38,935 nucleotides of DNA from a virus: IMG/VR virus record IMGVR_UViG_3300021963_000290, positions 1 through 38,935 of that record. The stretch is one strand, 5' to 3'. Made by a program: the position numbers and the translations under genes. Shown one piece after another: positions 1-38,935 of this stretch. Position 1 is the stretch's first letter, and every line of letters starts with the position of its first letter. The notes under the pieces were generated by a model. The model saw only the letters and a program-made list of their open reading frames with translations, made no database searches and was not told the origin of the DNA.

Positions 1-102
1 GCAACATGCGACAACTTACAGCTAGCAGAGCTTGCTTGCTACAAAGAAGTTGACAGTGCATTAAGCACACTGCAACAAACAGTTGACTACTACGTGGACT
101 AA
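1..102 (+). CDS. 3' end of an unidentified early gene (partial)
   Basis: An open frame runs from the first base to a TAA at 100-102 and gives the last 33 residues of a protein that begins upstream of the window. The fragment is rich in Leu, Ala and Gln and ends in Asp-Tyr-Tyr-Val-Asp; it looks helical. The -35 box of the next gene's promoter lies inside its last codons, which is usual for compact phage early regions. I do not recognise the family. The frame is plausible because it stops just before the promoter and Shine-Dalgarno (SD) of the next gene. Confidence 0.5.
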   Translation, partial: ATCDNLQLAELACYKEVDSALSTLQQTVDYYVD

Positions 103-111
103 TGTTATAAT
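83..111 (+). promoter_or_regulatory. sigma70-type early promoter
   Basis: TTGACT at 83-88 and TATAAT at 106-111 are separated by exactly 17 bp, close to the bacterial sigma70 consensus. Transcription would start near 118, just before the AAGGAG at 121-126 and the ATG at 132. Two more promoters of the same quality follow at 530 and 1145, so this is a series of strong early promoters read by host RNA polymerase. Confidence 0.85.
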
Positions 112-131
112 ACAATTTTAAAGGAGCGACA

Positions 132-488
132 ATGCAAGCAACACAATTTAATGTCAGCGACAAATTAAAATTAGTGAGCGTTACTACAGAGGACGGCACT
201 ACTAGCACAGAGTATAAGTGCAAAGTGAAAGTTAAGCTGGCAGGCGACAGCTTATGGGACTGTACACTAAAGACCGTTACAGTTACAGGCATATACATTG
301 ACGAGACTGTATATGACGAGGACGACAGTTACATATCTATTAATGTAGCACACACAGGCGGAGACGGTAGCTGGCGCTTGTATACGGACACAGGCTTTGA
401 GGCAGCTGTTAGCGACCTGCTGGGCTGTGACGTTTGCTTTACAGAACAAGGCATGCAAGAGGACGGACTAGCGAGTATGGAGCTTTAA
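132..488 (+). CDS. hypothetical early protein, 118 aa
   Basis: The gene follows a consensus sigma70 promoter and an AAGGAG placed 5 nt before the ATG, so it should be expressed strongly and early. The 118-residue product is acidic, rich in Thr, Val and Asp, with alternating hydrophobic segments typical of a small beta-rich fold, and has four scattered Cys residues. No signal peptide or membrane segment is visible and I cannot assign a family. The opposite-strand frame across it has no start signals. It is likely an accessory host-takeover protein, judged only from its position among early genes. Confidence 0.75.
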   Translation: MQATQFNVSDKLKLVSVTTEDGTTSTEYKCKVKVKLAGDSLWDCTLKTVTVTGIYIDETVYDEDDSYISINVAHTGGDGSWRLYTDTGFEAAVSDLLGCDVCFTEQGMQEDGLASMEL

Positions 489-500
489 TTAACTTGAGCA

Positions 501-520
501 GTGTGGCAAAAACGCCACAC
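501..520 (+). other. stem-loop between early genes
   Basis: GTGTGGC (501-507) and GCCACAC (514-520) form a perfect 7-bp stem with a 6-nt loop, just after the stop of the upstream gene and 10 nt before the next promoter. No T run follows, so it is not a standard intrinsic terminator. It may protect the mRNA 3' end or weakly attenuate read-through. Confidence 0.5.
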
Positions 521-529
521 CAGCCGTGG

Positions 530-558
530 TTGACAGGCTAGACAAAAGGCCTTATAAT
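530..558 (+). promoter_or_regulatory. consensus sigma70 early promoter
   Basis: TTGACA (530-535) and TATAAT (553-558) with a 17-bp spacer match the sigma70 consensus at all twelve positions. The predicted start near 565 leaves a leader of about 29 nt containing AAGGAGCGAA before the ATG at 594. Confidence 0.92.
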
Positions 559-593
559 AGACAACATCAACAGCACACTAAGGAGCGAAACTT

Positions 594-944
594 ATGTCAA
601 CAGCAACAGAAGCATTCAACGCAGAAGCAGTCCAGAACGCCTGCAACGAAGCGGCTATCCAAGCCCGTACAGCCGCTAAGGCTTTCTTCCAACAACATGG
701 CGACCGTGATGCCTGTGGCTTTGCTTGGGTCAACGTCTGGGGCGTGCGTTCAAACAGCCGCTTGGGCAAGACACTACAATCATTTGGTTTCCGCAAGAGC
801 TACGATGGTAGCCTCCAGCTGTGGAACCCATCAGGTGCCGCTACCCAATCAATCAGCATTCTGGAAGCAGGTGCAGAAGCCTACGCCAAGGTCATCACAG
901 AGAAACTGGGCATCAAAGCCTACGCAGGTAGCCGTTTAGACTAA
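594..944 (+). CDS. conserved phage hypothetical protein, 116 aa
   Basis: The start is set by AAGGAG at 580-585, 8 nt before the ATG, downstream of a perfect sigma70 promoter. The product is a soluble, Ala-rich 116-residue protein with a central GFAWVNVWGV segment and a C-terminal KAYAGSRLD end. From memory this pattern recurs in small early proteins of marine T4-like phages, but no function is known to me. A longer overlapping frame (526-939) is a shadow: it starts before the transcription start and has no SD. The next gene follows after 20 bp in the same operon. Confidence 0.85.
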   Translation: MSTATEAFNAEAVQNACNEAAIQARTAAKAFFQQHGDRDACGFAWVNVWGVRSNSRLGKTLQSFGFRKSYDGSLQLWNPSGAATQSISILEAGAEAYAKVITEKLGIKAYAGSRLD

Positions 945-964
945 TCAACACAAAGGAACACACA

Positions 965-1159
965 ATGAAAACCTACTCAGAAACAATCCAATTCATCGCT
1001 GAAGTTCGCGCACAGATGCTGGCCTTCCCCAAGGCACCTATGGGCACCTACATTCCAGAATCAGCCGTGGCCCTAATCTACGGCGTACCAGAAGAAGTGG
1101 TATATACAGATGCTCAAATGGCTACTCTAGAGCGACGCAGAGAGTTGACAGGCATCTAA
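965..1159 (+). CDS. small hypothetical protein, 64 aa
   Basis: This short gene is 20 bp after the previous one, with an AAAGGAA SD 8-9 nt before its ATG and no promoter of its own, so it is the second gene of that operon. The 64-residue product is probably mostly helical, with a Pro-containing middle (KAPMGTYIP) and a charged end (ERRREL). The -35 box of the next promoter sits inside its last codons. Family not recognised. Confidence 0.75.
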   Translation: MKTYSETIQFIAEVRAQMLAFPKAPMGTYIPESAVALIYGVPEEVVYTDAQMATLERRRELTGI

Positions 1160-1173
1160 ATAACTGTTATAAT
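1145..1173 (+). promoter_or_regulatory. consensus sigma70 early promoter
   Basis: TTGACA (1145-1150), a 17-bp spacer and TATAAT (1168-1173) again match the consensus exactly. The promoter overlaps the 3' end of the 64-residue gene and drives the AAA ATPase starting at 1199 through a leader containing GGAGCGAA (1190-1197). Confidence 0.92.
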
Positions 1174-1198
1174 AACATTTTAAACAGCAGGAGCGAAC

Positions 1199-2065
1199 AT
1201 GGCATATACCATAGATAACTTGCCTTCAAAGGGCACAGTCAAAAGTCTAGCACAGGAACCCGTAACCAAAGTGCTCAAAGAGACTGATGACCAGATCAAA
1301 GAACGACTGAGAGAGCGATTCCAAATCTTAGAGGACATGACCAAGGCCGCCAAAGCAGGCAAGGTTCGTGCAATGATCGTCACAGGCCCTCCAGGTGTGG
1401 GCAAGAGCCATGGCGTAGAAACAGTGTTGAGCAAGCATGATCTCTTAGCAGACATTGCCAATGACAGCAAGCTCAAGAAGTACGAAGTTGTGAAAGGTGC
1501 AATGTCAGCGCTGGGCCTGTACAAGAAGCTCTACGAGTACAGTGATCGTAAGTGTGTCTTAGTATTCGATGACTGTGACAGTGTCTTGTTGGATGACCTT
1601 AGCTTGAACATTCTCAAGGCTGCTCTGGACAGTTCAAACAAGCGCATGATACATTGGAACACTGATAGCCATGCATTGGACCGTGAGGGCATTCCCAATA
1701 AGTTCGAGTTCCGTGGCGGTGCTATCTTTATCACCAACATCAAGTTTGAGAATGTGAAAAGCAAGAAGCTGAAGGATCACTTGGAAGCCTTAGAGAGTCG
1801 CTGTCACTATCTAGACTTGACTATCGATACAGAGCGTGAGAAGATACTTCGCATCAAGCAGATCGTAGAAGACGGCATGCTGGACAAGTACGAGTTTGAT
1901 AACCCTGAAGGTGCAGTCAAAGAACTGCTAGACTTTATTGATACTAATAAGAAGAAGCTACGAGAGCTATCACTTAGAATGGTGCTCAAGCTAGCCGATC
2001 TTAGGCAGAGCTTTCCCGATCGTTGGGAGAGAGTTGCCGAGGTAAGTTGTATGCGTCGAAGCTGA
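1199..2065 (+). CDS. AAA-type ATPase, 288 aa
   Basis: A P-loop ATPase. The Walker A motif GPPGVGKS is at residues 63-70 and Walker B VLVFDDCD at 120-127; a sensor-1-like Asn follows in the AIFITNI segment near residue 180. A Lys-rich helical region with conserved Arg/Leu repeats completes the C-terminus, as in an AAA lid. It is headed by a consensus early promoter and a good SD and closed by a strong terminator, so it forms its own transcription unit. Proteins of this type occur in T4-like marine phages, but the substrate is unknown; early expression suggests a role in DNA replication or host takeover. The protein ends in MRRS, overlapping a possible RNA element described separately. Confidence 0.88.
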   Translation: MAYTIDNLPSKGTVKSLAQEPVTKVLKETDDQIKERLRERFQILEDMTKAAKAGKVRAMIVTGPPGVGKSHGVETVLSKHDLLADIANDSKLKKYEVVKGAMSALGLYKKLYEYSDRKCVLVFDDCDSVLLDDLSLNILKAALDSSNKRMIHWNTDSHALDREGIPNKFEFRGGAIFITNIKFENVKSKKLKDHLEALESRCHYLDLTIDTEREKILRIKQIVEDGMLDKYEFDNPEGAVKELLDFIDTNKKKLRELSLRMVLKLADLRQSFPDRWERVAEVSCMRRS

Positions 2066-2151
2066 TTCGCTCCCAGAACTAGACAACGACAACTTAGTGT
2101 TGCCCCTGACCGTAAATCCGATTCGCTCCCGGTGGTCAGGGGATTTTTTTT
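2064..2151 (+). ncRNA. candidate 3'-end RNA with two anti-SD modules
   Basis: Seen directly: the 11-mer GATTCGCTCCC occurs twice, at 2064-2074 and 2120-2130. The second copy lies in the 22-nt loop of the terminator hairpin. TTCGCTCC inside it is the exact reverse complement of GGAGCGAA, the SD segment of the genes at 594 and 1199 (582-589 and 1190-1197). A 7-nt match (GGAGCGA) exists at the gene at 132. Inferred: the 3' end of the AAA ATPase transcript, or an RNA processed from it, could pair with ribosome binding sites of the early operons and shut them down. Looped anti-SD motifs ahead of a terminator are known in bacterial trans-acting small RNAs. Confidence 0.4.
2103..2151 (+). terminator. 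intrinsic terminator after the early ATPase
   Basis: CCCCTGACC (2103-2111) pairs with GGTCAGGGG (2134-2142), a perfect 9-bp stem, followed by eight T (2144-2151). The 22-nt loop is long for a terminator and carries the second anti-SD 11-mer. It ends the plus-strand early block. Confidence 0.9.
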
Positions 2152-2293
2152 CTCTTGAGGTGGGGTGGTCGGTATACAAATTAAAAATGTAAACCTTATA
2201 GCTACAAGCTAAAGCCCCATATGTGCAAAATCACCAGGTTGAAAAGATAAGTACTCCACCTTAATTTTTTACGCGGCAATTTTTTTAGGGCTG

Positions 2294-2319
2294 TAGACCC
2301 ATTTCGGGCTAGAATTTTT
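2294..2319 (+). terminator. possible second terminator hairpin
   Basis: TAG(A)CCC (2294-2300, A bulged) pairs with GGGCTA (2306-2311) around a 5-nt loop and is followed by GAATTTTT. The stem is short, so this would be a weak backup terminator in the non-coding stretch before 2481. Confidence 0.35.
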
Positions 2320-2328
2320 AAATACTCA

Positions 2329-2436
2329 GCGGCGGTTAACAGTGCAGGCAAGGATGCACATGACCAGTGTTTTCACTGTTTCCGCTGGTCCTTGACAAGC
2401 CCTATTGTTCAAGCCACGTGCCAAATTGCCCGCCGC
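2329..2436. ncRNA. candidate structured RNA, multi-branch fold
   Basis: The non-coding stretch 2152-2480 has no convincing ORF but holds nested inverted repeats. GCGGCGG (2329-2335) pairs with CCGCCGC (2430-2436) and closes a domain of 108 nt. Inside are three hairpins: GTGCA/TGCAC (2342-2346 with 2355-2359), GACCAG/CTGGTC (2362-2367 with 2385-2390), and CTTGACAA with TTG-T-TCAAG (2391-2398 with 2405-2413, one bulged T). The second can alternate with CAGTG-TTTT-CACTG. GC content is clearly above the surroundings. It does not fit a tRNA. A compact RNA, or a structured DNA site such as an origin, are both open. Confidence 0.35.
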
Positions 2437-2452
2437 ATTTAATCTTTATTAT

Positions 2453-2460
2453 TATAAATA
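2453..2460 (+). promoter_or_regulatory. T4-type late promoter
   Basis: TATAAATA is identical to the T4 late promoter box read by the gp55 sigma factor. It lies 20 nt before the ATG at 2481, leaving room for the AAGGAAT SD. Confidence 0.8.
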
Positions 2461-2480
2461 CTCTATAAGGAATTAAGTCT

Positions 2481-2897
2481 ATGTTATCACCGCAAGCAGA
2501 ACTCTACAGACAATTAGTCAACAAGCTGGAAAGCATACAAGAAGCTGAAGGCACAACCACACAAGGTCCCGGTGGTGCTCCAGATCTTGACTATGGTTCT
2601 AAGACCGCTAGCACTGCAGACATTCCCACAATTGAAGCTGGTTCATTCAAAGAAGCCTATGCCAAGGCTGTAAAAATGGGTGTAAAAAAGTTCCGTTGGT
2701 GCGGTACTTATGTGGTCAAAGATGCACCTAAACCCGGGCCTATGAGTGCGCAGATTAAAGCTCAACCTGCACCATATGTAGCATCATCACCTGCTCCCAA
2801 GGCTCGTGACAAGGATGAGAATGACATGATTCCAGGTACTTATAACCCAGACATCAACACTGGCGGCTACACAGCTACCTATCGTCCACGCGGTTAA
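2481..2897 (+). CDS. hypothetical late protein, 138 aa
   Basis: The gene has a perfect late box and an AAGGAATTAAG SD. The N-terminus (about residues 1-22) is an amphipathic helix. Residues 55-80 (SFKEAYAKAVKMG, then KKFRWCGTYVVK) fit the short motif F-x-E-A-x-A-x-A-x-x-x-G-x-x-x-F-x-W-x-G-x-x-Y seen in many small phage proteins. The rest is a Pro/Ala-rich, probably disordered linker ending in a Gly/Tyr/Thr-rich tail. Late timing suggests a virion-associated or assembly role. It converges on the minus-strand gene at 2894, overlapping it by 4 bp. Confidence 0.8.
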   Translation: MLSPQAELYRQLVNKLESIQEAEGTTTQGPGGAPDLDYGSKTASTADIPTIEAGSFKEAYAKAVKMGVKKFRWCGTYVVKDAPKPGPMSAQIKAQPAPYVASSPAPKARDKDENDMIPGTYNPDINTGGYTATYRPRG

Positions 2898-3343
2898 TCC
2901 TGCCACATCGTACGGTAGCCACCTTGGCTCCACACTGCTGTATAAGTAACTTCAGCTAGAAATTCCCAATAGTCTCTTAGATGCACCAGTGGCTGGATCT
3001 CAACTTCTTTAAGCACACGATCATAACAGCTCTGTCCCAGTAGAGCCATATACTCGGGTGTATAGCCTCTACTGCTCTTGTAAGTGGGAAACACACTGCG
3101 ACACCAAAAACAAGTGTTGCCCAAATCTAAGGCCTGTTGTCTAGTGCGTATCTGTAGGTACTGTTCAGCATAGCTGGGTTCTGGTTCCCAGGGCACACGA
3201 TCCACACGTTCTGCCAGTAAGGCTACTATATAGTTCACTGTGGCTTCTGGTATAGTCCAACCGTGACGATCTAGGCAGTCTTTATAGAGTTCTTCGAATT
3301 CGTTATGTAGCATGTTCTCTGTATCCTCTCTTCTGCCATTCAT
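2894..3343 (-). CDS. hypothetical protein, 149 aa
   Basis: Second gene of a short minus-strand late operon; its start lies inside the end of the preceding gene (41-bp overlap), suggesting translational coupling. The product is rich in Tyr, Trp and acidic residues and has Cys at about positions 18, 78, 81 and 105, including a CFWC pair that could bind metal or form a disulphide. No family recognised. The alternative is a shorter product from the internal Met at residue 11. Confidence 0.65.
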   Translation of the reverse strand: MNGRREDTENMLHNEFEELYKDCLDRHGWTIPEATVNYIVALLAERVDRVPWEPEPSYAEQYLQIRTRQQALDLGNTCFWCRSVFPTYKSSRGYTPEYMALLGQSCYDRVLKEVEIQPLVHLRDYWEFLAEVTYTAVWSQGGYRTMWQD

Positions 3344-3560
3344 GCCTGCGGTTCTTTTCCCACCACAAGTAAAACTCAGCGGGTGTGGGGAATCGATCTT
3401 GTAGACTATAGGTAATTGATAAACAACGAGCCAGATCTTCTCCGCTCATCTGTTGTTGCATGTACAGCGTGTCACAGTCCCAATAGAGTTCTTTGAGAGT
3501 GTCTGTAGGTGTCTGCTCTAGGACCATGGCCACTGCTAGAATTAACTGTGCAGTTAACAT
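3303..3560 (-). CDS. hypothetical protein, 85 aa
   Basis: First gene after a late box (3579-3586 on the complement), with GGGGAGG about 9 nt before the ATG. The start is therefore well supported. The protein is helical, with a hydrophobic N-terminal helix and a Trp/Arg-rich C-terminus (LWWEKNRRHEW). Function unknown; late expression suggests assembly or lysis-stage work. It overlaps the next gene by 41 bp. Confidence 0.7.
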   Translation of the reverse strand: MLTAQLILAVAMVLEQTPTDTLKELYWDCDTLYMQQQMSGEDLARCLSITYSLQDRFPTPAEFYLWWEKNRRHEWQKRGYREHAT

Positions 3561-3578
3561 GGTTGTTGTCCTCCCCTG

Positions 3579-3586
3579 TATTTATC
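3579..3586 (-). promoter_or_regulatory. late promoter box GATAAATA
   Basis: Complement of 3579-3586 reads GATAAATA, the commonest late box in this window. The ATG at 3560 follows after 18 nt with a strong SD, so this is a late gene with a normal leader. Confidence 0.75.
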
Positions 3587-3632
3587 GCTGGGCGCTCAGC
3601 GCTTCGCGCGATTTTTTTTGCGCTCCGCGATG
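3586..3632. other. GC-rich palindromic spacer with T8
   Basis: Between two minus-strand late genes lies a GC-rich segment unlike its surroundings. CGCTG/CAGCG (3586-3590 with 3597-3601) form a hairpin. The direct repeat GCGCTYCGCG (3599-3608 and 3620-3629) flanks eight T (3612-3619). Read on the plus strand it resembles an intrinsic terminator, which would stop antisense transcripts; read on the minus strand it lacks a U tract. Confidence 0.4.
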
Positions 3633-4220
3633 TTAGCTCAACCAGGGCAGCAACTGGGCCACTGCATCTGCATAGGTCAGTGTGCCTTCTCGGTTAGTGA
3701 TCACCCAGCTGTAGGCCATTCTAGGTTGGTCTTGATTTGGTCCGTTGACCAGGGTGTGTATTTCACCGCCGTTGATTAGGCAGTCTGTGTCACACTCAGT
3801 GTCCCAGGCTAGATCACAGTCTTCGGGCCTGTAGTGTTGACTGGTAATGCCACTGGGATTGGTATAATCACTGGATACTGCACCAGGTTTTAGCTTATAC
3901 CATAACATGCGACTACCAAAACTGTGTCGGATAAAATTCAATTTGACCACGGGGTAGTCCTGTGGCATACTGGGATCTAAATCTCTGTGTAGATGATACA
4001 CTGCATGGGGTAAACTTCGAAACACCCGTACTGCATCCACTATGAGATCTTGTTCTAATAGCCATAACAACAAGGGTCTATTATTTGCACTGTATTCACT
4101 GCGACCTATTACTATTTCTTGACTAGTAGTCGTATTGTTGAGATCAAACCTTGAGTCTGATCTACTGATCCAGGGAGTAAACTCCACTGGCAGATCAAGC
4201 CTGTGGTGCGGTGTCAACAT
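3633..4220 (-). CDS. putative 2OG-Fe(II) oxygenase-like protein, copy A (195 aa)
   Basis: Paralogue of the gene just upstream (4195-4830). The two share WIS near the start, the FRS(L/W)P segment, an H-x-D, the segment KPGA followed by TNPSG, the IHTL(V/I)N segment, an AYS/CYS-type strand and ADAV near the end. Candidate iron ligands are H78, D80 and H155, with R167 as 2-oxoglutarate partner, matching the HxD...H...R order of double-stranded beta-helix oxygenases. The substrate is unknown; asparaginyl/prolyl hydroxylase-like activity is possible. Its start overlaps the upstream gene by 26 bp, so the pair is co-transcribed from the late box at 4835-4842. Assignment rests on motif order, not on a close match. 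Confidence 0.65.
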   Translation of the reverse strand: MLTPHHRLDLPVEFTPWISRSDSRFDLNNTTTSQEIVIGRSEYSANNRPLLLWLLEQDLIVDAVRVFRSLPHAVYHLHRDLDPSMPQDYPVVKLNFIRHSFGSRMLWYKLKPGAVSSDYTNPSGITSQHYRPEDCDLAWDTECDTDCLINGGEIHTLVNGPNQDQPRMAYSWVITNREGTLTYADAVAQLLPWLS

Positions 4221-4830
4221 AGGTTATCCAAGGACTAAAGGCAGATACAGCGTCTGCCCAAGACCATGTGCGAGATTTATTAGTGATCATGAGGCTGTAG
4301 CACAGTCTGGGTCTTAGACGGTTACGAGCATTGATCAGGGTGTGAATTCGGCCTGCATGTATTAGACATGGGCCATTGGCTGTGTGACTTTCTACCAGCT
4401 GGCAATCTTCTTCCTTGAAGTTAAAACTGGTATAACCGCTGGGATTGGTAATGTACTCTGGCCTAGCACCAGGTTTGAGTTGATACCAAGACATCTGGCT
4501 GTCAATGCTGTAGAAAGGAAAGTTTAATTTAATCACATGATCGTAGACAAAGTGCTCATTGGCGGGATGTATGTTTGGATCAACATCTATGTGCAGTCGA
4601 TACTGATCATTGGGCCAACTTCTAAACAGTCTAGTTGCATATACTTCACAGTCTATGCTGTCCAACCACTGGACCAGCAGGGGATTATGCTCTGCTAGTT
4701 CATCAATTTCAATGTTGATTTCCTGTGCTATATTTAGACGATTTGGTTCTCCCAATCTAGGGGTGTAGACACTGATCCAAGACTCGAATTCAACCGGAGG
4801 AGTTAGACTGTAATGAAATTGGGGCTGCAT
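4195..4830 (-). CDS. putative 2OG-Fe(II) oxygenase-like protein, copy B (211 aa)
   Basis: First gene of a two-gene late operon, with a downstream tandem paralogue. Motif order fits a double-stranded beta-helix 2OG-Fe(II) oxygenase: H80-I-D82, distal H163 in GRIHTLIN, and R175 in RPRLCYS. The full length of about 210 residues is typical of small phage hydroxylases. The ATG comes only 4 nt after a GATAAATA late box and there is no SD; no other Met occurs before residue 113, so the start is well fixed and the mRNA should be leaderless. It diverges from the related hydroxylase at 4895. Confidence 0.68.
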   Translation of the reverse strand: MQPQFHYSLTPPVEFESWISVYTPRLGEPNRLNIAQEINIEIDELAEHNPLLVQWLDSIDCEVYATRLFRSWPNDQYRLHIDVDPNIHPANEHFVYDHVIKLNFPFYSIDSQMSWYQLKPGARPEYITNPSGYTSFNFKEEDCQLVESHTANGPCLIHAGRIHTLINARNRLRPRLCYSLMITNKSRTWSWADAVSAFSPWITYVDTAPQA

Positions 4831-4834
4831 ATTA

Positions 4835-4842
4835 TATTTATC
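4835..4842 (-). promoter_or_regulatory. late promoter box, leaderless type
   Basis: Complement reads GATAAATA; the ATG at 4830 follows after only 4 nt. With the T4 late spacing, transcription would begin at the start codon itself. Confidence 0.75.
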
Positions 4843-4855
4843 GGACTAATAGTAG

Positions 4856-4863
4856 CATAAATA
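4856..4863 (+). promoter_or_regulatory. late promoter box CATAAATA
   Basis: CATAAATA lies 13 bp from the minus-strand box at 4835-4842, making a compact divergent late control region. It drives the hydroxylase at 4895 through a 31-nt leader with AAGGAG (4880-4885). Confidence 0.7.
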
Positions 4864-4894
4864 GATATTGAATTTAGATAAGGAGATACACCCT

Positions 4895-5791
4895 ATGCGT
4901 CTTAAGCATTATTCGACCACCGCACCCAAAGTAGAACGCAGTTACATGGAAGCGTGGCGACAAGCCCGCGAGCTGCGCGAACAAACACATCCAGATGATC
5001 CCGATGGCGGTACCTTTACTTGGGAAGGTGATCCAGGAACTATTTTCTATACCAGTAGTCCCACAGCACACATCAAACGCTATCAACACAAGCCTATCAA
5101 GGCCTATTGGCTTAGAGAGGAAATCTCTATAGCCGATGAACTAATGGAGTTAGCACCAAAACTGGTTGAAGAATTTTTAGAGTATCATCACGAATTTATG
5201 GATCTAAACATTCCCACTAAACTAAAGCCCTATCGAAATCCTGAATTTGATACCAGTCTTGTTATGAGCGGTCTTGAATCTTGGATCACTGAGGGTGTTA
5301 AGTATACTTGGAAAGAAAAGAACATATTCAGTAATCGTTTTAACGATGACCCTATTATCTACAAAAACTTTCCCACAGCAGTGGCCCTGACTAAAAAATG
5401 GGGTGACGACTGCCCTATCAGCAGCTACAGTTGCATTGAACCCGGCAACGTAATCGAGCGTCACACTGGGGTTGAAAATCGTGACAACGAATTCATACGC
5501 ATACACATACCTTTGATCATACCCGAGGGAGACATATTCTTCGAGTGTGAAGGTGTAGAGATCGACTGGGAAGATCTATGGGCCTTCGATAATCAATTGA
5601 TTCACTCGGCTCATAACTACAGCAATGGTCGTAGACTAATCTACATGTTTGATGTACGCAGAGATAAAATTGGTCTACCCATAGGCGAAAAATATGATCC
5701 TGTGCGTCAGATCAAAGCCGAACCCTTTGTACGCGGCCGTTATCCAAAGGTACTACATCGTAAACAGAGAATCGCACTTGGCCTTGAATGA
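4895..5791 (+). CDS. aspartyl/asparaginyl beta-hydroxylase family protein, 298 aa
   Basis: The C-terminal part matches the Asp/Asn beta-hydroxylase fold. H190-T-G192 is followed by RIHIPL (R202), a GD-x-FFECEG turn, W-E-D-L-W-A-F-D-N-Q, H237 in LIHSAHN, and R246-R247. The HxG...H pattern, with Gly in place of the usual iron-binding Asp, is the known hallmark of human AspH, so the missing Asp is expected here. The N-terminal 150 residues are a phage-specific helical region. I chose the ATG at 4895 because AAGGAG sits 9 nt upstream; an upstream in-frame TTG at 4868 would place this SD inside the gene. The next gene overlaps it by 4 bp. The likely substrate is a peptide, perhaps a virion or host protein. 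Confidence 0.85.
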   Translation: MRLKHYSTTAPKVERSYMEAWRQARELREQTHPDDPDGGTFTWEGDPGTIFYTSSPTAHIKRYQHKPIKAYWLREEISIADELMELAPKLVEEFLEYHHEFMDLNIPTKLKPYRNPEFDTSLVMSGLESWITEGVKYTWKEKNIFSNRFNDDPIIYKNFPTAVALTKKWGDDCPISSYSCIEPGNVIERHTGVENRDNEFIRIHIPLIIPEGDIFFECEGVEIDWEDLWAFDNQLIHSAHNYSNGRRLIYMFDVRRDKIGLPIGEKYDPVRQIKAEPFVRGRYPKVLHRKQRIALGLE

Positions 5792-6318
5792 TCAGTGATT
5801 TTTATCTAGAAGTCAAACAGCCCAGCACTATTACCCTAGAGCTGGGCGAATTTATACAGAACCACAAGCATCTAAGTCATTGGACACCTTTGGCCTATGA
5901 CGAACCACACTGGGATGCTTGTCTTGAAGTACCAGAAGCAACACTGAATCTAGATCCTTTCTTAGCCTGGCTAAGACAACAGGCTCCCTATACTGGGGGC
6001 ATACTGCGTATGGCTCCTTGGACTAATTATGCTTGGCACAAGGACTATCAAAGAGGTTGTAGTCTTAATCTTTTACTCACTGATCCTGCAAAGAGCACTT
6101 GTCTTTTTAGACATAGTCCCAGCAAACAGATACACGGTATGTATCAACTGGTGCCTGTGGCCTATAGAACCACACACTATATGTGTCTTAACACTCAAGT
6201 GGAGCATAGTGTGTTTAATTGGGGTGAAGAGCGTTTTATTTTGACTCTGCACTTTCTAGCAGAGCTAGAAGATTTTAACTACAGAGATCTACAAAAAATT
6301 ATCTTGAAAAGGCGTTAA
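5788..6318 (+). CDS. putative 2OG-Fe(II) oxygenase, 176 aa
   Basis: ATGA overlap with the preceding hydroxylase indicates translational coupling. The candidate iron site is H84-K-D86 in the segment YAWHKDYQRGCSLNLLL and H140 in TQVEHSVFNWGEERF, with R149 in the 2OG-binding position. This is the same order as in small Fe(II)/2OG hydroxylases of marine phages. It is the fourth oxygenase-like gene in a row. The exact substrate cannot be told. It converges with the structural gene at 6315. Confidence 0.75.
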   Translation: MISDFYLEVKQPSTITLELGEFIQNHKHLSHWTPLAYDEPHWDACLEVPEATLNLDPFLAWLRQQAPYTGGILRMAPWTNYAWHKDYQRGCSLNLLLTDPAKSTCLFRHSPSKQIHGMYQLVPVAYRTTHYMCLNTQVEHSVFNWGEERFILTLHFLAELEDFNYRDLQKIILKRR

Positions 6319-6324
6319 ACGCCT
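6307..6324 (-). terminator. short terminator-like hairpin at convergent stops
   Basis: AGGCG (6310-6314) and CGCCT (6320-6324) pair around a 5-nt loop, placed over the stop codons of two convergent genes. On the minus strand the stem is followed by TTTTC, so it may end the structural gene's transcript. Confidence 0.4.
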
Positions 6325-6641
6325 ACATGAACCACTGTGACACTGATAGTGTCGTCGCAGTCGGCAGCAATAAAATCACCGTCATCTAAAACTAACTTGA
6401 CGCCATTACCGTTGACATCGCTTAGTTGCCACGTATCACCGGCTGCTAGGCTAACAGTTTTGGCGATCTGATACTGTGTGGCCACTGGAGTTGATGTGCC
6501 GCTGGGTGCTACATAAACGTTTAAGGTCACAGGGTTTGTCACAGTATTATTACAAAAATAAACCGCAGTTACAGCAGTAGAACCTGTACTGGTATAGATA
6601 GCAGCGCTGGGAGTAGGAACAGTAGTATTATGAATGGCCAT
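6315..6641 (-). CDS. small virion-type protein, 108 aa
   Basis: A Thr/Val/Ala-rich, all-beta protein without charged helices, resembling decoration or fibre-associated proteins of marine myoviruses. The middle reads as beta strands (TAVTAVYFCNN, PVTLNVYVAP) and the end is acidic (LDDGDFIAADCDD). The ATG follows a GATAAATA late box by 4 nt with no SD, so expression should be late and leaderless. I cannot name a T4 homologue; the structural role is inferred from composition and late promoter. Confidence 0.7.
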   Translation of the reverse strand: MAIHNTTVPTPSAAIYTSTGSTAVTAVYFCNNTVTNPVTLNVYVAPSGTSTPVATQYQIAKTVSLAAGDTWQLSDVNGNGVKLVLDDGDFIAADCDDTISVTVVHVGV

Positions 6642-6645
6642 AGTG

Positions 6646-6653
6646 TATTTATC
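6646..6653 (-). promoter_or_regulatory. late promoter box, leaderless type
   Basis: Complement reads GATAAATA and ends 4 nt before the ATG at 6641. Same geometry as at 4835, 23425, 25029 and 28827. Confidence 0.75.
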
Positions 6654-6658
6654 CAGTA

Positions 6659-8074
6659 TTAGGGCAAAGTCTGAGGTAGATTACCCAACAGTTGTCTTAG
6701 TTTACTGCTTTCTACCTGCGGTTTTACTGCTTTAACCGGTGCTCCAACTTCCGGTTCAGCTGCTCGATTAACATGGCTTTGTTGTCTAATTGAATCCATG
6801 ATTGAACTTCCTCTGCTAGTAGGTGCTCGATCTAATTCTTCTTCAACGTCGCTGATACGCAGTGTGTCGATGTTAAACTCTAAATCAATCTTCATGCCTA
6901 CGCCACTTGAGCTACGTGTTTTCATCAACTGTATTTGATAGCGCCCGTGATCACGCATGGCCCTTGATGTAAAAATACCAAACACATTATCTGCTGTCTG
7001 AATTTTGCTAAGTCCGCCTGAAATATGACTGTGATCAAATTCTACTTCTTCAACAGCACCACGATTCAACTGTGCGGCTGTGACGAACACACACTGCTTT
7101 TCCATGGCTAGATTACGCAGTTCTTCACTGACATATTTGTCCTTGATGAATAAGTTTTCTGCTGAAATTTTAGCACTAACAGGCATTAGCAAGTCCAAGT
7201 AATCTACTAGAAGTACATCAATTTTACGCTCCATTTTGATTTCATACTCTTTCATGTAGGCACGAATATCGTTGGCTGTTTTACCGCTGGGCATGTATTT
7301 TACCTGATAGGTTCCACTTTTCTTACCTATCATTTTAACCTTCATTTCAACATCGTCAATGTTCTTGAAAATCTCTCTAGTTGGCACACCTGTGACCATT
7401 GAGTCTACTCGCATACTCACAAGTTCTTCAGAAAGTTCAAGCGTTAGATATAGGACATTTAGTCCTGCTAAGGCCCAATTTACACCTAAATTTGCTAGAA
7501 ATAAACTTTTACCTGCACCACTGCCGCCCGCAAAGATATTGAGTTCTCCACGGTTCATGCCTCCAAATAATTTGTCGTCTACACTTTTCCAACCAGTACT
7601 GACTTGTCCGTTTTTATCTTTAATACGCATCAGTCGAGCACGTGGATCTTCGAAGTAATTAGTACCCATATCCTTGTTCAATCCAACTTGAACAGCTTTT
7701 TTAATTTTGTCTTCTACTGGACCATACTCGCCTTTTTCAAGTAAGTCGGCACTTTCAAGAATCGCTCTCTCGAGCCCCTTGTGTCGAATAAAAGTTTCAA
7801 AATCTGTTAGTAACCAATCATAGTGTTCGTCTCTAAGATTTTCTGCAGGTTTAAGTGAGCTACCAGTGGCAGCATTTATAATATCTGCTGTGGGCATTAC
7901 ACTATGTTCTGTAACATAGTCATTGAGAAATTTTGCCGCTGTTTGTAATTTTCTGTCAAATAATTCTGGGTCAAAAATATTCTGGCAGCGCACAAATGTG
8001 GCTGCATCGCCCATCATCATTTCTAAATATACTTTTTGTATATCATATCCGTAGTCAATATTTTGTTTAGTCAT
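6659..8074 (-). CDS. 41: replicative DNA helicase, gp41 family
   Basis: A DnaB-like hexameric helicase of 471 residues, close to T4 gp41 (475). Walker A GGSGAGKS is at residues 183-190 in an FAGGSGAGKS context, and Walker B LLVDYLDLL around 288-296. A TAAQLNR sensor strand and an SGGLSKIQTADNV segment follow, typical of RecA-fold DnaB helicases. The N-terminal 150 residues are the helical collar. It unwinds the fork for the phage polymerase and partners the gp61 primase encoded two genes upstream. The ATG is 6 nt after a TATAAT hexamer; AGG touches the start codon, too close to act as an SD. Confidence 0.95.
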   Translation of the reverse strand: MTKQNIDYGYDIQKVYLEMMMGDAATFVRCQNIFDPELFDRKLQTAAKFLNDYVTEHSVMPTADIINAATGSSLKPAENLRDEHYDWLLTDFETFIRHKGLERAILESADLLEKGEYGPVEDKIKKAVQVGLNKDMGTNYFEDPRARLMRIKDKNGQVSTGWKSVDDKLFGGMNRGELNIFAGGSGAGKSLFLANLGVNWALAGLNVLYLTLELSEELVSMRVDSMVTGVPTREIFKNIDDVEMKVKMIGKKSGTYQVKYMPSGKTANDIRAYMKEYEIKMERKIDVLLVDYLDLLMPVSAKISAENLFIKDKYVSEELRNLAMEKQCVFVTAAQLNRGAVEEVEFDHSHISGGLSKIQTADNVFGIFTSRAMRDHGRYQIQLMKTRSSSGVGMKIDLEFNIDTLRISDVEEELDRAPTSRGSSIMDSIRQQSHVNRAAEPEVGAPVKAVKPQVESSKLRQLLGNLPQTLP

Positions 8075-8080
8075 CCTGCT

Positions 8081-8110
8081 ATTATACTATCTTTCAATTA
8101 AAAACTTTAA
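8081..8110 (-). promoter_or_regulatory. possible sigma70 -10 for the helicase
   Basis: Complement of 8081-8086 reads TATAAT, 6 nt before the helicase ATG. The best -35 is poor (TTAAAG with 18 bp), so this is a weak or activator-dependent promoter. If used, its transcript would be leaderless. Confidence 0.4.
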
Positions 8111-9584
8111 CATTATGGCGTGACTCAAAATTACGTGCATCCACATAATCATTTACCATGGGTAGTCCTTTGATATTTAAGCTGGTGTTCAATAGCATAG
8201 GACATCCTGTGCGCTTATACCAAAGTTCTAATAATAGTCTAAAGTGACTGCCGTCATCGGGAACTGTTTGTACACGACTGGTGCCGTCACGATGAATAAT
8301 AGCAGGATATAAATCAGGATTTCTACATTTAGCCACTACCTGCATGTATCTACTATCTCGCCAACCGTTGGGCATTTCAAAATAAACATCTACATATTCT
8401 TCTAAGATAGCAGGTGCAAACGGTCTAAATTCTTGTCGTTGTTTTATCTTGTTCACTCGATCTTTGATATCGTTTCCTCTAGGATCTGCAATAAGACTTC
8501 TGTTACCTAAGGCTCTTGGGCCAAACTCTGCACGACCTCTAGCAATACCACAGATTTGATTAGTTAATAGATATTCTACTATGTCATGATTACTTTTAAC
8601 TACTCCCATATCATAGCCAATATATGGAGTAAAATCCTTTGGATCTATACGCCACTGAGGGTTATGGGCCAATACTGTACCTATGGCACTGCCTGCATCA
8701 CCAGGGTTAGGCATTATCCAAGTTTTATCAAAATATCTATTAGTTATTCGATTGGCCGAGCAATTTAAAGCACAGCCACCCATAAACACTAGATTTTTAC
8801 TTGGCACTAGTTCGCTGGCTTGAAAAAGAATTCTATCTAAAATCATTTCGTATACTTGCTGTGTTGCCGCAGCAATGTCAAACGTATCTTTGATAGATAA
8901 TTCTGGATGCCAATCCATACAACCTCGATGTAGATCTCGTCTAAGTCTAAAAGGCTGTCTAAGATCATCATTGGGTAGTTCTACAATTTCTTTTAATAAT
9001 AGTCCTGTAAATTTTTCTGGATCACCATAGGCCGCCATGCCCATGAGAATATATTCTTCTTCGTTGGGTTTTAGATGGCAACGTTGTGTCATTGCACTGT
9101 AGAATAGGCCCACACTGTGGGGATAACTTATGGTGTACACACATTTAAGTTTTTCTCCTGTTGCACGCCAAACACTGTAAGTAGTAAATTCACCGATGGC
9201 ATCGAGTACTACTACACAAGCATCTTCAAACCCACTGGTAAAATAACCAGCGGCTGCATGACTATGATGATGTGTTGTATAGTGAATAGGGGCAATTATA
9301 CCTTTTCCTTTTAGGTATTTTTTTATATTGTTTTTAGATAAATTTAAACCTTGTCCAGCTTTGAGCTGTCTTAGAGTTTTAAGCCATGGATTTTCATACC
9401 AGAAAACTTGATCAGGCATTCCTCCCCAACGTTCTTTGAGGTAATTAATCATTGAGTTAGGTAGATCAGCATCATTTTTGATCTTACTAAAACGTTCGCT
9501 ATGACTGGCAAATACTAATTTTTCGTCAAAGAAAACCGCCACGGCCGCGTCGTGGCTATTTGCACTTATACCCCAGCTAATCAT
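8094..9584 (-). CDS. carbamoyltransferase, NodU/CmcH/TobZ family
   Basis: A two-domain O-carbamoyltransferase of 496 residues. The N-terminal Kae1-like domain has S10-H-D-A-A, the metal-binding HHHSHA run at 105-110, D128 in VVVLDAIGE and a GGCALN loop. The C-terminal YrdC-like domain has GRAEFGPRALGNRS and a LNTSLNIKG motif. Family members make carbamoyl-adenylate from carbamoyl phosphate and ATP and move the carbamoyl group to a hydroxyl. In phages the acceptor is usually unknown; a modified DNA base or a small molecule is possible. It is coupled to the 36-residue gene upstream (ATGA-type overlap) and sits between primase and helicase, which favours a DNA-related role. Confidence 0.93.
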   Translation of the reverse strand: MISWGISANSHDAAVAVFFDEKLVFASHSERFSKIKNDADLPNSMINYLKERWGGMPDQVFWYENPWLKTLRQLKAGQGLNLSKNNIKKYLKGKGIIAPIHYTTHHHSHAAAGYFTSGFEDACVVVLDAIGEFTTYSVWRATGEKLKCVYTISYPHSVGLFYSAMTQRCHLKPNEEEYILMGMAAYGDPEKFTGLLLKEIVELPNDDLRQPFRLRRDLHRGCMDWHPELSIKDTFDIAAATQQVYEMILDRILFQASELVPSKNLVFMGGCALNCSANRITNRYFDKTWIMPNPGDAGSAIGTVLAHNPQWRIDPKDFTPYIGYDMGVVKSNHDIVEYLLTNQICGIARGRAEFGPRALGNRSLIADPRGNDIKDRVNKIKQRQEFRPFAPAILEEYVDVYFEMPNGWRDSRYMQVVAKCRNPDLYPAIIHRDGTSRVQTVPDDGSHFRLLLELWYKRTGCPMLLNTSLNIKGLPMVNDYVDARNFESRHNVKVFN

Positions 9585-9691
9585 TTGTATATGAAAGGAT
9601 CACGGCGGCGTAATTCTTTCATCCTTCTTCTTAACATGATTTTTTCTTTTATCCAAGTATAAGGCCAAATTATAAATTTTATTAATTTCAT
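9581..9691 (-). CDS. very small conserved-type protein, 36 aa
   Basis: A 36-codon gene fills the gap between primase and carbamoyltransferase exactly. Its ATG overlaps the primase stop (ATGA) and its TGA overlaps the carbamoyltransferase ATG. The product begins MKLIKFIIWPYTWIKEK, a hydrophobic/aromatic helix with Trp9 and Trp13, followed by a very basic RRR...RRR stretch and ends DPFIYK. The layout, a short membrane-surface helix then a basic K/R-rich helix and DPFIY end, resembles tiny proteins I recall from other marine T4-like phages. Perfect coupling at both ends argues that it is real. Function unknown; membrane-peripheral anchoring is a guess. Confidence 0.75.
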   Translation of the reverse strand: MKLIKFIIWPYTWIKEKIMLRRRMKELRRRDPFIYK

Positions 9692-10662
9692 TTTTTAATC
9701 CATGTTTTTAATCTTAAACGAATTTTAAGCTCAGTATTTAATTTATTATTCACAATCATCCACAGCGTAGTGAGTTTTCCATAAAATCTAACTGCGTCGT
9801 TAACATCTTTAATTCCAGGTGCCCACTCAGGCATACTCACAGCCCAACCTAGTTTTATTGCCTGTTCTATAGTGTCTACCCCTGCATGATCTCTATCTGG
9901 AACTAGAATTACTTCTTTGTACAATTGATTGATTAAAAGATGTTGTCCTGCTTTTATTTCTGCACCTAGTAGTGCTATGCCATCTATGCTTATGGCATCA
10001 AACGGCCCTTCAGTTACGATAACATATTTTCTATCATCGGGCTGTCTGTCTAGATTAAACACATATCCAGGTTGTTGCTCACTAATATATTTTGGATTTC
10101 CATCTGTAATTTTACGGGCAGTGTAGCCTACTATTCGATTTTGATAGGTAAAAGGTATCAATAGCCTATTTTCAAATCCCGGAGACCAAAAGAAATGAGT
10201 GTCCATAGGATCGAATCCTCGATCTATTAGATATTCAATTACCTTGATAAAATTATCTTCATATTCTTTATCAGGCGGATTTGATATCCACTCTGCTAGG
10301 CTTTTCGATTCTTGAGGTAACGCCCTGGGTAAAAATGTAGGTACTAGATTTTCTATTTTTCCAGGACCGTCTTCTTTGAGCCTAAGTGCTTCAAAAGCTA
10401 GTTTAGTAATAGTATCATCTGATACGTTGAGTTTTTTCAGCAGAGTTTTCATTTTAACTGATAACGGTCTGCCTGGTTGCCAACTACATTTAAATTGACA
10501 ATTAAAACAATGATAGCTAAGTGCTTCTCCGGCATTAACAATAAATCCGCCACGCTGCCTACGATCATCACAACAAGGAGCATTGAAACTTATCCAGCCG
10601 CTAGGAGTATGTTTCCTTTTAGGAGGCAAATGTGCAAGAACAGTGTCAACGATTAGGCTCAT
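9688..10662 (-). CDS. 61: DNA primase, gp61 family
   Basis: A DnaG-type primase of 324 residues, close to T4 gp61 (342). An N-terminal zinc ribbon is visible (C30/C31 and H51-C52-x2-C55). The TOPRIM domain has the Glu motif EGPFDA at 218-223, PDRDHAG at 255-261 and KDVNDA at 285-290. It makes RNA primers for lagging-strand synthesis with gp41. A sigma70 promoter with ideal spacing ends 5 nt before the ATG, so the operon primase, 36-residue gene, carbamoyltransferase and helicase probably starts with a leaderless mRNA. Confidence 0.93.
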   Translation of the reverse strand: MSLIVDTVLAHLPPKRKHTPSGWISFNAPCCDDRRQRGGFIVNAGEALSYHCFNCQFKCSWQPGRPLSVKMKTLLKKLNVSDDTITKLAFEALRLKEDGPGKIENLVPTFLPRALPQESKSLAEWISNPPDKEYEDNFIKVIEYLIDRGFDPMDTHFFWSPGFENRLLIPFTYQNRIVGYTARKITDGNPKYISEQQPGYVFNLDRQPDDRKYVIVTEGPFDAISIDGIALLGAEIKAGQHLLINQLYKEVILVPDRDHAGVDTIEQAIKLGWAVSMPEWAPGIKDVNDAVRFYGKLTTLWMIVNNKLNTELKIRLRLKTWIKK

Positions 10663-10667
10663 AGTTT

Positions 10668-10696
10668 AGTATAAACTATTAGACAGATATTGTCAA
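10668..10696 (-). promoter_or_regulatory. sigma70 promoter of the primase operon, leaderless type
   Basis: On the complement TTGACA (10691-10696), a 17-bp spacer and TATACT (10668-10673). Only 5 nt separate the -10 box from the ATG at 10662, so transcription should begin within the start codon's first bases. Confidence 0.88.
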
Positions 10697-10708
10697 ATCA
10701 ATTGACGA

Positions 10709-11557
10709 TTAACAAATTTCTTCGGGCGGATGACTATGAAATTCAATTGTAAAACTGTCCACAGTGCCTGGCTCTGTTCCTAGTTTGGACCAACGTACTC
10801 GTAGATACTTATAATCTTCAATCATTATGATCGGTAGTTCGATCGTTCCATTTTGAGCGATTGTGTAAGTATCTTCAAATAATCTTACACCTTTATAGGT
10901 AAAAGATTCGTTGCCTACTACTTCATCTTTAGTAGCTTCTATCCAAAGCTCTCCAATAAAATTTGTGCAACTAACTATGATATGTACATGGTTAGGTTTA
11001 ATGGCTTGTCTATATTTTAAATGGATGGAACTGCTAGAATAGGCAATTGATTTATTGTCAAATGTACCCAGACCGTAAAAATCATCATAGGTTTCAATTC
11101 CTCTGACAACAGGAAATGCAGTTCCGATTAATTCTATAACTCCGGCAGCGCCAAATTTAGTGTCGCCATATAATATGACTGGATTTGAGTCTTGAGTAGC
11201 ACTAACACTGAAAGTTAAGAACTGATCTTCTATATCTGCAATGTCGCTTGCTGGTATTGTAACTGAAGCAATACCTTTTAGAGTTTCTTGATCTAATGGA
11301 CTTACAGTATAAGGGCTTGTAGCCAATGCGTATCCATTATGATCCATGATGTTAAGTTGAATACTATCAGTATCCAATGTACTTAGGTCAATACGTTTTT
11401 GATCTGCATTCTTTATATCAAACTCAATGGTATTATCGATACCTTTATAAACTTTTATCTGTCTTTGATACACAATTTTGTACTCCGTTAAGAATCCTGC
11501 CAAATCAGCAACCAATTGATACCTGTTCTTATATAAATACGTTGAAATTTTTTGCAT
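10709..11557 (-). CDS. probable virion/baseplate protein, 282 aa
   Basis: A beta-rich late protein with a segment around residues 35-80 (VYKGIDNTIEFDIKN and later IQLNIMDHNG) that resembles the N-terminal domain of baseplate upper-protein-type and tail-fibre connector proteins. The C-terminal half has a second beta domain (LPIIMIEDYKYLRVRW) ending in HSHPPEE. I use the ATG at 11557, with AGAGG 6 nt upstream, rather than an in-frame TTG two codons earlier. A CATAAATA box gives a 15-nt leader. A tail or baseplate role is inferred from late expression and fold type; no T4 number can be assigned. Confidence 0.72.
   Translation of the reverse strand: MQKISTYLYKNRYQLVADLAGFLTEYKIVYQRQIKVYKGIDNTIEFDIKNADQKRIDLSTLDTDSIQLNIMDHNGYALATSPYTVSPLDQETLKGIASVTIPASDIADIEDQFLTFSVSATQDSNPVILYGDTKFGAAGVIELIGTAFPVVRGIETYDDFYGLGTFDNKSIAYSSSSIHLKYRQAIKPNHVHIIVSCTNFIGELWIEATKDEVVGNESFTYKGVRLFEDTYTIAQNGTIELPIIMIEDYKYLRVRWSKLGTEPGTVDSFTIEFHSHPPEEIC
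11532..11539 (+). promoter_or_regulatory. late promoter box TATAAATA inside the divergent gene
   Basis: A perfect T4 late box on the plus strand, located inside the first codons of the minus-strand gene. It would drive the gene at 11578 through a 38-nt leader without a clear SD. Confidence 0.6.
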
Positions 11558-11572
11558 CGGCAACCTCTATTG

Positions 11573-11580
11573 TATTTATG
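11573..11580 (-). promoter_or_regulatory. late promoter box CATAAATA overlapping a start codon
   Basis: The complement reads CATAAATA, 15 nt before the ATG at 11557. Its first three bases are the complement of the ATG (11578-11580) of the plus-strand gene, so the two divergent genes interlock. Confidence 0.7.
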
Positions 11581-11952
11581 GTAAAATTAAGAGAAAATGT
11601 AGAAGAACAACTACCCTTTGTTTCCGTACTTAACTACGGCGATGAAGAGTACGTTGGGATAATAATAAATCAAGATCAATACGTAACCAGTTTTTACGAT
11701 CTAAACAGCATTAGAACAGCAGAAGAAAAAACTGCGTTTTTAGAGCTAGGAGAAACTTGGTGGTGGGAATCAAACAGGCAAGTTCCAATAAGTATTTTTC
11801 TTAGAATACCTATAGAGCCCTATAGATATGCAATTAAAACTTTTAATTCAAAAGATGTTAGAATTGTACTAGGCCCAGTAGTGAATCTGATGAATCTAAC
11901 AGTAAAAAGAGTAAAGCGAAAAAGTGTACAATTAGTTAGAAAAATTAATTAA
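11578..11952 (+). CDS. conserved phage hypothetical protein, 124 aa
   Basis: The product starts MVKLRENVEEQLPFV and contains a compact central segment LGETWWWESNRQVPISIFL, then KTFNSKDVRIVLGP and a basic C-terminus (KRVKRKS). I recall this W-W-E-S-N-R-x-x-P-I and GP layout from other marine T4-like phages, with no known function. Upstream in-frame codons to 11377 lie opposite the divergent gene and are not needed. No SD is visible before this ATG. The stop overlaps the DnaE-like gene's stop by 4 bp, so the two genes converge. Confidence 0.75.
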   Translation: MVKLRENVEEQLPFVSVLNYGDEEYVGIIINQDQYVTSFYDLNSIRTAEEKTAFLELGETWWWESNRQVPISIFLRIPIEPYRYAIKTFNSKDVRIVLGPVVNLMNLTVKRVKRKSVQLVRKIN

Positions 11953-12530
11953 CTATAACCGTAACTAATCGATTCACATATTAAATTCATCTGTACTACA
12001 ATCACATGTGCATAGGCCACAGCATGTGATTTCTTAAAGAAGTAATCATCATTCTCTGGTTTGATCCAGACTTCTTTCATCACTTCCGTCCATGTCTTCC
12101 CAATCAAATATCTCTTCGCTGGTCTGATTATGGCTAAAACTGCGGCTAATTGCTCTATATTCTTCGGCTTCATAGCCCGCAATATATCTCCATGTCCGTT
12201 TAGATGGAACAGTAGATTGATAAATTCGTCTTGTTCTAGTAGGTCCCATAGAGGTTCAGTCTCCATTAATCTAGTTAAATGAGCTTCATCTTTTATGCCT
12301 TTGTATGCGCTCACATTCAAAAAATCTATTTTAAAAAAGCCTCTTTCTTCTGCCAATTTATAGTCTACAGTACTTATTCCTGTAATTGGATTATACGGTA
12401 TTGAAGTAAAATACACCCCAGTATTATGTTTCTTTACAAGCCCGTCTTTGTCAGTTATAGATGCTGAAACATGCTCTAATATATTTAACGCAACGTCTCT
12501 ATCTAAAAAATCAAGATCAATATCTGGCAT
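11949..12530 (-). CDS. miniature DnaE (family C polymerase)-like protein, 193 aa
   Basis: Several segments line up with bacterial DNA polymerase III alpha in the right order. PDIDLDF (2-8) matches PDFDVDF with catalytic D401/D403 in E. coli. HNTGVYF (35-41) matches the HxxGVV-type strand. K67-I-D69-FLNV matches KFDFLG with K553/D555. LFHLNGHGDILRAMKP and AAVLAIIRPAK match the fingers VFQLES and ALYRPG regions. FFKKSHAVAYA (164-174) matches FNKSHSAAYA. All three catalytic Asp positions survive, yet the protein is about one sixth of a normal DnaE, with 64 residues rather than about 150 between the Asp sites. A polymerase, regulator or structural relic are all possible. It is last in the replication block. 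Confidence 0.75.
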   Translation of the reverse strand: MPDIDLDFLDRDVALNILEHVSASITDKDGLVKKHNTGVYFTSIPYNPITGISTVDYKLAEERGFFKIDFLNVSAYKGIKDEAHLTRLMETEPLWDLLEQDEFINLLFHLNGHGDILRAMKPKNIEQLAAVLAIIRPAKRYLIGKTWTEVMKEVWIKPENDDYFFKKSHAVAYAHVIVVQMNLICESISYGYS

Positions 12531-12531
12531 T

Positions 12532-13233
12532 TTACAAATTACTTTCTTTAACTACCTGATGAACAATTTCTACATCTGCTGGCTGTAGTCTAAATTTTTT
12601 AGTCCAAAAAGTTGGATCAATCATACTGCCCACTGTTTCTAATTGTTCGTCACTGAGTTTAGACAACATGTCTCTTCCTGACTTTGAATTTAAAATAAGC
12701 CATGGACTTATTTTTCCATCTTTTATGTCAAAGGTAGCACGATTAGTACTAACGTAATTGAAATAATGATTCCATAAACTATTATTTTTATCTGCCCATT
12801 CTATCATATGAGATATAGTTCTCTCCATGGCAGTTTCAACACTTTCGGTTTTTATTAAGTTTATAACATACTTTTCGTAAAGTTCTTCTCTGCACCAATG
12901 ATCTAATTTTACTCCACTTTTTAATACATAGTCAATATAATGATCCGGATACAGCGGATCTATGTTTGAGATAAAACTTCCAAACTTTGTAAAAGCATTA
13001 TAGTAAGGACTACGTGCAAATTCATCATATGTTTTTATTTCTTTTGATTTTTGTATCAGTTCATAAAATCTAACAAAGGCAACATATCCTAGTTGTACAT
13101 GTTTTTCATTTTTTGCAAGAAATCTGCGTTTTTGTTCGCACATGTGAACAATTAGCGTCTTTTCTTTCATAAAGGCGCTGTTACAATGAGGACAAATAAA
13201 ATTTTTATCTACAGGTTTCAATGTTAAAATCAT
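12532..13233 (-). CDS. zinc-finger protein of unknown function, 233 aa
   Basis: An N-terminal C2HC-type zinc finger is visible (C14-x2-C17 ... H30, C32), followed by a mostly helical domain rich in Tyr, Lys and Trp. The 233-residue length and zinc-finger start agree with a conserved hypothetical of T4-like marine phages that I recall beside the clamp-loader region, without known function. Its start overlaps the preceding gene's stop (ATGA), and the next gene begins 1 nt after its stop, so translation is coupled through the operon. The finger suggests nucleic-acid or replisome binding; late genes with similar fingers are not excluded. Confidence 0.75.
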   Translation of the reverse strand: MILTLKPVDKNFICPHCNSAFMKEKTLIVHMCEQKRRFLAKNEKHVQLGYVAFVRFYELIQKSKEIKTYDEFARSPYYNAFTKFGSFISNIDPLYPDHYIDYVLKSGVKLDHWCREELYEKYVINLIKTESVETAMERTISHMIEWADKNNSLWNHYFNYVSTNRATFDIKDGKISPWLILNSKSGRDMLSKLSDEQLETVGSMIDPTFWTKKFRLQPADVEIVHQVVKESNL

Positions 13234-13706
13234 TTAAATAATTTATCAATTTGTTTATCATCGTAGCCATGTCTACGAGCAAGCTCTCTCATTTCTTTGC
13301 CCGTCATTAACTGCATCATTAATTCAATTTCATCTAGTTTTGCATTAGGGTAAATTTCCATAAGAAATTTTGAACTCTTAGTGCCGCCCTTGGCTTTCTC
13401 TAACTTGATCCACTCATGAAAGAATATTTTTTTACTTTCATGACTACACATGCAGAGTAACTGCCACAACAGTTTAGGATGTTTTTGTAGAGTATTCCAA
13501 TGTTTATTATAGTATTCGTTTACAGTTAATACAAAATGCTCTTGTATTTCTCTACTTTGACCTTTGACATTTGATATGAATCTATTAAGTATAAAAAATT
13601 CACCTTTCAATGCCTTTTGTTGCTCATCTGTTAGTTCGTCCCAAAGACCCTTGTAACCTACATCAATGGCTGCAAGTTTTTCTTTGAGTTCAACTTTATC
13701 ATTCAT
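13230..13706 (-). CDS. 62: clamp-loader small subunit, gp62-like
   Basis: A helical 158-residue protein with the layout of marine T4-like phage gp62: an N-terminal ELKEKLAAID helix, an NEYYNKHW segment, HPKLLWQLLCM in the middle, an FLMEIYPNAKLDEIEL helix, and a C-terminal RELARRHGYDDKQI. gp62 joins gp44 ATPase to load the gp45 clamp. It is shorter than T4 gp62 (187), as in cyanophages. gp44 and gp45 are not in this window, so the assignment rests on remembered sequence similarity and on location among replication genes. Confidence 0.55.
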   Translation of the reverse strand: MNDKVELKEKLAAIDVGYKGLWDELTDEQQKALKGEFFILNRFISNVKGQSREIQEHFVLTVNEYYNKHWNTLQKHPKLLWQLLCMCSHESKKIFFHEWIKLEKAKGGTKSSKFLMEIYPNAKLDEIELMMQLMTGKEMRELARRHGYDDKQIDKLFK

Positions 13707-14001
13707 GATCGAGTCCGTTACTACCTCTATCTCGAGTGTTATCTAAGTCTTGAAACAAACGTTTTTCTTGTGTAGTCAGCTTATCCTTGTGTGTTTTTCT
13801 AGGATTGCCACACAGAAAACATTCTGGATTTCCACAGTCCATTGCGTGGCGTTTATGTAGACGATGCGGTTCTTTTATATCGGGACCAATAGCAGTTCCA
13901 GGCAAGTGTGCTGCCTTGGCTATAGCAACTTGTTTTTTAATAGCAGACTCGTCTTTTTGTAGACGTTTACTGTGTTTAAATTTATCTTGTTCAGTACTCA
14001 T
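13699..14001 (-). CDS. small Cys-cluster protein, 100 aa
   Basis: A basic 100-residue protein with a central HAMDCGNPECFLCGNPRK segment: C56-x4-C61-x2-C64 plus nearby His residues could bind zinc. It resembles widely spread small proteins of T4-like phages with an MDCG-x-x-x-C-x-x-CGNPRK motif, function unknown. It overlaps both neighbours by 4-8 bp in the operon running from the uvsW region down to the DnaE-like gene. Confidence 0.75.
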   Translation of the reverse strand: MSTEQDKFKHSKRLQKDESAIKKQVAIAKAAHLPGTAIGPDIKEPHRLHKRHAMDCGNPECFLCGNPRKTHKDKLTTQEKRLFQDLDNTRDRGSNGLDHE

Positions 14002-14255
14002 TTTGGATTGTCCTTACTCAAACGATATATCATTATAGCACGGTCTAAGGCCTTTTGTAAAGTAGGGTTAGTCTTTGCTTCTTGCCGAATATCTCGCCAC
14101 AAATGATCTTCTACAATGCCAAGGCGTTTTTCAACAGCCTTGATTGATTCACCGACTAGAAATCTTTCAGTTTCACCTTGATACCTACCATAGACAGTTT
14201 GTCCACCGTCGGGACTTTCATAAATGATTGGTACACCTGGTTTCAAAGATCCCAT
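13998..14255 (-). CDS. conserved-type small protein, 85 aa
   Basis: The protein begins with a short beta segment (GVPIIYESPDGGQTVYGRY) and continues as a helical domain with a LWRDIRQEAKTNPTLQKAL core. It overlaps the next gene by 4 bp and starts 1 nt after the previous stop. No known function; its fixed position between two other small replication-block genes suggests an accessory role. Confidence 0.72.
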   Translation of the reverse strand: MGSLKPGVPIIYESPDGGQTVYGRYQGETERFLVGESIKAVEKRLGIVEDHLWRDIRQEAKTNPTLQKALDRAIMIYRLSKDNPK

Positions 14256-14256
14256 A

Positions 14257-14763
14257 TTACAATATTTTATCTAATTGTATAATTTCACTTTGACGGCTTA
14301 TTTCTTTGACAAAATAAGCACAATTAGGTTTAGAGCCCACTTGGGTTGGTACAGCAAGTAATTGGCCGTTTTTCATTTTTGGAAAATACCATTTAACATC
14401 ATTGTAAAAATTAATAATTTCAATTCGTTTAAATTCTACTCTAAAACTACTCAAAGGATTAAACACTAGTGCTTCAAACCCTCTGTCATTTAGACTGGTT
14501 AATGGTAATATTTCAATGTCACTAGCACTTGAACTATCTCCCACTGCTATTGACCAATCTAAAGGCATACTTACTTCATCATCTCCGATTCTTAATACCA
14601 TTGCAGGAGCATTAAAACTTTCAAGAAATATCAATGGCATAAAGAAAAAATCTGGTTCTTTTGGATCACTGTTATCTAAAACTGCAAATCTAGTATTCTC
14701 GTCGACCTCGTCTGGAAGATTGTTTAATTCAAATGTTGTATTGTCTAATGTTAAAATATGCAT
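14257..14763 (-). CDS. conserved-type hypothetical protein, 168 aa
   Basis: A soluble alpha/beta protein of 168 residues with several distinct segments: MPLDWSIAVGD, IEILPLTSLNDRGFEALVFNP, NDVKWYFPKMKNGQLLAVP and YFVKEISRQSEIIQL. I associate this pattern with an uncharacterised protein next to uvsW in marine T4-like phages. Start is 2 nt after the uvsW stop; no separate promoter is evident, so it should be co-expressed with the helicase. Confidence 0.75.
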   Translation of the reverse strand: MHILTLDNTTFELNNLPDEVDENTRFAVLDNSDPKEPDFFFMPLIFLESFNAPAMVLRIGDDEVSMPLDWSIAVGDSSSASDIEILPLTSLNDRGFEALVFNPLSSFRVEFKRIEIINFYNDVKWYFPKMKNGQLLAVPTQVGSKPNCAYFVKEISRQSEIIQLDKIL

Positions 14764-14765
14764 AA

Positions 14766-16232
14766 TTATTTTTGCCAGTCTACTTTTTCAATCGTAAACG
14801 GATATTTGGCTTCCTTATAAAATTTCTTCCTCTCTGTAAGATGCTTTTTCGCATATTTACAGGTTGATGTAATGTCCCAGATCTGAACGAAGTCCTTGTC
14901 TTCGGCTTTTCGAATACCTCGGCCAATGCTTTGTATAACGCGGACAAAGCTCTTTCCGGGCTCAAGAAGAACCAGATTAAAAATCCTAGGGATATTAATA
15001 CCCACAGCGGCCACACCGTAAGTCGCCACAATAATCTTGTTATCACTTGTTTTAATTTCATCGTATTCTTCTTTTCTATCTTTGGTCTTAACTTCTCCGC
15101 TGATAAAAACAGCATCTGCTAACTCGTTAACTAGAAATCTTCCACTATCGATTCGATTAACTAATACTAGAGTGTTGCCACTTTCTGCAATAGTTTTAAT
15201 CAATTTGCTTATAAATTCCATCCTGTGATCGTCTGTAACAAGATACTTGTTTTCTTCTGCATAACTTCTAAATTCTTGCACATCGACTAGCTGTGCCACG
15301 TTTACGTGACAATTAGAAAGCACTCCCCTTTCTTGTAACTCATGGGCACTGATTCCACCTATAACTGGTCCAATGCTGGCAAATATACTTTCGTATTCAA
15401 ATGCTTCTTTAGGAACTGTTCCAGTTAATCCCCATCGTATAGGAGCATTAGATAAGTTTTGTGTTAGTAAATTTTTTAGAACTTCGGCTTTAGCCATGTG
15501 TACTTCATCTACAATCACTGTTTTAACTCCGTCAAGAAATTCAGCTAGTGTAAGTATTTCGTGTTCAAGATTTTTACTTTTCTTGTCTAAGATGTTTAAA
15601 CTTTGCCAAGTACAGATTGTATGGGTTTTTCCTAAATCTTTACGATCACCGTAGTAAACACCTACATCTAATCCGACGTTGACAAAGTCTTCTTCTGTTT
15701 GTTCTACAAGACTTTTATTCGGTACAATTACAATTGATCTTCCAATTTTTTCACAGAGATGTGCTAGGGTAGCAGTGGTAATAGTTTTACCTGCGCCTGT
15801 GGCTATCTGCTGTAGAGCTTGTGGATTTCCAAGGAATAAATTAATAGCTTCTACTTGATAGTCTCTAAGTAAAATAGGTTGACCTTCTTGGGGATGACCT
15901 TTAGGCCAAACTTTACCTTGATCAGACCAATATGTTTCTGTAACCGCATTGAATGATAAATCATGTTTTGTTCTTTGGTCATCAATGTCACTAATTTCAA
16001 TGCCAAGATTATTTAAAATTTCAAGAATTTTTTCCATTTGATTTAGGTAGCCATTACCTCCTAATCCAAATAGACTTACCATTCCGTCCCAACGTCCTAG
16101 TTTGTAAGCAGGATGATATCTCGCATAAGGAATTTCATACTTAAATGTATTAGCTAGTTTACGGCGTGCCTCAACAGCCAACCCTTCTAGTTTGATATTT
16201 ACTTCATCTTTAATAATTAATTTACAGGTCAT
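14766..16232 (-). CDS. uvsW: UvsW-type DNA/RNA helicase
   Basis: A superfamily-2 helicase of 488 residues, near T4 UvsW (503). The N-terminal domain includes YHPAYKLGRWDGMV. Motif I is ATGAGKT (144-150), motif II VDEVHMAK (241-248), motif III-like GLTGTVP, and motif VI QSIGRGIRK. UvsW remodels stalled forks and R-loops and helps switch T4 from origin-dependent to recombination-dependent replication. It overlaps the preceding 390-residue gene by 4 bp, so its expression follows the sigma70 promoter at 17408. Confidence 0.95.
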   Translation of the reverse strand: MTCKLIIKDEVNIKLEGLAVEARRKLANTFKYEIPYARYHPAYKLGRWDGMVSLFGLGGNGYLNQMEKILEILNNLGIEISDIDDQRTKHDLSFNAVTETYWSDQGKVWPKGHPQEGQPILLRDYQVEAINLFLGNPQALQQIATGAGKTITTATLAHLCEKIGRSIVIVPNKSLVEQTEEDFVNVGLDVGVYYGDRKDLGKTHTICTWQSLNILDKKSKNLEHEILTLAEFLDGVKTVIVDEVHMAKAEVLKNLLTQNLSNAPIRWGLTGTVPKEAFEYESIFASIGPVIGGISAHELQERGVLSNCHVNVAQLVDVQEFRSYAEENKYLVTDDHRMEFISKLIKTIAESGNTLVLVNRIDSGRFLVNELADAVFISGEVKTKDRKEEYDEIKTSDNKIIVATYGVAAVGINIPRIFNLVLLEPGKSFVRVIQSIGRGIRKAEDKDFVQIWDITSTCKYAKKHLTERKKFYKEAKYPFTIEKVDWQK

Positions 16233-17401
16233 GTGCTTACAACAAATGGTAATTTATCCGTGTAGTATACTATCAAGTCACAATTATTACAATAGACACT
16301 GGTTTTATTATTTCTTAAACTGTTTGTAAAACTAATAACACTGTTAGGTTGCCAGTTAGTTTTAAAGAAAAATTTTGGAATTTTTCCATTAATTACACCG
16401 GCAATTTTAGTGGTTAGATCAAGTTGTTTGTTAAATTGTCTCTTGGCAATTCGCTGATTAAATTCTGGTCCTTTACCTTGATTCTCAAATCTAAAATAAA
16501 TGCCAACACTATCAGTTAATTTTTTCTTTTCAAGGGCCAAAGTTATCAAATCTAACTGTCTTATACAATCATATTCAGAAAAACTGGGAAAAACTAGGAG
16601 TGCAGGTAATTTTTTTAGTGCAACAAGTGAGTCTAGCAATTCCTCAAATTGATATTTTGTAGAGTCAACAAAAATTTTATTACTAGGCCTATGAGCAATA
16701 ATTTCTTTTAATGAGGTTGGAGAAATTTTTGGTGAAAAATGGTACTGATACCGAATTTTTCGGTCTGCTAACAACAACTCGTCGGTGTCGGAGTTAAGGC
16801 CTAAGTCGTCTTCTAATTTTTTTAGAATTTTTTTGTTCTCAAGTGACTCAATTTGGAATTTTTTCTCCACATCCTCTTTTGACCATGAACGTATGGTTTC
16901 GTAGAAATCCAAAATTTCCTCAGAAATGTCAAAATTTTCAGATTTTAGGTAATCTACAATTAAAAAGACGTTTTTTTCAGATAGAGTCAGTAGATGAACT
17001 TTGTTACCGACTGTGGACAGCGTACCTGTAGATTTTTTTTCAATGTTTGATAAAATTTTTAAGAAGTGTGAGTTTGGTGCTGATTCGATTTTTATGAATT
17101 TTTCGTCATTTTCTGAAAAAATTGTGATTTTTTTGATATCTTCGTCGTATCTAAATTTTCTTGACCAACTAGGTGTTGTTAGCGCCTCTGACAAGGAAGA
17201 TCCTAGAAAATTTAGATGACGAAAATTTTCTGTTAGAATTTTAACTAAAAGTTTTCCTTGATTTTCGGTGATAAAATTTGCTAATTTTACCAAATTTGCC
17301 AGATTTTTTAAAATACGAATATCGCGTCTAGAAATTGAACTTGAAATTTTTTCAAATCCATAATTTTCAATTTCTAGAAGGAGGTGGTCAATTGTAATCA
17401 T
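16229..17401 (-). CDS. hypothetical protein upstream of uvsW, 390 aa
   Basis: A large Lys/Leu/Phe/Ser-rich protein. The N-terminal helical region (about 1-60) contains ISSSISRRDIRILKNLA and TENQGKLLVKIL, a layout I recall from a conserved gene beside uvsW in marine T4-like phages. A C-terminal Cys pair (SVYCNNCDLIVYY) suggests a metal or disulphide site. The middle (GIYFRFENQGKGPEF and flanking strands) has a Rossmann-like rhythm. It heads the uvsW operon; its ATG is exactly 6 nt after the -10 box, so it should be translated from a leaderless mRNA. No Met other than M1 lies near the N-terminus, which supports this start. Confidence 0.8.
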   Translation of the reverse strand: MITIDHLLLEIENYGFEKISSSISRRDIRILKNLANLVKLANFITENQGKLLVKILTENFRHLNFLGSSLSEALTTPSWSRKFRYDEDIKKITIFSENDEKFIKIESAPNSHFLKILSNIEKKSTGTLSTVGNKVHLLTLSEKNVFLIVDYLKSENFDISEEILDFYETIRSWSKEDVEKKFQIESLENKKILKKLEDDLGLNSDTDELLLADRKIRYQYHFSPKISPTSLKEIIAHRPSNKIFVDSTKYQFEELLDSLVALKKLPALLVFPSFSEYDCIRQLDLITLALEKKKLTDSVGIYFRFENQGKGPEFNQRIAKRQFNKQLDLTTKIAGVINGKIPKFFFKTNWQPNSVISFTNSLRNNKTSVYCNNCDLIVYYTDKLPFVVST

Positions 17402-17407
17402 GAAATA

Positions 17408-17436
17408 ATTTTAACACATTACAATTAAAAAGTCAA
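17408..17436 (-). promoter_or_regulatory. sigma70 promoter of the uvsW operon, leaderless type
   Basis: On the complement TTGACT (17431-17436), a 17-bp spacer and TAAAAT (17408-17413). With 6 nt between -10 and ATG, the expected +1 is the A of the start codon at 17401. No SD is present. Confidence 0.82.
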
Positions 17437-17439
17437 GAA

Positions 17440-17892
17440 TTAAATAGAGGCATCTTCCATGCCGGCTATTCTTAGTTTTACAATATTAGTAAGTTGCCAT
17501 TGTTTTTGATCCAAGGCTTTTGTAATGCCCAACCATCGATTTCTTAGTAGGGCAAACTCATTTATAATTTTTTCGAAGTCGACTACATCTACTTCACCTT
17601 CGACAAATTTTTCACAGTCTCTTGAACTTAGGGCACGTTGGTAATTTTCAAGATATTTTCTAAAATGACTGCTCTTAAGGCGTCTCAATTCGATATTGAG
17701 ATATTCTAAGATAGCTTCAATTTCCTGGAGTTGGTTAAACCGTTGTTCCACGATGCCGGGCATACCGGCTGCTGCCTTTTCTATATTTCCCGCTATGCGA
17801 GCATCTATTTTTGCAGCCTGTAATTCGGCGTTAAAGTATTCCACGGCATCGGGAATGTAGGAAATGTCTTTGCATATCTTAGAATACCACAT
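17440..17892 (-). CDS. uvsY: recombination mediator UvsY-like
   Basis: A helical, coiled-coil-prone protein of 150 residues (T4 UvsY is 137). Distinctive segments are ILEYLNIELRRLKSSHF, KYLENYQRALSSRDCEKF and GITKALDQKQWQLTNIVKL near the end, which match the UvsY of marine T4-like phages as I remember it. UvsY loads UvsX onto gp32-covered ssDNA. Its position two genes below uvsX in the same operon supports the call. Confidence 0.82.
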   Translation of the reverse strand: MWYSKICKDISYIPDAVEYFNAELQAAKIDARIAGNIEKAAAGMPGIVEQRFNQLQEIEAILEYLNIELRRLKSSHFRKYLENYQRALSSRDCEKFVEGEVDVVDFEKIINEFALLRNRWLGITKALDQKQWQLTNIVKLRIAGMEDASI

Positions 17893-17894
17893 GA

Positions 17895-18137
17895 TTAATA
17901 ATCTTCGTCGTCTTCGTAATATTCTGGTTCTTCGTCGTCAGAATCTTTATCAAGATAATAGTTAATAGCCTCGTCAAGCATGTCGCATGATCCGAGAGCA
18001 TCTTCAAAAATCTTGTCACTTACACCATGATCTGCCATTAGATCAACAAATCTTTCGGCAGCAGCATCTTGTACTTTTTTATCTATATATTCTTTAAATA
18101 GAAGCCAAATATCCCCAATTTGTGTTTCATTCAACAT
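17895..18137 (-). CDS. small acidic protein between uvsX and uvsY, 80 aa
   Basis: An 80-residue protein with a helical N-terminal domain (IGDIWLLFKEYIDKKVQ) and a very acidic tail from residue about 63 (DSDDEEPEYYEDDEDY). It overlaps the uvsX end by 11 bp and lies 2 nt before uvsY. The acidic tail could compete with DNA for basic surfaces of the recombination proteins; this is inference from charge and location. No named family. Confidence 0.75.
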   Translation of the reverse strand: MLNETQIGDIWLLFKEYIDKKVQDAAAERFVDLMADHGVSDKIFEDALGSCDMLDEAINYYLDKDSDDEEPEYYEDDEDY

Positions 18138-19182
18138 GTTCGCTGTTCTCCTCTAAAGCGGTTTCTGATTTTTTAGTTAGATGATAATTCTTCATTATCA
18201 TATCTAATTTATCATCGATCCAATCTTTTCGGTAGAATACGAACTCTTCTCCGGTAGTTGGATCAACCCACTTTAGTCGATTACCTTGTTGTACTAATAA
18301 CCCTGCCTTCTCAAAAAGATCGACAAGTCCACTGTATGGGTTCATACCTGTTTCGTATGGAATCTTAATCTGTAGTGTTTCAAAAGGTTTAGCATAACGT
18401 GTTTTCATGATTTTACATGCGGCACGAATACCATTCACTTCACTTGTTTTTGCTCCACTCTCGTCTTCTTTGAGCTTGAGTTTTTTCATAGCAACAACAA
18501 TTGAACTTGCATATACAAAGCCCTGTCCACCGCTAATCTTGTCATCTGGGTCAAACATATCTTGACTTGCGTATGTGTGATTTGTACAAACCATACCTAC
18601 GTTGTAATTACCGAACATGTTTACACAATTACGAACAAGTGCTGTAAGTGCTTTAGGCTTACGACCCATGTCGCCTTTTAAGTCTCCGGCTTCAAACTGG
18701 TTAATATCAGTTGGGGTCAACAACATACCAAGACTGTCTATGACAAATAAAACTTTGGGACGTTCAGTCATCTCTTTATACTCTTTCATGAATTCGTGGA
18801 TAGTTTTTGCCACGTCATCAATCATAGCCATATTGAGTTTTAATAATTTTTCTTCGCTGGTGTCAACACCTAGTGCGTGTAACCATTTTTCGTCAAGGGC
18901 ATTTTCGCTGTCAATTAATATGACATATATACCTTGTTCTTGTGCATTTTTTACAATGTTTCCAGAACAGATATATGATTTGCCTGCACCTGATTCTCCA
19001 GCAAATACAGTGACCTTGCCCAATGGAACGCCACGATTAAAATCACCGCTGATAAGGTAATTTAGAGCAAAGTTACCGGTACTGATCCAATCTGTTGGAT
19101 CATTAAACCCTACGCCGAGCCCATCAATGCTCTTAGTCAAGGTTTTACGAAATTTCGATAAATCGAAGGCTTTTGTAGCCAT
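18127..19182 (-). CDS. uvsX: UvsX recombinase (RecA family)
   Basis: A RecA-fold strand-exchange protein of 351 residues (T4 UvsX 391). Walker A GESGAGKS is at 62-69, Walker B KVLFVIDSLG around 143-152, and a GGQGFVYAS stretch corresponds to the DNA-binding loop region. It forms filaments on ssDNA with UvsY and gp32 and drives recombination-dependent replication and repair. The start is fixed by AGGAG 9 nt before the ATG. It follows gp32 with a 70-bp structured gap. Confidence 0.97.
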   Translation of the reverse strand: MATKAFDLSKFRKTLTKSIDGLGVGFNDPTDWISTGNFALNYLISGDFNRGVPLGKVTVFAGESGAGKSYICSGNIVKNAQEQGIYVILIDSENALDEKWLHALGVDTSEEKLLKLNMAMIDDVAKTIHEFMKEYKEMTERPKVLFVIDSLGMLLTPTDINQFEAGDLKGDMGRKPKALTALVRNCVNMFGNYNVGMVCTNHTYASQDMFDPDDKISGGQGFVYASSIVVAMKKLKLKEDESGAKTSEVNGIRAACKIMKTRYAKPFETLQIKIPYETGMNPYSGLVDLFEKAGLLVQQGNRLKWVDPTTGEEFVFYRKDWIDDKLDMIMKNYHLTKKSETALEENSEHVE

Positions 19183-19208
19183 AATTATATTCTCCTGTTA
19201 GATAATAA

Positions 19209-19243
19209 CCTGGGCGTAAGAACTAAGTTCTCAGAGGCCCAAG
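19209..19243 (-). other. stem-loop between gene 32 and uvsX
   Basis: On the transcript CTTGGGC (from 19243) pairs with GCCCAGG (to 19209), seven pairs including one G-U, with an inner AGAAC-TTA-GTTCT hairpin. No U tract follows. It separates gp32 from the uvsX SD and may set the relative amounts of the two proteins through processing or stability. Confidence 0.45.
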
Positions 19244-19252
19244 CCGTATTTT

Positions 19253-20227
19253 TTACTTCTGACGATTACGGATCATTGCTAAGATATCTTGAGCACGATC
19301 GCCTGATGCAGGAGTTGTTTCTGATTTTGATGCAGTTGAAGGAGTACTGACTGTACGACCGCCATCAAATGGTACATCGTCGTCAATATCTGTTACTGCT
19401 GGTTTGGCTTTTGCAGTATTAGGATCGCCAGTGGCTTGTCCCATGCCTGCTGGTTTGAAGTATTGACCCCAACGAGCCATATCAAATGCTTCACCGTCAA
19501 CAGACGCTTCAAACATTTCTTTGATAACTTTTACTTCAACTTCACCTGGCTTCTTAGGCAAATAATCTTTAAGATCATAAAGCCCATGTGTTTTAAGTGC
19601 AGTTTGTTCTGCATCGCTTAATGGACGAGTTTTACGACTCCACTTGCTAGTAGAGTAGTCGGCATAGCCGCCTTTACTAGTTTTGATCAGTTTGAAGTCA
19701 ACACCGTTGACTAAATCTGTTGGCAAGTCTTCCATTTCTGGATCCAACAATGCACCGCGGATCAATTGGAAGATCTGAGGACCAATAATGAATCTACGAA
19801 CTGGATTCTCTGGTTTGCCTTCTTCTTTTAGACCGTCATCTACAACAAAGCCTTGAAAGATATAACTACGTTTCTTCCAGTACTTACGACCTTGATCTTC
19901 AAGACTTGGATCTTTAAACCAACCGCGAACTTCTGAAAGAATTGGACATGTCTCGCCATACATTTCCATGCAGGGAACATTTACGGTTACTTGTTTGCTT
20001 TCTGATTCACCTTTAACTCCGGCGAATGGCAATTTGATCATTGCACGTTCTACCCAGAAAAATGTGTTATCAGGATTGCCGTCTGGTAAAAAACGGACTG
20101 TTGATTCGGAACCTTCTTTTAAATTCCAGAACGGATAAATTGAATTATCTCCGCCTGTTCTTTCTCCGCCTGTTGAGCGGGTTTCTTGTTCCTTTAGTTT
20201 TGCGCGAATTTCAGCTAATGATGCCAT
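19253..20227 (-). CDS. 32: single-stranded DNA-binding protein, gp32
   Basis: A gp32-type SSB of 324 residues (T4 301). The N-terminus (LAEIRAKLKEQE) is the cooperativity region. The core holds YPFWNLKEGSESTVRFLPDG, CMEMYGETCPIL (C86, C94) and GRKYWKKRSYIFQGFV. Only two Cys of the T4 zinc site are apparent, as I recall for marine relatives. Residues 282-287, DDDVPF, resemble the SSB tail tip of bacteria. It protects ssDNA and recruits helicase loader, UvsY and polymerase. The start follows TAGGAG by 7 nt. Confidence 0.95.
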   Translation of the reverse strand: MASLAEIRAKLKEQETRSTGGERTGGDNSIYPFWNLKEGSESTVRFLPDGNPDNTFFWVERAMIKLPFAGVKGESESKQVTVNVPCMEMYGETCPILSEVRGWFKDPSLEDQGRKYWKKRSYIFQGFVVDDGLKEEGKPENPVRRFIIGPQIFQLIRGALLDPEMEDLPTDLVNGVDFKLIKTSKGGYADYSTSKWSRKTRPLSDAEQTALKTHGLYDLKDYLPKKPGEVEVKVIKEMFEASVDGEAFDMARWGQYFKPAGMGQATGDPNTAKAKPAVTDIDDDVPFDGGRTVSTPSTASKSETTPASGDRAQDILAMIRNRQK

Positions 20228-20298
20228 GATTATCTCCTATTGTTAGCCTATTAGTTTTGCCTATATTGTTTTAGAACCTACTAAAACAAAAAGTGCAT
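20228..20298 (-). promoter_or_regulatory. gp32 mRNA leader with a 9-bp hairpin
   Basis: If transcription starts near 20298, the leader is about 71 nt. It contains TTGTTTTAG-TAGGTT-CTAAAACAA (20289-20266), a perfect 9-bp hairpin, then an A-rich, unstructured stretch with two AATAGG repeats up to the SD. T4 gene 32 is autoregulated by gp32 binding from a structured leader into an unstructured SD region; this leader has the same general build, without a recognisable pseudoknot. Confidence 0.45.
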
Positions 20299-20319
20299 AT
20301 ACATAGTATACGCACTTTT
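20289..20319. terminator. bidirectional terminator hairpin overlapping the gp32 promoter
   Basis: AAAAGTGC (20289-20296) pairs with GCACTTTT (20312-20319), and TATAC with GTATA, around a 3-nt loop with one mismatch. The minus-strand read has GCACTTTTTGTTTT after the hairpin. It lies between the 1016-residue structural gene and gene 32, which both run on the minus strand; a transcript from gene 32 starts inside it and so avoids the hairpin. Confidence 0.6.
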
Positions 20320-20333
20320 ATTTAGTCTTGCAA
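20305..20333 (-). promoter_or_regulatory. sigma70-like promoter of gene 32
   Basis: Complement: TTGCAA (20328-20333), 17 bp, TATACT (20305-20310). The -10 lies in the loop-side stem of the terminator hairpin. An ACTAAATA late-type box also sits in the spacer (20319-20326), which could allow late expression of gp32. Confidence 0.6.
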
Positions 20334-20368
20334 GAGAAATCTTGCTTAAAAATGATTTATTTTGCCAA

Positions 20369-23300
20369 TTACTTATGACGTACCAAACTGATCAATCGAC
20401 TTAGTTCATCATTGGCGAATGTAACTGATTCCGATGCAGGTTTGCCAGTTAACTTATTCCAAACGCCCTTGACCGCATCTAAGTTCTTTTGGCCAGCAGC
20501 ATCTCTTCTAGAAACTGCTGCTTGTGCGGCTGCATCACCTGGATAAGGTTGACGTGGGTTCAATTGAGACCAAGCTAGTTCCAATTCGGATCTTGATTTA
20601 ATCGGAGTACCGTCACCTGATGTTACTGCACCACCACTACCGGATTTTACAGTTGGTTGTACTGTAGATAAGGGTGCCGGTGCAGCAGGTGCCGCTGGTT
20701 GAGCTGCTTGGCCACCTGCTGGAGCTGCCGGTTTAGCACCCGCCATAGGACTTCCAGACCCAGCAGTATCTCCAGGCTGTGCATTAGATGCTACTGTTGA
20801 AAAGTTTCCACGATACCCACTTGATGCTGGTGCAGCCGCTGGTGCAGCCGCTGTTTGTTGAGGTTGTAATGCTGGACTACCGGCGGCAATTCCTACTTTG
20901 GCTTTTTCAACATCTGCTTGCGCTGTAGGTGCTTGACTGCCTACAGGAGGTGCATCTGCTGTAGTTGATTGTTCTGGAGCATTCGGATCTGCTGCTGGTT
21001 CTTTACCTTGTGCTTTTGCTAGGTCCGCGGCATTCATTGGAGTGCCACCACCGCTAATTGGTGTTTCTGGTGCGGCTGCTGGTGCGGCTGCTGGTGCGGC
21101 TGCTGGTGTTGGTTGGGCTGCTGCGCCTGCTGGTTTAGTTTTTACCTTACCAGCTTGTGCGCCGGCAATTGCTCCAGCACCGCCATCGATATTTGTTAAT
21201 AGACGGGGATCTCTTGCCATAGTAGGTCTTTGATTAGGAGTTCCAACTGGCGCATTGCCCTTAGCCGGTGTTACACCTATTGCCTGTGCTGCTGGACTAA
21301 TGCCAAATTGTGCGGCTGCTGCCTGTGTTGCTGGACCCATGATACCGTCGGCTTTAATCTTAGCACCTTTGGCGATTAACTCTTGCTGTAATTTCATTAC
21401 GCCTGCATCAGGTGCTTCTGACAACATAATTGATTCGTAGGTTACACTTTCAAATGCCATGTTATCTGGGCGCATGCCTGCTAGCTTTCTCATGCGGTGC
21501 GTTTCACTAATTTGTGACAGTGTCTCAATTACACGATGTGCAATCGGTGTAGCCTCTTCACCGAATTTCTTTTCAGTGGCAATTAATACACCTGTTTCAC
21601 CTTTGGGGAAAGTCCCATGCTCTTTATCGTAAAATGATTTTATAAATTCTACAATTTCTTTTGGATGAGGTTTAAGAGTTATGCCAGCACGTTCTGCTAG
21701 TTCAGATAATGACATTTTTTGTCCGCCTATTTCTATTGTATCTTCGCTTTTCATACCAGCTTTACGAGCTTTCTCAATAGCTGCTACTAATCCCTGTTTG
21801 GCTGAATGCTGAGCACGTTTTTTGACAACATTACCAAATTTATCTTTTTTATCACCTACTGGTCTGCCGCCATCAAATGGAGCATCGTCTTGGCTTTCTG
21901 CAGCCACTGGCTGTTCTGCTGTAGGTGCCGGTTCAGCTGCTGGTGCTGCTGGCAGTTGTCCTGCTGTAGGAGCTGGTGCTTCTGGTGCAGGAGTTGGTGC
22001 ACCAGCTTCTTGTCCTGCAGATGGAAATGTCACTTGATCTACTAGCTCAGGATGTTCTGTTTCTAGATATCCTTTAATAATTGGTGCTAGTTCAGTTTCT
22101 GATGGAAGGTCGCCTAACACCTTCATAAATTTAGGGTCAGTGATTATGTCTTTGAGACTCATTGTAGCATTAGTTCCGTCTACACCTGCCGTAGGGTTGG
22201 TAGACAAAAATTGATTAAGTTTTTCTAATGCTGCGGATTTAACTGCTTCATCACTACTGGCAATACCGTCATCTTCTGACAATAGACTTTCAAGGGTATA
22301 TTCAAACTCGGCAAATTCTTTAATGTCTTTTTCATCATCGTGGTCGTGATCGTCACATTCGCAATCGTCAACTGGTTTATGACAATCATCGCACTTTTCT
22401 TCTGAGTCTTCACCTAATAAGTCATCTGGTGTTAATTCTTTAACATTAGATCCTTCGCCAACTAGTTTATAGATGTAAGGAAACACATCTTTTAGTGCTT
22501 CGTTAAAATTACGTATAGTTAATTTGTCAACCCAATCATTTACGATATCTTCTGGGATTTGTTCTGCTTCTGATTGACTAAACGATTCTGCAAATGATTT
22601 ATAATGAGATGCGTTTTGTAACTGATGTATTTCTTTTTTCACTTGATCAATGCGTTCAATGACTTTACCAGTCACAGTTCCCATTGCTTCGCTAATTTGT
22701 TCTTGACGGCTAACATAACCTTTAAAGAATCGTAATTTTGATAATTCTTCTGATAAACCAATAACATGTTCACCTATTGCATCATACGGTGTTCCGCCGT
22801 GTGCTACATGTTGAGCAAGAGCTCTTGCACCGTTAAGGTGTTTGTATGGGTACTTAAATCTTTCACCTTGTGCATTTTCAATAAAAATGCTTTCAATGTG
22901 TAGTGTTCTTCCAGCTGGGTTGTCGTAATTTACATTCTGTGAATGTTTTACAATAATTTTTGCATCGCCCATATCTTGGAAACTGGTTCTGTTAGTTCCC
23001 CATAATTTACTTTCGGTCATTTGGCCTTCTCCGCTATTTGTAGCTAAAAAATTATAATCTCTCTTATCTAGATTAGATTTTACTAGATCTCTAGTTTCGT
23101 AATTTAACAATCTTCTTCTTGCAAATTCACGTAACGATTTCAAAAAAGCATACCATTCGTTAATAACAGGTTGAGGTTGTCCTTCTGCTATGTCATTACT
23201 GTACATAACTGTTAGTCCTTTTTTCTCACTTAGTTTGATACTAACTGATCCTAGACTAACTCCTTCTTTAACATAATCAAATTCAAAGAATCTAGCGTTT

Positions 23301-23419
23301 TTTAGATCTTCTTCGTTTTCGATGACAGCGCCACTTTTGTCGCCCATTTCAATCTTTGGAAATCTTGTACGAATTTTTCCAAAGAGTTCTTCTGCAATAT
23401 TATCTAGATTTGCGTTCAT
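20369..23419 (-). CDS. large virion structural protein, 1016 aa
   Basis: The N-terminal 330 residues form a globular helical domain with a distinctive NYETRDLVKSNLDKRDYNF segment, as in a large uncharacterised virion protein next to the terminase in marine T4-like phages. Residues 343-360 are a Cys/His/Asp-rich patch (C343, C346, C353, C355, H358, H360) that may bind metal. Pro/Ala linkers cover about 470-510 and 765-910. Residues 674-706 (MKLQQELIAKG...DGIMGPATQAAAAQFG) match a peptidoglycan-binding type 1 repeat, suggesting cell-wall contact during infection. A late box gives an ATG after 5 nt with no SD; the box overlaps the terminase stop. Confidence 0.8.
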   Translation of the reverse strand: MNANLDNIAEELFGKIRTRFPKIEMGDKSGAVIENEEDLKNARFFEFDYVKEGVSLGSVSIKLSEKKGLTVMYSNDIAEGQPQPVINEWYAFLKSLREFARRRLLNYETRDLVKSNLDKRDYNFLATNSGEGQMTESKLWGTNRTSFQDMGDAKIIVKHSQNVNYDNPAGRTLHIESIFIENAQGERFKYPYKHLNGARALAQHVAHGGTPYDAIGEHVIGLSEELSKLRFFKGYVSRQEQISEAMGTVTGKVIERIDQVKKEIHQLQNASHYKSFAESFSQSEAEQIPEDIVNDWVDKLTIRNFNEALKDVFPYIYKLVGEGSNVKELTPDDLLGEDSEEKCDDCHKPVDDCECDDHDHDDEKDIKEFAEFEYTLESLLSEDDGIASSDEAVKSAALEKLNQFLSTNPTAGVDGTNATMSLKDIITDPKFMKVLGDLPSETELAPIIKGYLETEHPELVDQVTFPSAGQEAGAPTPAPEAPAPTAGQLPAAPAAEPAPTAEQPVAAESQDDAPFDGGRPVGDKKDKFGNVVKKRAQHSAKQGLVAAIEKARKAGMKSEDTIEIGGQKMSLSELAERAGITLKPHPKEIVEFIKSFYDKEHGTFPKGETGVLIATEKKFGEEATPIAHRVIETLSQISETHRMRKLAGMRPDNMAFESVTYESIMLSEAPDAGVMKLQQELIAKGAKIKADGIMGPATQAAAAQFGISPAAQAIGVTPAKGNAPVGTPNQRPTMARDPRLLTNIDGGAGAIAGAQAGKVKTKPAGAAAQPTPAAAPAAAPAAAPETPISGGGTPMNAADLAKAQGKEPAADPNAPEQSTTADAPPVGSQAPTAQADVEKAKVGIAAGSPALQPQQTAAAPAAAPASSGYRGNFSTVASNAQPGDTAGSGSPMAGAKPAAPAGGQAAQPAAPAAPAPLSTVQPTVKSGSGGAVTSGDGTPIKSRSELELAWSQLNPRQPYPGDAAAQAAVSRRDAAGQKNLDAVKGVWNKLTGKPASESVTFANDELSRLISLVRHK
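21069..21104 (-). repeat. 12-bp tandem repeat, three copies
   Basis: GGTGCGGCTGCT is repeated three times without change inside the 1016-residue gene and encodes Ala/Pro-rich linker (A-A-P repeats). Copy number may vary between isolates by slippage. Confidence 0.9.
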
Positions 23420-23424
23420 AGTAC

Positions 23425-23432
23425 TATTTATC
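23425..23432 (-). promoter_or_regulatory. late promoter box inside the terminase stop, leaderless type
   Basis: Complement reads GATAAATA; its TAA is the terminase large subunit stop codon (23428-23430). The ATG of the next gene (23419) follows after 5 nt. Confidence 0.78.
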
Positions 23433-25023
23433 CTAAGCCAGAAGAAACAAATATCGGCATTGGAGGTTCAAAATCTTCTTCATCAAACTCTCCTCTGCTG
23501 CTGAGAGTTTCAAAAACTCTTGGATCCCAATCTGCTAATACCTGACTCATTCGTACCGCTAATAGTAGCGAGGACACAAGATCGTCATACTCACCTGTTT
23601 TTGCCTTAAAACTAACTCCGCTAGCTATGTAGGCTTTGAGTTCTGTAATCAGCGGTTTGCTGTGCATTTTAAATGTATCTGCTTCAATTAAGTGTTTAAG
23701 TCTAGCACAAGCAGCAATTTTGCTTTTATGGGTAGTGTTAAATCCTTTTCTAAACTTACGTACATGTCCTTTCCGTATTGGCTCTGATACAAATAATCCA
23801 GGAAATTGGTCTTCACCTATGTCTTTTATTACTACTAGGCCTGCTTCACCGATGTTGTTATTCTCTAAAGACCAATAGATATCATTTGAATTATCAGATC
23901 CTACAGTACCTTCTAACCATTTTAAAATATCTCTTAGTATTCTTATTTGTCCTTGGATAGGTGTTTCATTATGATGCCATTCTGCTACTTGTTCAAAACT
24001 AGGAAGTTCTATTACTTCTATAGCAGCATAATTTCCCCCTGTGCCTAGGCTTGGATCTAAACTTACAAGATAAATGTTACCTGATTTAGGCTGCTTGTAA
24101 ATCCTAGTTTGACCCATTCGTGATATAGGTTCCTTACCTTCTAGTTCACTTAATTTAATACTATTGACCAACGTTTCATCGTAGACTAAGAATTCGCATC
24201 CATATTCACGACGGAAACGTTCTTCGCCAATGCGCCCACGTTCTTGTGTTGCCCATGTTTCATCTCTGTCAGGATGTTCATTCCAGTGACAAGTATATGC
24301 AAAAAATCCATTAACGCCTAATGGGGTTTCATTTCCGTACTCGTCAAATCTTTTATTAGCATCTTTCCATATAAGAGCAAATTCGTCTTCATCACTGTTA
24401 GGAGTTGAAGTAATAATTGCTCGACCACCAGTGGCCAGTGTAGGAGATATTGAAGTCCAGAATTCTGTAGCAATGTTAGGTTGTACGAATGCAAACTCGT
24501 CACAGTAGAGTAGTGAAATACTCATACCGCGACCAGTATTTCCAGTGGTTGTAGCACTGACTATACGACTGCCGTTGTCAAATTCTATACTGCCTTTGTT
24601 GTAGTTAGTAGCCCCAGCCCTAATATGATCAGGACAATCTTCGTATGCATAACGTATACGTTGCATGATTTCTTGTGCGCCAGTATATTTGTGTGCAGCC
24701 ACAAGAACAGTTTGATCAGGATGAAACATAGCATACCACAATAGATAACCGGCAGCACAGGTAGTTTTACCGCTTTGCCGAGGTAACATGTTAATGTTAA
24801 ATCTATTATTGTGATAACTTTCTAGTAGTCTTTCTTGATAACCAAAAGGTTCAAATAACAGTTTTCCTTTTACAGGATGTTGTATGTAAAAGAAATTTTT
24901 AACAAAGTATTCATATCCTGTAACTGGATCTGCACAGGCAAGGACTTCTTGAATCTGTTGTTCAGTAAATCTTTCTTGTTTATGTGCCTTTTTAATTAAG
25001 ACACCGTCGAGGCTTTTTCCCAT
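23428..25023 (-). CDS. 17: terminase large subunit, gp17
   Basis: A packaging motor ATPase/nuclease of 531 residues from the ATG used here. Walker A-type PRQSGKTT is at 81-88, Walker B LLYCDEF around 171-177, and a coupling motif TSTPN follows. The nuclease domain shows SLDPSLGTGG (first Asp) and the EYDDLVSSLLL end. An ATG ten codons upstream (25053) gives MSLFFSLNN but lies inside the terminator hairpin of the gene before and upstream of the late box, so I reject it. T4 gp17 is 610 residues. It cuts concatemers and pumps DNA into the prohead with the small terminase encoded upstream. Confidence 0.95.
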   Translation of the reverse strand: MGKSLDGVLIKKAHKQERFTEQQIQEVLACADPVTGYEYFVKNFFYIQHPVKGKLLFEPFGYQERLLESYHNNRFNINMLPRQSGKTTCAAGYLLWYAMFHPDQTVLVAAHKYTGAQEIMQRIRYAYEDCPDHIRAGATNYNKGSIEFDNGSRIVSATTTGNTGRGMSISLLYCDEFAFVQPNIATEFWTSISPTLATGGRAIITSTPNSDEDEFALIWKDANKRFDEYGNETPLGVNGFFAYTCHWNEHPDRDETWATQERGRIGEERFRREYGCEFLVYDETLVNSIKLSELEGKEPISRMGQTRIYKQPKSGNIYLVSLDPSLGTGGNYAAIEVIELPSFEQVAEWHHNETPIQGQIRILRDILKWLEGTVGSDNSNDIYWSLENNNIGEAGLVVIKDIGEDQFPGLFVSEPIRKGHVRKFRKGFNTTHKSKIAACARLKHLIEADTFKMHSKPLITELKAYIASGVSFKAKTGEYDDLVSSLLLAVRMSQVLADWDPRVFETLSSRGEFDEEDFEPPMPIFVSSGLG

Positions 25024-25028
25024 ATGAT

Positions 25029-25036
25029 TATTTAAT
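25029..25036 (-). promoter_or_regulatory. late promoter box for terminase, leaderless type
   Basis: Complement reads ATTAAATA, one step off the common box, directly after a terminator U tract. The ATG at 25023 follows after 5 nt and no SD exists. Confidence 0.6.
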
Positions 25037-25037
25037 G

Positions 25038-25065
25038 AAAAAAATAGGCTCACCGGAGCCTATTT
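25038..25065 (-). terminator. intrinsic terminator before terminase
   Basis: AAATAGGCTC (25042-25051) and GAGCCTATTT (25056-25065) form a perfect 10-bp stem with a 4-nt loop. On the minus strand it is followed by seven U (25044-25038). It ends the operon running from 28821 to 25084. Confidence 0.92.
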
Positions 25066-25083
25066 GAGTAACTTATAGTCTAA

Positions 25084-25830
25084 TTATCTACTTTTAATTT
25101 CTTGATATAAGTTGTGTAGATTTCTTTTAATGCCCTCAGAAGTAACTGCGTAAGGGTTGCCTCCGCCGTTGACTTTTGGACGCTCGTCTCCTTTGCTGGC
25201 TAGATCGTCGCCTGTGGCTGTAATAGTGTCTATTGAACCATACATTTCGTCTGGTTCGTTAGCATAGGATTCTTCTTCCATGTCGTTACCAAAAATAATT
25301 CCGTCTTCGTCACCTTCTGGTTCGTCATGTGGATGATCCATACTCTTAATATCTAATTCTAGATCGTCAGCATCTTGCGGTTCATTGCCCGAAGTATCAC
25401 CGATGTCTTTTAGGATATTTAATAGATCACGAATGCCACCTGGTCCTTGTCCGTTCATACTAAGATTCATGCTAACATTGTCGGGTTGTTTTGGTGAACT
25501 CATGGGCATGTCTCCTCCACATTCTTCTAACTCACCGTCTGGGATGGTTGGAGCAGGAGTATTAAGTTTGTTCATGGTATAGCGTTTTTCCATTTCTGGA
25601 TTTTTGCCAGCCAGGCCGGTAGTAAGATCGGTTACTACATTTTTTAATTCAGGGCTAGTGTAAGTTTTAATGCCTATACTATCATTGCCTCCGCCGATCT
25701 CTTTATTCAACATATCGCCTTTGGCTCTGTAATCTGCATACTTGTCATAGGCAGCGTTATCACCTGCATTGCCTGCCGGTCCTACCTCATCAAGATTTTT
25801 AATTGTTTTATATAATTCTGTAAAGTTCAT
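25084..25830 (-). CDS. hypothetical late protein, 248 aa
   Basis: A strongly acidic, Gly/Asp/Pro-rich protein, likely extended or disordered, with Met-rich patches (SMNLSMNGQGPGG) and a short helix at each end (MNFTELYKTIKNLDEVG; KRNLHNLYQEIKS). The shared motif at both ends, a small L-Y-x-x-I-K helix, may bind a partner. It starts on the stop of the previous gene (TAATG) and is followed by a strong terminator. Position between the two terminase genes suggests a packaging or capsid-assembly role, but no family is recognised. Confidence 0.72.
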   Translation of the reverse strand: MNFTELYKTIKNLDEVGPAGNAGDNAAYDKYADYRAKGDMLNKEIGGGNDSIGIKTYTSPELKNVVTDLTTGLAGKNPEMEKRYTMNKLNTPAPTIPDGELEECGGDMPMSSPKQPDNVSMNLSMNGQGPGGIRDLLNILKDIGDTSGNEPQDADDLELDIKSMDHPHDEPEGDEDGIIFGNDMEEESYANEPDEMYGSIDTITATGDDLASKGDERPKVNGGGNPYAVTSEGIKRNLHNLYQEIKSR

Positions 25831-26444
25831 TATTTTTTTCCTTGTCTAGGATCAGGATTCTTAACGGCGCCCAGTGGACTTTTTGTACTGTCTTTAGGAG
25901 TTTCAAAATCTGGATCTGTTTTTTCAACTTTTTCTTTAGATTCTGCCTTAGTGATTTCTGCTCTACGATCAGCATTAATTTTGTTAAGCTCTTTTAAGAA
26001 ACTAGTAACGTGTTCTTGTCCTACTAGTTTTTGACCTTCTGCATTTGTTTCGTAATCTTTTTCTAATAAAGATTCGCCATCACCTGGTGCTTTCATATGG
26101 GCATGATTCATTTCTGCCTCAGCTTCTTCCATAGGGTTGCGAACCTTAATATAAGATGGATTCATTTTTAATTTTTCAACTAGATCATTCCTTAGAACAA
26201 AACTAGTAGTAGGATAATTACATTCTACTTCAAATGTATGAACTTCTGTATTTTTAAGTTCAGGAAAATCAATTGGACTTTCTTGAATAGGTGTTCTTTT
26301 AGCAGCACTTACTTTTGTGCAGTCATATTTTGCTAGAGCTTCTTTAACTCGAGCTACTAGATCTTTTTGTATATCGCCAGCAATTTTTACTCTAAAAGGA
26401 TAAGTTTTTTTGCTTTCGATTAGGTATTCTTTGAATGAAGTCAT
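25830..26444 (-). CDS. hypothetical late protein, 204 aa
   Basis: The N-terminal 80 residues look like a small alpha/beta domain (YPFRVKIAGDIQKDLVARVKEAL and later EVHTFEVECNYP). The rest is charged, helical, and ends in a Lys/Pro/Asp-rich tail (NPDPRQGKK). Late box AATAAATA lies 18 nt upstream and overlaps the end of the small terminase gene. The stop is shared with the next start. The function is unknown; similar genes accompany terminase in marine T4-like phages as far as I recall. Confidence 0.72.
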   Translation of the reverse strand: MTSFKEYLIESKKTYPFRVKIAGDIQKDLVARVKEALAKYDCTKVSAAKRTPIQESPIDFPELKNTEVHTFEVECNYPTTSFVLRNDLVEKLKMNPSYIKVRNPMEEAEAEMNHAHMKAPGDGESLLEKDYETNAEGQKLVGQEHVTSFLKELNKINADRRAEITKAESKEKVEKTDPDFETPKDSTKSPLGAVKNPDPRQGKK

Positions 26445-26461
26445 AGTAAATTCCGTATACG

Positions 26462-26947
26462 TTATTTATTCATATTTTTAAGTTTTTCCAAGAGGCTATT
26501 GCGATCCGAAACTATATACCCGTCGCCTGGAATAGTAAGTCCGCCGTCACCGCCTGCTGCATCTTGATCAATTTTTTGTTTTTTAAGTTGAAGCTCTATC
26601 ATCTTAAGTTTTTTGTCAATTTTGGCTGCCTTAGCATCTATGGCATTCTTTAACATTGTACCTGCAACTTCAAAAATACGCCCGCTGTATCTTGCTTCAA
26701 CATTCATGCCTAAATCCATTAGATCATCATAGGCATCTGTTGCACGTTGGGCCAGCGCATCAAATTCTGCATCACTAGCATCGCCTAGACCCTTTACTTG
26801 AGGTAGCGCAGCTGATATTTTATCAAATTCTTCTATATCACGAAGAAATGGTTGTACTTGAGGAACAACTTCGTTTTTCTGTTCCTCAGCTTTGATTATC
26901 TTTTTATTTTCAGGGAGATTTAAAATCTCTTCAAGTTTTTTAGTCAT
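26462..26947 (-). CDS. 16: terminase small subunit, gp16-like
   Basis: A helical 161-residue protein (T4 gp16 164). The central segment YDDLMDLGMNVEARYSGRIFEVAGTMLKNAIDAK, read as two antiparallel helices, and the KKLKMIELQLKKQK coiled region match small terminases of marine T4-like phages. It forms a ring that recognises DNA and stimulates gp17. It begins 7 nt after the gp4 stop and shares its operon. Confidence 0.75.
   Translation of the reverse strand: MTKKLEEILNLPENKKIIKAEEQKNEVVPQVQPFLRDIEEFDKISAALPQVKGLGDASDAEFDALAQRATDAYDDLMDLGMNVEARYSGRIFEVAGTMLKNAIDAKAAKIDKKLKMIELQLKKQKIDQDAAGGDGGLTIPGDGYIVSDRNSLLEKLKNMNK
26463..26470 (-). promoter_or_regulatory. possible late promoter box AATAAATA
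   Basis: Complement reads AATAAATA and covers the last codons and stop of the small terminase gene, 18 nt before the ATG at 26444. It differs at the first position from the common box. Confidence 0.5.
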
Positions 26948-26954
26948 ACTTTAC

Positions 26955-27389
26955 TTATCTTGAGCCGTTATGAAATAGTTCATTTTCTGTAATTATTCTA
27001 AAACGTATGCCCTGTTGTCTACAATAAGCATTTGCTGCTGACCATTTGGCTTGATTTTGTATGTATTGTGCCTGCCGTACTTTACTACGTCCTACATCTT
27101 CCAACACTGCTTGATTTTGAGGTTTTATTTCAATTAGCTCTACATTAATTTTATTTTTAGCATCGACATACTGTATAAAAAAATCTGGAACATAAATTGA
27201 ATGACGTCCAGTTAAAGGATTTTTATAAGGAATTTTAATAGCTTCACATGCCCACTGATGAACACTTTCGTTAGTATCACAGAAACGCATAAAGTGCCAT
27301 TCCCAACTGCTGCGATATGTAGGATTTTTAAGTCCTATATATTTTTGGGGATTTTTTGGTGTAAATTTTCCTTGAGCAAAACGACTCAT
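26955..27389 (-). CDS. 4: head completion protein gp4
   Basis: A 144-residue protein of the gp4 (50) head-completion family (T4 150). Visible are the basic N-terminus (FAQGKFTPKNPQKYIG), the segment YRSSWEWHFMRFCD, and VPDFFIQY, then a helix VELIEIKPQ. The E...PDF...E-I-K-P order matches TnsA/PD-(D/E)xK nuclease-like folds, to which gp4 has been linked. It seals the filled head before neck and tail addition. ATGA overlap with the upstream gene. Confidence 0.9.
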   Translation of the reverse strand: MSRFAQGKFTPKNPQKYIGLKNPTYRSSWEWHFMRFCDTNESVHQWACEAIKIPYKNPLTGRHSIYVPDFFIQYVDAKNKINVELIEIKPQNQAVLEDVGRSKVRQAQYIQNQAKWSAANAYCRQQGIRFRIITENELFHNGSR

Positions 27390-27754
27390 ACTAAAATATT
27401 TCTGCTCTCAAATGTGTCTTCTACCGGTGCAATCTTATAACCTAAAAAAGAAGTGCTCTCTCTGTAGTTATTAAGGACTTCTGCAACAACTTGGCTTAGT
27501 TGTAGGTCTGTTAAACCTTTAAGCGTATCTAATAGCTGGAAAACGCTAACACCGTCATTTTTTGCTTGGTTTAAAAGAATAATAGTAACACTGCGACTTG
27601 AATCTTGATCAAATCCTCTCTTTAAAAAGAAAGTTACAGTAGCATCAATTTCCATAACAGGAAAGGTAACTTCATGTAAGAAGAATTTATCAAAGAAATT
27701 TTTTACTTCAGTTGAACTATCTTTAGAGTCAGATTGTGGAAGATTATTGAGCAT
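27386..27754 (-). CDS. hypothetical late protein, 122 aa
   Basis: A mixed alpha/beta protein of 122 residues (FPVMEIDATVTFFLKRGFD, LLDTLKGLTDLQLSQVVAEVL). It follows the tube-like protein by 2 bp and overlaps gp4 by 4 bp, so it belongs to the same late operon. Its neighbours are tail and head completion genes, which suggests a virion or assembly role. I do not recognise a T4 counterpart. Confidence 0.75.
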   Translation of the reverse strand: MLNNLPQSDSKDSSTEVKNFFDKFFLHEVTFPVMEIDATVTFFLKRGFDQDSSRSVTIILLNQAKNDGVSVFQLLDTLKGLTDLQLSQVVAEVLNNYRESTSFLGYKIAPVEDTFESRNILV

Positions 27755-27756
27755 AA

Positions 27757-28821
27757 TTAGAATCTAGGTTTAGCCTGTACATTTGTAGATTTTACTTGAC
27801 TTTGGGGAAATGCAATATCATCGATACCGCTTACACCAGGCCTGGCCACTGAATTTAGTGATTTTGTTATAATATTTTTACCTTCTTCTCTAACACCAGC
27901 ATTGGTAAGTCTTTTACTATTTTGATATGTATTGATAGTTTTAATTGCTGTTGATAAAAAGTTAGCGGGATTTTCAAATGCTTCACCACTAAAAATATCA
28001 CCTAAAACTTCTGAGGCACCAGCAATGACACCGCCTTCACCGAATAAGCTAGCGGTGCCGCCACCTGCTATACTTAATGGGCTCGGACTTAGGTCATAAT
28101 GTTCTAAGGCAAATCCTTCTGGGTTACCTCTTTGAACACGGCCAGCACCGTAATAAACTGCTTCGTAGGCCAGTGTCATAGTATTTTCATGGGGACTGCT
28201 ATTTGCGTAATCTAACTGTTCGTGATTCCAATTAGTGATTACAGGATTAACTAGAGTATAACTAACAAATGTATGACGTGCCATTTGATAGATAGTTATT
28301 TTTCTAAAAAACGGAATGCTACTATCATTATCAAAGCCATATTTGCCTCTGATAAATTCACTACCTCTCATACTGGTCCTATAATAAGATCCGGGTATTG
28401 ACTTAGCAGTTCTACTATCGGCAAAATAATAACCGTAGTAGTTTTGCCATAATTGATTAACTAGACCTAGATTATCGTCATTAAATTTTACTTGTACAGG
28501 CTGATAGTCAATTTTATTATGAACAATCTTTTTTCTATTATATTGATTTATTGTTTCGGTGGTTATATTAAAATTAGGCAGATTAATACTCTTAACCATG
28601 AGGTTAATTTCATTTCGGTGCCTTTGATCTAACGCAGTATTTTTAAGAGCATCAGTATTAATACTGAAACTAACATGATACAGATATTTTTGTTTAGGTG
28701 CAAGCCTAAATGTATCATCCGTAAACGTGCGGGCGGCATGTTGGAAGTCACCCATGTTACCTTTAGGATGCGTTACACCATAAAGAGTATTATTTAAAAA
28801 ACCGTCAAATGCGTTGGACAT
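27757..28821 (-). CDS. tail-tube-fold baseplate protein (gp54/gp48-like), 354 aa
   Basis: Residues about 40-230 resemble the tail-tube fold shared by T4 gp19, gp48 and gp54: LMVKSINLPNFNITTETINQYNRKK, PVQVKFNDDN, then a Tyr-rich WQNYYGYYF and a long strand QMARHTFVSYTLVNPVI. The C-terminal 110 residues are a Gly/Ala/Ser-rich extension with low complexity. It could be the tube-initiating baseplate protein; which of gp48 or gp54 is not clear. The ATG is 5 nt after a GATAAATA box without SD. Confidence 0.7.
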   Translation of the reverse strand: MSNAFDGFLNNTLYGVTHPKGNMGDFQHAARTFTDDTFRLAPKQKYLYHVSFSINTDALKNTALDQRHRNEINLMVKSINLPNFNITTETINQYNRKKIVHNKIDYQPVQVKFNDDNLGLVNQLWQNYYGYYFADSRTAKSIPGSYYRTSMRGSEFIRGKYGFDNDSSIPFFRKITIYQMARHTFVSYTLVNPVITNWNHEQLDYANSSPHENTMTLAYEAVYYGAGRVQRGNPEGFALEHYDLSPSPLSIAGGGTASLFGEGGVIAGASEVLGDIFSGEAFENPANFLSTAIKTINTYQNSKRLTNAGVREEGKNIITKSLNSVARPGVSGIDDIAFPQSQVKSTNVQAKPRF

Positions 28822-28826
28822 GCTAT

Positions 28827-28834
28827 TATTTATC
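28827..28834 (-). promoter_or_regulatory. late promoter box, leaderless type
   Basis: Complement reads GATAAATA; the ATG at 28821 follows after 5 nt. It lies just below the gp19 terminator, so this is a new transcription unit. Confidence 0.78.
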
Positions 28835-28869
28835 GAACCGAATTAACTGAGTAGTTAATACAAGTCTAT

Positions 28870-28899
28870 AAAAAAGGACTGTTGCCAGTCCCTTTTTTT
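28870..28899. terminator. bidirectional intrinsic terminator after gene 19
   Basis: GGACTG (28876-28881) pairs with CAGTCC (28886-28891) around a 4-nt loop, with six A before and seven T after. On the minus strand the stem is followed by U6, directly after the gp19 stop. Confidence 0.88.
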
Positions 28900-29524
28900 A
28901 AATACCGCCGCCTGTGGCTAGTGTATTAACTGTACGTCCTACGACTGTACCTATACCTGTTCCTTGCGGACTTTGAATACAATTATCCATTTGTATAGTT
29001 AGGTCGATTTGTGCAGGTCCTTGTTCACTGTATGCTACATTCTGGTAGTTTGCAGTTGTAACATAGCAACCATAGCACTCCCATGTTTCTAGAACTGTGG
29101 CTACGTTTGCACCGTTGCCGCCATCTAACATTTCAATACGCATGGTGAATTTGTAGTCTACACCGCTAGCAGCTGAACTTTGTTCAAAAAAGTCAAACTG
29201 TTTCTGCATTTGTTCGCCTACTAGTTTTGTAACTGCACCAGTTACATCATCACGTAAGCTAACGTTTAGCGGTTGCCATGTATGTTTGCCAGCATAGTTA
29301 ATTTTACTGTTGTAAATTTCAATAGTCTGATTAGCAAACTGCACATTAGGTCGAGCTGCTGAAATAACTTGTTTTGTTAGTTCAGTAGTTGGTGTTGATA
29401 CACCAAAGTTTTCAAACATCACTCTAAAGCGATATTTTAGCTTTGGCATCAGCATGCCTTGAGCTGAAGCTGATTGATCGCTAGCTAAGGGTACTGTAAA
29501 TTTTGAAAGGGTTGCGACTGCCAT
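28898..29524 (-). CDS. 19: tail tube protein gp19
   Basis: The major tail tube subunit, 208 residues (T4 163). A LKYRFRVMFENFG strand start, a KINYAGKHTWQPLNVSLRDD segment and an ETWECYGCYVTTANYQ stretch fit gp19 of marine T4-like phages. It polymerises into the inner tube below the sheath. The SD TTAGGAG is 7 nt before the ATG; the gene lies 13 bp below gp18 and is followed by a terminator, so sheath and tube are one late operon. Confidence 0.92.
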   Translation of the reverse strand: MAVATLSKFTVPLASDQSASAQGMLMPKLKYRFRVMFENFGVSTPTTELTKQVISAARPNVQFANQTIEIYNSKINYAGKHTWQPLNVSLRDDVTGAVTKLVGEQMQKQFDFFEQSSAASGVDYKFTMRIEMLDGGNGANVATVLETWECYGCYVTTANYQNVAYSEQGPAQIDLTIQMDNCIQSPQGTGIGTVVGRTVNTLATGGGI

Positions 29525-29537
29525 TTGTATCTCCTAA

Positions 29538-32500
29538 TTATTTGCTGCCAAGGCCTTTGATTTCACCAGTGTTCTTTAAACGCAATGGAATATAGATAAA
29601 TTCAACTGATTTTACTGGTTCAATGGCAATGTCAAGATATAATTCATTACGATCAATTCTTGACGGTGTATTGTTGCTGGTATCACATACAACTAAGAAG
29701 TCATAGATTGCACGTTGACCAACTAATTCTAACATTAGACTTTCAGCAGCTTGTTTGATCTCGTCGCGTGTTATCTTATCGTTAGGTTCAAATATATAAG
29801 GTTTAGCTAGTATATTCAATTGACGGCGTAGATAAACAACTAGTCGAGCTACGTTGATACGATCTAGACTACTTGCATTTTTTGCACGAGTTAATTGACC
29901 GTAGTTTACAAGTCCTGTACCGGTTATAAATGTTATTGGATTTACTTTACATGTTTTTTGTAGAGTATCTCGTTGTCCAGTATTCAATGCTACTGATTGG
30001 AATTCGCCTGACACATAATCAATGTATCCAACTGAGGTAGCATTTGTAATACCGCCACGACGTGTGCCCGCTGGTGCAAACCAAGGATAGCTGACATTAT
30101 CGCTCAGTGCGATTGTACGTAACATCATATGACTTGGTGGAACAACAATGTTTCTACCAGCGTTATCGCTAGTGAATCCCCATGGATAAAAAACTCCTAG
30201 GTATTCATCGCTGGTCACTAGTCCGTATACATCGTCTTCGACACTGTTATATACGTTAGTTCCCCAGTTAGATAAACTTGTTGCATCAGCAGGTAGACGG
30301 CTCGGAGAATCGCCTACAACAAATGCAGTAAGCCCTCTGTCGAAGTTTAAATTAACCATAGGTCCGATTAGTTCTTCGTATCCTGGGCAAGCTATTAGAT
30401 TAAACACGCGACTTTCTTCATCTCTAATTTCTTGATTACTGTTAACCAACCCTCTAAGAGCCTGCAGAGCAACTTCACGTTGTGCATGACGACCAAAACG
30501 TCCTGATCCGTTGGCAAAGTTACCGCTGATTGAAACCCAACGATTTGGATAGTATTCAACAGTTGAAGCATCATCTTGACGCTTGTTTACTGCACCAAAA
30601 GAAGTATCTATATGGTTCACTTTATATTGTTTTACGTTCCAACCTGAACGTCTAGTATTCCAGAGTAACATGCCTCTTGGATATAGTGCTGGATCGGGTG
30701 CGTCTGGATCTAGATAATCATAGGTTAATAGTGTTTCTATGCTATCTGGTTCTGTATCATCGCCTGCACCACTCCATCGAGCATCTGCAAATATGATACC
30801 AGATTCTGTTGTGTTATCAGTAGTGTCTATCGGATCCCATTTATATGCAGCCTGATTCCATCTATACATTTTAGGGAACAATTCTGGTATGCTAGGATCA
30901 ATCCAAATATCACCACCACTAAGGTCTGTTATGCCATCGCTTTGTTTTCTAGGCATAGTTGCTGAAATAATTGGTCCTTTAGGATCAGATGATCCAACAA
31001 AAGGTGATGGTATTGCAGAAAGTCCGCTTAAACCATTATATTGATATCCTACCCATGTTTCGCCATTGTGTACTAATATGTCTACCTCATCATAGACAGA
31101 GTCATACCATAATGTGCCATCTGCAGGTGGTGTTGTAGGAGCTGTAGAACTATAAACAGCACCTGTCAAAGGTTTCCACAGTGATGCTAAGAAGTGATTA
31201 GGATGATCTACATCGTCTTGAATCCACGGTGGAGCTTCATAAAAGTTAGTATCTCCAGCAAATAATAAAGCTACATCTCTGTCTATATTATCATCAACAA
31301 GGGTGAAGTCACCGCCTAAAGTATGCTTGATAATTACCTTATTAGCACTTGTAACTTCTGCAACAATATTGTTGAAATTAAAACCGTCATCGTCTACTGC
31401 GGCTACAATAGCTGATACTAATGCCTCAGCATCGGCTTGAGCTTTTGATGTAGCGCCTTCTGGTAAGTTATTAGGATCGGCTCCTACAAACACCACAGTA
31501 ATTGGATCGCGTAGTGTATCTTGACCAGCTGCAGACTCACGAATGCTGAATATATACTCTTCACCATTTATAAACGTAGTATCTGTAATAGCACTTGATG
31601 TAATTTTTGTTGCACCTACTGCACTGCGTCTAAAAATTTTAAAACTAGCTATTGGTGGATCTACTTCGCCGTCATTGGTTTTTACATAAAGAGCATTGAG
31701 TGGAATTTTAGCTCCGCCGCCTACTTTATCTAATCCATAAAGAGCCTCGTGACCGCTGGCGTACAATGGTGCTAGTTGGGTTACCCATGATTGAGTAGCT
31801 GAACTATATCTTCTTACAATCCACTTGGCGCCACTGTTATATTCTGTTGTTTTGATCCATACACTGCCGTTAGGACGTGGATCGTTATTTTCAAATTTCC
31901 AATTTGGTACTTGAGTATGTTTACTAATTTGCAAAGCAGGAGGAGGTGAAGATTCACCTGGAATTGCACCCAGGGCCTCAAAATCTACCAAGTCCAGCTG
32001 ATCAATACCGTCTCCATCTACCATCACTGAAGCAAAGTCAGAATAGATAAAGATTCTTCCTATTCTTGCTGTAGCAAAAATACCTTCTGGTGTATTTGCA
32101 TTAATAGCATCTGCTATATCCTGTAGAGTAGGACTTCCTGGGGTTGCTGCTTCGATTGTTATTAGATTACCATTCAAATTAAATTGTGATAGATCTACTA
32201 TGCCTGCAAGATTAACTTGATAACTTACTGTATGCCAGCTTGAAATCCAATCTGTGCTGCCTAACTCTACCCATTGAGAAGGTCTAATTTCTCCAATGGC
32301 GCCTGCCTTGTACCAAAATCTCACAGTGCTTGTAGTAGCTACAACTGCATAGTCTCCCACAGTTCCTACACTAGGTCTTGGTTGACCGCCATTTAAAATT
32401 TTTGCTGTATCTGTTATAACTAACGGTACTTTATTACTAAATTTTTGTCCGCCTACAACACTGGGATGTTCAGCACTCCATTGGAAAATACCATATAATG

Positions 32501-32927
32501 AAGAGCCTGTATCAACCCATACAGTTCCGTCTACAGGTTCACCTGTAGGTGCTGCATCTTTTGCTGCTAGTTGAGTTAGGTCTAAATCAGCACGAACAAC
32601 ATACGCTCTATTGCTAACTCCAAGATATGAGTAAGCTGCCTGTAGACCATATTCGTTTTGTTCTGAACCGTGTACAGGATTGTTATTGCTGTCTGTGATA
32701 AACTTGGGTATTCCAAATGTATCTGATAAATCTTTTTGACTGGTTAAAAGATATACTTTACCAGCGTTTGCTTTGAGTGTTCCTGGTGCTACACCTGTGC
32801 CTGCACCGTTTTGTTTGTCCTGCGCAGATGCTACGATAATTAGTGGGGTTGTACCGGGAGCAGCTGGTGTATAAAAACTTTCATCTATAACTGTAACTGC
32901 TACGCCTGGTGAATCAAGCTGGGCCAT
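29538..32927 (-). CDS. 18: tail sheath protein gp18, enlarged
   Basis: The contractile sheath subunit. The N-terminus (MAQLDSPGVAVTVIDESF) and the C-terminal 330 residues, from the GRHAQREVALQALRG segment through SLDRINVARLVVYLRRQL to IEPVKSVEFIYIPLRLKN, are typical for the sheath core. T4 gp18 has 659 residues; this one has 1129. The extra mass is an internal insertion of about 130-770 containing at least five short beta modules with a G-x-(L/V)-W-x-D...W pattern (near residues 133-150, 352-382, 603-630, 671-698, 751-770). These would project outward on the sheath surface. Start fixed by AAGGAG 8 nt upstream of the ATG. Confidence 0.95.
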   Translation of the reverse strand: MAQLDSPGVAVTVIDESFYTPAAPGTTPLIIVASAQDKQNGAGTGVAPGTLKANAGKVYLLTSQKDLSDTFGIPKFITDSNNNPVHGSEQNEYGLQAAYSYLGVSNRAYVVRADLDLTQLAAKDAAPTGEPVDGTVWVDTGSSLYGIFQWSAEHPSVVGGQKFSNKVPLVITDTAKILNGGQPRPSVGTVGDYAVVATTSTVRFWYKAGAIGEIRPSQWVELGSTDWISSWHTVSYQVNLAGIVDLSQFNLNGNLITIEAATPGSPTLQDIADAINANTPEGIFATARIGRIFIYSDFASVMVDGDGIDQLDLVDFEALGAIPGESSPPPALQISKHTQVPNWKFENNDPRPNGSVWIKTTEYNSGAKWIVRRYSSATQSWVTQLAPLYASGHEALYGLDKVGGGAKIPLNALYVKTNDGEVDPPIASFKIFRRSAVGATKITSSAITDTTFINGEEYIFSIRESAAGQDTLRDPITVVFVGADPNNLPEGATSKAQADAEALVSAIVAAVDDDGFNFNNIVAEVTSANKVIIKHTLGGDFTLVDDNIDRDVALLFAGDTNFYEAPPWIQDDVDHPNHFLASLWKPLTGAVYSSTAPTTPPADGTLWYDSVYDEVDILVHNGETWVGYQYNGLSGLSAIPSPFVGSSDPKGPIISATMPRKQSDGITDLSGGDIWIDPSIPELFPKMYRWNQAAYKWDPIDTTDNTTESGIIFADARWSGAGDDTEPDSIETLLTYDYLDPDAPDPALYPRGMLLWNTRRSGWNVKQYKVNHIDTSFGAVNKRQDDASTVEYYPNRWVSISGNFANGSGRFGRHAQREVALQALRGLVNSNQEIRDEESRVFNLIACPGYEELIGPMVNLNFDRGLTAFVVGDSPSRLPADATSLSNWGTNVYNSVEDDVYGLVTSDEYLGVFYPWGFTSDNAGRNIVVPPSHMMLRTIALSDNVSYPWFAPAGTRRGGITNATSVGYIDYVSGEFQSVALNTGQRDTLQKTCKVNPITFITGTGLVNYGQLTRAKNASSLDRINVARLVVYLRRQLNILAKPYIFEPNDKITRDEIKQAAESLMLELVGQRAIYDFLVVCDTSNNTPSRIDRNELYLDIAIEPVKSVEFIYIPLRLKNTGEIKGLGSK

Positions 32928-32958
32928 TTGTCAATCTCCTTGAATCCTTGTTCTATTG

Positions 32959-32966
32959 TATTTAGT
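32959..32966 (-). promoter_or_regulatory. late promoter box for gp18
   Basis: Complement reads ACTAAATA, a box variant described for marine T4-like phages. A 31-nt leader with AAGGAGATT leads to the ATG at 32927. Confidence 0.7.
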
Positions 32967-32987
32967 GGAATTGGTTAAAATACCAAG

Positions 32988-32995
32988 GTTAAATA
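32988..32995 (+). promoter_or_regulatory. possible late box for the HNH gene
   Basis: GTTAAATA on the plus strand, 30 nt before the ATG at 33026. It diverges from the gp18 box 21 bp away. Confidence 0.5.
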
Positions 32996-33025
32996 CATAT
33001 AGAAAAGGGCAAGAAAAGGGCAGGT

Positions 33026-33361
33026 ATGAGAAGTCTATGCAAAGAATGTGGCCAAAGACCAGTGGCTATTAATTATTATAAAGGGAAAAAACCCTACTAC
33101 AGATCAAAGTGTGATCATTGTGCTAGAGGTCTTGAGGTAGGATTACCTAAATGGTATATCAGCGGCTACCGACAAAAAGATACTTGCGAAAAGTGTGGAT
33201 TTAAGTCAAAGTATAAAGAACAATTTAATGTTTTTCACATCGACGGCAATCTAGACAACTGTCGGCCTAGCAATCTTAAGACGGTGTGCGCCAATTGCCA
33301 GCGAGTGCTTCATAAAGAGGGGATTCGTTGGCGACAGGGAGATTTGGTGCCAGATCTCTAA
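33026..33361 (+). CDS. HNH endonuclease-like protein, 111 aa
   Basis: A small HNH protein. Four CxxC pairs (C5/C8, C29/C32, C54/C57, C88/C91) frame zinc sites, and the core F-x-V-F-H71-I-D73-G-N75-L-D-N78 with S-N-L-K-T-V-C-A-N-C matches HNH nucleases with a treble-clef fold. I recall a close relative near the sheath gene of cyanophages. It could be a packaging-associated nuclease, a homing enzyme, or a DNA-junction resolvase; nothing shows an intron nearby. Its 3' end overlaps the kinase gene on the other strand by 86 bp. Confidence 0.82.
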   Translation: MRSLCKECGQRPVAINYYKGKKPYYRSKCDHCARGLEVGLPKWYISGYRQKDTCEKCGFKSKYKEQFNVFHIDGNLDNCRPSNLKTVCANCQRVLHKEGIRWRQGDLVPDL

Positions 33362-33974
33362 TCTGTACATACAGGTCGTCTAGCGAACCGTTATTATCTA
33401 GCACAGTGTCAAATTGTGTGCCTACCCAGCTGGTTTCGCTGGCATGGATTCCTAATTTTTCTAGACGACTTTTGCTAATACTCCATGAAGCATTGCCATT
33501 AGGTCCAGCGTTAACACTTACAGCAGCATCATACCATTCGGGCTCAGGACCACGAACAACACGCACTACAATACCGCCTGCATTTTTTATGCTTTTAATT
33601 TCATTAGGAAAACGACAGTCACTGATAACGATATCATCAGTACTGGTACGCAGTTTATTTTCTAATGCAGCAATCCATATATCGTCATGGAATCCTTTGC
33701 GGCAGACTTCTGTGCCCCATAATTGTAGCATTAAACGGGGAGTAAGATTAGGCATATTCAAACGTTCTGCCCACCAAGGATCTACTTGTTCACGCCACTC
33801 ACGTGCTTGTTTAGTGCGCCCTTCTAGTAGAGTTCTATCCCATCCAAAAACTTGTGCAACTGCGTCTTTGAGAGTGTTAGCAAAACTCTCACGTCTAAAT
33901 CCATGGAAATTTGTTAGATAGTCTGCTACTGTATCTTTACCCGAGCCAATGAAACCACATACACCTATGATCAT
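33276..33974 (-). CDS. 1: deoxynucleoside monophosphate kinase, gp1-like
   Basis: A P-loop nucleotide kinase of 232 residues (T4 gp1 241). The P-loop GFIGSGKDT is at 7-15. Downstream are FANTLKDAVAQVFGWDR, RLMLQLWGTEVCRKGF and VISDCRFPNE, typical of phage dNMP kinases (an SDCRFPNE acidic motif). It converts dTMP, dGMP and modified dCMP to the diphosphates. An early sigma70 promoter (TTGACC, 17 bp, TATACT) lies upstream with AGAGG as SD. It runs head-on into the late HNH gene. Confidence 0.92.
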   Translation of the reverse strand: MIIGVCGFIGSGKDTVADYLTNFHGFRRESFANTLKDAVAQVFGWDRTLLEGRTKQAREWREQVDPWWAERLNMPNLTPRLMLQLWGTEVCRKGFHDDIWIAALENKLRTSTDDIVISDCRFPNEIKSIKNAGGIVVRVVRGPEPEWYDAAVSVNAGPNGNASWSISKSRLEKLGIHASETSWVGTQFDTVLDNNGSLDDLYVQIRDLAPNLPVANESPLYEALAGNWRTPS

Positions 33975-33993
33975 AAAACACCTCTGATAGTGT

Positions 33994-34022
33994 AGTATAT
34001 AACAAAAAGATTACGAGGTCAA
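33994..34022 (-). promoter_or_regulatory. sigma70 promoter of the dNMP kinase
   Basis: Complement: TTGACC (34017-34022), 17-bp spacer, TATACT (33994-33999). The -10 is 19 nt before the ATG, leaving a leader of about 12 nt with AGAGG. Confidence 0.85.
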
Positions 34023-34030
34023 TATTTTCT

Positions 34031-34801
34031 TTAGCCAATTACAAAAGTGTATGTTCCACTGTGTCCAGGGATATACATTTCGAGTTCTTTGTCTAGTGCG
34101 GCTATTTCTTCTTTGCTAGCTGCTTTAAGGTCTGTACCATTAAGACCACCGGCGCCACCTGGTCCAGCGATTTGACCAAACTTACCCCTAGCTTCTCCTA
34201 GTATGCCTTTACAGATAGCCAAAGTGTAGTCTTTGACCCACTGTCCTGCATATAGATCTCCTATAATTACCCAATCTGGCTTGTAATTTTGGCCACGAAT
34301 CATGATCATTTCGCCTTCTGCGAACGGGCGTTGTAGGATGCGTAGAGTATGGCTGTGCTGTATCCATTGGAATTCTATGTAAGCACCGAACATACGCCCT
34401 ACCATTTCTTGGTACTGTGCAAACATATCGTAGGTAGCTATGCCGCCCAGCATGGTGCTGTTTAACAAATAGGTGTTTGTATAGGCCAAGTTAAATGGTT
34501 CAAATAGTGTGCCACCGTTTCCACCACCACTGCGACTACCGATAGTTCTGCGATATAGACTCTGTACGTTGATAATTTCGTCAGGTAATCTGTATTCGTT
34601 TTGGTCTTTTATTAGCTCTAAAAAATAATAGGCTTCTTCTACACTGGCACTGCTACGTTGGCGAAATCTTGATAGGCTACGTTTTAGTGCTGTTTCATAG
34701 TGAATAGGGTCAAGTTCAACTTCAACCATGCCATCGCCCAGCATGGTTTTCACATAATCATATACTTCTTGCACTGCTTTGTTTGCTGTAGGCGTATCCA
34801 T
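34031..34801 (-). CDS. 13: neck protein, gp13-like
   Basis: A 256-residue late protein (T4 gp13 309) with MDTPTANKAV, a YDYVKTMLGDGMVEVELDP start and a long LSRFRQRSSASVEE helix, plus WIQHSHTLRILQRPF and a Gly-rich stretch near the C-terminus. This matches what I recall as the neck/head-closure protein gp13 of marine relatives. I chose the ATG at 34801: AGAGGAA is 6-7 nt upstream, and the in-frame ATG at 34870 lies before the late box and overlaps the divergent gp14 start. The number 13 versus another neck gene is less certain. Confidence 0.75.
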   Translation of the reverse strand: MDTPTANKAVQEVYDYVKTMLGDGMVEVELDPIHYETALKRSLSRFRQRSSASVEEAYYFLELIKDQNEYRLPDEIINVQSLYRRTIGSRSGGGNGGTLFEPFNLAYTNTYLLNSTMLGGIATYDMFAQYQEMVGRMFGAYIEFQWIQHSHTLRILQRPFAEGEMIMIRGQNYKPDWVIIGDLYAGQWVKDYTLAICKGILGEARGKFGQIAGPGGAGGLNGTDLKAASKEEIAALDKELEMYIPGHSGTYTFVIG

Positions 34802-34824
34802 TGAAATTCCTCTCTTACAATAGT

Positions 34825-34832
34825 TATTTACC
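34825..34832 (-). promoter_or_regulatory. late promoter box GGTAAATA, abutting its divergent partner
   Basis: Complement reads GGTAAATA; 23 nt to the gp13-like ATG at 34801, with an SD. It touches the opposite-strand box at 34833-34840 with no base between. Confidence 0.65.
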
Positions 34833-34840
34833 GATAAATA
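34833..34840 (+). promoter_or_regulatory. late promoter box GATAAATA for gp14
   Basis: The commonest late box of this phage. It ends 7 nt before the gp14 ATG at 34848, giving a leader of only about 2 nt at most. Confidence 0.75.
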
Positions 34841-34847
34841 TACTACT

Positions 34848-36239
34848 ATGCCACGCTTAAGCCTATTCAAACCCGAAAAGGGTAATGACTACAAGTTCAT
34901 CGACCGACAAATTTCTGAAATGTTTCAAATTGGCGGCACTGAACTGTATCTGCACAAATACCTGGGCGTTAACACAGATGAAGCTAATGCTACAGCAGCA
35001 GAACCTCACTATGATGTGTTATCGCCCTCAAACATACAAGATCTACTGTTTTTAGAGAATAGAGATCGTAAATACGAGCCAGAAATTTATAGGCTGCGAG
35101 GTATTTACAATGTACAAAATATTGATTTTAATCTAAGTCAATTTGGCTTGTTCATAGATAATGATACTATCTATCTAACTGTGCATATCAACGACTGGAT
35201 AAAATTAGTGGGTCGTAAGCCTATAAGTGGAGATGTACTAGAATTTCCGCATCTAAGAGATGAATTTGCACTTAATGATTATTCTGTTGGTTTGCCTAGA
35301 TATTATGTAATAGAGGATGTAGGCCGTGCCAGCGAAGGTTTTAGCATGACATGGTGGCCGCACTTATACAGATTAAAACTTAAAAAGATTGTTGATGCAC
35401 AACAGTTTGCTGACATACTTAATCAGAAAGCCACTAATGCAGATGGTACAGAAAGTGATACTACTCTGCGTGATCTTCTTAGTACACGAAATAAAGAATA
35501 TCAAATTAATGATGCTATGATTGCACAGGCGGAGGCCGATGCACCGCTCAGTGGTTATGAAACAAGACAATACTATACATTAGCTGCTGATGAACAGGGT
35601 AATTCGATACTTAAAACTACAGACGATACTGATCTTGATGCTAGTGACACCACAGATGATGCCAGTGAAGTAGCAGGTCATGCACTGCGTAAGGGATATA
35701 CTGGCTACCTAGTCAGTGATGGTAATCCGCCCAACGGTCAAAAAAGTCTGCTAAATCCTTTTGGCCATGGTATACAATTTCCAGCAGGCGCAACCAAGGA
35801 CGACTTCTTCCTACGCACTGATTTTATGCCTAACAGACTGTTCCGCTTCAACGGCACTACTTGGGTCAAAGTAGAGGATAATCTGCGTATGACAATGACC
35901 AATAATGATCAACGTCAAACTCAGAAAACCAGTTTTATCAATAATACAAATATTACTGGTAAAAATCAAATTGGTCGAGACTATATTACCGCAGTTGGAG
36001 ATACTTCAACTATTCAAACTAACGTTGCCTATGCAGACGGCGTAATTGCCACAGCCTACATTAATGATACTAAGATTAATGCCACTGCATCGTCGGGCAC
36101 AGGCGGTAATACTCTAATTACTCTAAGCAAGACTGCGGCAGATGGAGATCAAATTCAGTGGAAATTGTTTGCCAGTTCAGTACCAGAACGTCAGGCACTT
36201 AGCAAAGCAATCAAATATAAACCAGAGGCAGACGTATAA
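34848..36239 (+). CDS. 14: neck protein gp14
   Basis: The N-terminal 200 residues (LSLFKPEKGNDYKFIDRQI, GGTELYLHKYLG, DPISGDVLEFPHLRDEF-type segment, YVIEDVGRASEGFS) fit gp14 neck proteins of marine T4-like phages. T4 gp14 has 256 residues; this has 463 because of a C-terminal extension that includes a disordered acidic patch (TTDDTDLDASDTTDD) and an FLRTDFMPNRLFRFNGTTWVK module like those in marine relatives. It joins the head to the tail. The ATG is 7 nt after the late box with no SD. TAATG overlap with gp15. Confidence 0.85.
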   Translation: MPRLSLFKPEKGNDYKFIDRQISEMFQIGGTELYLHKYLGVNTDEANATAAEPHYDVLSPSNIQDLLFLENRDRKYEPEIYRLRGIYNVQNIDFNLSQFGLFIDNDTIYLTVHINDWIKLVGRKPISGDVLEFPHLRDEFALNDYSVGLPRYYVIEDVGRASEGFSMTWWPHLYRLKLKKIVDAQQFADILNQKATNADGTESDTTLRDLLSTRNKEYQINDAMIAQAEADAPLSGYETRQYYTLAADEQGNSILKTTDDTDLDASDTTDDASEVAGHALRKGYTGYLVSDGNPPNGQKSLLNPFGHGIQFPAGATKDDFFLRTDFMPNRLFRFNGTTWVKVEDNLRMTMTNNDQRQTQKTSFINNTNITGKNQIGRDYITAVGDTSTIQTNVAYADGVIATAYINDTKINATASSGTGGNTLITLSKTAADGDQIQWKLFASSVPERQALSKAIKYKPEADV

Positions 36240-37699
36240 TGATGCATTTTTATGACGGACAAATCCGTCGATATATCCTACAAATCACAAGATTCTTCAG
36301 TAACTTTTATGTTAAGTATGGAGATGGTACGCTAGTACGTGTACCTGTGATGTATGGTGATAGTGATCGTCAAGTGGCAAACATTATCAAAGACAATTCA
36401 GAAAATAAAATCAATAGTGCGCCACGTATTGCTGTGAGTATCAGCGGACTTGCACTAGAACGTGATAGACTGGGCGACAGTACCTTTGTGGGCAAGCTAC
36501 ACATTAGAGAGCGTGACATTGTAGACGATGTTTATACAGGGGAACAGGGTGCTAACTACACAGTTGAGCGTATTATGCCTACCCCATATAAGTTATCAGT
36601 CAAAGTAGAAATATGGACGACTAGCACAGATCAAAAGTTACAGATAATGGAACAGATCTTAACCTTGTTCAACCCCAGTGTCGAAATACAAACTACTGAC
36701 AACTATATTGATTGGACCAGTTTAAGTGTACTAAATTTAGAAGAAATAGTTTTTAGTTCAAGGCAAATTCCCGTGGGAATAGACAGTCCCATTGACATAG
36801 CCAGTATTAACTTAACAACACCTATATGGTTAAGTCCTCCAGTTAAGGTACGTCAGTTGGGTATTATTACAAAAATTATTACCAGTGTACTAGACGGTGG
36901 AATTAATGATCCTGAAACTTATATTGAAGGACTGGGTATTGATCCTGCTCTAACAGACTACGGTCCACCTGGAGGTAGTATATTGACCAGAGTACGAACT
37001 ACTATCAGTGGTTATGGTCTAATGGTCTACGCTGGTGCTGCAAGATTGTTAGGGCCACATGAACCAGTGGTCATTGATGATCCGTATGGTATTCCCAATA
37101 AAATAGGTCCTGGAATTAACTGGCGCACATTGATAGATCAATATCCTGGCAAGTATATTGCAGACTATAGCAGTATTAGACTGATACAAGAAAATGGTCA
37201 CGAGGTATTTGGTACTTTTGTTATCAATCCGCTGGATGAAACTTTAGTTTCTATTAACTGGGATAGTGACACATACCCCACTAACACCATGATCGATACT
37301 TATGGAGATTATACCAGTGTTAGATCTATCAGCCACGGAACATTTGATGCTATCATAAATCCTCAAACCAAAGGACCAAGAGGCCACGGATTAGCCACAC
37401 CTACAGAAGGTGTTCGTTATTTAATTATTGAGTCCATTGGATCAGCGGACAACGAAGACGGTCCTGATGCTTGGAAAAATGATGATGACAGTGATTTTGT
37501 TGCAGAAGAAAATGATATCATTGAATGGAGTGCCGGTGCCTGGCACATAATTTTTGCTGCTGCTGAACACTCAGAAACAGACGACCCGGTATATCAAACT
37601 AATATATACACTGGCATTCAGTACAAGTGGACTGGTGCTTCTTGGGTCAAGAGTTTCGAAGGTGAGTACAGAGAGGGCATGTGGATACTAGAATTATAA
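36239..37699 (+). CDS. 15: tail sheath completion/stabiliser gp15-like
   Basis: The N-terminal 210 residues agree with gp15: an FYDGQIRRYILQITRFFSNF start, YGDGTLVRVPVMYGD, later PTPYKLSVKVEIWTTS and LQIMEQILTLFNPSVEI, followed by INLTTPIWLSPPV. T4 gp15 is 272 residues; this protein is 486, the extra 210 residues forming C-terminal beta domains with a Q-Y-K-W-x-G-x-x-W-V end. It caps the sheath at the head end. Its start overlaps the gp14 stop, so it is in the same late operon. Confidence 0.85.
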   Translation: MMHFYDGQIRRYILQITRFFSNFYVKYGDGTLVRVPVMYGDSDRQVANIIKDNSENKINSAPRIAVSISGLALERDRLGDSTFVGKLHIRERDIVDDVYTGEQGANYTVERIMPTPYKLSVKVEIWTTSTDQKLQIMEQILTLFNPSVEIQTTDNYIDWTSLSVLNLEEIVFSSRQIPVGIDSPIDIASINLTTPIWLSPPVKVRQLGIITKIITSVLDGGINDPETYIEGLGIDPALTDYGPPGGSILTRVRTTISGYGLMVYAGAARLLGPHEPVVIDDPYGIPNKIGPGINWRTLIDQYPGKYIADYSSIRLIQENGHEVFGTFVINPLDETLVSINWDSDTYPTNTMIDTYGDYTSVRSISHGTFDAIINPQTKGPRGHGLATPTEGVRYLIIESIGSADNEDGPDAWKNDDDSDFVAEENDIIEWSAGAWHIIFAAAEHSETDDPVYQTNIYTGIQYKWTGASWVKSFEGEYREGMWILEL

Positions 37700-38130
37700 C
37701 TGATAAAATTATCTGTAGTGGCGCACTGTTCTATGCCAAATCAACAGGACGTTTTCTTCTAGTTCAGAAAGCCAAAGGCAAACATCAAGGCACATGGGGT
37801 CTAGTGGGCGGCACTACTCACGAAGATGAAAATCCATGGCAGGGACTACAACGAGAAGTAGTTGAAGAAATTGGATTTAGTCCACAAGTATTAAAAACAA
37901 TCCCACTTGAAACTTTTGTCAGCAATGATCAAGTGTTTAATTTTCACACATACCTTTGTGTTATCGATCAAGAGTTTGTACCACAACTAAGTGATGAACA
38001 CATAGGATGGTCGTGGACCACTGTTGATCATGCGCCTCGTCCTCTACATCAAGGACTGCGTAACAGTTTTAGTAATCGTATTATTAGAACAAAATTACAA
38101 ACAATATTTGATCTAATTGATTTAATTTAA
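37681..38130 (+). CDS. NUDIX hydrolase, 149 aa
   Basis: The NUDIX box is intact: G44-x5-E50-x7-R58-E59-V-V-E62-E63-I-G65-F, matching GX5EX7REUXEEXGU. Flanking strands (GALFYAKSTGRFLLVQKAKG, then LVGG) complete the fold. The enzyme would hydrolyse a nucleoside diphosphate linked to another group, such as NADH, ADP-ribose, or a damaged dNTP; the substrate cannot be read from sequence. It starts with GTG at 37681, overlapping gp15 by 19 bp, with AGAGAGGG upstream, so it is translated with the late neck genes. Confidence 0.88.
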   Translation: MDTRIITDKIICSGALFYAKSTGRFLLVQKAKGKHQGTWGLVGGTTHEDENPWQGLQREVVEEIGFSPQVLKTIPLETFVSNDQVFNFHTYLCVIDQEFVPQLSDEHIGWSWTTVDHAPRPLHQGLRNSFSNRIIRTKLQTIFDLIDLI

Positions 38131-38133
38131 CTA

Positions 38134-38934
38134 TTAGGCAAGCACCGCACTTGGGATATACCAATTGGTAGTATCAAATGAGATGAAATCTAACACTGTG
38201 CCAACATCCACTGAAATAGCCACGTTAGTACCAGTACCAGCAATGTTACCGCCACTATGAGGATAAACGTTGAGTGCGTTAGCACCACCATTTCTAACAG
38301 TAATTCTAAGTCCTGCGGCTATGGGAGTAGGAAGTATCACACCCGTGTTGAGTGCCACAGTGGTAACATGACTTAATTGAACTGTTAAAGCAGTGGCTGT
38401 ACCTTGTGTAGAGCCAGCGGCTGTTACTGCGGTATTTGAACTACTATAAAAGTAAAAAGATAGTTTAAGATTACCGTTAGCGTCAATCGTCATAGCACTT
38501 GTACCTGTGCCAGATACTCCATCTGGTTTAGTGGCAAAGTCCATTAAACTACCGCGATTATTTGCAGTTGAACCTGAAGCAAACATGGCAATGTAACCAA
38601 CCCTTGTACCAGAAGAGCTGCTATTGTCAGTCATGTGCCATTCAATATTACCAACGTTTGTAGCAGTAGCATTAGCAGTATTTGTAGTCAATGCTAGTAC
38701 GCCGATACCGTCTGAAGCTGCTGTGCCTTTTCCTTTAATTACTAAAGCTAGTCTATTTCCTTGAGAACTTATAGATGATACTGTAGTTCCCACATGAACA
38801 ATACCACTAGCATCTACAGTTAGTGCTGTAGTTCCGTTGGTTTGAAGTGCTAGAATACCTGTAGTGTCAGCAGAAAATTTCAAGCCCGTTGAGCCTGATA
38901 TTACTCCATTATCTCCATTGATTGTTTGTGCCAT
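38134..38934 (-). CDS. tail-fibre-type virion protein, 266 aa
   Basis: A Thr/Gly/Asn/Ser-rich beta protein. The start (MAQTINGDNGVISGSTGL) and repeated phrases such as LALQTNGTTALTVDASG and AMTIDANGNLKL are typical of fibre or spike proteins with beta-helical repeats in marine phages. The C-terminus (ITVRNGGANALNVYPHSG...INDV-type strand) is a small beta domain. The ATG lies one base from the window edge, so its promoter is not visible and a slightly longer product cannot be excluded. It converges with the NUDIX gene. Confidence 0.78.
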   Translation of the reverse strand: MAQTINGDNGVISGSTGLKFSADTTGILALQTNGTTALTVDASGIVHVGTTVSSISSQGNRLALVIKGKGTAASDGIGVLALTTNTANATATNVGNIEWHMTDNSSSSGTRVGYIAMFASGSTANNRGSLMDFATKPDGVSGTGTSAMTIDANGNLKLSFYFYSSSNTAVTAAGSTQGTATALTVQLSHVTTVALNTGVILPTPIAAGLRITVRNGGANALNVYPHSGGNIAGTGTNVAISVDVGTVLDFISFDTTNWYIPSAVLA

Positions 38935-38935
38935 A

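Follow-up and report, generated by a model that had tools for sequence, protein, structure and literature searches.

Close spacing between T4-type late promoter boxes and start codons predicts leaderless late mRNAs in a clade of giant T4-related phages

For a fixed set of genes, gp55-type late promoters of a large phage clade very probably yield leaderless mRNAs, with 0–3 nt ahead of the AUG, a reading in which the 5' ends and the mode of translation are deduced from comparative sequence evidence. The window analysed here, the whole of a 38,935-base virus record, carries T4-type head, tail and replication genes, including terL (terminase large subunit), tail tube, tail sheath, UvsX, a gp32-like SSB and a DnaB-like helicase, among others. 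T4-type late transcription is textbook material, and the assumption has been that its mRNAs carry leaders; the pattern described below suggests that a very common environmental lineage has shifted the late promoter to coincide with the start codon and dropped the Shine–Dalgarno sequence (SD) for a stable gene set.

An initial annotation had placed a box 4–5 nt before five late genes and 7 nt before a sixth, and boxes read directly from the sequence bear out each of these spacings. On the minus strand, GATAAATA lies at 4835..4842 and 6646..6653, in each case 4 nt before the ATG (4830 and 6641) of an ORF predicted to be leaderless (4195..4830, 211 aa, from box spacing; 6315..6641, 108 aa, from box spacing and orthologs); at 23425..23432, overlapping the terL stop codon and 5 nt before the ATG (23419) of a large virion structural protein gene downstream of terL (20369..23419; phrog_13484); and at 28827..28834, 5 nt before the ATG (28821) of a second tail tube protein gene (27757..28821; phrog_13438/4542), with both of the latter genes likewise predicted leaderless. 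The claim of a T4-type box at every site holds for GATAAATA at these four genes and at 34848, but terL itself (23428..25023, minus strand; phrog_36964; predicted leaderless) has the weaker ATTAAATA at 25029..25036, 5 nt before its ATG (25023). On the plus strand, GATAAATA at 34833..34840 precedes by 7 nt the ATG of a predicted near-leaderless head/neck structural gene (34848..36239; phrog_11591), named gp14 in the initial annotation. The late genes starting at 2481, 3560, 4895, 32927 and 34801 have, as had been claimed, leaders of 18–31 nt, each with an SD, and serve as leadered controls: TATAAATA at 2453..2460 (plus strand) lies 20 nt before ATG 2481 (SD AAGGA); GATAAATA at 3579..3586 (minus strand) lies 18 nt before ATG 3560 (SD GGGGAGG); and ACTAAATA at 32959..32966 (minus strand) lies 31 nt before the tail sheath ATG 32927 (SD AAGGAG).

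Five of the 11 copies of ATAAATA in the window fall 4–7 nt before an ATG followed by at least 100 open codons, a class of position that accounts for 0.94% of the window (binomial P = 3e-8), and no other 7-mer among the 2,810 with 8–14 occurrences reaches three close-spaced positions. Counts of TATAAATA with one mismatch were rejected as a signal (87 copies vs 84 expected, no overall enrichment); the signal thus resides in the exact box and its position, not in its count.

The comparison of box-to-ATG distance in related genomes that the initial annotation had proposed found the short spacing conserved ortholog by ortholog, far beyond the window. Across 80 terL-fetched loci and the window, 111 of 121 copies of GATAAATA lie within 40 nt of an ORF ATG, 92 of them at 4–7 nt and 18 at 16–21 nt, with no comparable spacing peak for control 8-mers in the same loci; both peaks recurred in 80 further loci, retrieved with the terL of Pseudomonas phage PA5oct. 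The 850 distinct box-to-ORF pairs of the pooled data are bimodal (391 at 4–7 nt, 43 at 8–14 nt and 288 at 15–26 nt), and in eight clade contigs the pattern was counted 36 times against eight in a backward-read control.

Whether a gene is close-spaced or leadered is fixed gene by gene. The box lies at most 8 nt from the start of the gene after terL in 79 of 80 loci and is close-spaced at terL in 73 of 80, mostly as GTAAATA; the second tail tube is close-spaced in 54/54 orthologs, and the 34848 family in 13/13 at first and, on direct scan, in 44/45 distinct upstream regions. Leaders with an SD were found for the tail sheath (30/33 orthologs), for gene 34031-34801 (16/16) and, together with a box, for the first tail tube (23/47, the remainder having an SD and no box). 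The proposal that terminase and large structural genes use the leaderless mode stands for terL, the gene after it and the second tail tube, but the tail sheath, which is the largest structural gene, has a leader, and the close-spaced set of the relatives also takes in a small protein and an HNH endonuclease, the latter (window 33026-33361) close-spaced in most relatives and not in the window. Orthologs of ORF 6315-6641 at 81% identity keep TATAAATACACTATG in four of four cases, and two homologs at ~30% are SD-led; for ORF 4195-4830, alone among the close-spaced genes, no relatives were found. Of the 104 sequences on a dereplicated terL tree, 78 have close spacing at the gene after terL, and in all named phages on it this gene is leadered or without a box; the tree needs 14 changes for this trait vs 23 for shuffled labels, close spacing having been gained or lost several times.

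The reported lack of an SD at close-spaced genes is upheld across families: of the distinct upstream regions, 8/174 have an SD core in four close-spaced families, against 110/110 in four SD-led families (four of the eight belong to terL, where box-less, SD-bearing orthologs occur), and with a mean anti-SD energy near 0 in the former and of ~-7 kcal/mol in the latter. At 5-nt spacing, a pyrimidine occupies position -1 of the ATG in 98% of cases (n=198), vs 52% of 1,503 SD-bearing ATGs, and at 7-nt spacing 82% of sites have a pyrimidine-purine step at box+4/+5, which predicts ACU-AUG; such a pattern would be imposed by the start preference of RNA polymerase, not by translation. The initiator signature fits transcription starting at box+5/+6. 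In T4 numbering, the late promoter box spans -13 to -6 (PMC2988020), such that a 5-nt spacer puts the A of ATG at +1. The start codon is ATG at 272 of 280 sites with 4–7 nt spacing, an observation dropped as evidence for leaderless starts given that the SD-led set was also all ATG in the same scan, and in 148/186 no in-frame start lies further upstream than the close-spaced ATG. Taken with the conserved spacing, the missing SD, the -1 pyrimidine and +1 A, and the gp55 homologs considered below, the prediction of leaderless late mRNAs from a T4-type box is strongly supported.

Mechanistically, host RNA polymerase with a phage gp55-like sigma factor would recognise NNTAAATA and begin transcription 5 or 6 nt beyond the box, at the first purine to follow a pyrimidine; this purine would be the A of ATG at a 4- or 5-nt spacer and the A of ACT-ATG at a 7-nt spacer. 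The resulting SD-less mRNAs would be translated via recognition of the 5'-terminal AUG, the translation route of leaderless mRNAs, presumably by 70S ribosomes. The leaderless set would comprise terL, the structural gene after it, the second tail tube and the 34848 neck/head gene, with the HNH endonuclease and the small protein in relatives, and the remaining late genes with the same box would retain an SD leader of 15–26 nt. Read-through transcripts could also cover several of the close-spaced genes, in particular the one after terL, a possibility that counts against the leaderless reading.

Adjoining the terL box is an intrinsic terminator (25038..25065, minus strand), a 10-bp hairpin followed by a T run (fold -12.8 kcal/mol, z -3.2), which recurs as an exact hairpin in 70/79 orthologs and as an imperfect one, judged by eye, in four more. 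Here the terminator would end upstream transcripts just before the box and a fresh leaderless transcript would begin, an order of elements that speaks against upstream transcripts as the source of terL translation and that fuses terminator, promoter and start codon into ~45 nt. The GTG start of the longer terL ORF (25053) falls inside the terminator hairpin, illustrating how gene finders that require an SD can misplace such starts. Orthologs that depart from this layout make up for it: where the terminator is missing, in five terL orthologs, the box is missing too and AAAGGAAGATA (SD) stands before the ATG; another terL ortholog (L076) has a displaced box with a leader and an SD, and one member of the 34848 family (L287) has a later GTG start preceded by TTAGGAG, the SD having been regained as the start moved.

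Both modes meet at the 34848/34801 intergenic region, where the box of the 34848 gene stands back-to-back with a divergent GGTAAATA (34825..34832, minus strand) that serves, through a 23-nt SD leader, a head-tail adaptor-like gene (34031..34801, minus strand; phrog_211), so that one intergenic region yields a predicted leaderless and a leadered gene. Among 45 distinct relatives, the divergent box is present in 43 and the SD-led partner in 41. The 34848 gene had been listed as a similar leaderless case, which is right as to its close spacing and missing SD, but the pyrimidine-purine step at box+4/+5 predicts that it probably has a 3-nt ACU leader.

The same arrangement could arise if close-spaced genes owed most of their translation to longer read-through mRNAs, through translational coupling or through reinitiation behind the gene upstream, with the adjacent box a minor promoter. 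As coupling would have it, the terL stop falls within the box and the next gene begins 8 nt beyond that stop, and gene 6315-6641 follows closely behind its upstream gene; however, a terminator parts terL from the upstream gene in most orthologs, the 34848 family is divergent from its neighbour and so has no upstream gene to couple to, and coupling predicts neither the 4–5 nt box spacing nor the -1 pyrimidine, which makes this explanation unlikely. Less probable again are transcripts that start further upstream and carry A/U-rich leaders bound by ribosomal protein S1, leadered and SD-independent: the regions upstream of close-spaced genes are indeed A/T-rich and SD-free, but they hold no conserved second box, the same box with a normal leader is accompanied by an SD at neighbouring genes, and the initiator pattern is located at the ATG.

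That the real starts lie downstream with an SD of their own, the box-to-ATG spacing being coincidental, is scarcely credible. This case, which the initial annotation had itself named as refuting, mostly fails, in that in-frame downstream starts with an SD core exist in 11/63 terL and 10/48 tail-tube orthologs but in 0/62 and 0/13 in the other two families; the residues directly after the ATG are moreover conserved with synonymous change (MPRLSL in 13/13 of the 34848 family), and the spacing is conserved across deep divergence.

The clade consists of giant T4-related phages; it is large, and most of it is uncultured. The close relatives of the window are uncultured IMG/VR contigs, a DNA-level search against phage records returned almost nothing, and the nearest named phage by window terL is PA5oct (58% identity), with which the window has the gene order of the terL region in common. 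A marine MAG contig (terL 61% identity) also bears close-spaced sites, one of them before terL; the sole lead to a host, two contigs in one marine MAG labelled Rickettsiales, was set aside as a possibly mis-binned phage, and no host is claimed. The window itself being a fragment, the gp55 search result rests on long related contigs: the gp55 late sigma factor family (phrog_234) was found in 4/4 of those of at least 131 kb (E ~1e-25). The gp45 clamp model PF02916 matches T4 and had no match in clade contigs or PA5oct, where the clamp may have diverged too far or lie in missing regions, a null result that counts against the gp55-type late promoter explanation.

With the gp55/gp33/gp45-dependent late promoters of T4 (TATAAATA), the clade shares the 8-bp box and the class of gene served, with a gp55 homolog in its long members, yet none of 30 ORF-near NATAAATA copies in T4 and none of 18 in Syn9 lie 3–7 nt before an ATG, a position at which the clade has many, and the T4 gene after terL has a 28-nt leader where its clade counterpart is close-spaced. 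RAK2-like and PA5oct-like jumbo phages have superfamily, synteny and box in common with the clade, the late promoter motif of CBB being ATAAATA (PMC5259590); unlike the clade, PA5oct, CBB, Phosso, Atu_ph07 and Vibrio 2.275 have a leader at the gene after terL. Pattern counts for CBB, Atu_ph07, Phosso, Vibrio 2.275 and SCTP-2 are not clearly above the backward-read control, and PA5oct shows close spacing at just two of 39 sites, one of which, TATAAATACGTGTATG, precedes gp262, a structural protein detected by mass spectrometry.

Leaderless mRNAs have a phage example in lambda cI. In those of mycobacteria, the ATG stands at the transcript start with no SD (PMC4633059), as in the clade, where the transcript start is predicted; what distinguishes the clade from bacterial and phage cases is a conserved, gene-specific class that stems from a phage late promoter and stands alongside leadered genes that share this box. 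Reports of NATAAATA-type late promoters in CBB (PMC5259590) and cyanophages (PMC2984593), and a paper on T4 post-transcriptional control (PMC3014915), do not mention leaderless starts, and the AR9 paper, in an aside, calls leaderless transcripts common among phages but found leaders of 26–491 nt in AR9 itself (PMC5312081). No description of a leaderless class from a T4-type late promoter was found in the open-licence literature, and the combination is provisionally considered new.

Candidate purposes for the arrangement include compactness, with the box inside the end of the previous gene, independent promoters for stoichiometry, and a translational switch; possible benefits put forward in the initial annotation are favoured initiation by 70S ribosomes and resistance to anti-SD control. 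Under a more speculative and rather improbable extension, the leaderless genes would form a translational regulon, the phage altering the initiation machinery late in infection (e.g. IF2/IF3 balance, S1 or ribosome state) in favour of 5'-AUG mRNAs and thereby adding to gp55 a second switch for packaging, tube and neck proteins, this one at the level of translation. Phage-encoded IF3, which could favour leaderless mRNAs, was not found in the partial contigs searched, and phage-encoded S21 is present in PA5oct and in none of the clade contigs, likewise partial. The clade offers hundreds of natural comparisons of leaderless and leadered genes under one promoter type.

Two genes with sigma70-like promoters on the minus strand led to the rejection of an exclusive link between leaderless starts and the late box, and such starts look like a wider habit of these phages, extending beyond late genes. 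TTGACT-17-TAAAAT (17408..17436) ends 6 nt before ATG 17401 of gene 16229-17401, for which no family match was found and the orthologs of which have a -10-like hexamer ~5–8 nt before the ATG and no SD. At the primase gene (9688-10662), TTGACA-17-TATACT (10668..10696) lies 5 nt before ATG 10662, and the promoter layout is the same in G001 and G003.

The HNH endonuclease gene (33026-33361) has counterparts in most relatives (loci L010, L022, L035 and L054, among others) that carry a T4-type late promoter box 4-5 nt before the ATG, an arrangement predicted to yield leaderless mRNA; in the window and the related locus L012 this box has been lost, with AGGGCAGG found ahead of the ATG instead. Sigma70-like promoters are located 5-6 nt upstream of the ATG of both the primase gene (promoter at 10668-10696) and the gene at 16229-17401 (promoter at 17408-17436), an arrangement kept in their orthologs; on sequence layout, both are predicted to be leaderless early-type genes. 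For terL of the related Pseudomonas phage PA5oct (L086:28847), a terminator-like hairpin contains the annotated start, which is likely misannotated, with a later ATG forming the beginning of the conserved N-terminus.

An M(K/R)IxEIIxE N-terminal motif is common to several otherwise dissimilar close-spaced ORFs of PA5oct and the related contig G003 (L112:581, L112:2946, and the minus strands of L112 and L159), possibly representing a common targeting or propeptide signal. The product of 25830-26444 begins MTSFKEYLIE, which resembles the peptides that target internal head proteins to the capsid in T4. The ORF at 11949-12530 (193 aa) has a weak match, at E 2e-4 and well under the family cut-off, to the alpha subunit of DNA polymerase III. 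The carbamoyltransferase (8094-9584) and Asp/Asn beta-hydroxylase-like (4895-5791) genes may have a role in DNA or surface modification.
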